Positions 1 through 64,000 of a DNA stretch of 64,000 bases are shown here, one piece after another (the first letter of the stretch is position 1; each line of letters begins with the position of its first letter). The notes under the pieces are model-generated. The model was given only the letters and a program-made list of their open reading frames with translations. It did not search any database and had not been told where the DNA came from. Source of the DNA: Pelagomonas calceolata (taxonomy: Eukaryota > Sar > Pelagophyceae > Pelagomonadales > Pelagomonadaceae); assembly GCA_918797485.1 (NCBI GenBank), contig CAKKNE010000003.1:3968001-4032000 (forward strand). Direction: 5' to 3'. The position numbers and the translations under genes are program-made.

Positions 1-1
1 A

Positions 2-1063
2 GTGGTCGTGAATCGTCAGTTCAAGAAGGAGTTCTACGACGCACAGATACTCACGGGCCGAGCTTGCATGGCGTTGACGGGCCAGGACTGCGAGGCCTCC
101 GCCGCCGAGGCCCGGAAATGGTACAGGGTCTGTGCCGACATGCATGGCACGAGGGAAGCGTATTGCATGCTCGGCGGGATAGCGAACGAGGGCGGGGCGT
201 CGAGCGTGCTCGCCGAGATGGTGAGCCCCCTCGGCGACGCTGCCATCGACCTAGACGAGTCGGAGCGATGCCTCCGCGCCGCGATCGCCGCCGATAATTC
301 TCCTCCGGGGTCCTACCATTTGTTAGCGCCGCCGGACCACGCGCTCGACGCCGCGAAAGTTGATTTGGCCATGACGTTGGCCGATAAGGCCTGGTTCGAT
401 CCCGAGGGAACCAATGCGCCCTATCTTCTCGCCGAGGCGGGTATTCTCCTCGACGCGGTCCTGGATCACGACGAGGTCCCGAGTGTGCACGAGGTGCCGT
501 TCCGCTACCCGCGCCGCGAGGCGGCCACGCTGAAGGCGCAGATGATCCAGAAAGGGGACGTGGCGGGGACCCCGACCGACGTCCTGGCGCTCATCGAGGC
601 CATACCCCCGGACGAACGCGACGCGAACTGCGACTACCTGCTGGGCAAGATCTACATGAGGCTCGACGAAGAGACGCCGAACGACGAGCACGCGGCGCGC
701 GCCTTCCATCACATCCACCGCGCGTTCGACGCGGGCCACCCGCGCACGCCTTTCGAAATGGGGCAGCTCGCGGAGCGCGGCCGCGGCACCGACCTGAGCT
801 TGTCCAATGCCTACTTCATGTATCTGCGTAACGCGTTTCACGGCGGCGACGGGAACGAGCGCTCCATCGCGCGCCTCGCCGAAGACGCCGCGGCGGGGCC
901 GCCCTACCCTCCGGAGCTCATCGAGACGATGGAGGACTTCGACGAGCTGCGGGCGTATGCCGACGAAAACGACGGAACCCTGAACGTGGAGGAGGCATTT
1001 GCCTTTTTGGGCATTGGGGCACAGTCGTCTTCTGACGACGACACGTACGACGACAGTGATTGA
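2..1063 (+). CDS. Sel1/TPR-like repeat protein, 5' partial
   Basis: The reading frame is open from the left edge, so the N-terminus lies outside the window; 353 codons are seen before TGA. The protein has helical-repeat character: segments such as ARKWYRVCADMHG, YLLGKIYMRLDE and PFEMGQLAERGRG have the A/G/Y spacing of Sel1-type TPR repeats. The C-terminus is acidic (SSSDDDTYDDSD). Sel1 proteins usually act as adaptor scaffolds, but no enzymatic domain is visible and the partner is unknown. It converges on the RUS-family gene with only about 20 bp between stop codons. Family assignment is moderate; a divergent TPR protein is the alternative. Confidence 0.6.
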   Translation: MVVNRQFKKEFYDAQILTGRACMALTGQDCEASAAEARKWYRVCADMHGTREAYCMLGGIANEGGASSVLAEMVSPLGDAAIDLDESERCLRAAIAADNSPPGSYHLLAPPDHALDAAKVDLAMTLADKAWFDPEGTNAPYLLAEAGILLDAVLDHDEVPSVHEVPFRYPRREAATLKAQMIQKGDVAGTPTDVLALIEAIPPDERDANCDYLLGKIYMRLDEETPNDEHAARAFHHIHRAFDAGHPRTPFEMGQLAERGRGTDLSLSNAYFMYLRNAFHGGDGNERSIARLAEDAAAGPPYPPELIETMEDFDELRAYADENDGTLNVEEAFAFLGIGAQSSSDDDTYDDSD

Positions 1064-1083
1064 CTAACCACGATAACTAGATA

Positions 1084-2442
1084 TTACGACTTCGACGTCT
1101 CCCCCCAGTCCGCCCGCACCTGGACCTCGGGAAACATGAACGACTGCGTCGACCAGCCCGCGTCCCGCAACGCGGTCCGCAGCGCCTCGCGACCCGCCCG
1201 CGCCTTTGATAGACCCTCGGTGCCTATTCTGAGTGATCGAGCGCGCGCATGTAAAGCATCCAACAGCGCGTCGTCGGTGGCGCCGTCCCGCAAAACGATC
1301 GCACCGTCCAGCACCAGGAAATCGTCCGTCGACGCCAACGCCACGTGCCGGTCGAGCTCGTCGCGCGACATGCCAGACGCCGCGGTCATCAGCGGCCGCA
1401 GGACACTCGTTCGCGTCGTCCGTGGCCTTCTTAATATACGTTCCCGCCGCGCGATGTCCCGGGGCGAGGGGCAAACGCCACTCTCGACGTACTCGTCAAC
1501 CACTAAAGTTGCCCGCTCAAAGTTCAACTGGCGAAAAACCACACAAGCGATCTCGCGGTACATGGCCCCGATCTCCAGCAGCGAGAGCGACCCGTAGATC
1601 GCTAATAACATCCTCGGGTTCGCCTGCGTCGAAGCCACGCCCAACTTCTTCGAGGCGACGAGGCCGATCAACAAACCTACGAGATCGACGACCGCAATTT
1701 GCGCTTCTCCCTTCGCAGTAACGTCGCCGAGGTTGTTCGTGGTCTCCGTCGCCGCAAAACTTCGATAGATGGCGGACCGCGTCGCCGTCGAGGTCAGCAT
1801 GCTAACTTGCTTGAGGCAGTTCGCGACTGTTGCTAATAGCAAGAACAGTAGTGGAAACGCGAACGTCGCGATCTGCAGCCCGTTGCCCGTCGCATACAAC
1901 AAAGAAGATCGGAACCGCCATCTTTTAGCGTCGCCGTCGAACTCCCGACCCATCCTCGCCGCCCAGCCGAGGCGCGTCACTTTCCCCAATGCGTCTTTGA
2001 GGACCCAGTCTACGGCTGCGGCCGCGCCCACGACCGCACCGCCCGCCGCGACGGCCCGCGCATCTCTCAATCCCACAGCCATGACCATGGCCTGGACCCC
2101 AAAGACATTTACGGTGGCGCTCAGTAAACGTTGCACGCAGCGCCATCGGGTATAAGATACGTATTCCTCGTTGACCGCTACTGGTAAAAAGATCCTCCGC
2201 AAGTTTCGTCGCGTCGACGCGTAGGCCCTATCCCTCAAGCTGCCGGCGGCGCCGTCGTTCCTATCTCTGAGGTATTCGGCGGACCCGTCGGTGCACTCGA
2301 CTTGCTGGCGCGAGCCGTCGCTGTCGATCTGGACGAGGCAGGCGTGCTGCGGTGGTGCGCGTCTTCCTAGAAACGACCGCGGGGCCACCAATGCGGCCGC
2401 CCGCGCCGCGAGCCCCAACAGCAAGTGCTGCCTGAGGATCAT
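1084..2442 (-). CDS. RUS (root UVB sensitive)/DUF647 family membrane protein
   Basis: 452 aa, single exon, starting at an ATG followed by a hydrophobic leader (MILRQHLLLGLAARAAALVA) that may be a signal or plastid-targeting peptide. The family core is clear: YTRWRCVQRLLSATVNVFG, then AVDWVLKDALGKVTRLGWAA, the GREFDGDAKRWRFRSSLLY block, and ATRSAIYRSFA followed by GDVTAKGEAQ. These match the WVLKDG.G, KGEAQ and R..A motifs of DUF647. RUS proteins in plants affect UV-B and vitamin B6 related signalling and auxin transport; the biochemical activity is not settled. Length is normal for the family. It converges closely on the Sel1-like gene. Confidence 0.9.
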   Translation of the reverse strand: MILRQHLLLGLAARAAALVAPRSFLGRRAPPQHACLVQIDSDGSRQQVECTDGSAEYLRDRNDGAAGSLRDRAYASTRRNLRRIFLPVAVNEEYVSYTRWRCVQRLLSATVNVFGVQAMVMAVGLRDARAVAAGGAVVGAAAAVDWVLKDALGKVTRLGWAARMGREFDGDAKRWRFRSSLLYATGNGLQIATFAFPLLFLLLATVANCLKQVSMLTSTATRSAIYRSFAATETTNNLGDVTAKGEAQIAVVDLVGLLIGLVASKKLGVASTQANPRMLLAIYGSLSLLEIGAMYREIACVVFRQLNFERATLVVDEYVESGVCPSPRDIARRERILRRPRTTRTSVLRPLMTAASGMSRDELDRHVALASTDDFLVLDGAIVLRDGATDDALLDALHARARSLRIGTEGLSKARAGREALRTALRDAGWSTQSFMFPEVQVRADWGETSKS

Positions 2443-3138
2443 GGCTTACGGCGCAGCGGTCGTACGAGCGCAGGTCTCGAGCGCAGCAGCGGCGCAAAAT
2501 AGAGTCGTGCGGTAATCTGTGCAGCGCTGCGGTCTGATGTTGACTATACGGCTGGATTGCGATGGCTCCTATGCACCTCGCCGGCGGCAAAGGATTGATT
2601 TTGGAGTCGCCGCAGAGTTCCACGCGCGACGGCTCGCGCCCGGAGGCGTCGGCGAAGACGGGTGCGCTGCGCCGCGGCGTCCAAAGGCGGGAGACGCACC
2701 GCGCGCGTTCCCGTCGGGACCGCGGCCCTGCAGCGCAAGGGCCGGAGCGCCGCGGGAGCCGTCCCGCGGGACCCCGTGGTCTGGCGTCGCGGGGGTAATC
2801 TGTGCGGCTCCGCGTGGAGCAACTTGCGCTCAGTTTGCCGTGAGGCCCAGACCTGCCGCACATGCGGCACAGGGCAGCAAGCTCCACCGGAAGATAGTTA
2901 TATCTGGCCCCATCGTTGTCTGCGCGTCACACGGCTGCAAACCTGCACGGCTGCACCGATTCCTGTCGCCGCGCGCGCCGCACGCAGCGCACAGACCAGG
3001 TTCGCCTCACTGCTCTCACTGCCAGAGCTCTGCGACGCGGCACCCGCTGCGCGCGTGAAGCAAAAGAAGGAGTGCCTGGGCCCCGCCGCGGAGAACCACG
3101 CTGCCAGAAGGGAAAACGGCCGGCGGTGAAAAGGGACG
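2443..3138. other. intergenic region between divergent genes
   Basis: About 700 bp between the start of the RUS gene (minus) and the membrane-protein gene (plus). It is GC rich with many short overlapping open frames on both strands, none with recognisable protein features. It probably holds two promoters and 5' UTRs. I saw no clear copy of the GCTAG palindrome here. Confidence 0.4.
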
Positions 3139-4215
3139 ATGGCGCAAGTGCTCAAGCCCCCCGCGCGCCGCCGCAGTCCCTCCTCAGAACAATTTAAGAA
3201 AGATGCGGACCAGAGCCGCATGCTCCAGGCGCCCGCGCGCCGCCGCAGCGCCTCGTTCGAAAAGCCGGACTTGCCTCCGAGAACGCCAAGCAAAGCCGAG
3301 CTGCGAGAACTGGCCGAACGCGACTGGCGCCTCGAGGTCGTCCTGGCCACTTGTGTAGCAATCGCTCTCGGACTGGCCATCTTCCGGGACATGTACATTG
3401 GTGGGTTGGGAAGTTCGAACGGGAGGATTGTGTCCTTCCTGGCCTCGCTCAACGGCTGCGCCGGTTTTAGGAGACAGAAGAAAGCGGTACGAGCCCACAA
3501 AGCGCGGACCACAGAAAAGTTCCGGCGGCTCGAGTCGCTGCACCTCGCCGCGCCGAGTCCCCCTCGCCACAAGGTCCAACTCATGTGCATCGCTTTTAGT
3601 AACAAGTTCGCAACCCAGAGCATCGGGTCGTTGCTCGTCGGCGCGACTCCCGTGATCTTGAAGGGCTGGCGCCACGTGAGCAGCTGGTTTTTGGCCTTCG
3701 CGCTCGTCCAGATCGCGCCGAGGGATGTGGTCTACGACGCTCTCACGAGACATGTGTTTCTTGCGTTTGTGGTGAAAGTCGGCGCCGCGCTGTACAAGCT
3801 CCGCAAATTTAATTTTGTGGTGTCGGCGTGTCCTCATTGCTCCCTGCAGTTCCTGCTGATGGTCATGCTTGTCACAATAGACGGCAACAACGCGTGTAGT
3901 CGGTGCATGACCTGGCTCTGGATGCGCGGGACCGCCAATACGAAACGGAAGCACATTCTGAGAGGGATCGGAGCGTTCGCGGCGCGGTCGGGGCCCGTGC
4001 TGCTGGCCGCAGCCTTCATCAGAACAACGCGCTCGTGCAAGGACAAGTATGGGAAATTACTGGTGCTCGTCGTGTTTCTCCATAGAAATGGCTGCGCGGG
4101 GTTGTTGCTGCGGACGGCGCGGACGGCGCGAAGAGGTATGGATAGCCCGTCCTACGTCGGCGAGGCGTTCCCCGTGCGGAGGAGCCCGCGGCTGCGCGGG
4201 GAGAAGGTGGATTAA
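3139..4215 (+). CDS. multi-pass membrane protein of unknown function (weak TRIC-like resemblance)
   Basis: 358 aa. The N-terminal 60 residues are basic and carry a duplicated PARRRS segment (PARRRSPSSEQ, then PARRRSASFEK). Hydrophobic helices follow at about 68-85 (LEVVLATCVAIALGLAIF), 160-200 (including SWFLAFALVQIAP), 210-250 and 270-330. The order WFLAF..VQIAPRDVVYD..LTRHVFLAF vaguely recalls TRIC cation channels, but the TRIC lipid/K-binding signature is not convincing. No targeting peptide is obvious. It converges on the plastid NTF2-like gene with about 22 bp between stops. Treat as an uncharacterised integral membrane protein. Confidence 0.55.
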   Translation: MAQVLKPPARRRSPSSEQFKKDADQSRMLQAPARRRSASFEKPDLPPRTPSKAELRELAERDWRLEVVLATCVAIALGLAIFRDMYIGGLGSSNGRIVSFLASLNGCAGFRRQKKAVRAHKARTTEKFRRLESLHLAAPSPPRHKVQLMCIAFSNKFATQSIGSLLVGATPVILKGWRHVSSWFLAFALVQIAPRDVVYDALTRHVFLAFVVKVGAALYKLRKFNFVVSACPHCSLQFLLMVMLVTIDGNNACSRCMTWLWMRGTANTKRKHILRGIGAFAARSGPVLLAAAFIRTTRSCKDKYGKLLVLVVFLHRNGCAGLLLRTARTARRGMDSPSYVGEAFPVRRSPRLRGEKVD

Positions 4216-4237
4216 CTTGTTGTTTTACACTATCACA

Positions 4238-4996
4238 TCACTCGGGCGTCGGCAGCAGCTTCTGGAGCGCTCCTAATAAACGCAGCTGCAGCGACCCCTT
4301 GAAGGGCTGGCACTCCGGGAAGGGCAGGGGGTTGCCCGTGCCCCAGAAGTAGCCGAAGGCCCCGCCTAGTCCTCCGGTATTTCCTGCGGTCCGATCTATC
4401 ACGTACCCCACGGTAAACAGCTCGACCTGGCCGTCTTCATTGAACGTCATGCTCAGCGCCTCCGGCGGTAGTTCTAGCGCCTTGCCCGTCGCCGCCGCGC
4501 CCATGAGCTCGCCCGTGTGCGTCGCCTTGGCCCTCGTTTGAAACCAGACCCGATTCGGTTCAAACACGTCCACCCGGAACGCGTGGTAGCGGTTGTTCAA
4601 GTTCGGAAAGGCCTTTAACAGATCGAAGGATCTGAGAGATGCGAGGAACTCCGCTTTCGTGAAGCCGATCTTCTCGCCCGTCGTCGACGTGGCCCCTCCC
4701 ACGAACGGCGCCACAAATCTAAAATTGTCGGCGTATATACTATCATCAAAAACGGCCGGGTCCTGGAGGTTCTGGTTTTTGACGATGACCTCTTTGGCTC
4801 TTGCTATCAAGTCGTCGGGGGCGATGGGGAAGCCCGTGCGGTCGCGGTTCGCTTGTAATGTCGCGGCCTCGTCGACGAAGCCGTACTGGTCCGTGACTTC
4901 GAGCAAGGCGCGCAGCGTGTGCGGTCGTCGCAGCGGCGTCGCGTGCTGGAACGAGCCGGCTAGGGAGAGCAGGGCTGCTAATGAGAGCGTGCGCAT
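4238..4996 (-). CDS. plastid-targeted NTF2/SnoaL-like fold protein
   Basis: 252 aa. The N-terminus MRTLSLAALLSLAGSFQ has a signal peptide followed by the S-F cleavage context typical of stramenopile bipartite plastid presequences. The mature part (ADNFRFVAPFVGG, then FTKAEFLASLRSFDLLKAFPNLNNRYHAF and FNEDGQVELFTVGYVIDR) resembles SnoaL-like polyketide-cyclase/NTF2 fold proteins seen in algal plastid proteomes. No catalytic residues can be assigned. It diverges from the Pol alpha gene across about 600 bp. Localisation is inferred from the presequence; function is unknown. Confidence 0.7.
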   Translation of the reverse strand: MRTLSLAALLSLAGSFQHATPLRRPHTLRALLEVTDQYGFVDEAATLQANRDRTGFPIAPDDLIARAKEVIVKNQNLQDPAVFDDSIYADNFRFVAPFVGGATSTTGEKIGFTKAEFLASLRSFDLLKAFPNLNNRYHAFRVDVFEPNRVWFQTRAKATHTGELMGAAATGKALELPPEALSMTFNEDGQVELFTVGYVIDRTAGNTGGLGGAFGYFWGTGNPLPFPECQPFKGSLQLRLLGALQKLLPTPE

Positions 4997-5594
4997 TGTT
5001 ATCGCTCTTCAAACTCGCACTGATGGTTGGGATTGCTTTCGCACGAGTCGTGAAGCCGCTCAAAGTCAGCTGTGCGGCACCTTGCGTCCTATGCTGGCAG
5101 CGTCAATGCCCAGTGTGCTGGAGGCTGATTTGTGACAGGGTCGCACGGCCCACGATTGGCACGGACGGGTCGTCAACCAGTCCCGGCATTGCTCTATCTC
5201 GCCCAGTGCCGGCGTCTGTCCTGACCCAAGCTAGCGTAACTCTGTCTCTAGCAAGCCATTCAAAATCGGTCTGCGGTGAGATCACCGGCGTTCAAGCGCT
5301 CGCTGGACGTAAAACTGGACGCCGCGCGGCTGTGAGGAGCTCACATTTAGGCTGATCTCGTAGCACAGCTGAAGAAACCGCGCGCCGCCGCGTCTGTGAG
5401 CCGTAAGACACCGCGCGCTCTGCGAGAGGGAACGCCGCGCGCGCGCCCTGACGCCCGCGCCGCGGCACAGCTAGACGCCCAGCCGCAGCGCGCGCACCAA
5501 CGCCATTGCACAAACGCGCGCGCGCGCTGAGACACGCACCGTGAGCCACGCACCGCCGCCGCAAACGCCCGACACACCGACGCAGGCCACAAAG
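4997..5594. other. divergent promoter region (NTF2-like / POLA1)
   Basis: About 600 bp between two divergent start codons. The clearest content is a copy of the GCTAG palindrome at 5230-5256. The part nearest Pol alpha is strongly CG/GC rich, with alternating GCGCGC runs around 5400-5540. No ORF here looks real. Confidence 0.5.
5230..5256 (+). repeat. dispersed GCTAG palindrome, diverged copy
   Basis: GCTAGCG, then TAACTCTGTCT, then CTAGCAAGC. Arms match the consensus; the central AAGACA is altered. It lies about 340 bp upstream of Pol alpha and 235 bp upstream of the NTF2-like start. Confidence 0.6.
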
Positions 5595-8500
5595 ATGGAG
5601 CGCGCCCGCCGCACGGGCACGAAGAAGCAGTCCCGCGAGGCCGTGCGAGCGGCACTGCGCGCGGCCAGAGAGGGCGGCGCCGCAAGATCCGACCAGTGGG
5701 AGGCGAAGGAGGAAAAAGATGTGTACGAACAAGTAACGGAGCAGGAGTACGCCGACCTCGTGCGGAAGCGCCGCCAGAACGAGGACTTCGTCGTCGACGA
5801 CGACGGCCTCGGCTATTTTGACGACGGCGAGGAGCACTTCGGCGAGGACGTCGCGGAAGGCCTCGAGGAGGCCGCTCCCAAACAAAGAGGTGTGGTCCAC
5901 GCGCGGTCGAAGGACGCCGTGCGGAAGGCTAGAAAGTTGAAAGAAGCGCGCGCGGAGGGCGAGGAGCGCCAGACGACGAAGATGACGCAGTTCCTCGGCG
6001 GTGATGGAGAGAAGAAGGCGCCGAAGAAGCCCGTCGCCGCCGTGAAGCAACTAGACGCCTTCGAGTCGTTAATTGATGGGTTGGGGAGCGGTGCCGTGAC
6101 TGAACGGAAGTCCGTGGACCTGGGCGGCGGCCTCGGCTTCGCGAACGAGGCGCCGAGCGGCCCCAAAGTAGCGCCGACACCTAGACGCATGACCTACGAC
6201 GAGGTCAGCCCGATGCCGTTGTGGTCGGCTGGTGTGGATCTGGAAGCATCAATTGGAGGTGGTGGTGATGACATGGGCATGGGATTTGGGATGGCCGACG
6301 ATGATGTACCGGCCGCGTTGCCGGCGGCCCTGCCTTCCACCAAGGACGCCCCTCTGCCGCTCAAGGCGACCGCGGCCCCCAAGAAGAAGAGCCGCTTCTC
6401 GAAGAACGACGTCGTGGTCGAGGCGTCGACGGCCGCTCAGACGGCCATGGCCATGGACGTCCGCGCCCGCGTCCCTTGAGTCACGCGTCGACGGCGCCGA
6501 GGGCTCGGCACGCCATCGCCGCGACGCTCACGGGTCTCAACAACACAGGTCGACAAGCCCGCCGCGACCGAGGCCGCTCCCCAATTACCGGAGCGCATGG
6601 ATGTGGATGAAAGCGCCCCTCAAGCGGACCCGAATTATGGTGGCGGGAGTACGGTCGACAAGCTCGAGGAGACGGAGTGGCTGCGGGATTCCGAGGGCAA
6701 GCACTGCTGGCTCTACTGGCTCGATTGTGTGGAACAGTCTGGCTCTGTATACTTGCTCGGGAAGATCCGACTCGAAGGGGAGCAAGATAGATATGCCTCA
6801 GCTTGCTGCGTCGTGCGGAACGTCGAGCGGAGCTTCTTCATCTTGCCTCGAGTCGATTCCGAGACCGGTAGCCGTTACGGCATGAAGGACGTCTGGGAGG
6901 AGGCGCGGTCGGAATTGGTCCCGCGGTGCGTCCCCAAGTCCGAGCCCTTCAAGTGCAAGGGCGTCAAGCGCGGCTACGCCTTCGGCGACGACGACGTGCC
7001 CCGCGACGCCGACACGGAGTACCTGAAGGTCAAATATTCGGCCAAGAATCGGGCGCCGCCGGTCTCGTTGTGTAAACGAGGCGGCCGGTGCATCGAGAAG
7101 ATCCTCGGGGCCGGTTCCACACCTCTAGAACAATTCTTGATCAAGCGCAAGCTCATGGGGCCCTGCTGGGTGCGCATCGACGCGCCGGTGCAGCGCGACT
7201 CGAAGGTCTCGTGGTGCGTTTTGGAGGTCGAAGTGTCCGACGCGAAGAAAATAACCGTCGCGCGGGACTGCCCTTACTCGGCGCCTCCTCTCGTTTGTAC
7301 GACGCTCAGTGTCAAGACTGCCGTGAACCCCAAGAGCCATCAGCACGAGATCGTCGCGGTGGCGGCGCTCACTCACAGAGGTGTTGCCGTCGACGGGGCC
7401 ACTCCCGATGGAGGAAGGGGGGAAGATGCCCGGTTGTTCCAGCATTCCACCGAGAAGCAGGAGGCCGGGAGTCGCAGATGGACCTGCGTCGCGGCGCGGC
7501 CGCTCGGTGCGGAGATCGCCGGCGCGCAAGATACACCGTTGGATCCGAAGCTGCCTAGAGATCTCCACGGCGAGCTGAAGAAACCTACGCATGGTTTTTT
7601 AGCTGATAGAGGGACCGTCACGGTCGCACCCAACGAACGGGCACTCATCTCCGTGTTATTGGCGCGCTTGCAACGGGACGACCCGGACGTGCTCTGCGGG
7701 CACAACATCCTCGGCTTCGAGCTCGACGTCCTGTTAGCGCGAGCCCTGGCCCTCAAGGTGGGCAACGCCTGGTCGAAAGTAGGGAGGCTCAAGCGCAACA
7801 AGCCGCCTCATCGGTGGAAGGCCGCGTCGGGCCGGGACACGTTCCACGCGTCGGCCACTTCGGGGAGACTGATCTGCGACACTTATTTAGCCGCCAGAGA
7901 ACACTTAAGAGGGGCCACGACCTACGCGTTGGCGGCATTGGCTCAGACGCAGCTCGGTGTGCGAGGCCGCCGATCGCTGGAGCCGCGGGAAGTAGCTCAA
8001 CTCCTAGGAAGCGGCTCCCAGAACGTCTGTGGACTCCTGAGGCACGCCGCCGAGGACTGCCGGTTAGTAGAACGACTCGCATTACGTTTGCAGGTGCTCC
8101 CGCTGTCCAAACAACTTACAGCGATCTCGGGAAACCTACTAGCGCACACGTTGAAGGGCAAGCGCGCGGAACGCATCGAGTACCTCTTGTTACATGAGTT
8201 CCACCGCATGAAGTACCTCGCGCCCGAGAAGCAGCGGTATGATGCTGATGATGACGACGACGTCCGTGACTCAGCGTCCTTACGCCATCGACGCGACTCG
8301 TGCGGGGTCTCATGATTCGTTCACCACAGGTCGACCACAACAAGAAGAAGCGCAAGAAGACGGACCCGCACAAGCGCCAGAAGGCCGCGTATTCCGGCGG
8401 ACTTGTGTTGGAACCCAAAAAAGGGTTCTACGACAGCCACGTGCTACTGTTGGACTTCGCGTCGCTCTACCCTTCCATTATTCAGGAGTACGACCTCTGC

Positions 8501-10390
8501 TTTACCACTGTTGATTGGGCCCCCGTCGCCAAGCGCATGGAGGCCCGCGCGAACGGCGAGAGCGACGCGAAGAAGGCGAGGACCGAGGACGACGAGGTCG
8601 TCGAGGAGGCCGCGGAGGAGCTGCCGCCCTTACCTGATAGAGGCGACGGGGCCAAGGGAGTCCTGCCGCGCGTGCTCAAGAACATCATCTCGAAGCGGCG
8701 CGAGGTCAAGGGCCTGCTCAAAAAGGAGAAGAACGTGAAAAAACGGGAGACGTACGAGATCCGCCAGATGGCGCTGAAACTGACGGCGAACTCCATGTAC
8801 GGCTGTCTGGGTTTTTCCCATTCTAGATTCTACGCCAAACCGCTGGCCGCGCTCGTGACGTCGTTAGGTAGAGATACTTTACAAGCTACTGCTGACGTCG
8901 CCGAGAAGGAGTTAGGCCTCGAAGTCATTTACGGCGACACGGACAGTATCATGATCAACACGAGGACCGACGACCTCGCCGTCGTCAAGGACCTCGGTCT
9001 CAAGGTGAAGAAGGCCGTCAACAAGCGCTACCGGTTACTAGAACTCGAGCTCGACGGCATCTTCAAGACGATGCTCCTCCTCAAGAAGAAGAAATATGCT
9101 GCATTAGTTGTCAATGAAGATCCCAGAACCGGGGCCGTCAGCCTACACAAAGAAACTAAAGGCCTCGACATGGTGCGCCGCGACTGGTGCCCGCTGTCGA
9201 AGCGGACCGGTGCTAGAGTACTGGATTTCTTGCTGAGCGGTGATCAAGCGGACGTGGTGGTCGCGAACGTCCACAAGGTCCTGGAGGACGTCGGCAAGGA
9301 GGCGCGGGAGGGCCGCGTGTCCGTGGCCGATTATGTAGTTACAAGAGGCCTCAACAAGCCGGTGGAAAAATATCCCGACTCCAAGGCCCAGCCGCATTTG
9401 AGGGTCGCCAAGGCCATGCTCAAGGAGGGCCGGGCGGTCAACGTCGGCGACCACATTCCGTACGTCATCTGTCTGGATGAAAACGGCAACTCGTCGAACA
9501 AGGGCGTCGCCGAGCGGACCGTGCATCCCGACCACGTCGACCCCGACACGACGGCCGTGGACAAGCGGCCCGGCATGGAGAAGGAAGGGGCTCCCGCGGT
9601 CGTCACGCCCGGCGGGCCTACACCGAAGCCCAAGGTCGACGTCGAGTGGTACCTCGCGCAGCAGATCCTGCCGCCCATCGCGCGGTTATGTGAGCCCATC
9701 GCTGGGATGAGCAAGGCGTCCATCGCCGACCGCCTCGGCCTCGACGCTCGCAAGTTCGAGCAGCACATGGCTCGAAGCCAGCAGGCGCTGGCGGAAGCCG
9801 AGGGCCGCACGGCGGCGTTCGTCCCGATGGCGGTCCAGTCAGATGAACAAAGATTTGGGGACTGCGCTCCGGTTCTGGTCGAGTGCGCGGCTTGCGGCGT
9901 GACGAAGCCGCTGACGCTGTGGCCGAAGCGTTCCGAAGATTGTGCTGATGAGGCGCCGCCTGCTCTGAAGTGCCCGTCGTGCCAAGCGCGACTATTGGGG
10001 CACAAGTCGGCCGCGTCGTGCTTCTCTCGTCTCAGTGTCGCGTTACAGTTAGCTACCCGCGGCGCTTTGAAGAGATACTACGAGGGCTGGATGGTCTGCG
10101 ACGACTCGGCTTGCGGCGCGCGGACGCGGCAGCTGTCCGGCGCGGGCCCGCGGTGCCTCCGTAGAGGTTGCCGCGGCCGCATGGTCGCCGAGGAGAGCGA
10201 GAAGCGCATCTACACGCAGCTCTGCTACCAGAAGGCTTTATTTGCTGCTGATAGAGTCGCGTGCGCCCAGAACTCGGACGAGGCCGAGGTCTGCGCGTTC
10301 CTGGAGCGCCAGGTCGCGCAGGACGTGGAAGCTTCCGCCTACAACTTCGTGCGGCCGAGCATCTTCGCGGTCTTCGGCAAGTACGAGTGA
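5595..10390 (+). CDS. POLA1: DNA polymerase alpha catalytic subunit (three exons)
   Basis: Exons 5595-6458, 6549-8261 and 8330-10390 give 1545 aa, normal for Pol alpha. The N-terminal p180 region ([35 protein letters not shown]) precedes a degenerate exonuclease region. Family B motifs follow: [20 protein letters not shown] (motif A), [20 protein letters not shown] (motif B), [11 protein letters not shown] (motif C with catalytic Asp). The C-terminal Cys clusters [23 protein letters not shown] and CLRRGC fit the two metal-binding modules that contact the B subunit and primase. It makes the RNA-DNA primer at replication origins and Okazaki fragments. Both introns are short (90 and 68 nt), start GTCCG, and restore GAC-GTC-GAC at the joint. 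The start ATG at 5595 is chosen because the upstream in-frame stretch lacks an ATG. Confidence 0.97.
6459..6548 (+). other. POLA1 intron 1 (introner-like)
   Basis: 90 nt, GT-AG, phase 0. Interior holds CGCGTCGACGGCG and CGCCATCGCCGCGACG, close to the motif shared by many introns in this window. An in-frame TGA lies inside, so it must be removed for a full-length polymerase. Confidence 0.85.
8262..8329 (+). other. POLA1 intron 2 (introner-like)
   Basis: 68 nt, GT-AG, phase 0, containing the shared motif ACGCCATCGACGCGACT. Removal joins the segment ending [14 protein letters not shown] to [10 protein letters not shown], giving a continuous Pol alpha sequence ahead of motif A. Confidence 0.9.
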
Positions 10391-10436
10391 GTAGGCGCTC
10401 CCTTGCCCCCGCCTAAGAGGGTTTATTATTAGCAAT

Positions 10437-11111
10437 TTACGACCGGCGGCGCTTGCGGACGCGCGCGGCGACACTGTTCGGGTCCGGTGCTGGCGTTTTG
10501 CGACGCTTGCGAATGCGCGCGGCGACGGTGTCCGGGTTTGGTGCGGGCGTTCTGGCGGCTCGCGGCGGCTCGCCGAGGCGCGCGTCGACGGCGTGCAACA
10601 TGAGAGTAAGAAAATATCCATGCAAACCGAAGTGCGCACGTCTCCAGGCCGGGCGGGACGTCCAGTCCCACGGGATGGCGAGGAGGCCCTCCTCCTGCGT
10701 GTCGGAGAAGAGGCGCATCTTGCAGCAGAGGCGTAGGTGCCGGGACGGGATGCCGCAGGCCCGTGCCACTTTCTCGCGATAGTAGGAGAGGTGTGGTTCG
10801 AAACCGATTTTCATCGATCCGTAGACACCCCACTCTACGTGAACTTCGGGACACATTCGCATATGGAGAGTAACGGTAGCTTCTCTCCGGATCTTATAGT
10901 CTGCCAAAGTATTATTCCTTCTCCTCGAGCTGTGCGGCAAAGATTCGGGCCCCTTATCCTCGAGCTGCTTGCCCGCGAAGATGAGTCGCTGCAGCGTGGA
11001 CCGGATGCCCGTCCGGTCTTGCACGCGATGCTTGAGCGTCAGAACCGTATCCTCCGGCTCGATGTCGATGGTGTATGTGTTCCACCCGAGTCCTCTGACG
11101 AAAATTTGCAT
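10437..11111 (-). CDS. ubiquitin-like domain protein with internal insert and basic C-terminal repeats
   Basis: 224 aa. Residues 1-50 read as ubiquitin: MQIFVRGLGWNTYTIDIEPE, then LIFAGKQLED. An extra stretch (about 13 residues, KGPESLPHSSRRRN) follows before the ubiquitin-like NTLADYKIRREATVTLHMRM. The diGly end is absent. A middle region (HVEWGVYGSMKIGFEPHLSY, CGIPSRHLRLCCKMRLF) has no clear family, though it might be a second diverged ubiquitin-like fold. The C-terminus carries two imperfect 18-residue repeats, TPAPNPDTVAARIRKRRK and TPAPDPNSVAARVRKRRR, which look like nuclear localisation signals. It converges on Pol alpha with about 45 bp between stops. Function unknown; conjugation is unlikely without Gly-Gly. 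Confidence 0.75.
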   Translation of the reverse strand: MQIFVRGLGWNTYTIDIEPEDTVLTLKHRVQDRTGIRSTLQRLIFAGKQLEDKGPESLPHSSRRRNNTLADYKIRREATVTLHMRMCPEVHVEWGVYGSMKIGFEPHLSYYREKVARACGIPSRHLRLCCKMRLFSDTQEEGLLAIPWDWTSRPAWRRAHFGLHGYFLTLMLHAVDARLGEPPRAARTPAPNPDTVAARIRKRRKTPAPDPNSVAARVRKRRRS

Positions 11112-11300
11112 GGCTGCTCAGGGCCGCAGGCTTTGTGGCCTCTCTGAGAAGTCCTCTCAGGACTCAGGAGAGCCAAATATCGGCCCAATCGCCTAATGGA
11201 TCGCGGCGCGTCGTCGACGCGTTGGCCGGGTCTTCGCGCTAGGCCCCAGGCGGCGACCACCCGCGCGAGCACCGCTACACAACTTGCCCTGGGCAAGCTA

Positions 11301-11328
11301 GCTAGCGGCTTGTAAGACACTAGCAAGC
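11301..11328 (+). repeat. dispersed GCTAG palindrome, near-consensus
   Basis: GCTAGCGGCT followed by TGTAAGACACTAGCAAGC. This is the reference form. It lies about 190 bp upstream of the ubiquitin-like gene start (minus strand). Confidence 0.85.
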
Positions 11329-11387
11329 GCGACGCCATCGACGCGGCGACGCCGCGGTAAGATTAAGGCCCTCTTAGCCCCCCCAAA

Positions 11388-11969
11388 TCAGACGCGCACG
11401 GACGCCACGCGCGGCAGCGTGCCCTCGACGCCGCCGAGCGAGACGTGCGACGCCAATAGCGCGCCCTCGCCGAACTCGCCGTAGTGGGGGCTCAACCGCT
11501 TCTTGAAGCGGAAGGGCTCCCGCGTGTCGTAGGGGACACCGGTCTGGGACGGAGCCTCCCTCACGAACGCGAGGTCGAGGCCTTCGCCTCTTATTGATGA
11601 AGCTTCATCCCCAATATGTTGCAGGATGAGGTCGTTCCAGAAGGGCGTGCCGTCCTTCTTGTAGTTTTTTAATACTCTTCTGCTGGAGGATGTGGACCGG
11701 AGCTCTCTTACTAACTCTCTCGCAGTAGTACAATCAGTCTCGGGCCCTTGCAATAATTCTTTATTGGTCCGCCCGAAGGCCTCCACGATGGAATAGCCGC
11801 AGGTCTCGGACCAAGAAGAGTTGCAGTGGACTATTGTGCCGTCCTTCGCGTCGCAGAGCACGATCGGTGTGCTACTCGCGTCGACCATGGCTTTCGCGGC
11901 GTCGAGGACGGTCTTCTGTTGTTTTTTTTCACTGAAGCAGTCGAGGATCAAGGAGAGGAGGGCGGCCAT
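11388..11969 (-). CDS. PAS/LOV-like domain protein lacking the photoactive cysteine
   Basis: 193 aa. The first 25 residues include MAALLSLILDCFSEKKQQK. A PAS domain spans about 28-145: TPIVLCDAKDGTIVHCNSSW, ETCGYSIVEAFGRTN, ELLQGPETD and NYKKDGTPFWNDLILQHI. The last two blocks are hallmarks of the LOV subfamily. The LOV signature GRNCRFLQGPETD reads GRTNKELLQGPETD here, so the adduct-forming Cys is absent. The tail (FKKRLSPHYGEFGEGALLAS) has no known domain. It may bind flavin without adduct chemistry or act as a plain PAS sensor. The ATG sits in a good context (gcggccATGg on the minus strand). Confidence 0.85.
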   Translation of the reverse strand: MAALLSLILDCFSEKKQQKTVLDAAKAMVDASSTPIVLCDAKDGTIVHCNSSWSETCGYSIVEAFGRTNKELLQGPETDCTTARELVRELRSTSSSRRVLKNYKKDGTPFWNDLILQHIGDEASSIRGEGLDLAFVREAPSQTGVPYDTREPFRFKKRLSPHYGEFGEGALLASHVSLGGVEGTLPRVASVRV

Positions 11970-12420
11970 GGCGGCTCTCCGAGGCTGCTCTCAGTTCAAG
12001 GTTGTCAAGCTCGGGATGCCGCGCGCGGCCCGAACCGCCGGCCGCGCAGGGCCTCGAGGGCTTAAAAAAGGGCAACGGAACCTGGTCGCCGAACTCAGTG
12101 CAGCCTCGCGTCGACAGATGAGGTCACCCTGCACTCAGAGCAAAAGCAGCCAAAGCCTCAAAGTTGCCTATTCCGTCCCGGCCCTGTGGCCGTGCAGAGA
12201 CGTCGAGCCGTAGCTGAGCCCGCGGAGACGCGCTGACGTAGCTTGGGAGCAAACGCGCTAGCGTAGAGACACTAGCAAAGCAAGACAGAGCAAGCTGGGC
12301 CGCAGCGTCGTGACGCAGCAACGAGACTGCTAGAACTGTGCAAAAGTAGCATTTTTGCACCAGCGAACTGCCACGGCAGCTCCTAGCTCAAGACCTGCTG
12401 TGAACAGGGCAGGCAGCAGC
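11970..12420. other. divergent promoter region (PAS protein / METTL21-like)
   Basis: About 450 bp between divergent starts. It contains a palindrome copy at 12257-12281 and several CTAGC half-sites around 12230-12290. Short frames here have no recognisable product. Confidence 0.5.
12257..12281 (+). repeat. dispersed GCTAG palindrome
   Basis: GCTAGCGTAGAGACACTAGC then AAAGC. The GACACTAGC core and both arms are kept. It lies about 140 bp upstream of the methyltransferase ATG. Confidence 0.75.
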
Positions 12421-13227
12421 ATGGCACTCGCAAGCATAGTGCTGCTCGCAGCCGCCGCCCAAGCGATGCGACCAGTCACGCGCCGCGCCCTCGCCACGGC
12501 ACCGGCCGCGCTCACACTGCCAGCAAAAGCAACATTTATAGAACGACGGGGCTCGCCCCAGTTCATCGAACGCGAGCTCCAATTACCAACGTTAAAACGA
12601 ACCATGACCCTCACCCAGGCCTTCGGGGCGGCGCGCGGCGCGGCCAAGGACGCGCCGGACGCCGGGGACCGGACGGGCACGTACGGCTGGCCCGGTGGTG
12701 ATTCCTTGGCGTACTACCTCGCGCGGCATCCCGAAATTGTGAAAAAGAAACGTATTCTGGAGCTGGGCTGCGGCACGGGCGCCGTCGGCATTGTCTGTAG
12801 TTGGTTGGGTGCTACGAAAGTGCTGCTGACCGACGGCTCACCGATAGTCCTGGAGACGACTTCTAGGAACCTCAAGGCGAACCGCGCCTCCAGAGCGTCC
12901 CTCCAACGACTAAGGTGGGGCTACGACGACGATTTAGCGAAGGCACAGGCCGGGACCTGGGATTTGGTCGTGGCCGCGGAGGTCGCTTACCAGCGCGAGA
13001 CGTTACCCGCATTTTTAGCTACCGTATCGACACTACTGGCAGAGGACGGCCGGGCGTTGGTCGTCATGACGCCGGAGCTGGCCGACAACGGCCGCGGTTT
13101 AGAAGGCGTCGAGAAGTTGATGCGGTCCGCGCCGGGCCTAGATCTTGTTTCTGTCGAATTGGGCGACGACGACGACGACGAGTCGCTGGGCACGGCGCGC
13201 TACACACTTAAAAGGCGTAAGACCTAG
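12421..13227 (+). CDS. METTL21-like (protein lysine) methyltransferase
   Basis: 268 aa from the ATG at 12421, preferred over an upstream in-frame ATG because it begins a hydrophobic leader (MALASIVLLAAAAQAM) that looks like a signal or organelle presequence. Class I methyltransferase motifs: ILELGCGTGAVGIVCSWLGA (motif I), VLLTDGSPIVLETTSRNLKAN (motif II) and WDLVVAAEVAYQRE (post I/motif 4; family DxxY-like). The order matches the METTL21/EEF1A-KMT group, which methylates lysines in chaperones or translation factors. Substrate cannot be read from sequence. Its stop codon overlaps the stop of the convergent gene by four bases. Confidence 0.85.
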   Translation: MALASIVLLAAAAQAMRPVTRRALATAPAALTLPAKATFIERRGSPQFIERELQLPTLKRTMTLTQAFGAARGAAKDAPDAGDRTGTYGWPGGDSLAYYLARHPEIVKKKRILELGCGTGAVGIVCSWLGATKVLLTDGSPIVLETTSRNLKANRASRASLQRLRWGYDDDLAKAQAGTWDLVVAAEVAYQRETLPAFLATVSTLLAEDGRALVVMTPELADNGRGLEGVEKLMRSAPGLDLVSVELGDDDDDESLGTARYTLKRRKT

Positions 13228-13580
13228 TTGAGCTTCTTCGCCCGGCGCACGCGCGCCTGGCGGTCCGCCTTGAGCTGGGCGATCTCCGCCGCCACGCGTT
13301 CCGGCGTGCGGACCTGCAAGGACCCGGGCTCCGCGCCGACCTGCTCGTCGTGGCGCGCCAGGAATTTCTTCGAGCGCTCGTCCTCGGACGCCGCGTCGTC
13401 GTACTTGCCCATCCAGCCCAGGGCGAACTGGTTGTCCATCGAGTGCTTCGAGGACGGGCCCTTCGTCGTCAGCTTCTGCTCGCCGACGGGGCCGACCGAC
13501 AGGTGTGTCGCGGCGCGCGGCGCGGTCTGCGGCGCGAACGCCGCGGCGGCGCCGAGCATGAGGGCGAGGACGAGCTTCAT
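13224..13580 (-). CDS. small plastid-targeted protein of unknown function
   Basis: 118 aa. MKLVLALMLGAAAAFAPQ is a textbook bipartite plastid presequence with an AFAP motif. The mature region is charged and holds DNQFALGWMGKYDDAASEDE and a basic helical tail (ERVAAEIAQLKADRQARVRR). No domain recognised. The ATG is immediately preceded on the minus strand by CACGCAG-GTCACC, so the 5' UTR probably contains an intron ending at 13587. The stop overlaps the convergent methyltransferase stop. Confidence 0.75.
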   Translation of the reverse strand: MKLVLALMLGAAAAFAPQTAPRAATHLSVGPVGEQKLTTKGPSSKHSMDNQFALGWMGKYDDAASEDERSKKFLARHDEQVGAEPGSLQVRTPERVAAEIAQLKADRQARVRRAKKLN

Positions 13581-13586
13581 GGTGAC

Positions 13587-13730
13587 CTGCGTGTGCGGGC
13601 ACCGTCATGCGTTCACGACGCCATCGACGCGACGGCGTGCGGCGCCGGCTCGACGGCGAGGGCGCGGGCCACGGGTCGTGCGACTCCTACCCATCGACGC
13701 GACGGCTGCGCGCGGCAGACGAGCCCTAGG
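13587..13730 (-). other. putative introner in the 5' UTR of the small plastid gene
   Basis: On the minus strand two copies of GTCGCGTCGATGG precede a 3' splice-like CACACGCAG six bases before the ATG. This is the motif found inside coding-region introns of this window. The 5' splice site was not resolved, so the upstream bound is approximate. Confidence 0.45.
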
Positions 13731-14221
13731 AGCCCCTCTGGTGCTGCAAGCAGCTCGCAGCGATGCCGGCGCAGCGCGACAGCTGGACTGGGCAGTCAGT
13801 GACTGTCGTTATCGCGATTGAACGAGACTGATGCATGCATAGACGCCGGGGCGCGACGCGGGAGGCGGGACAACAAAAGTGGCACTCTTCAGGATCGGCG
13901 CTCGGTTGCCGCGCCGCCGGACCGCGCGCGATGGCTATAAGCGACGCGGAGAGTCTCGGAGACGGCTCCGGCGGTAGGACTACGAAACGGTAGCGCCACT
14001 AGGCCGTACGGGTGCAACCGTTGGCAGCCGCTTGGCGCATGGGAAACGGCGCAAGTGCGACGCCAAGCGGACGACACCAGACAACCTCGCGACGCGCACG
14101 GTCGCGCGCGGCGCCGCAGCAGCAGCGACTAGCGGCTAGATAGCGGCTGCCCCGGCACCCAGCACAAGGGCTGCCCCACAGACCACCGGCTGCCCCAGCA
14201 CCCATCACAGCAGCGAACAAC
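13731..14221. other. intergenic promoter region
   Basis: About 490 bp between divergent starts. There are partial CTAG-containing motifs near 14127-14140 (GACTAGCGGCTAGATAGC) about 90 bp upstream of the coiled-coil gene, and a duplicated GGCTGCCCCAGCACCCA-type segment near 14145-14205. Nothing coding is supported. Confidence 0.4.
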
Positions 14222-17200
14222 ATGGCCGCCGAAGACGAGGGCGACGGCCCCGTCGCCGCGTTGCTACGGGACGGCCTCGACGCCGAGGCGCCGGCGGAGC
14301 CCGCCGCCGCGCTGCGCCAGAGCGTCAACACGTCCTGGGACGCCTCCGCCGAACGGGCTGCCCTCCGCGACAACCTGAACGCCTACCTCACGCGCGAGGC
14401 CGCCGCCTATTCGGGCAAGGAGAACCAGTGGAAGAACGCCCAGGGCGAGAAGTCCGAGCTCGCGGCCACGCAAGCTAAATTGCTCCGCGAGGCCGAGGAG
14501 TTGAGAAGAAGGGAAGAGCTCGCGCTCGTCGCGAAGCGCGAGCGCGACGCGCGGGAGCAGGATCGCAAGCGGGCTACCGATGAAAGGGAAGCGGCCCTCG
14601 GGGCGCTGTCGCAAACGCTCGAGTCGCACTTTACGCGACTGGGCGCCGACGAAGCGAACGCCGCGCGGCGCCAGGCAGAACTGCGAGCGAGGAGCGACGA
14701 GGCCGCCGCGCGCCTCGAGGAGGTCAAAGCCCAGGACTTGCAGCGGAGGCAGGCCGCTGCGTGGCTCCGGGAAGAAATGGTCCGTTCCGAGCTCGAACGC
14801 GAGGAGCGCGAAGCGGCCATCGCCGCCACCGAAGCGACGCTTAGGGACGAACTGAAACGAGCCCGAGACGAACGGGAGGCCGCCGTCGCGACGCAGACGG
14901 CCGCGGAGGGCCGCCACGCGACGGCGCAGATGCGGGAAGACGCCTGCTTGGATAGGGAGGAAGCTGTTGAGAAACGAGAACTGGGCATGGACGCCATGGA
15001 GGCGTATCTGGCCGCGCGCGAGGCCTTCGCGGCCGAGGACGAGCGCGCGCGCCATACCCTTGCTCGAGATGTTGATGCGAGAGCCCACGCCATCGCTGCT
15101 GCTGATACGTTATCAAAACAACGGCTCGCCGCCCTCGGCGCGAAGTCCGAGCAGCTCGCGGCGACGCGCGATGACCTCGAGGCGCTGGCGCTGAAGGCGG
15201 ACGAGCGGAGCCGCATGGCGGACGACCGCGAGCGTCAGGCGCAACTCGCTGAAGAACGTGCGAAGGAGGAGCAGGCGCGGGCGCTGGCGTTGCTCGCCGA
15301 AGCCGAGGCGAAGCGGCGCGAGGCCGAGAAGGCGCTGGAGGACGCCCTACGGGAAGCCGCGAGGAAGGCGGAAGAAGCTCTGGAGAAGCGCGAGGCGCTG
15401 GACCGCGAGGCGGAGCTTGAGAGAAGGCGGTTGCTGGAACTCGCCGAGGCGAAGCGACGAGACCTGGAAAAGCAGTACGCGGACGAGCTGCGAAAGGCGT
15501 CGGACGAGGCGGCGGGAAAGCGGAAGCAGCTGGAAAATGATATTTTGAAAAGAATGGACAAGTTGGATGATCTGAAGAAGGAGCACGAGGAGAAGATCGA
15601 GAGCGAGAGAGCTAGGTTGCACGACCTCGCGCGCCACGGCGAGGAGCAGCGGCGCGAGATGCTCAAGGACGTGTCTGAGAGAGCAAAAGACGTCGCGGCG
15701 CGCGAGGAGCGCGTGCGGACGCAGAAGCCGCGCATCATCACGCAGACCGTGACTCATCATAAAGAACAACCTTCTCTTGGCGCGTTTGGGTCGTACGAGC
15801 CCGCGGCGTCGCCCGCGCCCACGCGGAGCCCACCACCGTCGTATGGGGCGCAGCCGACGCCGGCCGCGGACCCCTTCACGGATCCCTACGACGTCGCCGA
15901 GGCGAAAGCTGAAGATCTCTATGTCGAGGGCGAGACGCAGGAGGTGGTGCCCCAGCGGAAGCCGCGCATCGGGTTGGGTGCTCTCGCGAAATTAGGTGGT
16001 GCGGCGTCGCGGGCTAGGAAGGCCGCGGCCAAGAAGGCGCGCGAGGCCGAGGAGCGGGCGAAGAAGGAGGCCGAAGCGGCCGCGGCGAAGGAGGCTGCTG
16101 CGAAACGCGAGGCCGAGGAGGCCGCGGCGCGGGAAGCCAAAGCGCAAGCGGAGGCGGCCGAAGCCGCTCGTGCCGAAGAGGAGGCCAAGCGCTTGGCCGA
16201 AGAAGCCGCGGCCCGGGAAGCCGCCGCTCTGAAGGCGGCCGAGGAGGCGGCCCGTGCTGAAGAGGAAGCCAAGCGGGAGGCAGAGGCCGCCGCTGCGCGC
16301 GAGGCCAAGGCCCAGGAAGAGGCGGCCGAAGCGGCTCGTAAATTGGAGGAGTTGAAGCGCCAGGAGGCGGACGCCGCGAGAATCGCCGAGGCCGAGGCCC
16401 TGGCCAAAGAAGCTGCTGAGAAGGAACGGAAGGCCCAAGAAGCATCCGACGAGGCCGACCGCATCGCTGCCGAGAAGGCCGAGGCGGAAAGGATCGCGCA
16501 AGAGCGTGCTGACGCCGAGGCGAAAGAGAAGGAGGAGGCTGATAGGATCGCTGCCGAGAAGGCCGAGGCGGAACGTCTGCTGAAGGAGCAGGCCGAGGCA
16601 GAAGCTAAAAAGTCAGACGAGGCAGACCGGCTCGCGGCAGCAGCAGCTAAGGCCTCCGACGATGCCGACAAGGCTCAGAAGGAGGCTGAAGAAAAAGCCG
16701 ACGAGGCGGAGGAAGCCGTCGAGCGGGAGACTGAGGGCGAGGGTATTCTACCAGCTGCACGCACGATTGGGTTGGGCGCCGTGGAGCAGCTCGGCGGCGT
16801 GCAGCGCTCCGTACAACATCGCGCGCGTTCGCCGCCGGCGCCCACGTCCCCTTACGCGGGCGCTGAAGCTTATACCTTGGCCTATTCGGGCGCCCCGCCG
16901 TCGCAGATCCTGGCCGGGGCGCCGCCGCCGTTGCCGCCTCCGGTTCGGAACCCGACGGGGCCGACCAGCGCCCGAGAGAACGCGCTGGAAGCAAGGGAGC
17001 TGGCTTTGGAAGAGAGGTTGCGCTACGTCGAGGCCATGCTTGCGGCAAAAACGAGGATGGAGGGGAGTGTCTCGCGTGGAGCTGCTTCCCGCCACCCCTG
17101 GATCGAGCCTCGATCCGCGGAACCGCCCGCGCCGGGCAACGACGCCGGCGAGGTAGTGGCGTGGTGCCGCCGTGTCGGTGAGGCGTTAAATTCGCAGCAG

Positions 17201-18422
17201 CTGGCGGCCCACGACGCCGTCAAGCACGCGCACCACCAGATCAAGCTGACGGCCGCGCCGGCGTCGGGCGGCAACGCCTGGGCGTTATTACCGAGGGACG
17301 TGCGCCACGCGCTTCGGGATGCTGTCCAGCAGGGCGATGCCGTAAGAAGAGCCGTCACGGACCTGCAGGCGGTTCTTGTGAGGAGATTTTTAAGATTATG
17401 CTCCCAGAAAGACGGCCATGAGCCTGACTCGGCCCTGAAGGATGCTTTAAGGGTAGTGCGCGGGGCCGCTTCCAGGGAAGTTGTGAGACGAAAGGCGCTG
17501 TGCGCGGCGTTGCATGATGCCCAGTACAAGGCCGCAGAGGGGGTACTGAAAAGAATTCGGGACCGACCACCGTCGGCTTCTGTCGCTAGAGATCTCTTCC
17601 GGCTACGAAAGAACCGGTTCGACGCTTTGAGGTTGCGAACGCCGGCGGCCAAAGCAAGGTTCGCCGCAGCGACGGCGAAGTGGAGCTCGGCTGAGTTCCG
17701 CCGGTTGCTCAGACAACTCGCGCTGCAGTTCAACGGCGACCGCGCGCGGGCTTTCCCGGGGGGTGGTGCCTCGTCGCTAGAGCCGGGTGTGTTCTACGGT
17801 TTTGAGGATGCTGCCCAAGCTCACGCCCCGGCGCCGAGAGTGGAGTGTAGGTTCGACGACGACGGCGACGACGGCGGCCACGCGAACCGGGCCGCGCTCG
17901 TGTTCCAGAGCCCCAAGGATCTCGTGAACTGCTTCGAGGCGCTCGAGAACGACGGCCGATTGGACATCGTGGCGGTGTCGAACGGCTTCCTAAACTCGCT
18001 CAAAGATGTCGCCGACGAGAACACGAAGCCGACGCTAGCTCCTGTGTGGAAATCAACGAATGAGTTAGCCGGGGACAACGTCGCATCGATGGCGTGAGGC
18101 GCCTGAAATTTGATTTCCACACAGGTCAGCTCCCCATGAGGTCGCGCTCGCCGTCGACTTGTTGCGGCAAGGTATCCTCTGCGACGTTCGACTTAGACTC
18201 AGGGCGCTGGAGCGGCCCCAGCGCCACCTCGGCTCGCTGGCATTCTTAGCGGACGCGTCGACGCACGAGGAGATCCTCCTACCCATCTGGCCCGACGTGT
18301 GCCACTACGACGGCTGGTCCCCCAACATCAGCGCGCGGGACCGCGTGCCGACGGTGGCGAAGAGCGTGGACTTCGCGCCGCGCGACTACCGGAAACCTGC
18401 TAGGTGGGGGCAGACGAACTAA
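14222..18422 (+). CDS. large coiled-coil protein with unknown C-terminal domain (two exons)
   Basis: Exon 1 runs 14222-18045 and exon 2 18125-18422 if the GT at 18046 is used (1373 aa); a GC site at 18034 gives a protein four residues shorter in the same frame. Residues about 60-480 are an almost unbroken Glu/Arg/Ala coiled coil. A Pro-rich linker follows, then a second coiled coil (about 590-830) with EAERIA/EEADRIAAEKAEAE-type repeats. The C-terminal 420 residues look globular and helical (VVAWCRRVGEALNSQQLAAH, AALHDAQYKAAEGVLKRI, SAEFRRLLRQLALQF) and match no family I know. It could be a cytoskeletal or centrosomal scaffold. The intron is a transposon-like introner with terminal inverted repeats. 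Confidence 0.75.
18042..18124 (+). mobile_element. introner with 15-bp terminal inverted repeats (83 bp)
   Basis: Begins CTGTGTGGAAATCAA and ends TTGATTTCCACACAG, exact reverse complements. Flanks GCTAGCTC (18034-18041) and GTCAGCTC (18125-18132) match at 6 of 8 positions, fitting an aged 8-bp target duplication. The 3' splice site CAG is the last three bases of the element. Interior has GCATCGATGGCGTGAGG, related to the motif in other introns. Same family as the element at 43693-43879. Confidence 0.85.
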
Positions 18423-18435
18423 GTTTTGGTCGTTA

Positions 18436-21400
18436 CTAGAAGTTACTATCGAACCAGGGGCTAGAGGGCGCCGGCGGCGGCGGGAGGTCCTCCGGCGGGC
18501 CGCCCGACGACTCCGGCGGCGGCGGTGGCGGCGCGTCTGCGGTCGCGCCGAACGCGGTGGACGCACGAATGGCGGCGCGTAGCTTGTTCGTCGTCGCGTG
18601 GCTGTGGGTGCCCGCAGCCGTCGCCGCCGGTCCGTCGTCCGCCTCCATGTCGCCGGCCGAGAGCGCCACCAACAGTTTCGCGCTGAGCCAGCCGATCGTG
18701 TCGCCAGAAATCACGCAGCACCGTTCCGCGCCGTCGCGCGTCGTCGCTCGCTCGCGCACGGTCACAATGGTGCCGCTGGGCAGGTCCGCGACGAGCGGCG
18801 AGTCCAGCTCGACGCCCGCCCGCAGGCGCGCCCCGCTCTTGCCCGAGACGACGAAGACCGGTGCAGCGGGCCCGCCCGCGGTCTGGGCCCGACCGGCCTC
18901 GATGTCGGTCTTGCCCGCGCGCGACGGGAACCAGCTCGACCGCGACGGCGCTGGTGACGGGGCAGGCGCCGGCGCCGCGCTCGGCTGCGCCTCGAGGTCC
19001 TTCGCCGGCGCTGGCTGGGCCGGCGCCGCGCTTGTCTGCGCTTCCAGGTCTGTCCTCGGCGGTGGCTGAGCCGGCGCTGCGCTCGTCGGCGCTTCCAGGT
19101 CCGTTTCCGCCGCGGGCGCGGCCTTCTTCGTAGGTCCCCTGAACCAGTTCGACCCTGTCTTGCTCGTTTTTGCCGGAGCTGGCCGCGGTGCCGCCTTGGT
19201 CGGCGCCTTCTTGGTTGCTGCAGGCCTCGGCGCCGCCTTAGTCGACGTCTCGGCCGTGGCGGTCCTCTTGGCGACGGGCGCGCGGCCCTTGGCACTCGCG
19301 GAGCTTTTCGCGGGCGCGGCAGCCGTAGGCGCCGTGGACGCCTCCTGCGCCGCCGCGCCGTCGTCGTCATCGTCGTCTTTATCGCCGCCGACGTCGAGCG
19401 AGCTCGTGCTCCGGAAGTTCGAGAGGGCGCGAGCAAACATGGATCTCATGGACCCTTGCCGCTGTTCCGCTGCCCGCGGCGAGCTCCAGGGGCGGATCTC
19501 GGACGTCGAGGAGGGCCGCTTCGGCGTCGTCGCCTTGAGCTGCTTGCAAATGTCGGAAAAGCTCGGCCGCGCGTCCGGCTCGTCGGCCCACGCACTCTTC
19601 ATGAGTGAAATCATGTCACTAGGCATGGTCTTTGGAATGTCAGGCCGCGCGCGCTTGATCAGCACCTTCGAGAGGATCTGCTGCGGCTTGAGTCCCGCCC
19701 ATGGGAGGCGGCGGTCGTAGATTTCCCAGAGGACCATAGCGTAGGAGTAGACGTCGCTCTTCTCCGTGAACACGTTCTCATCAAGAAGCTCTGGCGCCAT
19801 GAAAGCGGGCGTACCCGCGAGGCCGCCGTCGCGCATCGTGCTGGCCGTCGTAGAGGTCTTCAAATCGTCGGCCTTGCCCAACCCAAAGTCAGAGATCTTG
19901 CCGCGGCCATCCAGCGTGAGCAAGACGTTCGCGGCCTTCAGGTCGCGGTGCTCGATCTTGCACGAGTAGAGGTAGGCCATGCCCTGGGCTACGTCGGAAG
20001 CCCAAAACCGTTTGTACTCCGGAGTAATTTCTTCGTCCTCTTTGACCAGCGCCTGTCGCAGCGAACCCCCCGGCATGTACTCCATCACTAAACCGAGGTA
20101 CGTGGCGTCAGTCGTGATGATACCCAGCACTTGCACGATCCGGGGATGTCTCAATCTAACCATGATCGACAACTCCGTCGCGAAGGACTGATACATCTTC
20201 ATGCGCTCCGCAGCGGGCACGCCAACCATATTAATGCATTTAATGCAGACCGTCTCCGCCGCGTACTCGGCAAGACGCACGACGGCCTGGCCGCCGCGCG
20301 CAAATGGATCCGGGTCTACGTATTCGGGCTTAATCTCGAAGTCCTTCAGGTTCTTGCGTTTGTCGCGCCGCGCGGCTCCGTGCTGGAGCTTTTTCTCCAG
20401 CGAATCGGATATATTTTTGACGTGTTCCTTAAATGATCCGTCGCGGTTCAGCGCGGCGAGAATCTGCTTATCCCTTTCAGCGCCCGCCTCAACGGCGGCC
20501 AACAAGTTCTCGTCGCGCCGCACGCCCGCGTTGACCGCCTTCATAATAGATCGGAGGTGCTGCCGGTCGCTGTTTTTGCGCTCCAACATGGCTCGCATGC
20601 CCTGGTCTAGTTTTGCGAGACCTTGGCGTACCTCGAGCCGGAACTCCTGCAATTCGGTCGCGATCTCCGTCGGCGGCACATGAGCATCGACAGCAACAGA
20701 GGTAATCGCGACGGCGTCCTCCGAGAGCGCCGCGGCCGCCTTCTCCTCGGATTCCCCTTTCTCGACGACGCGCTTCGCGACGAGCGCCGTGATGGACTGC
20801 TCGATCTGGTAGGTTCGCTCCATCATTTTCGCATCAATTGCCAACTGGTAGCTCAGCCGGAAGACGCCCAGCTGCTCGACGATGCGCTTATCGATGCGGC
20901 CCAGCTTCTTGACGTGGCTCTGCATGGTGAACGCGCGCTTGAGCCAGCCCTTCTGCCCGAAGGCGCGCACGGCCGCGTGGAATTCCTTCAGTAAGTCGAT
21001 GAGCCGCTGCATGTTCGCTTGGGCAATATCTTTGCCGTCTGAGCACTTCGAGACGTTCTTCGACATGAGATCAACCACGTCCAGGACGTCGATGACGCGC
21101 CGCGCCGCAACGAGGACGTCGTCGGCTTTCTCCGAGAACTCCTCGACGTCACCGAGAATTCCCTTGGCGACGTCGCAAAGCGGTCTGACGAGCGGCAGGC
21201 CGCTCGCAGCGCCGAGCAGTGCCGAGGTCACGGTCATGCCTCGTTCGACCACAGCCGTCGTGTCCTTGTGCCGCTGCAGCAGAGCCTCGCGGGTCTTCGG
21301 ATCGTAGCCGGTCTCCTCGGAGCCTCGAAGCGCGGCCGCTTCGTCGCCTTGCCGCAGCGCTGCCTTTGTCCGTCTCCTGCGCCAGACGACGCCGCCGCCG

Positions 21401-24400
21401 AAGAGTGCCAGCAGGACGACAGCCCCCACGGCGCCAATGCCCGCGCCCATCGCCGCGTCTGGGCCGCCGCCGCCGCCGCCGCCGGAGCTCCCTTCGCTGG
21501 CGCTGGTGGCCGGGGCGTCGTCGGTGGCGGGGGCGTCGTCGTCCGGCTCGGGTGCCAAAGCCGTCGTAGGCGTCCCGACCGTAGTCGTTTCGACGTCTGC
21601 GAAGTCTTCATCAACACCAGCTTCGGTCGCGGCCGTTTTCACTGCTGTGCTTACGTCCTCCGTCGAGCTGTCTTCGATCAACGCGCTGACAGATGCAGCT
21701 TCCTCCGCGGTCTCAACCTCGATAGTGTAGGTCACCACGACGCCAGCGTCGTCGAGGCGACGGCGCCGCGCTTGGGAGATGTCCACGGTCACCATGACGC
21801 CAGCGTCGTCGAGGCGACGGCGCCGCGCTTGGGAGATCTCCACGGTCACAAGAGACTCGTCCACCTCGTACAATGAGGCGACCGCTGCCACAAACACGTT
21901 GGTGCTGGCCAGCGCTGTCTCGTACGTGATGCCGTCGAAGGTGAGGTCGCCGGTCACGATAAATTCCGGCGTGCCCACGGGCGACGGCGTCGGGGGCAGC
22001 GGTTCTTGCCAGGAGCCAACACACCATACTTCACCGCAGTCGTTCTCGCACTGATCTCTCCCGTTCCAACAGACCTGTTTCGTCGACACCGCCGTACAGA
22101 CGCCGCAGTCTCCGGTGGAGCAGCAGTAGCCCGGAGCTGCCGTCGGGCTGCTCGTCGGACCCGGAGTCGGCCGCGGCGTCGGAGCAAAGACGGGCGCCGC
22201 CGTCGGATTTCCGGGCGTCGCGGTTGGCGAGGGCGACGGCCTCGGCGTGGGCGCTGGCGACGGCGAATGAGAGGGCCGAGGCGTCGGCGCTGGGATAGGC
22301 GACGGCGTGGGCCTGGGCGACGGAGCCGGCAACGGCGCTGGCGTCGGCGGCCGCGTCGGCAGGGGACTCGGAATCGGTGTGGGCCGCGGCGTGGGCTGCG
22401 GCGTCGGGCGCGGCGTCGGGCTGAAGACCGGGCTCGCCGTCGGGCTTCCCGGCGTGGTGGTCGGCGACGGCGATGGGCGCGGAGTCGGGCGCGGCGTAGG
22501 CGTCTGGGTCGGCGACGGCGTGGGTCGCGGTGTTGGCGACGACGTGGGTCGCGGCGTGGGCCTTTGCGTCGGCGCTGGCGTCGGCTTCGGCGTCGGCTTC
22601 GGCGTAGGGCGCGCGCTCGGCGTGGGCGTCGGCCTGGGCGACGGGCGCGGCGTCGGGCTCGGTGTGGGCTGGCGAGTTGGTCGAGCAGTGGGCCTCGGCG
22701 TCGGGCTGAAGACCGGGCGCGCCGTCGGGTCGCCAGGAGTGATGGTCGGCGACGGCGATGGGCGCGGCGTCGGCTGTCGCGTCGGCCGCGGGCTGGGTCG
22801 AGGCGTCGGCGCGAAGGCTGGCGCAGCAGTGGGATCACCGGGCACCGGCGTCGGGTGCGGCGAGGGCCTCGGGGTCGGGCGCGGCGACGGCAACGGCGTC
22901 GGCATAGGTGTGGGCTGCGGTGTAGGCTTCGGCGAGGGTGCGGGCGTCGGTCGCCATGTCGGGCGCTTGCTGGGCTCGGGCGACGGCTTCGGCGTGGGTG
23001 CAGGCGTCGGCCGCGGCGTCGGCGTCGATGTCGGTTGGGGAGTCGGGCGCAAGCTGGGCGCGGGCGTCGGTCGCCGCGTTGGCCGCTTGCTGGGCGCGGG
23101 CGTCGGCCGCGGCGTAGGAATCGGAGTCGGCTTCGGCGTCGGAGACGCCGTGGGGCGCGGCGAAGGAGACTGCGATGGCCGTGGAGTTGGACTTGGAAAC
23201 GTGGGGCGAGGCGTCGGACCAGGCGTCGGTCTTGGCGTCGGCCTCGGGCAGTTGGCGAGGTTGCTGACTTGCACGACGCCACACGACGTCGACGAGCACG
23301 GGGTGCCGCTGAACGCCGAGTGCAGTTCCACGCCATAGTCCACGCACCAGCCGAGGTCCTGGTTAAAGGCCGAGGCATACTCGAACATCTCCTCCATATC
23401 GATAACAGCTCCAACGCTCCAGCCACCAATGTCCTGATTGAAGGAGGATGCGTCCTGGAACAACTCGTTCATCGACGTTACACTAGAGGTATCCCAAGCG
23501 CTAATGTCCTCGTTGAAAGACGAGGCTTCCTCAAACAACTCATCCATGTCCGTTACCCCGCCAGTCTCCCACGTGGAAATGTGGCCGTACGTCGTCTCGG
23601 CGGCCGTCGCGTCCGCCAACCACGCTGCAACGGCAATTTTGATTTTCCAATTGACCATGATGTTGCCCGTGCGCGAGATGTCGCAGTCAACTCCCGCGAT
23701 GCCGCACGACGTCGACGAGCACGGGGTGCCGCTGAACGCGTAGTCCAGGTCCACGTCATCGGCCACGCACCAGCCGAGGTCCTGGTTGAAGGCTGAGGCG
23801 CCTTGGAACATCTCTTCCATATCGAGAACAGCTCCAACGTTCCAGCCGCTAATGTCCTGGTCGAAGGCCGAGGCATAATAGAACATGTATTCCATGGTCG
23901 TAACGCCAGAGGTATCCCACGCGCCGATGTCCTCGTTAAATGCCGCAGCACCGTTGCATTGCCCTTCCTCATCTTCGTCTTCATTTTCACTACTCCCACA
24001 AAACAACCACGACATGTCCGTCACCCCCCCGGTCTCCCACGTCGAGATGTGCCCGTACGTCGCCTCGGCGGCAGTCGCGTCTGCGAGCCACGCTACGGCT
24101 GCCCATTTGATTTTCCAGTTGACCATGATGTTTCCTGTCTTCGCAATATCGCAATCGCCAGAGTTCTCTGCTTGCGCGACGCCGCACGACGTCGACTCGC
24201 ACTGGGTGCTGGAGAACGCGTCCTCCGTGTCCACGTCGTCGGCCACGCACCAGCCGAGGTCCTGGTCGAAGGCCGAGTTACCGGGATCACCGTCGAACAT
24301 CATTTCCATACTTGTGACACTGTCGACGCTCCACTTGCCGATTGGTTGGTTGAACGATGAAGCCATGACGAACATCATATACATGCTCGTTACGCTGGAG

Positions 24401-26037
24401 GTATCCCATGCGCTGATGTCTTCGTTGAAGGACAATGCGGCCGTGTTGCAATCACTCCATCCTGGTATCGCACAAAACAAATACGCCATGTCAGTCACCC
24501 CCGATGTGTCCCAAGTCGAAATGTGGCCGTACGTCGCCTCGGCGGCCGACGCGTCCGCAAACCACGCATCGCGAGCCGTGTATATGGTGCTGTCGGTCAT
24601 GACGTAGCCCGCCATTGCCGTGAAGGCATAGACCTTGCCGCCGGTGCCAGCTTGCATGGCCGCGACCACGATTGTGTTGCCGTCGATCGCCACGGAGCCG
24701 CCGAAGCTGTCGTATGCCGCGGCATCGGAGGCACTCAGCTTGGCCAGGCCGTTCGTGACACCGCCGTCGTACGTGGCACCGCCGTCGTCCGTGCGGAAGA
24801 CGTAGGCGGAGCCCCTGTAGCCGTTCTCGTAGTGGGCACCCACCACGATGGTGTTGCCGGCGATCGCTACGGAGCCGCCGAAGCGGTCGTTCGTCGCGGC
24901 GTCGTCGGCCGTCAGCTTGATCTCTGTGTGCGTGTCCCAGCCGTCGCTCGTGCGGAAGACGTAGGCCGATCCCGAGCTGGAGCCGCTGTCGTCGTCGCCG
25001 TAGGCTCCAATCGCAATGGTGGCGCCGGCGATCGCCACGGAGTAGCCGAAGTTGTCGCTTGCTGCGGCGTCGGAGGCCGTCAGCTTGGCCACCTGACCGT
25101 ACGTGGCGCCGCCGTCGCTTGTGTGGAAGACGTAGGCTGCGCCTCTACTGGAGCTCTTGGTGTAGGCACCGACCACGATTGTCTCACCGTCGATGGCGAC
25201 AGATACTCCGAAGTAGTCGCCCGTCGCGGCGTCGGAGGCCGTCAGCTTGATCTCTGTGTACGTGCCCCAGTCGTCGCTCGTACGGAAGACGTAAACCGCG
25301 CCTGGCTCGAACGAGGGGGTCCCAGCCTTAGCGGCCCCGATCGCGATGGTGGCGCCGGAGATCGCCACGGAGTAGCCGAATAAATCCATATAACTGGCGT
25401 CGGAGGCCCCCAGCTTAGCCACCTGGCCGTACGTGACGCCGCCGTTGGTCGTGCGGAAGACGTAGGCCTTGCCAATACCCGCGAGTAAGCAAGGTCCCGA
25501 GCCGCACGACGAGTCCTTTTCCTCCCTGGCCCCGACCACGACGGTGTCGCCGTCGACGGCTACGGAGTAGCCGAGTTTGGCGTAATCTTTGCTGCCTGTG
25601 TACATGGCCACCTGCGCATAGGTGGCGCCCTCGTCAGCCGTCCGAAAGATGTAGGCTATGCCAGCTTCGTTGTATATATTGGTATCTCTCGTCGGATTCC
25701 CGACCACGACGGTGTTGCCGTCAACGGCTACGGACCAGCCGAACCAGTCGCTCGCCTCGCCATCGGAGGCCGTCAGTTTCGCAAGCTGCGCGTAGTATTC
25801 GCTCAGCCGCCGCCTGTCAAGCGACGTCGGCGCCGGCAGCCGACGGACAACTTCGCTCGAAGCCGCGCCGGGCTGGACCAACTGAAGCGCGCTGGACGCG
25901 TTCGTCGGGCGCCGCGGTCCGCGGAGCCGCGTTCGGGAGCCCGGGGCGCTCGCACCAGCGTTCGATTCCAGCAGCCGGCAGGGGGCAGCCAACAGTGCCA
26001 GGGCAGCCCAGAAGCAGCGGCAGCGCCGCGGCGGCAT
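18436..26037 (-). CDS. giant receptor-like TKL kinase: FG-GAP propeller, BspA/DUF285 repeats, Pro-rich stalk, TM, helical bundle, kinase, SH3-like
   Basis: 2533 aa, one exon, from the ATG at 26037 because it starts a signal peptide ([19 protein letters not shown]). DNA 25780-24640 encodes seven FG-GAP blades (e.g. [19 protein letters not shown]). DNA 24600-23260 encodes three BspA/DUF285 modules ([15 protein letters not shown]) each ending near LGWCV and STSCGV. About 365 residues of PTPRPTP-type stalk follow, then a Cys-rich patch ([16 protein letters not shown]), a region with RRRRLDD, and one transmembrane helix ([20 protein letters not shown]). Inside, a long helical region precedes the kinase: ARGGQAVV loop, VCIKCIN lysine, [26 protein letters not shown], all catalytic residues present. 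The C-terminus has a disordered Ala/Pro/Lys tract and an SH3b-like segment. It probably senses an external ligand or surface and signals by phosphorylation. Confidence 0.9.
21724..21845 (-). repeat. 57-bp tandem duplication in the receptor kinase gene
   Basis: Two almost identical 57-bp units encode [19 protein letters not shown] and [19 protein letters not shown] just outside the membrane. Few differences separate them, so the duplication is recent. The RRRR run in each unit could be a protease site. Confidence 0.8.
22150..23250 (-). repeat. degenerate Pro-Thr-rich minisatellite (stalk of the receptor kinase)
   Basis: About 1.1 kb of GGCGTCGGC/GGGCGCGGC-like 12-24 bp degenerate repeats encoding PTPRPTP, PSPRPTP and PTPAPTP units. 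Because of its composition it also opens long false frames on the plus strand. Such stalks are often O-glycosylated and length-variable. Confidence 0.85.
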
Positions 26038-26299
26038 CGTTCGTGCGCCACTGCCTGGCTGGGGTTGTCTCGGGTGTCGGGCTTTGTTCACGTTCACTGT
26101 AGCGTTAGTCCCTATAGTCCTTAGCCTAAGGACCGCCACCACTGTAGCGCTCTCTCGCAGCGCTTCGGGCCGGGCCTGGGCATGCGCACGCCCCGCACGA
26201 CGCGCGCGCGCGACGTGTGCGAAAGACCACGAGCCATAGGACGCGAGGACCAGCCGTCGCCGCGACGACGTCCATAAAGAACCTAGTAGTATAGGCGGC
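26038..26299. other. short intergenic region
   Basis: About 260 bp containing the promoter/5' UTR of the receptor kinase and the 3' end of the U2A' gene. It is rich in CGCGCGCG. No palindrome copy seen. Confidence 0.35.
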
Positions 26300-27765
26300 C
26301 TAGCCGAGCGCCGCGAGCAGCCGCGCCTTGAGGACCTTCTTCAGGCCCTCCGTCGACAGGCCCCGCGCCTCGAGCGCGAGCTTAAGGTCGTAGACCTTCA
26401 TCTTCTCGACCTCGGCCGCCGTCAGCGCGTCGGCCGCCGGCCGCGCCGCGTCGGGCTCGACGTCCATCGCCGCCGCCGGCGCGGGCGCGGGCTCGGGCTC
26501 CGGCGCGGCGGGCGCCGCGCCGTCATCGCCGTCATCGCCGCCGGCGAGCGCGCCGAGGAGCCGCTCCTTCAGGACCTTCTTGAGCCCGTCCGTGGGCAGG
26601 CCCCGCGCCTCGAGCGCCGCGCGGAGCTCCGTGACCTGGGTGGTTTACGAAAGATCTCCGCGCCTTCTTTCGAAAGCGTTTTCGAGCGCGTCCAGTTTGA
26701 AGGGGCGCGGTCGAGCGACGACAAGGGGCGCCGGACGCGCGCCTTCATCTTCCCGACGTCCTCGGCCGACGGCCCGTCGACCTCCATCGCGGCCGGCGCC
26801 GGCGCGGGCGCGCCGGCCTCGTCGCCGAGCTCCGAGAAGCCGCCCGTCGAGGCCCGCGGCGCGGGCGGCGCGGGCGCGGCCGCGGGCGGCGCGGGCGGCG
26901 GCGGCGGCGGCGCGGCCGGCGCGGCCGGCGGCGGCGGCGGCGGTGCCGCCGCGCGCGGTGGTGGTGGTGGCGGCATCGACGGGGGCGGCGGCGGCGGCAC
27001 CGAGGGCACCGACGGCGGCGCGCCGGGCGGCGGCCCCGGCGGCGGCCCCGGCGGCGCCAGGCCCGGGATGACGCCGGCCCTGAGCTGCCGCTCGAGCGCG
27101 TCGACTTCCGCTGGAGTGGTGGCATTGGCCACCGCGCGCCGGATCGCCGCTTTTTGTTCGGCCGTGAGGTTCGCGAGGGCCGCGGGCGGTGCGCCGGACC
27201 GCGGCGGCGGCGGCGGCGGGTGTGCCGCGTCCGCCGTCGCCGAGACTAATGTTAAGTCCGCATTTGAAGGACCGTCTTCCGGGAACAGTTCTGAGGCCTT
27301 CTCCCGTTCTGCCGCTTTGATCTTCTTGAAGTCCAGGGTTTTCAGGGAGGGCACCGTCGCGATGAGGAACGAGCGGTAGTGCTCGAGGCGTTTTATCGGG
27401 TTGCCCACGCAAGCCAAATGCTGGAGCTTCGCGCACGACCTCAACCCCGCCAGCTGCGTGAGACTTTCGAGGCGGTTGTGGCACAACATGAGCGTTTCTA
27501 GCGAAGGTAATTGGTCGCCCAAGTTATCGTCAATTGTCGCGACGCGATTATTATGCAGTAACAGAGTAGTCAGCCGTCGGGCCGGCGCGAAGTTGCCCAC
27601 CCTCGTGATTTCGTTGTCGCTCAAATCTATAACATCGAACTGGTCCTTCAGCGTGCCGGTGTTCTCGATCGCGGCAATTTTGTAGCCCCTTAGGATCACT
27701 TCCCGCTCCCCGAGGGGGTTCATCCTTTGCGCCGCGTGGACGGCGAGGTCGGCGGTGAAGCGCAT
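26300..27765 (-). CDS. SNRPA1: U2 snRNP A' (SNRPA1) fused to two C-terminal SAP domains (two exons)
   Basis: Exons 26743-27765 and 26300-26635 (minus) give 452 aa, against about 255 in human U2A'. The N-terminus is classic U2A': [23 protein letters not shown] segments ([27 protein letters not shown]), [15 protein letters not shown], and the late [14 protein letters not shown] Pro/Ala-rich linker of about 110 residues follows. Exon 2 completes one SAP motif, AEDVGKMK joined to [20 protein letters not shown], and encodes a second, [21 protein letters not shown]2A' binds U2B'' and U2 snRNA stem-loop IV; SAP motifs bind DNA or RNA, so this version may tether U2 snRNP to chromatin or RNA. The intron is 107 nt and appears GC-AG. 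Reading through it would replace the SAP region with a basic tail. Confidence 0.88.
26636..26742 (-). other. SNRPA1 intron, probable GC-AG
   Basis: On the minus strand it starts GCGCGCGTCCGGCGCC and ends CCACCCAG. Using this GC site joins AAG to GTC in phase 0 and makes an intact SAP domain that matches the second SAP domain closely. No GT nearby gives the same frame. Confidence 0.75.
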
Positions 27766-28195
27766 GGTCCTAGGGTGGCGGCGGCGGCGTGCGCGGCTGC
27801 GTCGCGGGCGGCCGCGCGGCGGCGGGCGCGGGCCTCAGCGAGGCGGCCTCGGATGCCAGCGGGGCGTGCGGCGGCGGCGGCTCCGACTGCGCGTGGCGGG
27901 AGCTCCCAGCAGGCACACAAAACACTACAGCTCGTCCTCTGCGGGACGCGTGTGGCGCGGGCGAGTCGCTGCGGCTAGCTAGCGCTTGTGTAAGACACTA
28001 GCATTGCTAGTGCCTTACAGGCCGCTAGCTAGCGTCGTGTTGCGCAGCGCAATCAGCGCAAACTTGCACCGCTGGGCACCAGCGCTCGCGCACAGTTTTG
28101 AATAGTACTCACGCAGCCGTCGCTTCCAACCACGAGAGCTATAACTGCAAAACTGCACTCACTGCAGCACAAGCAGCACCCAAGCACTCGAACGC
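27766..28195. other. divergent promoter region (SNRPA1 / DCTPP1)
   Basis: About 430 bp. The part near SNRPA1 is GCGGCGGC rich; the centre holds a head-to-head double copy of the palindrome at 27974-28033. The part near DCTPP1 is AT-richer. Frames with Arg/Ala-rich products here are composition artefacts. Confidence 0.5.
27974..28033. repeat. double (head-to-head) GCTAG palindrome
   Basis: A forward copy with GTGTAAGACACTAGC is followed two bases later by a reverse copy TGCTAGTGCCTTACAGGC and CGCTAGC, flanked by GCTAGCTAGC on both sides. It can form one long hairpin. It lies 162 bp upstream of DCTPP1 and about 210 bp upstream of SNRPA1. Confidence 0.9.
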
Positions 28196-28735
28196 ATGGC
28201 CGCCGCAGCACTCCGCACCGCCGCACGGCACCTCGCCGCGCCGGCAGCCTTACTAGCCGCGTCGCAGTCGCGCTGCAACGAGCACGACGAGCGACTGGCC
28301 AACTTGAAAGCGGAGGTGATGCTGCTGCGCGGCGAGAACGCGCGGCTGCGGCGAGCGCTCGACGGCGACAGCCTCGACGTCGAGGCGCTGCGGCTGCGCA
28401 TCGCGGACTTCGCGCGGGAGCGCGACTGGGACCAGTTCCACACGCCGCGGAACATTTTGTTGGCGCTTGTGGGTGAGGTAGGAGAGCTCGCCGAATGCTT
28501 CCAGTGGAAATCAGAAGTTGCGCGGGGCCTGCCCGCCTTCTCCGAGCCCGAGCGGACGCACGTGGGCGAAGAGCTCGCGGACGTCCTCATCTACACCGTG
28601 CGCCTCGCCGACGTCTGCGGTATAGCGCTCGACGAGTGCGTGCCGCGGAAGATCGCCATGAACGCGCGCAAATATCCCGCCGACAAGGCGCGCGGCCGCA
28701 GCGACAAGTACACGGCGTATAGTTCTAAGTCTTAG
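28196..28735 (+). CDS. DCTPP1: dCTP pyrophosphatase 1-like (all-alpha NTP pyrophosphatase, MazG superfamily)
   Basis: 179 aa. An N-terminal 20-residue Ala/Arg-rich stretch may be a mitochondrial presequence, followed by a short predicted coil. The catalytic core has RDWDQFHTPRNILLALVGEV then GELAECFQWK and GEELADVLIYTVRLADVCGI, giving the ExxE and ExxD metal-binding pairs of the family. It cleaves dCTP and modified dCTPs to monophosphate and pyrophosphate, cleaning the nucleotide pool. The basic C-terminal RKIAMNARKYP matches the family's conserved KxxxNxxKYP motif. Its TAG stop overlaps the TAA of the convergent gene. Confidence 0.93.
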   Translation: MAAAALRTAARHLAAPAALLAASQSRCNEHDERLANLKAEVMLLRGENARLRRALDGDSLDVEALRLRIADFARERDWDQFHTPRNILLALVGEVGELAECFQWKSEVARGLPAFSEPERTHVGEELADVLIYTVRLADVCGIALDECVPRKIAMNARKYPADKARGRSDKYTAYSSKS

Positions 28736-29556
28736 ACCTTGAGTTTCGCGGCGGCGGCGGCGATGGCCTCGTCGTCAACGTCGTCCGCGCCCTCGTCGTC
28801 GAAGACCGACTTCTTCCCGACGCGCTGGGCCTTCTCGCCGTACGGGTCGTGGCCCTGGAAACAGTCGGGCAGCGCGACGGGGTCGCACCGCCCTTCCAGC
28901 CAGTCGTCCAGGCTCCTCCAATGTAAGGCCGTGATCTCGTACCAGGGGCTCACGTACTTGAACGAGTCCTGGACCGAGACGCAGCCCCAGTGGTCCCTCG
29001 ACGCGAGCGTCGACTCCGGGCCCGAGCCCAGCTCCGCGCCCAGAAACATCTCGACGTGGACGATGTTCCCTTTTTGTTGTTTCTTCCGGCCCTTGAAGTA
29101 CGTCCCTTCGACGAAGAGGAGGTCCCCCGGCCGCACCTCACTCAATTCAAGCTTCCGCGGCAGCGTCGCGAAGAGGTAGGCCTGGTTCCAGGGCCCGATA
29201 TCGAACCCGAAGTCCGGCCGCAATTGCCGCAGCGCCTTCCGGAAGAGAGCACAACAATCCAAATACTCCTTGAGGCCGTACAGCGCGTCGCCCGGCTTGT
29301 GGTAGCGCTCGGCGTAGGGGACGCCTACGCTCTCCAGGCATTTCGCGATGAACTTGGACCGTAATCTTGCCTTGTCGCCGGCCGGGTCCGCCGCGCGCCG
29401 TTCTGCCGCCCGGCGCCGCAATTCCTTCGTCGGCACCTGGCGCTGCTGCTGGCGTTTGCGGTTGCGGAACTGCTTGAACGCGTCTTGGAGCGAGGGGCCG
29501 TCGTTGAGCAGCGCCTCGTCCTGGCCATTGGCAGTCATCTCGGCCAGGGGGGCCAT
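28732..29556 (-). CDS. eukaryotic NlpC/P60-like cysteine hydrolase-fold protein
   Basis: 274 aa from the ATG at 29556; an upstream open segment has no ATG. The core resembles a conserved protist/animal NlpC-like family: KEYLDCCALFRKALRQLRPD, then FGFDIGPWNQAYLFATLP, VRPGDLLFVEGTYF, GNIVHVEMFLGAE and SVQDSFKYVSPWY. The Cys of LDCC and His of VHVE are good candidates for the catalytic pair. Substrate is unknown; bacterial relatives hydrolyse peptidoglycan peptides, but the eukaryotic branch may act on other amides. N-terminal 50 residues are basic and helical, without a signal peptide, so it is probably cytosolic. Confidence 0.75.
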   Translation of the reverse strand: MAPLAEMTANGQDEALLNDGPSLQDAFKQFRNRKRQQQRQVPTKELRRRAAERRAADPAGDKARLRSKFIAKCLESVGVPYAERYHKPGDALYGLKEYLDCCALFRKALRQLRPDFGFDIGPWNQAYLFATLPRKLELSEVRPGDLLFVEGTYFKGRKKQQKGNIVHVEMFLGAELGSGPESTLASRDHWGCVSVQDSFKYVSPWYEITALHWRSLDDWLEGRCDPVALPDCFQGHDPYGEKAQRVGKKSVFDDEGADDVDDEAIAAAAAKLKV

Positions 29557-30054
29557 GGGCGGTGGTCTCAGCACCTAATAAGGTAGGTCTTACAAGTCCC
29601 GCCCCTGTCTTGACAGCACCCTCTGGGCAGCCTACCAGCGTCGTGTCGTGTCGCGGCCGTGGCGTCGGGCAGCGCACGGACTCTCGATTCGACGGTGTCG
29701 CTGCCGTGCGATGGGCGCAGTACGACACAGGCACCGACTGCCGCCCGCGCCCGGCGCCGGGCAAATACCCAACGACTCCGCTAGCCGAGCCGCCGCGATC
29801 GCAGCGATCCATGGGCCCTCCCGCTGGCCGCAGCGACTCGGTCGACGCCTCCAAGCGCAACCCGCACCAAGCTAGCGGCGGTAAGGCACTAGCAAGCTGG
29901 GCAAGCGGGACAAAAGCGCGGCCAACAATGGGTCGCTGACCGATTTCGACTGATCATATAGCGCAAAATATTGGCACGAACGCGCCGGACAAGCTGCTCC
30001 AGTCGCCGTTGCAGGCACGGCTGCAAAAGCCAGCCCTAGGCCACCGGCAGTCCC
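29557..30054. other. divergent promoter region (NlpC-like / USP)
   Basis: About 500 bp between divergent starts, with one palindrome copy at 29871-29897. Short frames are unremarkable. Confidence 0.5.
29871..29897 (+). repeat. dispersed GCTAG palindrome
   Basis: GCTAGCGGCGGTAAGGCACT then AGCAAGC. Differs from the reference by AAGGCAC for AAGACAC. It lies 158 bp upstream of the USP ATG. Confidence 0.85.
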
Positions 30055-33000
30055 ATGGGCCTCACCTGCGCCAAGGCCGACGTGAAGACGCAAGCACCCC
30101 TTGAGGAGACCGAGGACGCCCAGGATCGTAGTGATGAGCTCCTCGAGCGGTGGCGGTCCGGCGAGCTCGCGCACCTGCAGCGCGTGTACCGGCGCCACGC
30201 GCGGCCGCCACAAACCCTGGACAGGGATGGACTGGTAGCAGCTTTAGAGTTGGAGGACCACGCCCACACGGATACTCTGTATGAGTTGTTCGGGACCGGT
30301 TCCTGTCGCGACTTCTGTCGAACGCTGAGCTGGTGGTGTAGGGGCGACGCCTCAGAAAGGAGGAGCTTCTTGTTTTGCTGGTTCGCCATCTCATCCACAG
30401 CCGACAAGGACGCGTTGGTCGGAGGCGACGCGTCATCCGCAGAGCTCCCGAAGAACATGTTGGGTGCCCTCTGTGCTTTGCTCGAAACGCCGCCGCCCTA
30501 CCACCTCTGCGCCAAAGGTACAGTAAGTTGGCGCAAGTTCGACGGTTGGGCGCGGACGTTGTCTGACGAGCAGGTCTGGGCCGCGCTACCTTTATCCATA
30601 GTGTCCCAACCGGAGACGGAGCGGGCGCTGGTCCTCGAGCATTGGCACGAGGGTAGTCCAGGAGATGTCTACCACGTGATTCCCAGGAGGTGGTGGGACT
30701 CCTGGTGTGCTTATGTGGGCTGGTCGAATTTAACACCACCCGCACCCGGCGCACGTTTGACCGTGAAGCCCGCCGGCGCATCGTCTGGTGTAAGGCCGCG
30801 CGACGTCGACGCGTCTTCATTAGAATCCGATCGAGACGGCGCACTCAGAGCCAAGATAGATATAGCTTGCGTTCCCGTTGATGTGTGGCGGCTCTTCGAG
30901 CAGTGGTACGGCGGCGGGCCGCTCTTCCCGCGACGGTTGCAAGAGGACGGGGCGTTGGATCTGTACCCCGTCTCCGTTTTTATCGACGAGTGCGATGCGA
31001 ACGGCCGGCCGCGGAACGCCTTTACGGCTAGACGAGCGGATCGGAAGGAGACGGTACAAACTTTTGCGAGGCGCCTCTCTGATGGTAATTCGCGCCTCTA
31101 CGCGACGTCGCCGACGGGCTGGCGCCGCTTGACACCTTCATCGAGATGTGACGAGGTGCTCGAGGCTGGTAGCACGTATCTGCTCGAGACGAAGATTGAG
31201 GGAGTCTGGCCCCGCGCGTCGTCACGATACGTTGTGGGTGACAGAGTATCAGCAAGGGACCACACGGAGCGGTGGCGCAGCGGTAAAGTCATAGCGGTGT
31301 CCGAGACGCGGGGCGTCAAAGTGCGTTTCGACAGTTTTAGTAGCAAGTGGGACGAGTGGCTCACAAGCGATCGGTTGCGACGAGAGGATGTGGATATTGA
31401 CGACGTGTCGTTATCGGAGGACGAAGAAGAGAGGCCCTCTTTACTTAAGGGTGCCGTGTCTTCGCTCAGACGAGTGCTCGGCTCCAATGAGGAGGAAGAG
31501 GAGGAAACGAGACGGCTGCCGGCCACCGGTCTCGCGAACCTGGGAAATACGTGTTTCCTGAACGCGGCGGTGCAGTGCCTGTCGCACGCTCCTATCTTGC
31601 GGGCGTATTGTCTTTCTGAGATGTATGCACAAGACATCAATCGGACGTCGCGACTGGGCTCGCAGGGCCGCGTCGTCGAGGCGTTCGCCGACTTACTGAG
31701 GCAGCTCCACGCTTCACAAATTTGCGTCCGCCCCGAAGGCTTCAAGAAGGTGCTCGGAAAATGTAAGCCCCAATTTGCGGGCTCGGAGCAGCAGGACTCC
31801 CAGGAATTTCTCACCGTGCGGGCGCGGCGTCCGTCTTCGTGATCACATGAGAGTCTACGCGCCTCGCGGTCGCGTCGATGGCGTCGATGCGGACGCGATG
31901 CCTCGACGCCGTCGACGCCGTCTTCATGATCATCAGAGAGTCGATGTGTCTCGTGGATGTCCAGAGGCAGCGTCGCGATTGTATATGTTCCACGCAGGAG
32001 CTGTTAGATGTCTTACATGAGGACGTCAACCTCATCCAGGAGAAGCCCTACGTGCCGGAGCCCGAGGATGCGGACGAGGCCCGCGACGGCTTGGTGGTCG
32101 CGGCGCGCGACGCGTTACGTCGCAGTCGCTTGCGAGACAAGTCGTTAATCAGCGACCTCTTCCAGGGCCAGCTCGTCGCCAAGAAGACGTGCAAGGTCTG
32201 CGCGCGGTCGTCCGTCAAATTCGAACCGTTTACGTCTTTGTCCTTGCCGGTACTGACTCGGCGTCTGTTTCTGTGGTTTTCTGAACTTCAAGTTCGCGTC
32301 GATGGCGTCGGCGCGACGTCACGCCGCCGCGGCGCCGTCGACGGGGCCGTGCGAGCGTCTCGTGAAGAGCCACGGCAGTTTCGTGAGTGTCGTTCGACGC
32401 AGGTCCCGGCGCCCGCTTCTCGCTCCTTCGTCGTCGCTGTCCTGCGCCTCGCGAAGCACGCCAACGGCCACCCCTCGCTTACCGTCAGGGTCGAGGCGCC
32501 TCGGTTAGGGGATGTGCGGGACCTGAAGAGTGCGATCGCGGCCGAAGTCAAGCTCACTCCGGACAGTTTGACGCTGTGCGACGTGGCCAGACACCGGATC
32601 TACCGCGTCCTGGACGAGGACACGCTACCCTTGGGAGCGTTGGGCGACTTTCCGCAAGTGACGGACGCGTCGAAACGCCTACTGATTGCGTACGAGCGGC
32701 CTCAGCTCGAACTCGCGAAAACACCAAGCATAGACTTTCCCTCGTCGTTTGAAGAACTAGCCGTCGGGCAGCGCCTCGACGCTTTAGATCATAAGCGCCA
32801 GTGGTACGTCGGGACCGTGGTTGATGATACCGAGCCGTGCCGAGACAAGAATTTCGGGAAACCAGGCTACATACGTATTAGATTTGACCGCTTCTCGGCG
32901 AAGTGGGACGAGTGCTTCTGTCGTGATGACTGGCCGGCCAAACTCCAGCCGCCGTACAGCAAGTCCAAGGGCAACCGGCTGGCGGCCTTCGAGATAGGTG

Positions 33001-34133
33001 TCGTCCACCGGCGACGCGCGGCGTTTTGAGGCGTTGCGGCGCCTTCACGTTGTTGCTGGGACTCGTATCATGTTGTGGGTCGTTTCTTTGTCGAATTTGA
33101 GTGAATTCGGACCGCGTCGGGGCCGTCGCGGCGCGTCGGAGAGACCGCATTCATGAAGATGGCGTCTTCACGAGACCGCGGCGCCTCCACGCCGTCGTCG
33201 TGATCCCACGAGGGTCTCCGTGGTCCTCAGGACGCCGTCGACGCGCTGCCACGTCGGACCGCGTCGAGCGACCGCGATGCTCCGCGCAGGTCGCCGAAGA
33301 AAGGCTTATTTGGGACGCCGTTTCTCGCACGCGTCGCCTCTGATAGGTCGTGTCGCGCGCTGAAGCGGGCCGTGCTGCGACAGGCCTCTCTCTATGGTTA
33401 TGAGGGCTCCGTCTCCGTGATATCGCGGGACTCGTTGTCAGACGTTGATATTGACCTCGACGCGTCCGATTCGTGCCGCTGCCTCGCAGATAGATTTTAC
33501 ATAGCGTTGAATTGGGACTCGTCTTCTACCTACCGGGAGCCCCTCTCTTTGCAGAAATTGCCACCGGTACCGACAAGTCCGAGGCACTACGACCTCGCGT
33601 CCTGTCTACAATCATTTTCAAGAGAAGAAACGCTGTCTCAAAATGATTCGTGGCGCTGCCCGCGATGCAAGAAGTCTGTGGAGGCTACTTCCTCAATAGG
33701 TTTGTGGCGCACGCCTGATGTATTAGTTATTCATTTGAAGCGGTTCCTGTGCACCGCGCGCTGGCGAGAAAAGTTGCGGACGGACGTCTCGTTTCCGAGA
33801 CGAGGCTTGGACCTCTCCAAGTTCTTACCGGCGGATGCCTACGCGGTCTACGACCTGTTTGGCGTCATCAACCATCTCGGGTCACTGAGTGGTGGGCACT
33901 ATACCGCTCATGTCAAGGTGTCGCCCTGTTCGTCGTTCGGGGAGGAGGAGGCGTCTATTGCGTTTGAGGAGAGTGAGAGGTGGTTCCATGTCGATGATGA
34001 TTTGGTCGAAGCGGCCAAACCAGAGGACGTCGTCACGGACGGGGCCTACGTCCTGTTTTATAGAAGAAGGCGGCTTTCCGGAAGGTTGGTGGTCGGCCAC
34101 ACGGCGGTCGGGCCGGTGGCGGCGGGGGTGTAA
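30055..34133 (+). CDS. USP32-like ubiquitin-specific protease with DUSP and two Tudor-like domains (four exons)
   Basis: Exons 30055-31815, 31998-32249, 32403-33010 and 33290-34133, 1154 aa. The N-terminus (MGLTCAKADVKTQ, possible myristoyl Gly) leads into a helical region like the EF-hand part of USP32, ending SWRKFDGWARTLSDEQVW. A DUSP domain begins VYHVIPRRWWDSWCAYVGW. A Tudor/chromobarrel-like segment follows (VGDRVSARDHTERWRSGKVI, WDEWL). The USP core opens LANLGNTCFLNAAVQCLSHA (catalytic Cys), continues with QQDSQEFLT-ELLDVLHEDVN and zinc pairs CKVC/CPRC, and closes HLGSLSGGHYTAHVK (catalytic His) and WFHVDDDLVE. Inserted in the core are a ubiquitin-like segment and a second Tudor-like unit (VGQRLDALDHKRQWYVGTVV, WDEC). 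It removes ubiquitin from substrates; Tudor-like inserts may add methyl-lysine or nucleic-acid binding. Intron 3 is probably GC-AG. Confidence 0.9.
31816..31997 (+). other. USP intron 1 (introner-like)
   Basis: 182 nt, GT-AG, phase 0; starts GTGCGGGCGCGGCGTCC. It contains an internal direct repeat (CCGTCTTCGTGATCACATGA and CCGTCTTCATGATCATCAGA) and GCGTCGATGGCGTCGATGCG. Removal joins QEFLT to ELLDVLHED. Confidence 0.85.
32250..32402 (+). other. USP intron 2 (introner-like)
   Basis: 153 nt, GT-AG, phase 0, with no in-frame stop, so retention would keep the frame open. Contains CGCGTCGATGGCGTCGG. Removal joins SLSLP to VPAPASRSF, matching the USP family. Confidence 0.8.
33011..33289 (+). other. 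USP intron 3, probable GC-AG
   Basis: 279 nt. Downstream homology (GLFGTPFLARV) requires a phase-2 joint; the only good site is GC at 33011 (GCGACGCGCGGCGTTTTG), whose sequence resembles the 5' ends of sister introns. GT sites a few bases upstream lead to stops in the next exon. Confidence 0.55.
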
Positions 34134-34449
34134 CGATATAGTTGTGTGTGTCAACTTAGAGGTATAAATAAAAAGGCGCCGCTATCCCGCGGCGGCCCCC
34201 GATGCGCTACCGTCGCCGATCTGGGATTCCGGCGTCCGGCCTGCTCCCCCCCTCGCCGTCGTCGCCTCCGGGCCAATACTCGGGGCGACGGCGTACGTGG
34301 GCGGGGGCGGGGCGGGCGTGCGGTCACGCAGCCCCCGCGGCGGCCGGGTGGCTAGGCGGCCTAGCTCTAAGCAAAGCAGAAATAAATAATTCAAGTTAAG
34401 GAAGCCTGAGGAATATCCTAAAGGAAAGGACATATATAGACGGGGTGGG
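34134..34449. other. intergenic region between convergent genes
   Basis: About 315 bp of 3' UTR sequence for the USP and the Cys-rich gene. It has AT-rich ends (ATAAATAAAAAGG, AATAAATAATTCAAG) that may serve polyadenylation and a GC-rich centre. No gene seen. Confidence 0.4.
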
Positions 34450-35742
34450 CTAGCAGAGCTTCTTCGCGAAGAATGAAGAGCTGCCGGCGGGTGGATGACC
34501 CCGGCTGAAATCGGCGCCGCCGGCGCAGCCGGGGTCGCGATACCGGTGGATGATGTATTTACCACAACAATCGTAGCCGCCGTCGAACCTATTCGTCGGG
34601 AGGCCGTTCACGTATACCCGCGTGCGTGTTCCGGAAATGGGGATCGGCAAACCCAGAGCACAACCGAGTCCCGACTCCTCGTACCGGTCCTCGTCGAGCG
34701 CCTTCTTCCTAGTGCAGAATAAGAACGTAGTAAACACCCAATTGCACTTCGGAATGCAAAGGCAGCCGCACCAGGTGCCCGCGAGGTCCCTCGTCTCGAC
34801 CTTTTGGAAGGTCCGCTTCTGCGAGCCTGGGCGTTTTTTGTAGCCACCGCTGGCCGTTCCGCGGGCCGAGAAAGTCATGCCACCGAAGGCATTGGTGCCC
34901 GGGTCGCGCGTCCGGACCTCGCCTGCTACTATCGGCCCGAGAAAATACACCGGTTCCCCGGGCGGGCATTTACAAAATAAACAGCTCGTACTCCACGTCT
35001 CGATCACGTCGGCCCCGAGCGGGACCACGGTCATCAACCTGCAAATCTCGCAATTATCACACTTGCAGCATTCCCTACCCTCACACGGGGCCGAGTACTC
35101 GCCCGAGATCTCGCCCGTGCTCAGCAGGCGGTCGCTCCGCGGGCCGGTGTAGAGGTCCGCCGGCGCGAGCGGCGGCGGGCGGCCGGCCCACTTGTCCGGG
35201 TCGAGGCCTCCGCTCGGCAGCGTGACGCGGTAGACCGACATAAAGCCTCCAAATCGGTACACGTAATCGCCATCTACTCGCCACTCGCACTCGCCTCCGC
35301 TCGGCAGCGTGACGCCCTCGAAGTCGGCGAAGCGGGTTGCGTTCTCGGCTCTCCTCTTCGCCTCTTCCGCCGCCCTCTTCAGCGCCTCCGCCGCCGCGAG
35401 GGCTTTTTTCAGCCTCGCCACCTCATCGTCCGCCTCCGTTGCGCCTGCCTCGCCGGCAGGCTCGCGCGATTCGTATACTCCGTGCCGCTGGTAGCTCGTG
35501 TCGTCCGGGCTGGCGGACCAGGAAATGTACCAGCCCCTGATTGCAAGAATGCCACTCGACGCGCCGTTCTGCACGAGCTCGTCGACGAGCTTTACGAGGG
35601 CGACGCGCACGTCTCCCCGCATCTTGATGGGCATCGCGGGGTCGTCGTCCTTCTCGTTCCAGCGCCCGAGGGACTCGATTGAGCCGCGTGCCGTTCCCTC
35701 GTTGGCGCGCTCCATTTCCTGACCCCGCGGCGCGGCCTCCAT
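34450..35742 (-). CDS. Cys-rich protein of unknown function
   Basis: 430 aa from the ATG at 35742; the longer open frame upstream has no ATG. An acidic/basic N-terminal third ends in a short coiled coil (EVARLKKALAAAEALKRAAE). Two copies of VTLPSGG flank CEWRVDGDYVYRFGGFMSVY. The middle is rich in Cys (CEGRECCKCDNCEICRLM, SCLFCKCPPGE, WCGCLCIPKCNW), suggesting metal binding or disulfides, but no signal peptide is present. The C-terminus includes LPTNRFDGGYDCCGKYIIH. I recognise no family; it looks lineage-specific. The palindrome copy lies about 146 bp upstream of this ATG, the usual distance, which supports the start. Confidence 0.6.
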   Translation of the reverse strand: MEAAPRGQEMERANEGTARGSIESLGRWNEKDDDPAMPIKMRGDVRVALVKLVDELVQNGASSGILAIRGWYISWSASPDDTSYQRHGVYESREPAGEAGATEADDEVARLKKALAAAEALKRAAEEAKRRAENATRFADFEGVTLPSGGECEWRVDGDYVYRFGGFMSVYRVTLPSGGLDPDKWAGRPPPLAPADLYTGPRSDRLLSTGEISGEYSAPCEGRECCKCDNCEICRLMTVVPLGADVIETWSTSCLFCKCPPGEPVYFLGPIVAGEVRTRDPGTNAFGGMTFSARGTASGGYKKRPGSQKRTFQKVETRDLAGTWCGCLCIPKCNWVFTTFLFCTRKKALDEDRYEESGLGCALGLPIPISGTRTRVYVNGLPTNRFDGGYDCCGKYIIHRYRDPGCAGGADFSRGHPPAGSSSFFAKKLC

Positions 35743-36179
35743 TCCCTCGCCCACGACCACTCCCAACACCGGCGCGGGTAGTTCCTCCACTGGGCTGGCT
35801 TCCGGCTGCCCCACGACCGGCTCCAAGACTGGCAGCGCTGCGTCGCCGCGAGACGCGCGAGACGCGCGGATATCCAATTCGGCAGCTGCTAGTGCCTGGC
35901 CGCTAGCGCGGATCTCCCGTACGCAGCCAGAGATGGGGCTCCGCCCACTAGTCCTAGCACCGTAACATCGACTACAAGAGATGCCTATTATCGCCCGTCA
36001 GGCGCTACTCCAGGCGTCGGGACCGCGGCAGGCGGGGCCCCATCCGTCGCCCGCGCGGCATTTGGTACGGACCCGGTCACCCGGGACCGCTCCCGCGGCG
36101 CGTAGAGAGGCCGCCGCCCCACGCGACGACGCGAAACGGAGAGAGCAGACAATTACAAAGGGGGCGGCGCGCGCGGCGC
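35743..36179. other. intergenic region upstream of the Cys-rich gene
   Basis: About 440 bp with one palindrome copy at 35888-35907 and little else. It also covers the 3' UTR of the small minus-strand gene. Confidence 0.4.
35888..35907 (-). repeat. dispersed GCTAG palindrome, short copy
   Basis: GCTAGTGCCTGGCCGCTAGC. The TTACA part of the core is missing; both arms and the CTAGTG edge remain. Confidence 0.65.
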
Positions 36180-36425
36180 CTACTGCTTGAGCCGCGGCAG
36201 CTCGGTGAGCGGCGCCAGACACAATGCCTGCTGCCAGGTCAGGCGCCGCCGCAGCGACGGGCTCAGGGCGTCGCGGTCGCGGCGCAGCGCTTCCCGGAGG
36301 AAGGCGGGCGCGCGCGACGTATGCGTGACGGCCGGCCGCATCTCCTTGTCGGCCGCGGCGTCCTGCTGCGTCGCCTTGTTCGCGTCTCTCAGCTTCTGGC
36401 GCGCGAGGGCGGCGGAGAAGCCCAT
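36180..36425 (-). CDS. small basic protein of unknown function
   Basis: 81 aa from the only ATG in a longer open frame: MGFSAALARQKLRDANKATQ start, a central RAPAFLREALRRDRDALSPS and the end LPRLKQ. It is predicted to be helical and basic. No family recognised. It may be a real small protein or a fortuitous frame; the conserved-looking MGFSAALARQK start is the only support. Confidence 0.4.
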   Translation of the reverse strand: MGFSAALARQKLRDANKATQQDAAADKEMRPAVTHTSRAPAFLREALRRDRDALSPSLRRRLTWQQALCLAPLTELPRLKQ

Positions 36426-36998
36426 GCTTTTCGTTCTTTGCTGTGTTCTGGGAAGGCTCTTCACGCCCTTGGTGCGAGTTCTTACAGGGGCTCTTGCCTT
36501 GTGTTCTGCGAGAGGCTTTTCGGAGCTTCGCGGGCGGCGCAAATGGGCTGGACGCGGTAAGGCTGCCCGGTGGGTCCTTGCCGAGGCTGTGATATGATTA
36601 CGGGGGCGCGTCTGCGTGCGCTGCGGGCGTGTTCTTAGGGGCGAAGGCCGGACACCTCTGATCGAGCCCTTTTCCCAGGAACGTTGGGTGGGGGAATGCG
36701 GCCGGTCGCGTGCGAGCCACTGTGCCGCCGGGCCTGTGTCGTTAGATGGTTGGGGCAGCCCCGGCGACGCCTCGAGGCCGCGTCGCGGCCCCGCGGTGCG
36801 CGCGGCAATAGCGGGCCAGAATGCGAGCAAGCTAGCCCCAGCTCGGTCGCGCCACGGCTCCCGTCGCCGCCGACGGGGTAGCGAGGACGCCTCCGCTCGA
36901 CGTCAATCTAAACTTGTGTCACCAATCTCGAACAGATCATCAGTCAGGGCAATTCGGCCTGCAAACGGCCTGCCAGACGCCCACACATCGCAAAAAGC
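36426..36998. other. intergenic region between small gene and peroxiredoxin
   Basis: About 570 bp. A half-site GAGCAAGCTAGCC lies at 36825-36837, about 165 bp upstream of the peroxiredoxin ATG. Other frames are not supported. Confidence 0.4.
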
Positions 36999-37753
36999 AT
37001 GCTCCGCACTGCACTACGACGCGCGCGACCCGCGAGCAGCGTTGCGCCGCGCCGCGGCATCGCCTCAGGTCAAAATTTGCTGCAGCTGTCGACCTCGGAC
37101 CTCCAGCCGGCCCGCACCTGGGACGCCGCCGAGGCCGACGGTGTGTGCGCGGCGTCCGGAAATGCGCCGTCGCCGCCGTCGCAGCTTTTTTCAGTCGAGT
37201 TACGACGGAGTCCCGCCGGACGCGCGCGCCGAGAGCACGGAGCGCGTGGAGCGCCGTCGTCGACGCGGCCGACACACACGCCGCGCTTAGGCTTCGCCGA
37301 CGCGGCCGACACGCGCCGCGCGCAGGCTTCGCCGGCACGTCCCTCCAGCAACTGTTCCAAGGGCGGAAAGTGGTGCTGTTCGCGCTGCCCGGCGCCTTTA
37401 CCGGAGTGTGCGAGAAGGGGCACGTGCCCTCGTTCGCGAAACTCGTCAATGAATTTCAACAGAAGGGCGTCGATGAAGTAGTATGTCTCGCTATAAACGA
37501 CCCCTACTGCATGAACGGCTGGGCCAAAGCGATGCAGACGAAGGGCATCTCCTTCTACGCCGACGCCGACGAGTCCTTCACGCGGGCTGTTTCCGAGACG
37601 CGCGACTGCACTGCTGATGCCCTCGGGCCGGGGGTCCGGTCGAACCGCTACGCCTGCGTCGTGGAGGACGGCGTCGTGGGCGCGTGCTTCGTGGAAGCGG
37701 GGCCGGGGGACTTGACCGTGAGTGATGGCGCGACGCTGCTGAAGGCGCTCTAA
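36999..37753 (+). CDS. PRX5: peroxiredoxin-5-type thiol peroxidase (two exons)
   Basis: Exons 36999-37140 and 37326-37753 encode 189 aa. The N-terminus MLRTALRRARPASSVAPRRG is a typical mitochondrial presequence. Exon 2 gives the Prx5 fold: SLQQLFQGRKVVLFALPGAF, then TGVCEKGHVPSF with the peroxidatic Cys in the P-G-A-F-T-x-x-C motif, and a conserved segment VVCLAINDPYCMNGWAKAMQ. It reduces peroxides using thioredoxin or glutathione. The intron is 185 nt, phase 1, starting GTGTGTGCGCGGCGTCCGG. Its last part is duplicated (37261-37297 and 37298-37332), giving two possible 3' AGs; only the second keeps the frame. Confidence 0.9.
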
Positions 37754-37942
37754 TTGATAGTATGTCTGCTTTGCTTCTTCGACGGCGTAGAACGGGGGCA
37801 GTGCGCATTGCTGCCCTGCGCGGGCGAGTCGCTCCCCGCACGCCGGCCACAGAAATGCCACATGTGAGTTTAAAGCACACACTACAAAATTACACGCGCC
37901 GCACCACCGCGTCGGCACGACCCGCGCAGAGCTCCGGAGCAA

Positions 37943-38755
37943 TCAAACGAGCTCCAGCCCCCGCTCGGACCGATCCGAAACGCAGTCCACGAGCGACGCG
38001 AGGCAGCGACACGCCAGAATCACGAGCCAGCCCGCCACGGCCAAACCCGCGTAAGCTAACAGCGCCACGAGCCCGAACTGGCCGTACGACGCCGCACCGA
38101 TCTCCCCGCACTTTAAAGCACCAAGCAATAGAGAAGCCGTCGCCGTGCCCGCGCCGGCGTAGCCACACGCGATCACGGTCACGAACCACTTCATGTTGCC
38201 CCGGAAACCACTTCCCGCAATGCACCGCCCAAACACCCCACAATGATGGTCAAAGTCCACGACGCACCGCTGGCACGTCGCGCAGTGGTGCGCGCGACTA
38301 TCGCGCGGTCTCCAGACGTGGCAGCGGACGCAGTAGACCCTTCCATCGTCTCCGGTGATGTTCTTCCGGCCTTTAGAACTCTCCGCGAGCTGGAGCCACG
38401 TCTTGACCGATGGCGGTGTCGGCGCGCACGTCAGCTTCGACCTTTTTATGACCGCACTGTCGTCGAACATGAGGCCCAGCAAACAAATGAGCGCAATAGA
38501 AGCTTCGCCGTAGACGAGCAGAGGCAGCCACCGCCGAAAGGCGTGGTCCGGCACGCAAGACATCAACTGAACACCGGTATGCGTGCCCGCGATGCAAGCC
38601 GCAATGATGCCCAGGACCACGCCAACCCCGGTGAAGGCCTCGGTCCGTCGCTCCGCGCCGCGCTTTTGCAAGGGAGGCAGCTTGAGCCAGTCTATCCCTT
38701 CCAAAGGTGCTTCTGCGTCCATCTGGGCGTCGGAGGCGACCCTTAACAGGGCCAT
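37943..38755 (-). CDS. DHHC-type protein S-palmitoyltransferase
   Basis: 270 aa. Four predicted membrane helices: about 42-62 (VGVVLGIIAACIAGTHTGVQ), 78-95, 188-210 and 225-248. Between helices 2 and 3 lies the zinc-binding Cys-rich domain YCVRCHVWRPRDSRAHHCAT then CQRCVVDFDHHCGVFGRCIA with an intact DHHC catalytic motif. The enzyme attaches palmitate to cysteines of membrane-associated proteins, usually at the Golgi or endomembranes. No ankyrin repeats. It diverges from PTPA across about 510 bp. Confidence 0.95.
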   Translation of the reverse strand: MALLRVASDAQMDAEAPLEGIDWLKLPPLQKRGAERRTEAFTGVGVVLGIIAACIAGTHTGVQLMSCVPDHAFRRWLPLLVYGEASIALICLLGLMFDDSAVIKRSKLTCAPTPPSVKTWLQLAESSKGRKNITGDDGRVYCVRCHVWRPRDSRAHHCATCQRCVVDFDHHCGVFGRCIAGSGFRGNMKWFVTVIACGYAGAGTATASLLLGALKCGEIGAASYGQFGLVALLAYAGLAVAGWLVILACRCLASLVDCVSDRSERGLELV

Positions 38756-39267
38756 GGGTTCGTCGAGGGCCCGTTCCAGGAGCGTGTTGCGGCCCTTCTC
38801 GCCGGCGGTCCAGGCGCGGTAGGCCCGGCTCAGGAAAGACGCCAGGATTTGTTCGTAGATCGCGGGTCAGAGAGGTAAGCGCGGTGGTGGTGGACGGGCG
38901 CGGCGGCGGGCGTGCGGGACGGTCACGAATCTCAGACTGCGCAGGCTCCTGAGCGTAGCGCGCTGCAGAGGTGGCTGCGCGAGGGCTCGACCGTCACGAA
39001 TGTCTATCTCTGTCGAATTTTCTGCCGCGTAGCGCCGGGTTAAGCTTGTCCAAAAAGGCGTGCTCGCTAGTGTCTTACGAACGCTAGCTCGGTTTTTGGG
39101 GCGTGAGCGTGCTTTGAGGACGCAAGGGGGCTGAGCATTACTCTTTGACTCCAAACGACTAGCGTTCGAAAGCCGCACCGAGCTTCGGCAGCCGTGCACG
39201 CCCGGGGAGTCCCAAAAGCCTCACAGCCTCTCCTCCGCAGCGGGAGACGCCATCGACGCGCCAAGCC
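38756..39267. other. divergent promoter region (DHHC / PTPA)
   Basis: About 510 bp with one palindrome copy at 39066-39088. A CTCCGCAG followed by CGGGAGACGCCATCGACGCG just before the PTPA ATG could be a remnant of an introner or a 5' UTR 3' splice site. Confidence 0.45.
39066..39088 (-). repeat. dispersed GCTAG palindrome
   Basis: GCTAGTGTCTTACGAACGCT then AGC, reverse orientation. It lies 180 bp upstream of PTPA. Confidence 0.85.
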
Positions 39268-40278
39268 ATGGCCGCCCTCGAGGAGGCCTTCGGAGAAGTC
39301 ATACAACGGCAAATCACCGACGACGCCTCCTTCACCAAATGGAAGGCGTCGGCCGCGCGGCGCGAGGTCGTCGCCTTCGTGACGCGTTTAAATAACTCCT
39401 GCGTCAACAAGCCGAATCTTAGTATAGACGCGGCCCCTTTGCAAATAAGGAAGCTCATGGACGCACTACGAGCAATAGCGAAGGGCTGCGACCAGTACCT
39501 CCCGACGCCGGGCGAGGCCCGACGGTACGGCAGCCCCATGTTCCGCGACTGGCACGCCTGGCTCGTCACAACCGCACCGGGGCTCCTAGCATCCCTAGGT
39601 TCCGACAGCGCCGAGCTTGCTGCGCGTTTAGCGGCTTCATTTGGCGATAGAACGAGAATCGACTACGGTACGGGCCACGAGGCCGCCTTCGTCGTGTTTT
39701 TACTTGGTTGCTTTAAACTCCAACTCATCAATGACGACGCTATCGATAGCGGTGCCGTCGTCTGCGGCTGTTTCGCGGAATACGTAAGGACGTGTAGAGT
39801 CGTCCAACGGTGTTTTGGCTTGGAGCCGGCCGGGAGCAAGGGCGTCTGGGCGCTGGACGACTACCAGTTGCTACCTTTTTTATTTGGCTGTTCGCAGTTG
39901 GCAGACGAAGAGCACGGGTTCGGCGACGAAGATACCGGTCTACTGACAGTAAACGCGGTTGCATTGTCCCAGCGAAGCATGTTCTACGAGTGCCTGGCGT
40001 TTGTGGATGAACAGACGGGCCAGACGCCGTTAGACGTGGCCGCGCCCATCCTGTTCAATTTGACGATGCAGCCGTGGCGCGTCAATGCAAGGCGGCTGCT
40101 GCGGTTGTTTGACGAGGAGGTATTAGGTCAGAAGCCCGTCGTGCAGCACATGCTGTTCGGCGAATTGCTACGAGCGGACTGGGATTCGAACACGGGCCCG
40201 TCCGAGGAGTCGGAGCGTTTGATGAGGATGAAGGCGGTCATGGACGCCGCCAATCGGAAGCTGGGGATCGGCTCGTAA
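39268..40278 (+). CDS. PTPA: serine/threonine phosphatase 2A activator (PTPA)
   Basis: 336 aa, single exon, normal length. Family blocks: RLNNSCVNKP, MFRDWHAWL, IDYGTGHEAAFVVFLLGCFK (ATP-binding site), GVWALDDYQLLPFLFGCSQL and APILFNLTMQPWRVNARRLL. PTPA is a peptidyl-prolyl isomerase-like chaperone that loads catalytic metal into PP2A catalytic subunits, acting in cytosol and nucleus. No odd features. Confidence 0.96.
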   Translation: MAALEEAFGEVIQRQITDDASFTKWKASAARREVVAFVTRLNNSCVNKPNLSIDAAPLQIRKLMDALRAIAKGCDQYLPTPGEARRYGSPMFRDWHAWLVTTAPGLLASLGSDSAELAARLAASFGDRTRIDYGTGHEAAFVVFLLGCFKLQLINDDAIDSGAVVCGCFAEYVRTCRVVQRCFGLEPAGSKGVWALDDYQLLPFLFGCSQLADEEHGFGDEDTGLLTVNAVALSQRSMFYECLAFVDEQTGQTPLDVAAPILFNLTMQPWRVNARRLLRLFDEEVLGQKPVVQHMLFGELLRADWDSNTGPSEESERLMRMKAVMDAANRKLGIGS

Positions 40279-40687
40279 GCTCTTTTTGTTTCAAGTTGCG
40301 TTTTTCGAAGTGTTTTTCGCGCGGCGCGCGTTCGTTTGGCTTTCTGTTGACACGTCCCTAATCGACCGTTGCCGTCGGCGACGAGGACGTCCTCCAAACT
40401 CTGCGGAACGTCCGTTCGACGGTTCTAAAATCATGTAAAAACCCGTGACTGAGGTGTTTTGAGCCCAGCTCAGAGCAGCTCTTGCACCGCACAGGTTGCC
40501 TGCCTGCAAGTATCACGGTGTGCAAGACACGCTAGAGTAGTGTCCGTAGCTGTCCGCGACGAATAACAACACGCGAAGACGCTGTCGCCGCGCACTCAAC
40601 AGAGAGCGCATCAGCCAGCTCAGGCTGCATTTCAAAACGACGACGTCGCTGCGCCGAATCCTCTCGTTAGCGACATCCGTCCGCGCC
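40279..40687. other. intergenic region upstream of the photolyase
   Basis: About 410 bp, AT-richer than average. It holds a diverged palindrome copy at 40518-40550. Confidence 0.4.
40518..40550 (+). repeat. dispersed GCTAG palindrome, diverged copy
   Basis: GTGTGCAAGACACGCTAG followed by AGTAGTGTCCGTAGC: a forward AAGACAC..CTAG half next to a reverse TAGTGTC half. It lies about 140 bp upstream of the photolyase ATG. Confidence 0.5.
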
Positions 40688-42226
40688 ATGACGACCGCAG
40701 TGTGGTTCCGCAAGAACCTGAGAGTGCACGACAACGCCGCACTGACACAAGCGTGCGACGCCGAAAGTGTCTTACCGCTCTACTGCCTCGACCCGGCCTG
40801 GGCGACACCCAGTATTGTGGGACCGAACCGCTGCCGCTTCTTGTTGGAGAGCCTCGAGGATCTGGACGCGACGCTTAGGACCAGGTACGGCTCTAAGTTG
40901 CACGTCGTCGTCGGAGACCCGTCGGAAACGATAACAAAGCTGATACGGGACGGCACGATCACGAAAGTCGTCTTCGAGGAAGAAATAGCCGAGCCGCGCG
41001 AGCTAGAATTGGAGAAGCGCGTCGTGGAAGCACATCCAGATGAAGCGCAAGCCGTCCCCTCGACTCACCTGCTCTACGACGCCGACGCCGCGCTAGCCAA
41101 GGGCGCGCCGCCGACGAAGATGCCGGGCATGGTCACGCTCGCTGGCAAGCTCGGCGCGCCCGCGAAGCCATTAATGGCTCCGTCTACGTTGCCTCCTCGG
41201 CCCGACGTTACGAGTCCACCATTGCCGTCCCTCGAATCGTTGGGCTACTCACCAATAACAACGAAAGCGGCCTACGGCGTGCAAGGCGGCGAGTCGACGG
41301 GCTTACAACGATTACAAGAACAAATGAAGAGAGAAAATGGCAAGTGGGCGCGCGCCTTTGAAAAACCGAAGACAACCTCCGCGTCCTTCGAGGGCGAGCC
41401 CCCCACCACACTACTAAGCCCGTACGTCGCCTTCGGCTGCGTTTCGGTAAGGACCTTCCACCAAGCGCTCAAGGAGACGTACGCCAAGGGCCCGCACGCG
41501 CAGCCGCCTACCTCACTACTAGGCCAGCTCTACTTCCGCGAGATGTCCTATTTACTAGGACGCAAACATGGTGCCCCATTCGCCGAGCAGCCGTCGGTCG
41601 TGTGCAAGGACATCGACTGGGATACTGATGAAAGTGCAGAAAAACGTTTTCAGGCCTGGGAGCGAGGCAAGACGGGCTATCCTCTTATTGATGCGGCCAT
41701 GAGGCAATTACGAGAGCAGGGGTGGTTGCACCACCTCGCGAGGCACGCGGTCTCGTGTTTCCTGACGAGAGGCGACTTCTACTGCCACTGGACCCGAGGG
41801 AGGGACGTCTTCGATAGGGACCTACTGGACGCGGACTGGGCCATCAACAACTTCAACTGGCTCGGTCTTGCTGGTGTGGCGCCCTGGTCGCCGCCGTTCT
41901 TCCGCGTCTACAACCCGTTCAACGTGGGCTCGTCTTCCTTAAACGTGCGCGACGCCGAAGGCAAGTACGTGGACCGCTTCGTGCCCGAGCTCTCAAAGCT
42001 GCCTCCGCGACACAAGTACGCGCCCTGGCTCGCGCCGAAGAGCGACTTGTCCAAGGCCGGGGTCAAATTGGGCGAGACCTACCCGCGGCCCATCGTCGAC
42101 CACAAGGCCCAGAGCAAGGCCAACATCGAGCGCTTCAAGCAGGCGCAGCGCGCCGCGAAGGAGGCTTCTACGTCGAAGAAGCGCAAGGGGCCGCCGGTCC
42201 CGGCGAAGGCCAAGAAGAGCAAGTAG
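40688..42226 (+). CDS. (6-4) photolyase/animal-type cryptochrome family protein
   Basis: 512 aa. N-terminal photolyase domain: TAVWFRKNLRVHDNAAL and VLPLYCLDPAW. FAD-binding domain: YVAFGCVSVRTFH, TSLLGQLYFREMSYLLGRKH, GYPLIDAAMRQLREQGWLHH, LARHAVSCFLTRGDFYCHW and LLDADWAINNFNWLG. The HHLARH pair corresponds to the two catalytic histidines of (6-4) photolyases, so repair activity is possible. The segment after DADW (AINNFNWLGLAGVAPWSPPF) departs from the usual SVNAGSWMWLS. The C-terminus is lysine rich (STSKKRKGPPVPAKAKKSK), a likely nuclear signal. Role: blue-light driven repair of UV lesions, light signalling, or both. Confidence 0.92.
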   Translation: MTTAVWFRKNLRVHDNAALTQACDAESVLPLYCLDPAWATPSIVGPNRCRFLLESLEDLDATLRTRYGSKLHVVVGDPSETITKLIRDGTITKVVFEEEIAEPRELELEKRVVEAHPDEAQAVPSTHLLYDADAALAKGAPPTKMPGMVTLAGKLGAPAKPLMAPSTLPPRPDVTSPPLPSLESLGYSPITTKAAYGVQGGESTGLQRLQEQMKRENGKWARAFEKPKTTSASFEGEPPTTLLSPYVAFGCVSVRTFHQALKETYAKGPHAQPPTSLLGQLYFREMSYLLGRKHGAPFAEQPSVVCKDIDWDTDESAEKRFQAWERGKTGYPLIDAAMRQLREQGWLHHLARHAVSCFLTRGDFYCHWTRGRDVFDRDLLDADWAINNFNWLGLAGVAPWSPPFFRVYNPFNVGSSSLNVRDAEGKYVDRFVPELSKLPPRHKYAPWLAPKSDLSKAGVKLGETYPRPIVDHKAQSKANIERFKQAQRAAKEASTSKKRKGPPVPAKAKKSK

Positions 42227-42610
42227 AGCGTCGTTGTATGACCCGTGTAAAGTCCTTGATTGTATGACTCTCTGTGCGAACAGAGAATGAGAGAGAGAGA
42301 GTCGCTTATTGAACCCACCCCCAGGTAGTACGGACCCCGAGCGCTTCGAATGAGCTAGCGGCCTGTAAGACACACTAGCCAGCAATTTGTGCTCTGCGCA
42401 AAGTCGGCACGCGCGCCCCGCGCCCCGACGCCGTCGTCTTGGCGCTTGCCGAGTAGCGTTACCGAGCCTGCCCGGCGCTCCCTCCGACCAACGCATCGAT
42501 TGGAGGCTGCCCACACTTTGTCCCACCGGCACGCCACCGCCGCGCCGCGGGCAGCGCGTCGCCTCGTAGAGCTACCAAGCGTCACAGCGGGCTGCCCCGC
42601 CACCACCGAG
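42227..42610. other. intergenic region upstream of CNNM
   Basis: About 380 bp with a GAGAGAGAGAG run at 42289-42301 and a palindrome copy at 42354-42383. An open frame runs upstream of the CNNM ATG but has no family similarity. Confidence 0.45.
42354..42383 (+). repeat. dispersed GCTAG palindrome
   Basis: GCTAGCGGCC then TGTAAGACACACTAGCCAGC. A two-base insertion (ACAC for AC) separates the core from the right arm. It lies about 228 bp upstream of the CNNM ATG. Confidence 0.85.
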
Positions 42611-44800
42611 ATGGCCATCGTCGAGTACGACACGGGCTCGAAGGGCTTTGATGGGTTCCTCACCTTCGTGTCCATCCTCATCTTGGTCCTGTTATCAGGC
42701 CTGTTCAGTGGCCTCACATTGGGACTGCTCGGCTTGGACCTCAGTGAGCTCGAAATTGTGAAGGGGGGAGGGTCGGCGACGGAGCGGCGGCGCGCGGCGA
42801 AGGTCATGGGCATCCGCAAGGACGGCAATAGGTTGTTGTGTACGTTATTGCTGGGCAATGTGGCGGTCAACGCTCTCTTGTCCATTTTTCTGTCTGGTGT
42901 CACCTCTGGTTTAATAGGGTTCTGCGTGTCGACGGCGCTCATCGTGGTTTTTGGCGAAATCCTCCCGCAAGCGATCTGCTCGCGCCATGCGCTGAAGATC
43001 GGGGAACTGGCGCTACCGATCGTGAACGTGATCATGGTCGTGCTGGCGCCGGTCTCCGTGCCCCTGAAGACGGTGCTCGACAAGTTGTTAGGTGATAGCG
43101 TCGGTACCATACATACGAAGACGGAGATGATCCAGTACGTGAAGCTGCAGCACGAGCGCGGTCCGCGACGCGGCGTCGTGCATCGGTCGACGCTTCACGA
43201 GACCTCTCGTTCCGCGCGCAGGCGACCTCAACGAAGATGAGAGGACCATCATGCAAGGGGCCATGGATATGAAGGTGAAGACGGCGCGGGAGGTCATGAC
43301 GCCGCTCGAGGACGCGTATATGCTGGAGGAGTCGTGCAAATTATCGTTCGCCGTCGTCCGGGACATCTTCGACCACGGGTTTTCCCGAGTGCCGGTCTAC
43401 GCAAGGGAACGACAACATGTCGTCGGGTTATTATTTGTAAAAGATTTGATCTTCGTGGACCCGGAGGACGAGGTACCTCTGGCAGAGTACCTGCGGGTCT
43501 TCGAGCGGTCGATTGAGCTCGTCGACGCCGAGTCCAATTTGGATGACGTCCTGCGCATCTTCAAGCGCGGCCGCGGCCACCTCGCGCTCGTGCTGGGGCA
43601 GCCGCGGAAATCATCGATGGTCGAGGCCGACTGCCTGTCGCCCCTGCACGGCAGCGACAAGTCGTTCATCGTCGGGCTCGTTACGTTGGAAGCTGTGTGG
43701 AAATCAACCAGTGCGTCGGGTGCACAAGTCATTTCTCGGCGATGACGCGGCCGTGCTGGCTCCGTCAAGCAATGAGGAACCGGCATCGCCACGCCATCGA
43801 GCAGGCGTCGCGTCGATGGCGTGGAGGACGACGCGATGATTCAGCACGAACGCGCCGTGAACTTTTGATTTCCACACAGGTTGGAAGACATTATTGAGGA
43901 GATCTTAGGCGACGAGATCATCGACGAGACGGACGTGTACGTGGACGTCGACAACCATGTGAAAGTGGACGGCAGGAGCAAATTCGGTCGGCGGGCGGCG
44001 TCCTCCTGCGGGTGATTCAACGTGCGAGCGTCGCGGCGGCGGCGTGGGGGGTCGGACGCTGTCTCGGGGGAGCTCGCACGCTATCGACGCGACCCGTCGC
44101 GCATCTACGCCTCCCTAGAGTACGCCATCGACGCGACGCGTCCCGCGCAGATTTCACTAAATTGCGACGCCTGGACAGCGCCGTCGTCGACGCTACTCTG
44201 ACAGAGGCGGAGGTGAAGGCAATAGCTCAGCACCTCGGCGGCGAGCTCAAACAACCCGCCGACGCGTTAATGGCGCTGGTCCGGAGAGCGTCGGTCGTCG
44301 ATCACGAGCGCAGGACGCCCGAGGCCGAGCTCGACGCCGGCCGACCGCCGGAGCCCTCCGACGTCGTCTACGAGCGGGGCTTTCCCGCGAACTTCGCTAC
44401 TCTTGTACTATCGGGAAAGCTGTCAGTGAAAGCCGGCGTGGACGGGTTCCGCGCCGAGGCGGGGCCCTGGACCTTGTTAGGTGCGGGCGCGTTACGACAT
44501 GAAGACTTCGTGCCCGACTTTTCCGCTCACGTGGCCACGGACAGCGTCAGATGTGTCTACCTCTCGCACGCCGAGAAGTCGAACGCGCCGCGTCGTGCCC
44601 GCAAGGATGATATGAGGCGGTCGCCGTCGCGCGAACGGCGGCGCTTACGTAGAGACCGGCGCGTCGGCGACCGGCGGGGCGCGCGGTCGGCGCTCGGGCT
44701 GGGCCGCGAACTGGGGCGCCCGGCGGGGCGGCGGGACCCGTCGTCGCGGTCCCTGAGTTTTGATTCGCCGGTGCGCGGGACACCTCCTCCCGTAACGTGA
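42611..44800 (+). CDS. CNNM/CorC-type metal transporter with DUF21, CBS pair and cNMP-like domain (four exons)
   Basis: Exons 42611-43160, 43222-43684, 43880-43986 and 44151-44800, 589 aa. The DUF21 membrane domain: LTFVSILILVLLSGLFSGLT, LLGLDLSELEI, LLCTLLLGNVAVNALLSIFL and VVFGEILPQAICSRHALKIG. CBS modules follow: MDMKVKTAREVMTPLEDAYM and GHLALVLGQ to FIVGLVTLEDIIEEILGDEI. Exon 4 adds FDFTKLRRLDS, VVYERGFPANFATLVLSGKL and ALRHEDFVPDFSAHV, matching the cNMP-like domain of CNNM proteins. The tail is Arg/Ser rich. These proteins move or regulate Mg2+. Start at 42611 is the ATG next to the family's first helix; no signal peptide. Intron 2 is the clearest transposon-like introner in the window. 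Confidence 0.92.
43161..43221 (+). other. CNNM intron 1
   Basis: 61 nt, GT-AG, phase 1, starting GTCCGCGACGCGGCGTCG and ending CGCGCGCAG. Joins LQHER to GDLNEDERTIM. Confidence 0.85.
43693..43879 (+). mobile_element. introner with perfect 15-bp TIRs and 8-bp target duplication (187 bp)
   Basis: Begins CTGTGTGGAAATCAA and ends TTGATTTCCACACAG. Flanked by exact GTTGGAAG at 43685-43692 and 43880-43887. The spliced intron is 43685-43879: the 5' GT comes from the left target copy and the 3' AG from the element. Joining restores ACG-TTG-GAA-GAC (TLED), the uninterrupted CBS sequence. Interior holds GCGTCGCGTCGATGGCG and a facing CGCCATCGAGC. Confidence 0.95.
43987..44150 (+). other. CNNM intron 3 (introner-like)
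   Basis: 164 nt, GT-AG, phase 1. Contains CTATCGACGCGACCCGTCG and TACGCCATCGACGCGACGCG near the 3' end. Joins GRSKF to DFTKLRRLDS. Confidence 0.75.
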
Positions 44801-44818
44801 ACACTAATAAATAATTAC

Positions 44819-45487
44819 CTACCGCGCCGCCACCGCCTCGGCGTTCGCCCGCCGCCGCTCCCGATACGACTCGTCCGACGCCCACTTGGAGTAGTCGTTG
44901 AGCAGCGTCTGCAGGAAGCCCCGGATGATCTGATTCGTCGCGACGCGCATGACACTGTTCCCTGTAACCTCCAAACTCCGCCGCGGGATCAACCGAAAGG
45001 GCCCCGGCGGCGCCACATCGACAGCCAAATCGACGGAACAGTCGATGCGCCTCGTACTACCATCGACCCACGTCATTTCGGCCGTCACGCGAAAATCGAA
45101 GCAGTCGTTAATTCGTCGTACCAATGCATCAGTACCCTTCAAAGTGCACGACGTGCCTCGCACCACCACACTATGCTCGTTCGAGTCGACGACGCATTGC
45201 ACGTGCGGCGAGACCGTCAGGAAGAAGAACTTGACGGGCGGGACCACTAACTCAAAAAGCTCCTGGTCTCCATTTGAACCTTTTCGTCTTAAATCGGCGC
45301 CGTAGGGCAGGTCCAACAACGCGTACTGCGCCGTCGGCAGGCGCATGTACTCGGTGAGTGTCGGGTTTTGAGGCGCGGTGGGGGGTAAGGGCGCGGAGCG
45401 CTGCGAGGCGACGCGGACCTTCGTGTCGTAGGGCCTCCGCTGCGTCGACAGCGCCGCGGCGGCGTGCAGGACCAATGTGAGCCGCAT
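44819..45487 (-). CDS. DUF1997 family protein, probably plastid-targeted
   Basis: 222 aa from the ATG at 45487 (MRLTLVLHAAAALSTQRRP, a signal-like leader); an upstream ATG adds 14 residues without a signal. The DUF1997 core: YMRLPTAQYALLDLPYGADL, FELVVPPVKFFFLTVSPHVQ, GTSCTLKGTDALVRRINDCF and LEVTGNSVMRVATNQII. The family is found in cyanobacteria and plastid-bearing eukaryotes and has no assigned reaction; a lipid-binding role is a guess. It converges on CNNM with about 18 bp between stops and diverges from METTL26. Confidence 0.85.
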   Translation of the reverse strand: MRLTLVLHAAAALSTQRRPYDTKVRVASQRSAPLPPTAPQNPTLTEYMRLPTAQYALLDLPYGADLRRKGSNGDQELFELVVPPVKFFFLTVSPHVQCVVDSNEHSVVVRGTSCTLKGTDALVRRINDCFDFRVTAEMTWVDGSTRRIDCSVDLAVDVAPPGPFRLIPRRSLEVTGNSVMRVATNQIIRGFLQTLLNDYSKWASDESYRERRRANAEAVAAR

Positions 45488-45838
45488 CGTGGTCGGCGCC
45501 ACGGCTGCCTCGAGTTGGCTCCACTGCAAGAATTGATCGTCTGTGTGTCGGAACGCGTCGAAACCGTACGAATGAGTGCGATTAGCGCCGATAATAGGCC
45601 AATAGCCACAGCTTGCGCAATTGCTAGTGTCTTACATGACGCTAGCTGGCGCCGACGGTCGCAGTGGGTTTGGCGTGTTTTTTGGACCCGCTGACGGCTG
45701 TTGCACGCAGAGACGCTGCGCACGTCTTCTCTGAGCAGTCCTGTGGCCGCGCGCCAGTCGCCGCGCACCAGTAAGCTCGCCGCAGCCGACGCCAGCCGAC
45801 GCGACGCGCAGCACGCCCGCCGACGCGCAAGCGCAGCC
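45488..45838. other. divergent promoter region (DUF1997 / METTL26)
   Basis: About 350 bp with a near-perfect palindrome copy at 45623-45646, 135 bp from one ATG and 193 bp from the other. Confidence 0.5.
45623..45646 (-). repeat. dispersed GCTAG palindrome
   Basis: GCTAGTGTCTTACATGAC then GCTAGC, reverse orientation, between two divergent genes. Confidence 0.88.
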
Positions 45839-46621
45839 ATGCGCCTCTCGCCCGCCAGCCTCGCCGCCGCGGCGTCGCAGGTCGACAAAGCACAAACGGA
45901 ACTGCCGCAGCTCCACCACGCGTCGGCGCTGCGGAACCGCGTTCCCATCCTCAAGGCTCTGCTGAAGTTACTCCCGAACGAAGAAGTGGTAGGAGACGCC
46001 TGCGAGATCGGCGCGGGAACGGGAGCCCTACTAGAAGTCCTCGCACCGGGCTTCCCAGGAATAAATTGGCTGCCGACCGAATTCGTCCCTCAAGAACCCG
46101 TCGAGGTCGAGAACCAGTGGGCGGCGCACGGGAAAATTGGAAGAAGATTAGGCAGTGAACTGGAGACGTTAGATGCCCATTTGCAGCCCTTCGCGAACGT
46201 GCTGCCGTCCGTGGCCGTCGATCTGCTGGACGAGAACTGGTTCGAGAACGTGGGGTCGTTGGATTTGCTCGTGTGTTGCAACGTGCTCCATGTCTCGCCC
46301 TGGGCCTGCTCCGAGGCTTTATTTGAAGGTGCTGGTGAAGTTCTGAGACCTGGAGGGCAATTACTCATTTACGGCCCTTTTAAAGTTAATGGCGAATTCA
46401 TCGGCGACGACGACGGCGCGGGCAACCGCAAGTTCGATGCCAAGTTGAGGGAGAACAGCGTGGAGTGGGGCCTGCGCGACGTCGATGATTTGAACCGGTT
46501 GGCGTCGTATGCCGGTCTGGAGGCGAAGAAACGTATTGACATGCCGGCGAACAACCTGCTGCTCCAGTTCGTCAAGGTGCGCACGGGGCCGCTCGGGCGC
46601 ATCGCCGAGTGCTTCATGTGA
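45839..46621 (+). CDS. METTL26: METTL26/DUF938 SAM-dependent methyltransferase-like protein
   Basis: 260 aa from the ATG at 45839, chosen because homology begins soon after. Family blocks: HASALRNRVPILKALLKLLP, CEIGAGTGALLEVLAPGFPG, INWLPTEF, LLVCCNVLHVSPWACSEALF, LRPGGQLLIYGPFKVNGEF and KRIDMPANNLLLQFVK. The glycine-rich SAM loop is intact. Substrate unknown in any organism I am aware of. A truncated relative lies 0.6 kb downstream. Confidence 0.93.
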   Translation: MRLSPASLAAAASQVDKAQTELPQLHHASALRNRVPILKALLKLLPNEEVVGDACEIGAGTGALLEVLAPGFPGINWLPTEFVPQEPVEVENQWAAHGKIGRRLGSELETLDAHLQPFANVLPSVAVDLLDENWFENVGSLDLLVCCNVLHVSPWACSEALFEGAGEVLRPGGQLLIYGPFKVNGEFIGDDDGAGNRKFDAKLRENSVEWGLRDVDDLNRLASYAGLEAKKRIDMPANNLLLQFVKVRTGPLGRIAECFM

Positions 46622-47226
46622 GGTCGTCCTCCTGTGTAAGTGATATGACTGTGATACTTCTGTTGCGTCGTGCCGCGTGGCACTTCCGTAGAGAGCTAAC
46701 TTTAGACGTTTATAATCGATGCGTGCGCGTCGATGGCGTATGGGGGCAGCTTGCCATCATCACCTGATACATCTATGCTCGCTAGTGCCTTTACAGACCG
46801 CTAGCTGTGAAACCTGGACAACAACTGGCCTACGGCTTTATTTACGGCATTCGCCATTCATAGGGCGTAAAGTTTTGCGTGTGAGAACCACGGTCGGTCG
46901 CGTGGTCTCGTGTCGAGACGTCACAATTGTGAGACGACGGAAAGCAAAGTTCTTGTGGATCTTTACCTTAGCCTTGCTCGTACGCAACCGCAGTATCCGC
47001 GGCCGCAAAAACTTGCCTCGGGGAAGTGCAGTGACAAATTCAACCACCGGCGGTGTACGTATCATTGCCATGGCGAGCACGGTCCCGCCCTGCGGCCGGG
47101 GTTCGGTCCAGCCGCTCTGGGACAGCACTAGAGGTAAATACGTCGAGGTCGAATGCCCGCACGCGTACCGCGTCGAACGTTCGTGTAATGCACCACACGC
47201 CATCGACGACGCGATTCCACACAGGC
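46622..47226. other. intergenic region with palindrome and introner-like motifs
   Basis: About 600 bp. Contains GCGTCGATGGCGTATGG at 46726-46742, a palindrome copy at 46781-46805, and CACGCCATCGACGACGCGAT then TCCACACAG at 47198-47226, which looks like a 3' splice end of the TIR introner family. An ATG at 47070 opens a short frame (MASTVPPCGRGSVQPLW) that could be the first exon of the fragment below. Confidence 0.4.
46781..46805 (-). repeat. dispersed GCTAG palindrome
   Basis: GCTAGTGCCTTTACAGACCG then CTAGC, reverse orientation; an extra T in the core. It lies upstream of the truncated METTL26 relative. Confidence 0.85.
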
Positions 47227-47310
47227 AACACCATCACCCGAGCGCGCTACGGAACCGCGTCCCGATCCTGAGGGCGCTCATGGAGTATCTCCCGGGCGGC
47301 GAGAGCTTCT
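47226..47310 (+). pseudogene. fragment of a METTL26/DUF938 paralogue
   Basis: Encodes HHHPSALRNRVPILRALMEYLPGGES, parallel to LHHASALRNRVPILKALLKLLPNEE in the intact gene 1.3 kb upstream. It is preceded by an intron-like 3' end (GATTCCACACAG). The rest of the methyltransferase, including the SAM loop, is missing because the sequence runs into the tail of the convergent gene. Either a dead partial duplicate or a short exon reused in another transcript. Confidence 0.6.
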
Positions 47311-48334
47311 GGCTACCGAACATATTAGGGAAACCAGTCGCATCAGATAGAGCATCTGAATAGAAGTCGTCGTGCTCCTCTTTGTAGGTGCCGATCACGA
47401 ACACGGCAGCCGTCTCCGACCCGATCTGCAGCGCCTTTTGAACGGCGGGTGCGTCCGCGACGCCGTCTTGGTTCGGGTCCAGGAGCTCCGCGATCACGTT
47501 CGCGGCGAACTTGACGTTGTTCGCCGGAACCTCGTTATGACCGATCACTAGGACTCCGAACGGACACATGACCTGGTCGTAGCCTACGTTGGCGAGATTT
47601 TTCGCCGTGTCCCGGGAGAGGCCGCACTCCTCGCGCGCGGCGTCGGGCGTCATCAGCTCGAACGGCGTGTCCACTGGGCCGAAGTCGTGGCACGCGTCGT
47701 CTTTGGACTCCCGTGTGCAAGGACCGGGGCAACTGGCCTGGAACGTTGTTGTTGGGCTTGACGTGGGAGGCGGGGGTGGCGTATCGAGCGCGGGGCAAGA
47801 TTTACTCGGCCCTTTTCCCTCATTGTTGTTGTATGTGCACTTGCCGTCTTGCCAGATGCAGCAGTCGCCGCACAGCTCGCAGTTCGCCTGGTCCTCGTTA
47901 CCCACCCAATCCTCACAAAACCAGTTGGCGCCCCAATCCCAGTACGCGTACGGGATGTTATCCGCACATTCTGCGCGCGTCTGAGTAGGGCGGCACTCGA
48001 TCTCCGGCGTCTCCGCCGCGTCGACCTTTTTCCCGCCACCGAAGCAGCACGCGTGGCAATCTGCCGCCCCGTTGCTCGGCAGACCTGAGACCATCGTTGT
48101 GCAGGCGGCAGGCGCATGGAATTGCGAGCATTTCTCACAACTCGGGACCTCGTCAAAGTTGCAAAATTCGCCCTTTGCGCACGGGCTGCCGTCAGGGGTG
48201 CACGCCGTCTGTCCGGTGCATTGCCCATTGCCACCGGACGTAGCCGACGTCACTTCCTTTTTCCCGCCGGAATGAGGAAACCCGTGGTGCGGGTGGCCGG
48301 CGGCGAGCGAGCAGAGGAGCGCAATGCTCCACAT
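47234..48334 (-). CDS. secreted Cys-rich protein with unknown C-terminal domain
   Basis: 366 aa. MWSIALLCSLAAG is a signal peptide; HPHHGFPHSGG follows. The first half is dense in Cys (CTGQTACTPDGSPCAKGEFC, CEKCSQFHAPAACTT, CELCGDCCIWQDGKC), fitting a disulfide-rich secreted or surface domain, then a Pro/Thr linker. The second half has VLVIGHNEVPANNVKFAANV and ELLDPNQDGVADAPAVQKAL, a segment I have seen only in unnamed algal proteins. The last 23 or so residues are read antisense through the METTL26 fragment, so the natural C-terminus may have been lost. Possibly wall or adhesion related; not certain. Confidence 0.65.
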   Translation of the reverse strand: MWSIALLCSLAAGHPHHGFPHSGGKKEVTSATSGGNGQCTGQTACTPDGSPCAKGEFCNFDEVPSCEKCSQFHAPAACTTMVSGLPSNGAADCHACCFGGGKKVDAAETPEIECRPTQTRAECADNIPYAYWDWGANWFCEDWVGNEDQANCELCGDCCIWQDGKCTYNNNEGKGPSKSCPALDTPPPPPTSSPTTTFQASCPGPCTRESKDDACHDFGPVDTPFELMTPDAAREECGLSRDTAKNLANVGYDQVMCPFGVLVIGHNEVPANNVKFAANVIAELLDPNQDGVADAPAVQKALQIGSETAAVFVIGTYKEEHDDFYSDALSDATGFPNMFGSQKLSPPGRYSMSALRIGTRFRSALG

Positions 48335-48596
48335 GCCTTCTTGTGTGCTTAACTAGTCTTCCTATTTTTGTGTGGCTGTGAAGCTGTATGGTTTTTCTAC
48401 AGGTTAGACCGTCGTCGCTGTTTGGTTCGCGCGCTGTGTGAGTGGGCCTGAGGCTCGTAGAAAGCCCTGAACGCGCCAATTGCTTATGGTAACTCACAGT
48501 TCAAGCTCCGTGCGCAAAATTCTGTGAAAAACCCGTGTCCTCGATATGTTACGCCCTCAAACGACACACGTATTCATACGTAGCATAACTTAGGCC
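48335..48596. other. short intergenic region
   Basis: About 260 bp, AT-richer, upstream of the secreted protein and downstream of the sugar transporter. No motif copy seen. Confidence 0.35.
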
Positions 48597-49625
48597 CTAG
48601 CAGCTCTCCCCCTCAAACAACGCCGCGCCGGCGTAGTAGTAGATCAGGCTGATGACCATGACGCCCGAACCGAGCACGTTCGCGGCCCCAATCGGCGACC
48701 CGAAGCAAATATAGGACGCCAACGACGTCGCCGGGATGCTGAGAGCGGTAGCATACGTTTTGGCGATGGAGTCAGCGTACCGCAACAAAAAGGACACCGC
48801 CAGGCCACAACTACCGTTCGCCACCACCACGACGCACGCCCAGCCGTTGAAGCCGTGAAACAGCGACGTCGAGGCGGAAGGACCGATCTCGTTGCGATAG
48901 ATCAAAGCGCATAGATTAGCTAAGATGCCAAATACATATAACTGGACGTTCTGGAAGTGGATCGACGCCTTGTTGCCCTTCATGAAGGCCTCCGTAAAAA
49001 CACCCATCGTCGCACTTAGAAAAACACAGACGAGCGCCGACGCGTAGCCGAACAAAGCCCCTTCGAACAAATGATCCGAAGTCGACGTTAATTGCGACAC
49101 CGCGGCGCCGATCGTGAGTAGTGTCAGGGCGAGCCATTTTCCTCTAGATAATTTCCTTGATAGTAAAACTTGACCCGCCAAGCCCGTCGCGACGATCTTC
49201 AAATTCCCGAGGATCTGAAACGTCGGCGCGTCGACATAATATAAAGTAACAAAATTCAGGTTGTTGAGCACTTGGTACGCGACGCCCGGCACGGCGGCCG
49301 TCGCTACGGAAGCGGCCGTGCACTGCAACGCTCGTTTCCGGTCTATTTCGTTTAGAGTTGATAACTCTCTCATGAGAAAAAATGCTGAACACACGATCTT
49401 GAAGGTTTCGGATAATAATGTGGACGCGACGACCTTGTAGGGGTACTCTCGCTGGCCGCCTTTCGACGCGATGGCCGCGAGCGCTTGCGTGACCGAAAAA
49501 GCGCAGAGCAACGCCGCTACCAACGTCGTGGGCAGCTTCGTCTTTTCGGCGGCTGGTTGCTTCATCTTGGGGCGGCTCTGGCTCTCGGGCGTCGCGACCG
49601 GCGCCGCCGGGACGGCCCGTTGCAT
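48597..49625 (-). CDS. nucleotide-sugar transporter (SLC35A / UDP-galactose-CMP-sialic acid type)
   Basis: 342 aa from the ATG at 49625; the open frame extends upstream without an ATG. About ten hydrophobic helices. Family signature: ALQCTAASVATAAVPGVAYQ then VLNNLNFVTLYYVDAPTFQI and LGNLKIVATGLAGQVLLSRK, plus the late FLLRYADSIAKTYATALSI. It exchanges a nucleotide sugar for a nucleotide monophosphate across the Golgi membrane. The exact sugar cannot be told from sequence. Confidence 0.92.
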   Translation of the reverse strand: MQRAVPAAPVATPESQSRPKMKQPAAEKTKLPTTLVAALLCAFSVTQALAAIASKGGQREYPYKVVASTLLSETFKIVCSAFFLMRELSTLNEIDRKRALQCTAASVATAAVPGVAYQVLNNLNFVTLYYVDAPTFQILGNLKIVATGLAGQVLLSRKLSRGKWLALTLLTIGAAVSQLTSTSDHLFEGALFGYASALVCVFLSATMGVFTEAFMKGNKASIHFQNVQLYVFGILANLCALIYRNEIGPSASTSLFHGFNGWACVVVVANGSCGLAVSFLLRYADSIAKTYATALSIPATSLASYICFGSPIGAANVLGSGVMVISLIYYYAGAALFEGESC

Positions 49626-49874
49626 GCGCTTGCGGAGGACGGGCGCCGTCGCTGGTGCTCGGCTATGGAGCTGCTGGGGGCGCACGACGCGTCGGCTAGC
49701 GTCAAGTTCTAGCCTGCTGTAGGAACCGAGATGCCGGGGGGCGGCGCAATGCGGCGTCGACTAGCGTGCTGGCAGCGCTGGCACTCGCTGGACTGCAGCT
49801 TTCCAAACTACTATATAGCGAGCTCTAATAGCGTAAAGCTGCGCTCCCAAAAAAATAATTGCTCCGCAAAAAAA

Positions 49875-49902
49875 GCTAGCGGTGTGTAAGACACTAGCAA
49901 GC
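49875..49902 (+). repeat. dispersed GCTAG palindrome, near-consensus
   Basis: GCTAGCGGTG then TGTAAGACACTAGCAAGC. Identical to the reference except two spacer bases. It lies 250 bp upstream of the sugar-transporter ATG. Confidence 0.9.
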
Positions 49903-50031
49903 AAACTTGAACGCAGTATGCAGCTGTTTGAGTACCGTTCAGTTCGCTAATGGTCCAAAGAGATCAATGGGACACGTACTGGGGGGCGAAAAAATTAATT
50001 TTTTTTAATTCGCGAAATTGACGACGCCACC

Positions 50032-50328
50032 ATGGCGGGCGCGTCGGTGGAATCCTGTCGATTCGTGGTCCTGAGGTCTCCGCGAGGTCGCCTAGGGTCG
50101 TATAATACATGTGCAATCGCCTACGCCGCCTACGCCGCCGCTTCTAGAGTAAGATACATCTCCCATGGTCCTTTGCGCTATACCTCTATTGGCCATGATT
50201 TGCCAAAGATTTCGATCCAGAGCTCTCTGGGGAGCCCCAAGCTCTCGCGCATGCGGCGTAGCCGACTACCCGACCCCATACCTATCCCGGAGGGAGTCCG
50301 CGAGCCGATCTGCATCCGAAAAAAGTAA
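50032..50328 (+). CDS. possible small ORF, unknown
   Basis: 98 aa: MAGASVESCRFVVLRSPRGR start and basic end EPICIRKK. The start context is good and the frame uses AT-richer codons than neighbouring genes. No domain, no signal peptide. It lies in the gene-poor stretch, so it may be chance. Confidence 0.2.
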   Translation: MAGASVESCRFVVLRSPRGRLGSYNTCAIAYAAYAAASRVRYISHGPLRYTSIGHDLPKISIQSSLGSPKLSRMRRSRLPDPIPIPEGVREPICIRKK

Positions 50329-50527
50329 ATAATTTGGGCCCGATGGCGCCCCGTTCCCGTCAAAAACGTCAATTACCCGAGGGCCCCCAGTAGTCGCCGT
50401 AGCGGTCTCGTTGGACCCCATACTACCCCAGCGATAGTGGATTACAAGTATATGCCATCTACATTATAAGAAGGGTACTTTTGGCAGCCCGCGCTCGGGA
50501 CGTGAACATCTTTATCTGGACCTCGCG

Positions 50528-50620
50528 CAAGTCGGTCGATCATGAAATAAATGATCCTGTCCTGGTCCATGGTGATGGTACACGGGCTGATGGTCGCAGG
50601 TCCAGGTCTAACGCCAAAAT
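50528..50620 (+). repeat. diverged direct repeat, copy A
   Basis: Starts CAAGTCGGTCGATC and includes TGGTCCATGGTGATGG and GGTCGCAGG. Aligns by eye with copy B 289 bp downstream; the shared first 14 bases are exact. Confidence 0.5.
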
Positions 50621-50816
50621 TAGCGAGATAGTGGGCTCGCGGCCGAGCCGAGCCGCGCGGAGCATCGTGGGGTCTCAAGCAATGTAGTAGCCGCTCAGGC
50701 CGGTTAGCTGGCCCGTCCCACAACAAAAGCGCCTGAAAATCGAATTTATTTCACAACTCACTGGTCTGGGGCCAATTCAGTGCCCCGCGTACGCACCGTC
50801 GCCCGCGGAGAACGGG

Positions 50817-50910
50817 CAAGTCGGTCGATCGTGAATAGAACAACGGCTTTATGGTCCATCTGGGTAGTTGCGTCGCTGATACTCGCAGGGTTAGGATCTG
50901 AGACCGGCTA
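50817..50910 (+). repeat. diverged direct repeat, copy B
   Basis: Starts CAAGTCGGTCGATC and includes ATGGTCCATCTGGG and ACTCGCAGGG in the same order as copy A. Unit function unknown. Confidence 0.5.
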
Positions 50911-51238
50911 CGCCTAAACGTGGGGTCGCGAAGATGACGAATCGTGCCGCTCTAACGGGTCATCTAAAGTAGTTAGATAAGTGTTCAATCGGCCTAGATG
51001 GACTCTACCCCCAACAAACGGAAGGAAATGAACATAAACGCGAGAGTTGTCTAGTAAAATTCTTTTCCCGCCCTCCGAGCGCGGGCCGTCGGCTCCGGTT
51101 CCGTCGATTATGCATGAAAACTGGGCTGGAGTTGATATGATGTATCATTTGGACGGTAGAAGGCGCCGTCAATCGCTGGTGTATTTTGGCGAGCCGCAAG
51201 ACCTAGTGATCTAGCGTATCGACACACTAGGAATCCGT

Positions 51239-51266
51239 ATATATATATATATATGGATATATACTA
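51239..51266. repeat. TA microsatellite
   Basis: A TA dinucleotide run followed by GGATATATAC. The only clear AT microsatellite seen in the window. Confidence 0.8.
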
Positions 51267-51403
51267 GATGTATACATGTGTACAGGCCTAGGCGGATGGC
51301 TTTTGAAATTAGACCTCTCCGACTGACCCCCGAATAGTGAAGTTCAGAGCTTAATTCCCGCTCTGGCGTCGACGGCGTAGGGACTATGACACCGAATTAA
51401 AAC

Positions 51404-54400
51404 TTACTTGCCCTTCGACCCCCACTTCTTTCTCATCTCCCGCCGCCGCCTGACGGCCTCGGCGCGCTGCTGCTGGGCCAGCCAGGACCCCGCGGCGGGT
51501 TTTTCATTGCGCGCGGCGCGCTGCTCCGCGGCCCGTTTCCGCGCCCGGTCCAGCGCCGTCTCGCGCGGCTTCGACTGCGTCCCGCGCACGTGCACGACCC
51601 TAGGTCTCAACTGCAAGCGCGACGACGACGACGTCGTCGTCCGCGACGACCGCACCATCGGTCTGGGTGAAACGAGGTTGCCGCCGCAGTTGTCGCCGCG
51701 CCCTTCCGACATCGCACTGACATCTTCCAAATCACAGAAGAAGGACGTACCACTACGCGACGACTGATCCGCGCAGACGCGGGGCTCGCGGTAGCCCATC
51801 GTGGCCAACAGTAGCTTCGCCTGCTCGCTGCCCGAGATCTGGCGCCATAACCCGCAGGCCAGGCCCGGCGTGTAGTTGCCCATGAGCTCCGTCGCCGATC
51901 TTTTTTTGATTCTCTTGACGGACGGGTCATCAGACAACTGCTTGGCGCAGTCGATTCTGTTACTATCGACGTTGTCGATCTCGAGGAAGCGGAGCATGGC
52001 CCTTAATGTAGGTTCCGTGCTCCTCACGAGGTCCTCATATCTCAAAACGCGCACGGCCCGTCCGGACGACGCGAGGTCGGCGTGCATCATCGCGTAGCCT
52101 GTGTGAGAGTAGAGTCGACGGTGGACAAGGAAAGGACGCCGCCAAAAGCACGCATCCACTTGCAGCCCATGCACCGCGCGAACATGGCGAACCTAGGGGA
52201 GGTCACGTCGCGCTCGCCCGCGGCGTTCGCGTGGCCTCCCGCTATGCGCCGGTTGTACTCGCTCCAGATCGCGTCGAACGGATGTCGTACCAGCAATATG
52301 ATGCGTTCGGCCGTGGTCTGCGGCATGTACTTCGCCGGGTTCAGGTGCGCCTTCACCACTAACACAGCACCGCTATCCACGCCTTCCGCCGGCAACAACC
52401 TCATGAGGTCAACGTCATCGTAAACCGATCCCGTGTAGTAGCCCGACGCGTGCTCTAACAGTAACCGCGTCCAGGTGTTGCCCGAGCCCGGGAAGGACGC
52501 TAGGACGGCCGGTTTCGAGCTTTCGGGGCGGAATGTCCGCGTCTGGTAGGCGCCGCAGGTTTTTAGCGTTGCAGCTCGCTCGGGGCAGCACTCTTCCAAT
52601 TTCGGCGTCTGCAGCTCGGACCACCACAGCTTCACGATTGTCGAAGACACCGTAGGTAATAAGCAGTCGACGGAGAAGCTACAGGCCATGAGCTTGGGCT
52701 GCACGGCTGCCACTTGACTTTCTGAGGCGGTTTCCGTAAACCTTTCCACTAATAGCGAAGCCACGGCGGTCTTCCGCGTCGCATCGACGATACCAGCTGT
52801 CAAGGACCGTCGTCGTTGGTCCCTTCTTGCCAGCGCTTCGGCTTCGGTCACGCGAGGTGCCCTAAATGTGCGTAAAGGCGGCGTGCCACAGAGAGGCCCC
52901 AGCGCCGCGTACTGCGGCGCGCCGACGCTCCAAGTTAATTGAGCGCCGCCTTGTAAACCCATGGTGCCGAAAACTAAGGAGCGCAACGGTCCCGGCTTGG
53001 AGATTTGTACTGAGGCCGGTATCGTCGGTTCCGCTGCATGAGGCGCCGGCGTTATTGCCTTCCACGTGAACAAGGACGAGCCCCAGGCCGTCTTCTTCTT
53101 CTTCTTTTTGATGAGCGGGGCGTCGTCGTCGGACGCTCGACCACCGGCCATCCGTGGAGCGGGCGTCGTCATTTGTTCGAGCTTCGCCGCCGTCTCGGCC
53201 CCCAGCAGCTTCTCGCGCATCTTCTGGAGGCGCTTGAGGCGATCATCGGAGGCGCCGCGCAGCCTCGGTGGGTCATCGGCGCCGCGCAGCCTCGGTGGCG
53301 GTGCGTCGTCCTGGGCGCCGCGCAGCCTCGGCGGCGTCGCCTCGTAGGCCCAGTCTCCTCCCTTGTTAGGTTCGTCGTCGCCCTCCGTGTCCAGATTCAC
53401 GCCGTCGTCGCCCTGATCGTCGTCGGACTCGTCGCCAGACACGTCCGCCTCGACGCCAGCATCTAACCAATCACCTTCCGGCACCTTGCCCTGGTCGAGC
53501 CACGCCTCGGCCTCCTTCTCAGGGGTGTCATCATCATCATTTTCTGGTGCTAGTTTCGGTTCTCTCGGCGCATCATCATCATGCTGCGCTATTGGCGCAT
53601 CGTCGTCGTCCTGCGTCTTTACGAGCTCGAAGAAGCCCGCTGCTTTCAAGCGCCGGCCGGTCCAGAGGCGCGGGAGCCAGCGGCGGCGGCGGCGGCGGCG
53701 CTCCAGAGGCGGCCTTTCTGACACCGGTTCGTCGACCTGTTCCTGGAAGAAGCTACGAGGCGGCCGCGTCGGCCGCGGCGACGGTCGCCGGGAAGGCCTT
53801 GGGGTGGGCATGAACGTCGGCCGCGGCGTCGCGGGGTACCATTTTCTGGAACCAACGTCCAACGCCGCGACGTGCCTCTGGCAGAAGTGCATCTGCTTCG
53901 GTCTAAAAGCTCGTGATTTGGTCTGGTCGTACAGCATCTGGATGTGTTCTGACGTTGTTTGGGGAGATGCTAATCTAGTTTGATCATCTAGGGTAGTAAC
54001 AGATAGCAGTGGCAATAAAGCGGCCACATCTAACGCTCTTCGACCATTATCGCTCAGCTTGGCCAGCAACTCCGCGACGTCCCGCGTGAGGAGCAGGAAC
54101 CCCTCGGCCAACTGTAAGGGCGGCAGTATATCAGAGGGCGCCACACATTGAAATTTCGTCCAAGCGAACTGAAATAAGGGCCGCTTTTTTATTTCTTCTC
54201 TAATACGATGGACGCAGAGCAGCGACCGGTCGTTCGTCGCCAAGACATGTGATAGTTGTTTTTTTTCTTGTAGAACGCGGCTTATTATTTTTAATTCTGC
54301 ACTAAGCTCGTCGCCTTGACTCAGGACCTCGACGCCCACATCTTTATGACGGTCGTATTCCCGTACCAGATCTTGCTGTAATCCGGTTCTATTCGTCGAT

Positions 54401-54837
54401 TGAGCGTCGACCACAAAAAACTCGTAGGAGACGCCCTCGAGACCTCTGAGCCAGCGCAGCCACGTCCGACGGGCACCCTCTCGACGCTCCGCCCCGTCTC
54501 GGGTTAAGTCGCTCCGGATCGCGATGTGTAGCGTCGTCGCGTCGCACTTCCCGCAGGCTCGTTGTGCGACGGTCACTTCCGAGCTCAATCCATAATGACC
54601 GGCGCGCTGCTGCGCGCTCGACCAGATGCGAGTGAAGAGTCCGCTCTGTTGCGTTGGAGTGCGGTTGCTGAGCATCGGCAGGTGCGACAGCTGCGCGACC
54701 GTGGCTAACAATATCATGCAAGCGATGCCGCCGCGCGCGCCTCGGCCCGCGCCTCTTGGCCGCGGTTTCGTCGGTGACGGTGGGGCGTGGCGCGCGACGC
54801 GCGGCGGGTGGGGCTGCTTCTTGCGGCGCGGGGCCAT
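51404..54837 (-). CDS. type II membrane GT31-like glycosyltransferase fused to a sulfotransferase (two exons)
   Basis: Exons 52152-54837 and 51404-52098 (minus), 1126 aa. After a basic Pro-rich N-terminus one membrane anchor (GIACMILLATVAQLSHLPML) suggests Golgi orientation. Residues about 95-300 resemble GT31 beta-1,3-glycosyltransferases (LHIAIRSDLTRDGAE, RRTWLRWLRGLEGVSYEFFV, SAELKIISRVLQEKKQ), but the DDD metal motif position reads ATNDRS. A disordered acidic middle with three PPRLRGA repeats follows. The C-terminal sulfotransferase has the PAPS 5' loop SFPGSGNTWTRLLLEH, the 3' loop ERIILLVRHPFDAIWSEYNR and VRVLRYEDLV. The intron is 53 nt, phase 1, starting GTGCTTTTGGCGGCGTCC. It probably sulfates glycans; the GT half may be inactive. 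Confidence 0.85.
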
Positions 54838-55290
54838 GCTTCCAGGCTCTCCCCAGTGAGGGACACTTTCTGGTGCGCTCCGCGGACGAGCTGCCCCGTG
54901 CGCAGCAATGCTGCGGCGCGCCCGCGCGACGCAACGGGCTGCGTTTGCCCCGCTGCCGCTGAGGCCTCGGTATCCCGCGCGCCGCGGCGCTTCGGCGCTT
55001 GTGCCTAGTGTCTTACCGCTAGCGCGTACTCAGGCCATAGGAGCGGTCATCGGAGCTAGTGGCGTCCAGGCGTACTCCGAGGAGCGCTCGGTGCCACTAG
55101 CAGCAACGCCCACGCCGAGATCTACAAGGACTCTGTCCCGGTCTGCGACTACTCGGACGGCCACTAGTGGAAGTGAATACATTACAGGCTAACAGTTGGG
55201 GAGCCGGCCGTGTGCGCGGCGGCGAGGGACTTTCTTTTTTTCTTGATCTTTTTTCGGGCGGGGGACGAGGGGAATGATGGTGAGCGACGT
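54838..55290. other. intergenic region upstream of the sulfotransferase fusion
   Basis: About 450 bp. One palindrome copy at 55004-55023 and three more CTAGT/ACTAG half-sites (around 55050, 55097 and 55163). The last 100 bp is the 3' UTR of the bestrophin gene. Confidence 0.45.
55004..55023 (-). repeat. dispersed GCTAG palindrome, compact copy
   Basis: CCTAGTGTCTTACCGCTAGC: the core TAGTGTCTTAC is intact, the spacer short. It lies about 167 bp upstream of the fusion gene ATG. Confidence 0.85.
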
Positions 55291-56898
55291 TCACCGGTGC
55301 AGCGCGAGCGTCTCGTCGATCTCCCGCCCTAACGCGTCCGTGCACTGCGTGAGCTGGAGCGACCGCCGGAACGGGTTCTCGATCAACAGGCCGATTTCCC
55401 GCAGGCCCAAGAGCGCCCACGACGCGAGGCCGACGACGACGGGCAAAACGACGGCCGGCACGGTCGGCGCGAGGCAGAGCGGCAGCGTGAAGCACCACAC
55501 CGACAGGAAGCGCGACGTGTGCCGCGCGTAGTGCAACGGTACCGGTGTCTGCACGATCCGCTCGGCGCGCGCGATCGTGCTTCGTAGATCCGCGACGCGC
55601 TTGAGCAGGTACAACCGCTCTCTGACCGTAAAGGAGTCGTCGGGCGCGTACGATACACTTTTGATCTCCTGGGCGATCTTCGTCGTGATCGCGAGGGGCA
55701 TGTTCGAGGACCGCGCGACGGCGTCGCGCGTCTCGGCGCCCGCCCGCCGCAGCGCGCGCCACAAGTCTAGAGGCGCGTAGTAGGCCGCCAATTCTCGCAG
55801 CCCGACACCGGCTTCGGGATCTCTCGGAGCGTCGTATTTCAGGCGATGGAGCTGGTCCAACGCTTCCTCCGCCTTCAGATCCGTGGGCACGCCCAACGCC
55901 GCGGCGACCTCCGGGCTCTTCCTCAGCGAGCGCACGAAATCGTCGCGCGCGATGACTTCGCCGCTATCCTTACCGCCCATGCGCCGGAAGAGGCGCAGCA
56001 CCTCTTTTTCGCCGACGCAGGCCGCGTCCTTCGCCTCGGCCGCGCTCGGGGCGCCGCCCGACGTCGGCGAGAACCGGAAGCCCTGCAAATGGAGCTGCAG
56101 CGCGATCGGGAACGCTTTCAGGAGCGACGAAATTCGGTCCGCGCGCTGGACGCCGATTTCTCTCCGATATAAACCAGCAAATTCAACAACATCGCGCGCC
56201 GCCGTCGCGACGCTCCCAAAAATGCTCCGGCCGTCCCAGAATCGATTATACGCCGTGTTCGTTCTGAATACCAGTAATAGGGACAGCGCGCCACCGACGA
56301 GCGTGTGCATGCCCGTGCCGAGCGGCTTGACGAAGGGCCGGAAGACGCGGTACCACGCCGCCACCAGGGAGGACCACACGACAATTGACGCGAGCGGGTT
56401 GCTGATGCGTCTCAACACGTACGACTGCGGCCACGTCGAGAGGCAGTGGAGCCAGTCCTTCGACTGCGTCTTGCCCGAGGCGTCCGCAACCGGCGCGAAA
56501 CCGCCCGGTCTCCTCATTTCTAGGTCGAGGCCGAAGGACGAGCCCTCCTCGTCCTCCTTGGTCGTCGCCACATCGTCGACGACCGGAATCTCCAGCGCCA
56601 AGTATGGCTCAATGCTGCTCCGCGCGCCGAAAAGGCCCGACGGCGCCGCCGCCGACGCCGCCGCGTAGATCTTTTCGTCGTCGCCGGCGGTGTCCGAGTC
56701 GCTAATTTCGATTAGCGGTTCTGTGGCGGTGTAGCGGATGACGCTGCGCCGCGTAACCGCGCTGCGGCATGATTGGCTGAGCTGCGACGTGCTGGCAGTT
56801 GTCCGTAATTTTTGCGGAGTGTGGAGCGAAACGGCACCCAAGATCGCCGTCAACGCAATGAAGCACCGCAGGGGCCTCGTACGCGATGCAAAAGCCAT
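55291..56898 (-). CDS. bestrophin-like anion channel with an EF-hand-like insert, probably plastid
   Basis: 535 aa. N-terminal hydrophobic leader (CFIALTAILGAVSLHTPQ) followed by a Ser/Thr-rich transit-like region. Bestrophin core: STWPQSYVLRRISNPLASIV, TLVGGALSLLLVFRTNTAYN, RFWDGRSIFGSVATAARDVV and the late ALLGLREIGLLIENPF. Between the helices, about residues 290-330, lies EVLRLFRRMGGKDSGEVIAR then DDFVRSLRKS, which reads as one EF-hand (helix-loop-helix with GGKDSGEVIARDDF). Plastid bestrophins conduct Cl- or HCO3- across thylakoids and shape proton motive force or CO2 supply. The insert hints at Ca2+ control. Confidence 0.88.
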   Translation of the reverse strand: MAFASRTRPLRCFIALTAILGAVSLHTPQKLRTTASTSQLSQSCRSAVTRRSVIRYTATEPLIEISDSDTAGDDEKIYAAASAAAPSGLFGARSSIEPYLALEIPVVDDVATTKEDEEGSSFGLDLEMRRPGGFAPVADASGKTQSKDWLHCLSTWPQSYVLRRISNPLASIVVWSSLVAAWYRVFRPFVKPLGTGMHTLVGGALSLLLVFRTNTAYNRFWDGRSIFGSVATAARDVVEFAGLYRREIGVQRADRISSLLKAFPIALQLHLQGFRFSPTSGGAPSAAEAKDAACVGEKEVLRLFRRMGGKDSGEVIARDDFVRSLRKSPEVAAALGVPTDLKAEEALDQLHRLKYDAPRDPEAGVGLRELAAYYAPLDLWRALRRAGAETRDAVARSSNMPLAITTKIAQEIKSVSYAPDDSFTVRERLYLLKRVADLRSTIARAERIVQTPVPLHYARHTSRFLSVWCFTLPLCLAPTVPAVVLPVVVGLASWALLGLREIGLLIENPFRRSLQLTQCTDALGREIDETLALHR

Positions 56899-57163
56899 TT
56901 CTTAGGGTGTTAGCTGCATTTATGCGGCAACGCACAGCCACCAATTGTCGCGCGTTCCCTGCATCTCGAGTCGCATCTCGGCGGTCCGCGTCTGGTAGGA
57001 TAGGTCATCACGGAGTCCCAGACGGGGTTTTGGGGGACCGACAAGTGAAAGCAGAGGGATCTGGGACGCCGTTGCGACGCTCCCCATCAACAAGAAGCAG
57101 AGGCGCGCCCCGCGGACGCGCGGTACACGAGCAGTAGAAGGACACCAAGCTTAGGCCCCCAAC
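56899..57163. other. intergenic region
   Basis: About 265 bp between the bestrophin start and the PF20 3' end. No palindrome copy or gene seen. Confidence 0.35.
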
Positions 57164-59311
57164 CTACGACCAGATGCGGAACGTGCAGTCCGTCGACGTC
57201 GACACCAGTAACGTATCGGCGGGGTCGAAGCAGACCCCCTGGACGGCATCTTCATGTCCTCTACCACTCCATAGCACGCTCGACAGGTCGTCCGTCGAGT
57301 AGCCGTGCACGAGACCATCATCCCCAGCACACACGATCCTCGTCCCAGATCGGTCGAAGCAGACCTTGTTGACTGGGTGTGTCGACACGTGGATCGTGCC
57401 GATCTCCGTGACCGTGCGCACGTCCCAGAGCTTGACCACGCCGTCCGCGTCGCAACTGGCAACCACGTCGCCGCGCGCGTTGCAGGCGACGCCGTTGCAC
57501 GCGTTCGTGTGTCCATAAAAAGTCTGCACGCATAATGCCGACCGGGCGTCCCAGATCGACACGGTCTTGTCGCCGGAGGCCGTGCAGATGTTGTTCGAGA
57601 AGGGCTGCCAGGCGCAGGCGTTCACGCTGTCGACGTGGCCCCGCAGCGTCTGCCGACATCTCAGGGAGGACAGGTCCCACAATCTAGTCGTATGGTCCAT
57701 CGAGCACGACGCCAAAAAGTCACCGGTATGGTGGAACGCGCAGTCCCAGACCGCTTGCGTGTGGTCCGAGAAGGTGTGGGCGCAGGCGGCACCTGCGGGG
57801 ACGCGAACGCGTGACCGTCGCGGTCGCGGCGACGGGTTCAGTACACTGAGTCAGCACCGGCAAAATCCCAAATTTTGACCGTTCTATCTCCAGAAGCCGT
57901 CGCAAGATGACTGCCAGCAGGATGGAAATCAACCCCAGAAATCCAATCTCTATGACCTTCGCCGGACATGACCAGGTCGCAGTTCGGGACGGACCAGAGC
58001 TTCCAGGTGGCATCATCAGAAACAGTGGCCTGCGTGAGACCGACGTCGTCGCGACACCGCCTCCGTTCACTCACGCGACGCGTAGGCTCTCATGCGGCCG
58101 CGTCGACGGCGTCGAGGCGCCACGGCATCGCGACGACGCCATCGACGCGAATCAGAAAAGTTGGGAAACGAAAGGTCGGAAACGGACGCCGCGTCCGCAC
58201 CAGGATCGGTTTATGAGGGTGAAAAGCTGCAGCAGATACGGCGTTGACGTGGCCCTTGAAGGTCCTTCTCAACTGATACCGCTCGATGCCCGGCGGGTCG
58301 AAGGTTAAGGACGCGTAGGGGTTCGGCACCGAATCCCGAGGTGGCAGCTTCGAATCCGCGCCGCGCTTCGGCCGCGGCGGCTTCGGCGTGGCTGGGGCCT
58401 TCGTGGCCGCGGCCTTCTCGGCCTGGAGCTGCTGCACTTGCGCTTCTAGTGTGTGTACTCTAGCCTTGATCCGATCCCGCTCGAGCCGCGTGAGCATCTT
58501 CTCCTTCATGGCCACCTCGTACTTCTTCTGGAGGTCCTTGAGGGTCGGCTCGTACGACAGGTAGTGCTTCCGCAACCGCTGGAGGTCCGTCGTAAGCTTC
58601 GCTTTTTCCTGAACGACCTGCGGCGGTTTCGCGTGATGTGGGCGTCTGTTTGCGTCGCGAGGCGTCTCTATGTGATCGTCTCCACGAGAGAAGATGCATG
58701 GTGGTCTTCTTTCCGATTTTGGGCGGGATTTGAGCGATTCGAGGACGCCGCGATCGCACGCGCCGGTGGTGCATGCGATGGAAGTCGCGCTCCTTGCGGA
58801 ACTTGTCCCAGGTGCCCTGGGCTTTTTCGGTTATGATGCGCATCTTGTCGAGCTGCTGTTGTAAGGCTACTACTCTCTCATCGAGGTCCTGGTTCCGGAC
58901 ATATATGTCGGGAACCGTGTCCGTGTACACTTCGGCCAGCTTCCCCTTCTGCTGGAGGTCGTACCACTCGCTGTTGAAGTTATCTAGGGTCCTCGACATG
59001 CCCACCTTGATCAGGAAGTTGCGTATAAAATCGTCGACCACTTCAGGTCTGACTTGAGTTAACGTCGGTTTGGCCGCCGGTGTTCCTATGTCCCTTTGGG
59101 AGGCTACCGTGCTTCCGGCTCTTGATTTTTCGTCTAATCTTTGTACACTGGCAAGAGCGGCAGCGAAGTCTTCATCATCGTCGTCGTCGTCGTCCTCGTC
59201 GTCCGGCGCTTCGACGGCATCATAATCAAATTCGTCGGCCTCATCATCACTTATCTCATACTGTTCCACGACCTCGACCTCGTTCTGGGCGTCGAGGGCG
59301 GCCTCGTCCAT
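57164..59311 (-). CDS. SPAG16: PF20/SPAG16 axonemal central-pair WD40 protein (four exons)
   Basis: Exons 58760-59311, 58201-58617, 57858-58029 and 57164-57792 (minus), 589 aa. An acidic start (EISDDEADEFDYDAVEAP) is followed by the PF20 signature FIRNFLIKVGMSRTLDNFNS and FRKERDFHRMHHRR, spliced to VVQEKAKL and RKHYLSYEPTLKDLQKKYEV. A Pro/Lys linker leads to seven WD40 repeats beginning LRRTFKGHVNAVSAAAFHPH and ending DCTFRIWS. PF20 bridges the two central-pair microtubules and is needed for flagellar beating. Its presence implies a motile 9+2 flagellum somewhere in the life cycle. Introns are 142, 171 and 65 nt, all GT-AG. Confidence 0.95.
57793..57857 (-). other. SPAG16 intron 3
   Basis: 65 nt, phase 1. 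Starts GTGCTGAC; the downstream exon starts GTGCCGCC, 6 of 8 matches, which may be an old target duplication. Confidence 0.8.
58030..58200 (-). other. SPAG16 intron 2 (introner-like)
   Basis: 171 nt, phase 0; starts GTGCGGACGCGGCGTCCG on the minus strand, contains GCGTCGATGGCGTCGTCG and ends CTCACGCAG. Confidence 0.88.
58618..58759 (-). other. SPAG16 intron 1 (introner-like)
   Basis: 142 nt, phase 0; starts GTGCGATCGCGGCGTCC on the minus strand, the same 5' end as sister introns. Joins FHRMHHRR to VVQEKAKL. Confidence 0.9.
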
Positions 59312-59761
59312 GGCGCTCGTGGGGCTGCCCTGTCCTCGCGGCTGCTGGGGCTGCCTCGCACGCGTCGCGCGGCAGCCTTTTTTTGGGTGAGCTGTGCGCG
59401 GTGGCTAAGCTGTAAGCTACCGGTGAGCTCGCGTCACTCACGTGCTTTGCTCGGGCCGGACGGCGCAAATTAGCCCAGCCGCTGTTGGATGAAACGCCCG
59501 ACGCCACTAGGCTTTGAACGCTAGTGTCCGTCCGGCAGCAGTCCTGGGCGGCCGGAGGAGTGCTCGTGCTGGGTCCACGCCTCGCTCGAACGCTGCCGCC
59601 GTTGGCTGGCCTCTCGAGAAGTTTGCTTTTGCCTTGCCTGCTCTCCGGCGCAAATAGGCACGCCCACGCGCTCCGCGAACGCAGAGCGGCGTCCAGCAGT
59701 GCGACGACGTACATATCTCCTCGCTGCGGCAGCGTGACGCCTGCTCCACGACGCACAGCGA
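59312..59761. other. divergent promoter region (SPAG16 / DUF1772)
   Basis: About 450 bp. A degenerate palindrome copy (CCACTAGGCTTTGAACGCTA followed by GTGTCCG) lies at 59504-59530, about 200-230 bp from each start codon. Confidence 0.45.
59504..59530. repeat. dispersed GCTAG palindrome, degenerate
   Basis: CACTAGGC, then GAACGCTAGTGTCC. Both CTAG arms and the CTAGTGTC edge remain, but order is altered. Confidence 0.45.
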
Positions 59762-60545
59762 ATGCGTTGCTCGTTCATCGCATTAGCTGCGCTTATTACG
59801 AGCGTAAACGGCCTATCCGCGACGCGCCGCCGCCTGCCCGTATCGCGCGAAGAGCCCGCGACGCGCGCTATCAAGAAGAACCTCGCCCGCGCCTTCGCGG
59901 TTCCACTCGTCGCCGGCGCTGCGTCTCGTGTAGAGCCAGTCCGCAAGCTCATGGCAGGATTCGACCGCATCCGCGTCGGCCTCGTCGCCGGCACCGTCGG
60001 CGCGGCCATTCTAGGAGGCTGCTACTTCATCTTCTCGTTCTGCGTCATGGACGCCTTGAATCAGCAAGACCCACAGACGGCCATCAATACGATGAACAGC
60101 ATCAACGTCGTCATCGTGAACCCCAAGTTCATCGCAGCATTTATGGGCACGCCGCTCATATGCTGCTGGCTGGTCGCCGAGGCCCTGGCGGTGGGAGTAG
60201 GCTCGTCGACGGACGTCGCGCTCATGCTCGGCCCGGCGTCCTTGCCGGGATCGCGCCGACGGCGTCGCCCTCACGCCGTCGACGCGACGCAGGTTCGGCG
60301 GCGCGCTCACGCTCATCGTCGGCGAGTTCCTCGAGACGATCATATGTCACATCCCGAAGAACGACGCCCTCGCGGCGCACAAAAAGGGCGGAAACGACGC
60401 CGAGGTCTGGGCGCGCTACTACACGTCCTGGACGGCCTGGAACCACGTGCGGATGGTCGCGTCCCTCGCGACGGTGGTCCAATTCTCGCTCGCGCTCTTC
60501 TACCGCGGGGCACGCCTCGGAGGCGGCTATGGCGGCCTGCCGTAA
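59762..60545 (+). CDS. DUF1772 family membrane protein (two exons)
   Basis: Exons 59762-60237 and 60293-60545, 242 aa. MRCSFIALAALITSVNGLSA is a signal peptide, perhaps followed by a plastid transit region (RRRLPVSREEPATRAIKKNL). Membrane helices include RVGLVAGTVGAAILGGCYFI and PLICCWLVAEALAVGVGSS. Exon 2 supplies the DUF1772 end: ETIICHIPKNDALAAHKKGG and YYTSWTAWNHVRMVASLATV, where NDAL, W and WNHVR are family marks. Fungal relatives include anthrone oxygenases, but activity here is unproved. The intron is 55 nt and contains CACGCCGTCGACGCGACGCAG-like sequence at its 3' end. Confidence 0.85.
60238..60292 (+). other. DUF1772 gene intron (introner-like, 55 nt)
   Basis: GT-AG, phase 2. Starts GTCCTTGCCGGG; the second half is ACGGCGTCGCCC and CACGCCGTCGACGCGACG, two facing copies of the shared intron motif. 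Confidence 0.85.
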
Positions 60546-60645
60546 GTGTAGTAAGGATTGTGTACATGTGCTTTTCTCCTCCTCTAACATGTACCGTCAT
60601 AACACATTCCGTCGACGGACGATGTACACGCGTGTTCTTTCGAAA

Positions 60646-60671
60646 TGCTAGAGTGTGTCGACACGCTAGCA
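60646..60671. repeat. GCTAG palindrome, symmetric variant
   Basis: TGCTAGAGTGTGTCGACAC then GCTAGCA, almost a perfect inverted repeat centred on GTCGAC. It lies 125 bp upstream of the racemase-like gene. Confidence 0.7.
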
Positions 60672-60796
60672 TCGACTCGGCGCGCCAAAAAGCTGCCTAA
60701 AAAGCTCGTACGAACCTCGTACGCGCGCGAGGTCTCGGCATCCACCCCGCACGCCATCGCCGCGCAGCTCTACGGCAGTAAAACAGAGCAGCAGCC

Positions 60797-61876
60797 ATGC
60801 CCTCCAAAGCCCAGCAGCGCTACCTGCTGGCCAGCGCCGTCGCGGGCGTCGCCGCAGCCATCAGAATCATCAGAAGACGCAACATCCACGTACCACCGCA
60901 ACCGCTCCCAGCCGATTTCCCCGTCACACCCAAAGATGTCGTCGACGCCGCGAAACGCGTCAGGCCGCACGTCCACCGGACGCCAGTCTTAACGTGCCAT
61001 GGCCTCGACGAGCTGGCCGGGCGCTCCCTGAAGTTCAAGTGCGAGGTCTTCCAGCGGACGGGGTCGTTCAAGATCCGCGGGGCCACAAATGCAGCTTTGC
61101 AAGCGCCCGAGAACGCGCCCCTCGTGACGCACAGTTCGGGCAACCACGCCCAGGCCCTGGCCCTGGCAGCTAGATCCACAAACCGCGAGGCCCACGTCGT
61201 CATGCCGCGGACGGCGCCGGCCGTGAAGCGCGCCGCGGTCGCGGGCTACGGGGCTCATATAACATTATGCGAACCTACCAACAAAGCAAGGGCCGAAGCC
61301 GCTCAAAAAAAGACCGAGGAGGTCCAAGGTTATTTTGTGCACCCGTCCAATGAACCTAGAGTCATCTCGGGACAGGGGTCGGTCGCGGTCGAATTTTTGG
61401 AGCAATGTTCGGACCTGGACGCGTTGGTCGTGCCGGTCGGCGGCGGCGGCCTCATTGGCGGCATTGCGGTGTACGCGAAGTGGAAGCGGCCTTCGTTGAA
61501 GATCATTGGGGCTGAACCGAAAAACGTGGATGATGCTTATAGGTCCAAACAGAAAGGTGAATTAGTAGGCCACGACGACCGGGATAGTGTGGCGGACGGC
61601 CTGAAGACGCTCCTGGGGTCGAACACGTGGCCCGTGGTCCGCGATTTGGTCGACGAAATTATCACTGTGGAGGAGAGCGAGATCAAAAAAGCGACGGCGT
61701 TAATATGGGGCCGCATGAAGCTGTGCATCGAGCCGTCGGCGGGCGTGGGCGTCGCGTGTGTCTTGTCCGAGGCGTTCCGGGCGAGGTATCCCGCGGACGA
61801 GTACGGGACGGTGGGGGTCATCTTGTGCGGCGGGAATTTGGATTTGGCGAAGGCTTCGGCGAAGCTGTTCGCGTAA
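60797..61876 (+). CDS. serine racemase / threonine dehydratase-like PLP enzyme, membrane-anchored
   Basis: 359 aa. Fold-type II PLP enzyme: FQRTGSFKIRGATNAA holds the Schiff-base lysine (about K92), SSGNHAQALALAA binds the substrate carboxylate, VPVGGGGLIGGIAVY binds PLP phosphate, and LCGGNLDL is the C-terminal motif. Spacing fits serine racemase more than biosynthetic threonine deaminase, as there is no regulatory ACT domain. Unusually a hydrophobic stretch (YLLASAVAGVAAAIRII) followed by RRR precedes the enzyme, suggesting a membrane anchor or organelle signal. Reaction: interconversion of L/D-serine or serine/threonine deamination. Confidence 0.92.
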   Translation: MPSKAQQRYLLASAVAGVAAAIRIIRRRNIHVPPQPLPADFPVTPKDVVDAAKRVRPHVHRTPVLTCHGLDELAGRSLKFKCEVFQRTGSFKIRGATNAALQAPENAPLVTHSSGNHAQALALAARSTNREAHVVMPRTAPAVKRAAVAGYGAHITLCEPTNKARAEAAQKKTEEVQGYFVHPSNEPRVISGQGSVAVEFLEQCSDLDALVVPVGGGGLIGGIAVYAKWKRPSLKIIGAEPKNVDDAYRSKQKGELVGHDDRDSVADGLKTLLGSNTWPVVRDLVDEIITVEESEIKKATALIWGRMKLCIEPSAGVGVACVLSEAFRARYPADEYGTVGVILCGGNLDLAKASAKLFA

Positions 61877-62227
61877 GTTTAGTATGGATTGTACTGCTGT
61901 GTCTCGGTGCTGCGTCTCTATGCTGCGTCTGCTCGATGGCGTAGCATGCGGGTTGTGTCGAAGGCAAGCTTTCGGTTGTGGAAGCCGTCTCCTCTCGCGC
62001 TCCTCGACTCTCTGCGTACGTCCCAGAAGAGCGATTCATCGGCGAAAATAATTTAGCTAGTATCTTACCGGCGCTAGCTAATTACACAAGATCGACAGAC
62101 GCGCACTTTTTGTCCTTCTCACGCTGGCTGTGCGCCCTAAACTCGCCCGTTGAGTGATTTCCGACAAGCCTGTCTGTGCGGCCAGCCCTGGTGAAAGCGC
62201 GGTCCGCCCCGAAAGCGCAGCCGCGCC
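61877..62227. other. intergenic region upstream of the plastid coiled-coil gene
   Basis: About 350 bp, with GCTCGATGGCGTAGCATGCG near 61932 (introner-like motif) and a palindrome copy at 62054-62080. Confidence 0.45.
62054..62080 (-). repeat. dispersed GCTAG palindrome, extended arms
   Basis: TAGCTAGTATCTTACCGG then CGCTAGCTA. Core has TATCTTAC for TGTCTTAC. It lies about 148 bp upstream of the next ATG. Confidence 0.8.
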
Positions 62228-64000
62228 ATGCAGCTGCTGAATGTGCTAGCTCTCCTTTTCGGCTGCCCATGCGGCGCCTTCGCCCCGACGACGAGACGGC
62301 CCCGGCTCACGCTCAGGTCGACGCCGACGGAAGCCGAGATCGACGTCGACGCGCTGCGGGACGCCGTCGCCTGCGCCGAGGGCGATTGCGCGGCCCGCAC
62401 GTACCACGTCGACCAGCTCAAGTCCACGCTCGAAGCCGCCATCGGCGACCAGCTCGAGGCCCAGAAGGCCCTGGACGACGCGAAACGGGCGTTACGCGAC
62501 GGCGAGGCGCTCGACGCGCGGGCGCGCGCCGAGGCGGAGCGCCAAGCGGCGCGGGACAAGGCCGAGGCCGAGCGTAGAGAGTTGGAGGAGCGCCGCGCCG
62601 CGGAGGCCGCCGAGCGCGAGGCCGCGGCCCAGGCGGCGCGCGAGAGGGCGGACGCGGAGCGGCGCGCGTTCGAGGAGCGCCGCGCCGCCGAGGCGCAGGC
62701 CGCGCGCGACAAGGCCGAGGCCGAGAAGCGCGAGCTCGAGGCTAAGAGAATCGCCGATGCGGAAGCTAGGGAAGCGGAAGCGGCGGCCGCGAAGGAGCGC
62801 GCCGAAATCGAACGGCGCGAGCTCGAGGCGAGGAGAATAGCGGAAGCGGAAGCTCGGGAAGCGGAGGCGGCGGCCGCGAAGGAGCGCGCCGAAATCGAAC
62901 GGCGCGAGCTCGAGGCGAGGAGAATAGCGGAAGCGGAAGCTCGGGAAGCGGAGGCGGCGGCGGCGCGCGAGCGCGCGGACGCGGAGCGGAAAGCGCGCGA
63001 GGCCGCGGCGGCCGAGGCGCGCGTAACGGCCGAGCGCGAGCGTGCCGAGGCGGCGGCGCGCGCCGCGGCGGAGACCGCGGCGCGCGAGGCCGAGGCCCAG
63101 GCGGCGCGGGAGCGGGCCGAGCGCGAGCGCGCGGACCTCGAGGCCCGGCGCGCCGCCGAGGCCGAGGCCCAGCGCGTGGCGCGAGCCAAGGCGGACGCCG
63201 AGAGTGAAGCCAGGCGCAAAGCCGAGGCGGAGGCGCGCCAGGCCGAGATCGAGGCGAAGCGCGTCGCCGACGCCGAGGCCGCGCGGCTCGCCGACGTCGC
63301 GCGGCAAACTAAGGCCGCCGAGCGGCGCGACCGCATGGACGAGGTCAAAGCGAAGATCAAGTCGGCATCACGGAAAGGCAAGGCCGTCGGCCTGCCGGCC
63401 ATGCTCGGCGTGAATTTGAACTTCGGTCCTGACGACGAGGGCGGCGAGCAGGGCCCGAGCGACACGCCGGCGGCGGCGACGCCCGAGCCATCAACGGGCT
63501 ACGTCCCCGACGGCCTCACGAAGGAGCAGTACGCCGCGATCAAAGCCAAAGAACAAAAATCAACCAATCTGGGAGCGTGGGGTAGTAAAGTCGGCGGCGC
63601 GTCGGGGCCGCAAAGGGGCGACCTCATGTCGCAGCCCACCATCTGGACCGACCCGGCGAAGTTCTTCCGGGAAGATCAAAAGTTGAAATACGAGGCGGCC
63701 CAGTCCGACGCGTCGCGGCCGAACATCTACGCGTCGGGCGAGAGTTCTTTTGAGCAGTGGCAGTCGAAGCTGATCAACGACCTCTCGGCGAAGAAGCCTG
63801 AGCCGACGCCGGTCGCGGAAGAGGTGGATCCCGAGGCGGCGGAGGCGAAGAACCAGGAGATCGTGCAGGCGCTCGGCGCGGTCGCGGCGGCGGGCGCCGG
63901 GGCGCTCGTGGTTGCCGGAGTTGTGGAGGCCGAAGCAGCGATAGCGACCGGTACCGCGGCGGCGGCGGTGCTGGGCACGGTCGTGTCGTCGGCCGTGGCC
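62228..64000 (+). CDS. plastid-directed coiled-coil protein, 3' partial
   Basis: At least 591 residues, open to the window edge. MQLLNVLALLFGCPCGAFAP is a signal peptide with an AFAP plastid motif. Residues about 45-380 form a continuous Ala/Glu/Arg coiled coil. Two adjacent 87-bp units (about 62801-62974) encode almost identical 29-residue blocks with AEIERRELEARRIAEAEARE. Afterwards come GKAVGLPAMLGVNLNFGPDD, GLTKEQYAAIKAKEQ, and QPTIWTDPAKFFREDQKLKY, then a hydrophobic Ala/Val-rich stretch (GAVAAAGAGALVVAGVVEAE) that may be a membrane helix. Function unknown; a structural role at plastid membranes is conceivable. The opposite strand also shows a long Ser/Ala/Arg open frame, a mirror of this composition. 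Confidence 0.75.
   Translation, partial: MQLLNVLALLFGCPCGAFAPTTRRPRLTLRSTPTEAEIDVDALRDAVACAEGDCAARTYHVDQLKSTLEAAIGDQLEAQKALDDAKRALRDGEALDARARAEAERQAARDKAEAERRELEERRAAEAAEREAAAQAARERADAERRAFEERRAAEAQAARDKAEAEKRELEAKRIADAEAREAEAAAAKERAEIERRELEARRIAEAEAREAEAAAAKERAEIERRELEARRIAEAEAREAEAAAARERADAERKAREAAAAEARVTAERERAEAAARAAAETAAREAEAQAARERAERERADLEARRAAEAEAQRVARAKADAESEARRKAEAEARQAEIEAKRVADAEAARLADVARQTKAAERRDRMDEVKAKIKSASRKGKAVGLPAMLGVNLNFGPDDEGGEQGPSDTPAAATPEPSTGYVPDGLTKEQYAAIKAKEQKSTNLGAWGSKVGGASGPQRGDLMSQPTIWTDPAKFFREDQKLKYEAAQSDASRPNIYASGESSFEQWQSKLINDLSAKKPEPTPVAEEVDPEAAEAKNQEIVQALGAVAAAGAGALVVAGVVEAEAAIATGTAAAAVLGTVVSSAVA

Follow-up and report, generated by a model that had tools for sequence, protein, structure and literature searches.

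A long CTAG-containing palindrome, probably a bidirectional promoter element, upstream of genes in a pelagophyte

A long, nearly invariant palindrome with the consensus A-GCTAGCG[G/T]cc-TGTAAGACACTAGC-AA is present in large numbers in the genome studied here, where it lies ahead of predicted genes in either orientation, is nearly absent from coding sequence and has arms that do not covary. It is probably a cis-regulatory element of nuclear promoters, bound by a putative protein, in a pelagophyte, a minute marine alga that is most probably Pelagomonas calceolata. Since the motif is found most often midway between divergent genes, it probably serves gene pairs as a common landmark for switching on.

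Consider two divergent genes with a short common upstream region and with the motif near its middle, some 190 bp away from either ATG. The double helix would be bound at the motif by a dimeric or multi-finger protein that recognises the sequence, and the bound factor would keep the shared region open. Polymerase could then start on both sides, as with the yeast general regulatory factors or the human CGCG element. Less often, the motif lies upstream of a tandem gene.

Sequence and copy number

The palindrome consists of two inverted and unequal half-sites, GCTAGCGGC and GCTAGTGTC, and its length from end to end is 20-26 bp, with 23-24 bp in most copies. In 38 aligned copies conservation ends one base before and two bases after the core, giving about 27 conserved bp, and there is no common flank directly outside the 24-27 bp palindrome.

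The earlier note on this DNA proposed that the motif be counted genome-wide and its distance to gene starts plotted, and this check gives a large excess over controls together with an enrichment of sites ahead of predicted starts (in 314 kb). In the 32.4-Mb genome the 11-mer TAAGACACTAG has 2,503 copies (1,241 and 1,262 by strand) and its reversed control 7 (4 and 3), while the gapped pattern GCTAGCG-N4..13-CACTAG occurs 3,375 times (1,666 and 1,709) against 16 (7 and 9) for its control. The counts for GCTAGCGNNNTGTAAGACACTAGC are 351 and 320 on the two strands against 0 and 0, a total of 671 copies with an exact match at 21 fixed positions. For the loose palindrome GCTAG-N4..18-CTAGC the excess is smaller, with 3,611 matches against 913.

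Individual sites were identified by a gapped consensus score with a maximum of 23.8 and a cut-off of 17.5. At this cut-off 314 kb contain 71 sites, whereas five order-1 randomisations yield 2-6 apiece and the reversed sequence yields 7; at a score of at least 19 the numbers are 57, 0-1 and 0. Sixteen sites reach the cut-off in the window, i.e., in the whole 64,000-nucleotide stretch of DNA that was analysed (Table 1), where TAAGACACTAG with at most one mismatch has nine matches against 0.25 expected. All 14 places that had been listed as clear copies (15 sites, the one at 27974 being double) score at least 18.9, far above chance, and are real. Two weaker places, 40518 and 59504, fall away: two alignments of the former give 14.0 and 14.6, and the latter has a score of 14.8, or of 16.3 with the alignment shifted to 59519-59539, values at the noise level of randomised sequence. 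In 200 kb of such sequence 133 matches score at least 15 and 42 at least 16, and because scores of 15-16 are so often reached, neither place is counted.

Table 1. Copies of the palindrome in the window, with predicted gene starts (strand in brackets)
Copy	Position	Strand	Score	Predicted genes
Palindrome	5230..5252	+	18.9	divergent, starts 4996(-) / 5595(+)
Near-consensus palindrome	11301..11324	+	23.4	gap called convergent
Short spacer, 20 bp	12257..12276	+	19.5	divergent, starts 11969(-) / 12466(+)
Head-to-head double, first member	27978..28002	+	22.5	divergent, starts 27765(-) / 28196(+)
Head-to-head double, second member	28006..28029	-	22.6	
Palindrome	29871..29893	+	22.5	divergent, starts 29556(-) / 30055(+)
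Short spacer	35888..35907	-	19.9	154 bp ahead of start 35742(-)
Palindrome	39066..39088	-	22.1	divergent, starts 38755(-; DHHC domain) / 39268(+; PTPA)
Long spacer, 26 bp	42354..42379	+	19.1	244 bp ahead of start 42611(+; CNNM domain)
Palindrome	45623..45646	-	22.9	divergent, starts 45487(-) / 45839(+)
Palindrome	46781..46805	-	19.6	no predicted start within 450 bp
Palindrome	49875..49898	+	23.4	262 bp ahead of start 49625(-; nucleotide-sugar transporter)
Borderline degenerate, absent from earlier list	51210..51231	+	17.6	no predicted start within 450 bp
Short spacer	55004..55023	-	20.4	338 bp ahead of start 54675(-)
Variant, different core	60647..60670	-	19.3	138 bp ahead of start 60797(+; PALP enzyme)
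Palindrome	62056..62078	-	21.1	no predicted start within 450 bp

A weak minus-strand ORF starts at about 11111, 202 bp from the site at 11301..11324. One gene of the window has its nearest named protein relative in Aureococcus (48%), which supports the assignment to a pelagophyte.

Placement with respect to predicted genes

Gene models are periodic-Markov ORF calls made for this analysis and not a published annotation, and some tandem and convergent labels are therefore wrong. The sample comprises three separate stretches (the window, C1 and C5) with 314 kb and 190 gene starts in all. C5 was added once site scoring and the trained coding model had been fixed; the ORF minimum was lowered from 50 to 40 codons.

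A site occurs in 37 of 58 divergent gaps, leaving 21 without, in 23 of 85 tandem gaps and in 5 of 59 convergent gaps (Fisher p 1.7e-10 for divergent versus convergent and 1.5e-5 for divergent versus tandem). The site density per kb is 1.28 in divergent, 0.73 in tandem and 0.36 in convergent gaps, and 0.004 in coding sequence, where a single site is found in 233.6 kb. Most of the statistical weight of the gap contrasts is supplied by C1. In the window alone, 7 of 10 divergent versus 3 of 11 convergent gaps hold a site (p=0.086), and in C5 alone, where the trend is the same, the fractions are 4/8 for divergent, 4/11 for tandem and 0/8 for convergent gaps (p=0.077 for divergent versus convergent, p=0.66 for divergent versus tandem), with no site in 39 kb of coding sequence. 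Divergent gaps, which had been said to hold several copies, are thus their most frequent location, and the remark that none lies inside a supported exon is borne out in the window, where predicted coding sequence takes up 72.5% of the length and contains none of the 16 sites (p ~1e-9).

A predicted start lies within 450 bp of 64 of the 71 sites, compared with 66% of random intergenic points, and predicted starts lie within this distance on both sides of 38 of the 71, compared with 23%. For the seven sites that have no predicted start nearby, a lower cut-off gives a weak candidate for one only. Strong upstream placement in three separate stretches means that the motif is not a randomly scattered repeat, in accordance with the earlier note, and the enrichment in promoters, strongest between divergent genes, fits a bidirectional promoter element. 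Of the gene starts, 95 of 190 have a site and the other 95 do not, from which follows that a universal core element is unlikely.

For the 95 gene starts with a site, the distance to the ATG, a proxy in which leader length may vary, has a median of 194 bp, an interquartile range of 153-248 bp, a 10-90% range of 105-296 bp and a peak 175-200 bp ahead of the ATG. The 125-250 bp proposed earlier therefore agrees roughly with the interquartile range, but the distance is broad. In tandem gaps, 12 sites have the same and 13 the opposite orientation relative to the gene, and this placement proxy suggests that the motif acts independently of orientation. A broad distance and a 12:13 orientation are unlike directional core elements. 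The earlier note proposed a promoter or transcription-start element at a narrow distance. Read as a directional core element, this would account for the position upstream of genes and for the peak before the ATG, but is hard to reconcile with the indifference to orientation, the breadth of the distance, the sharing of one site by two divergent starts, the half of the gene starts that lack a site, and the forward bias that oomycete core elements show according to PMC3599244; we regard it as very improbable.

In divergent gaps 200-700 bp long, sites lie near the centre, with a relative position of 0.50 +/- 0.135 (n=36, KS versus uniform p=0.0025). Central placement would also be found for an element of chromosome structure, such as a boundary or a replication start, that happened to lie between divergent units, and the C1 matches listed avoid about 2.70-2.93 Mb, apparently a low-GC stretch. 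However, one site per about 4.4 kb would be too dense for origins or large boundaries, and the motif also precedes tandem genes, with 74-377 bp to the ATG for 24 of the 25 sites in tandem gaps, so that such an element is very improbable.

The genes themselves have been compared in two ways. Of 14 matches to a light-harvesting domain 3 have a site upstream, and of 14 matches to a lysine-methyltransferase domain 8 do. This comparison is biased, because the 28 places were hand-picked near the top of lists with 93 and 59 matches and the methyltransferases came into it on account of three motif-bearing examples noticed in a set of 30 motif genes; 18% of random 841-bp pieces of C1 hold a site. The difference is not significant (Fisher p = 0.12), and the idea of a regulon was dropped. 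Pfam matches at E <= 1e-5 are found for 21 of 30 genes with the motif and for 13 of 30 genes that lack it, one of these 13 falling short of Pfam's own cut-off; the genes were taken in list order from 66 and 47 eligible ones, with two motif-less genes skipped. This difference is no more than a trend, and false ORFs may be more numerous in the motif-less set. Paralogue pairs were too few for a comparison of promoters.

Information content, copying and pairing

The motif contains about 32 bits of information, somewhat inflated by score-based selection, whereas about 13 bits are required to mark about 7,000 places. An ordinary single-factor site does not need about 32 bits, and the motif may therefore have spread as a mini-repeat. 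According to such an explanation, a tiny self-spreading or gene-conversion-driven repeat is targeted to promoters, and its position reflects target preference, not function. The excess of information and the 671 exact copies fit this, as do the double sites, at 27978/28006 in the window and at two places in C1. Direct repeats of 4 bp flank 13 of the 71 sites, compared with 5.3 when permuted (13 is reached in 0 of 200 permutations) and with 4.3 +/- 2.1 in a displaced same-locus control, and repeats of 5 bp flank 4 of the 71 compared with 1.4 (reached in 5 of 200). These flanking repeats are at scattered offsets, however, with no constant-length duplication at a fixed offset; part of their excess is traceable to the conserved A/AA/AGC flanks and to double sites, and repeats of 6-8 bp are not above the permuted control for the 71 sites. 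The palindrome, moreover, is only 24-27 bp long, with no immediate flank common to its copies, and has neither internal sequence beyond terminal repeats nor a length above about 50 bp. Central placement and the deficit in coding sequence and convergent gaps would require extra assumptions, and we consider a repeat of this kind unlikely. A transposon end was rejected in the absence of a duplication at constant offset and of a directly adjoining common flank, with the 4- to 5-bp excess left unexplained. A virus link was likewise rejected: viral_contigs, a set that may omit close relatives of the window's genome, has 0 matches to the exact 24-bp pattern, and one match to a looser pattern, on a contig with 48-57% GC in 1-kb windows (701 bases read), was taken as chance.

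Other words with CTAG occur in the same genome. A second one, CACTAGTCCTAGCACCG, is often found 44-62 bp beside the promoter palindrome, and a third palindrome, GGCTAGG..CCTAGC-CTCTAAGCAAAGCA, is seen in convergent 3' gaps. A comparison of flanks gives short stretches common to a few pairs of sites, which lead to neighbouring words. It is conceivable, although we would not expect it, that the genome is punctuated by a few long words of this kind, each containing CTAG and hardly varying between copies. The promoter word, with over twice the information it needs, would then be either read by two factors at once or kept uniform by copying from promoter to promoter, with promoters spreading as short homing units.

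Two single cases show sequence change beside the motif. At one locus the 24-mer is intact in a chimeric MAG contig that carries what is probably a conspecific wild allele, with a 3-base insertion at its border and two more indels and two substitutions at most 17 bp away. Two neighbouring divergent gaps have a common 83%-identical block and the palindrome at the same offset in both, and the sequence between block and palindrome differs by eye; the genes beside these gaps have no protein match at 1e-10.

The GCTAG/CTAGC arms can pair, and of eight copies in the window one has a fold that is clearly superior to its shuffles (z -2.38), as for a hairpin in RNA or DNA, such as a 5' leader structure or a cruciform. 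Nevertheless, compensatory changes are found in 0 of the 31 sites, among 71, with a changed arm base, seven of the eight window sites fold within 2 sd of shuffles in single-strand folding, the window has no Rfam match at gathering score, and sites occur in both orientations. The hairpin suggested by the earlier note is thereby disfavoured and seems to us extremely improbable.

Comparison with known systems

To our knowledge, few studies of promoter logic have gone beyond animals, fungi, plants and oomycetes. A single long motif that accompanies roughly half of the gene starts in the sample would give a direct handle on the transcription machinery of the alga, would help in practice to locate both gene starts and divergent pairs in genomes of this kind, and would be a candidate bidirectional promoter part. 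Its excess information gives a testable form to the old question of how promoter elements become so uniform.

The sites of yeast general regulatory factors such as Reb1, Abf1 and Rap1 are orientation-independent, lie upstream of a large share of genes and are frequent in divergent promoters. They resemble the motif in orientation independence and in divergent placement but are shorter and contain less information, and for the motif the factor is putative. Introner elements and MITEs of pelagophytes have many short dispersed copies with inverted ends, by a mechanism reportedly described by Huff et al. 2016. The motif differs from both in being about 26 bp long and in lying in promoters, not introns, without consistent target duplication.

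In the literature no description of the motif was found, the core sequence being matched only in papers unrelated by title, and among the matches listed no title or abstract start has a pelagophyte promoter motif. The word 'motif' is absent from the main text of PMC9481584, PMC13284251 and PMC12054182, as are the queried terms from that of PMC3520976; PMC9481584 gives a peak of intron length of about 210 bp for P. calceolata. Oomycete INR, FPR and DPEP are, like the motif, stramenopile promoter elements found by over-representation; according to PMC3599244, they lie near the start site, for the most part in forward orientation, INR and FPR being AT-rich and DPEP being SAASMMS, and 'palindrom' and 'CTAG' do not occur in its text. 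The CGCG element (TCTCGCGAGA) of vertebrate TATA-less promoters is 10 bp long and CpG-based and, from reporters and nascent transcripts, drives divergent starts, according to PMC6192621. Motif and CGCG element are alike in being palindromic, located in promoters and tied to bidirectional transcription, but the motif is 24-27 bp long and has an unrelated sequence and a putative role.

Abundance and form of the palindrome

Copies of the near-palindromic CTAG-type element that reach a gapped consensus score of at least 17.5 (maximum 23.8) are here called sites. In 314 kb, made up of the window, 200 kb of contig C1 and 50 kb of contig C5, there are 71 sites; five randomisations gave 2-6 apiece, and the reversed sequence gave 7. 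Genome-wide (32,445,274 bases in 8 contigs), with reversed patterns as controls, the 11-mer core occurs 2,503 times (control 7), GCTAGCG-N4..13-CACTAG 3,375 times (control 16), and the full motif, matched exactly at its 21 fixed positions, 671 times (control 0). Extrapolation from the 71 sites, less roughly a tenth taken as false, gives an estimated 6,500-7,300 sites in the genome. The published Pelagomonas calceolata assembly has 32.4 Mb in six nuclear contigs, with one plastid and one mitochondrial contig, and 16,667 genes with 0.45 introns per gene and a GC content of 63.6% (PMC9481584).

The core is mostly 24 bp long (38 sites), with 15 sites of 23 bp, 6 of 22, 5 of 20, 4 of 25, 2 of 26 and 1 of 21. 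In the 24-bp copies GCTAGCG is followed by a partly conserved spacer (G/T, C, C) and then TGTAAGACACTAGC, and the borders of the motif are sharp: in these 38 copies A is favoured before it and AA after it, with little conserved farther out. Summed over all 71 sites the information is about 32 bits, a value somewhat inflated by the choice of sites by score, while by our calculation some 13 bits suffice to specify 7,000 places among 65 million strand positions. Such a surplus suggests that two factors or a long multi-finger reader recognise the motif, or that promoters are homogenised with one another.

Placement relative to predicted genes

Gene segments were predicted by a periodic Markov model of ORFs, for which the window and C1 served as training data; C5 lies outside the training set. 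In the 314 kb, a site occurs in 37 of 58 divergent gaps, 23 of 85 tandem gaps and 5 of 59 convergent gaps (divergent against convergent, p = 1.7e-10; against tandem, p = 1.5e-5), and the 233.6 kb of coding sequence hold one of the 71 sites, a weak one (score 17.8). For the window alone the counts are 7/10 divergent, 3/11 convergent (p = 0.086) and 4/18 tandem (p = 0.020); for the C5 stretch, which is too small by itself, they are 4/8 divergent, 0/8 convergent (p = 0.077) and 4/11 tandem (p = 0.66), with none in coding sequence. A predicted start codon lies within 450 bp downstream on at least one side of 64 of the 71 sites and on both sides of 38, compared with 66% and 23% of random intergenic points and 22% and 6% of random genomic points. 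When a site in a divergent gap is credited to both genes, 95 of 190 gene starts have one, at a median distance of 193.5 bp (interquartile range 153-248). Within divergent gaps 200-700 bp long, sites lie centrally, at a relative position of 0.50 +/- 0.135 (n = 36).

The earlier note had favoured a promoter or transcription-start element whose arms could pair as a hairpin. For a directional start-site element a bias in orientation is expected, and it is absent: in tandem gaps 12 sites lie on the same strand as the gene and 13 on the opposite one. Tight spacing, expected if leaders are uniform, is also absent, as judged by distance to ATG rather than to mapped starts. A hairpin should show compensatory changes in its arms, and among the 31 of 71 sites with an arm mismatch none is compensated; furthermore, seven of eight folded copies from the window fall within two standard deviations of shuffled sequences. 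The greater length, common internal sequence and constant duplications expected of a usual transposon were not found. Direct repeats of 4 bp adjoin 13 of 71 sites (5.3 when permuted, 4.3 when displaced) and repeats of 5 bp adjoin 4 (1.4 and 1.0), in both cases at scattered offsets; only part of this excess is explained by conserved flank letters and double sites.

Two single cases bear on constraint. The contig CAJWEZ010000013.1, filed as an uncultured Spirochaeta MAG, contains an alga-like piece of about 1.6 kb between ORFs that look bacterial by eye, and is probably a chimeric assembly. The piece matches C1 in two parts, 96% and 90% identical. In the alignment around the motif (293 reference bases) the 24-mer is identical; to its left are a 3-base insertion touching the border and a 1-base indel about 11 bases out, and to its right two substitutions and a 2-base deletion at 9-17 bases, with one more substitution farther right. 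In the second case, two divergent gaps in C1, separated by 3 kb, have a 75-bp block in common (83% identity) and carry the palindrome at equal offset, the sequence between block and palindrome differing by eye; their flanking genes do not appear among the protein matches at 1e-10. Neither comparison of sequences is statistically compelling as a sign of constraint.

Neighbouring words and other repeats

Across the 314 kb, divergent gaps are enriched in GGGCWGCC words, which are commonest 0-150 bp upstream of the ATG, on the gene side of the palindrome; genome-wide, GGGGCAGCCT has 490 copies (control 77). The 17-mer core of a 31-bp word, CACTAGTCCTAGCACCG, has 209 exact copies (control 0), and with variable bases allowed, a palindrome is found 44-62 bp away from four of the six copies of this word in the sample. 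Among the matches listed (the first 100), the full motif, the 17-mer, GGGGCAGCCT and the + strand 11-mer are missing from most of one region of C1. The GC content is 49% in 400 bp taken from C1:2.80 Mb, and this region may correspond to the low-GC, centromere-like stretch described in the genome paper, or the pattern may be due to chance.

A second palindrome was also seen. Its 19-mer GGCCTAGCTCTAAGCAAAG has 82 exact copies genome-wide (control 0), the four stretches resembling it in the sample all fall in gaps labelled convergent, and it may serve as a common 3' end or terminator signal. Separately, repeats of ACGCCATCGACGCG occur in both orientations, here and there as an inverted pair, in same-strand gaps; such gaps may be introns, and the repeats are possibly ends of introner elements.

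Locations of the features discussed
Feature	Sequence	Position	Setting or relatives
Window	C3	3968001-4032000	
PTPA protein	window	39268-40278	environmental relatives, 89%; nearest named Aureococcus, 48%
Second palindrome, GGCTAGGCGGCCTAGC then CTCTAAGCAAAGCA	window	34350-34378	convergent gap
Second palindrome	C1	1189628	
Second palindrome	C5	2538543	
ACGCCATCGACGCG repeats (examples)	window	8264-8320, 31824-31902, 43697-44171	tandem gaps
31-bp word GGGGCTCCGCCCACTAGTCCTAGCACCGTAA	window	35935-35965	
Alga-like piece	CAJWEZ010000013.1	~2040-3620	
Counterpart of alga-like piece	C1	2154808-2156473	
Region mostly skipped by motif	C1	~2.70-2.93 Mb	

A candidate mechanism and its parallels

Placement, indifference to orientation and sharp borders are observed; in the reading we favour, a protein would bind the palindrome in double-stranded DNA. 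The bound protein would keep the promoter common to both genes open and let initiation occur on both sides. A universal role is disfavoured, since no site of score 17.5 or more accompanies 95 of 190 starts or occurs in 21 of 58 divergent gaps. A site lies upstream of 3 of 14 genes with light-harvesting domain matches and of 8 of 14 in a methyltransferase family, a difference that is not significant (p = 0.12).

No account of the motif was found in the literature searched, in part among the matches listed; the four papers that contain the core sequence are unrelated by title. Of its two nearest functional parallels, one is the set of sites bound by the general regulatory factors of yeast. The other is the CGCG element (PMC6192621).
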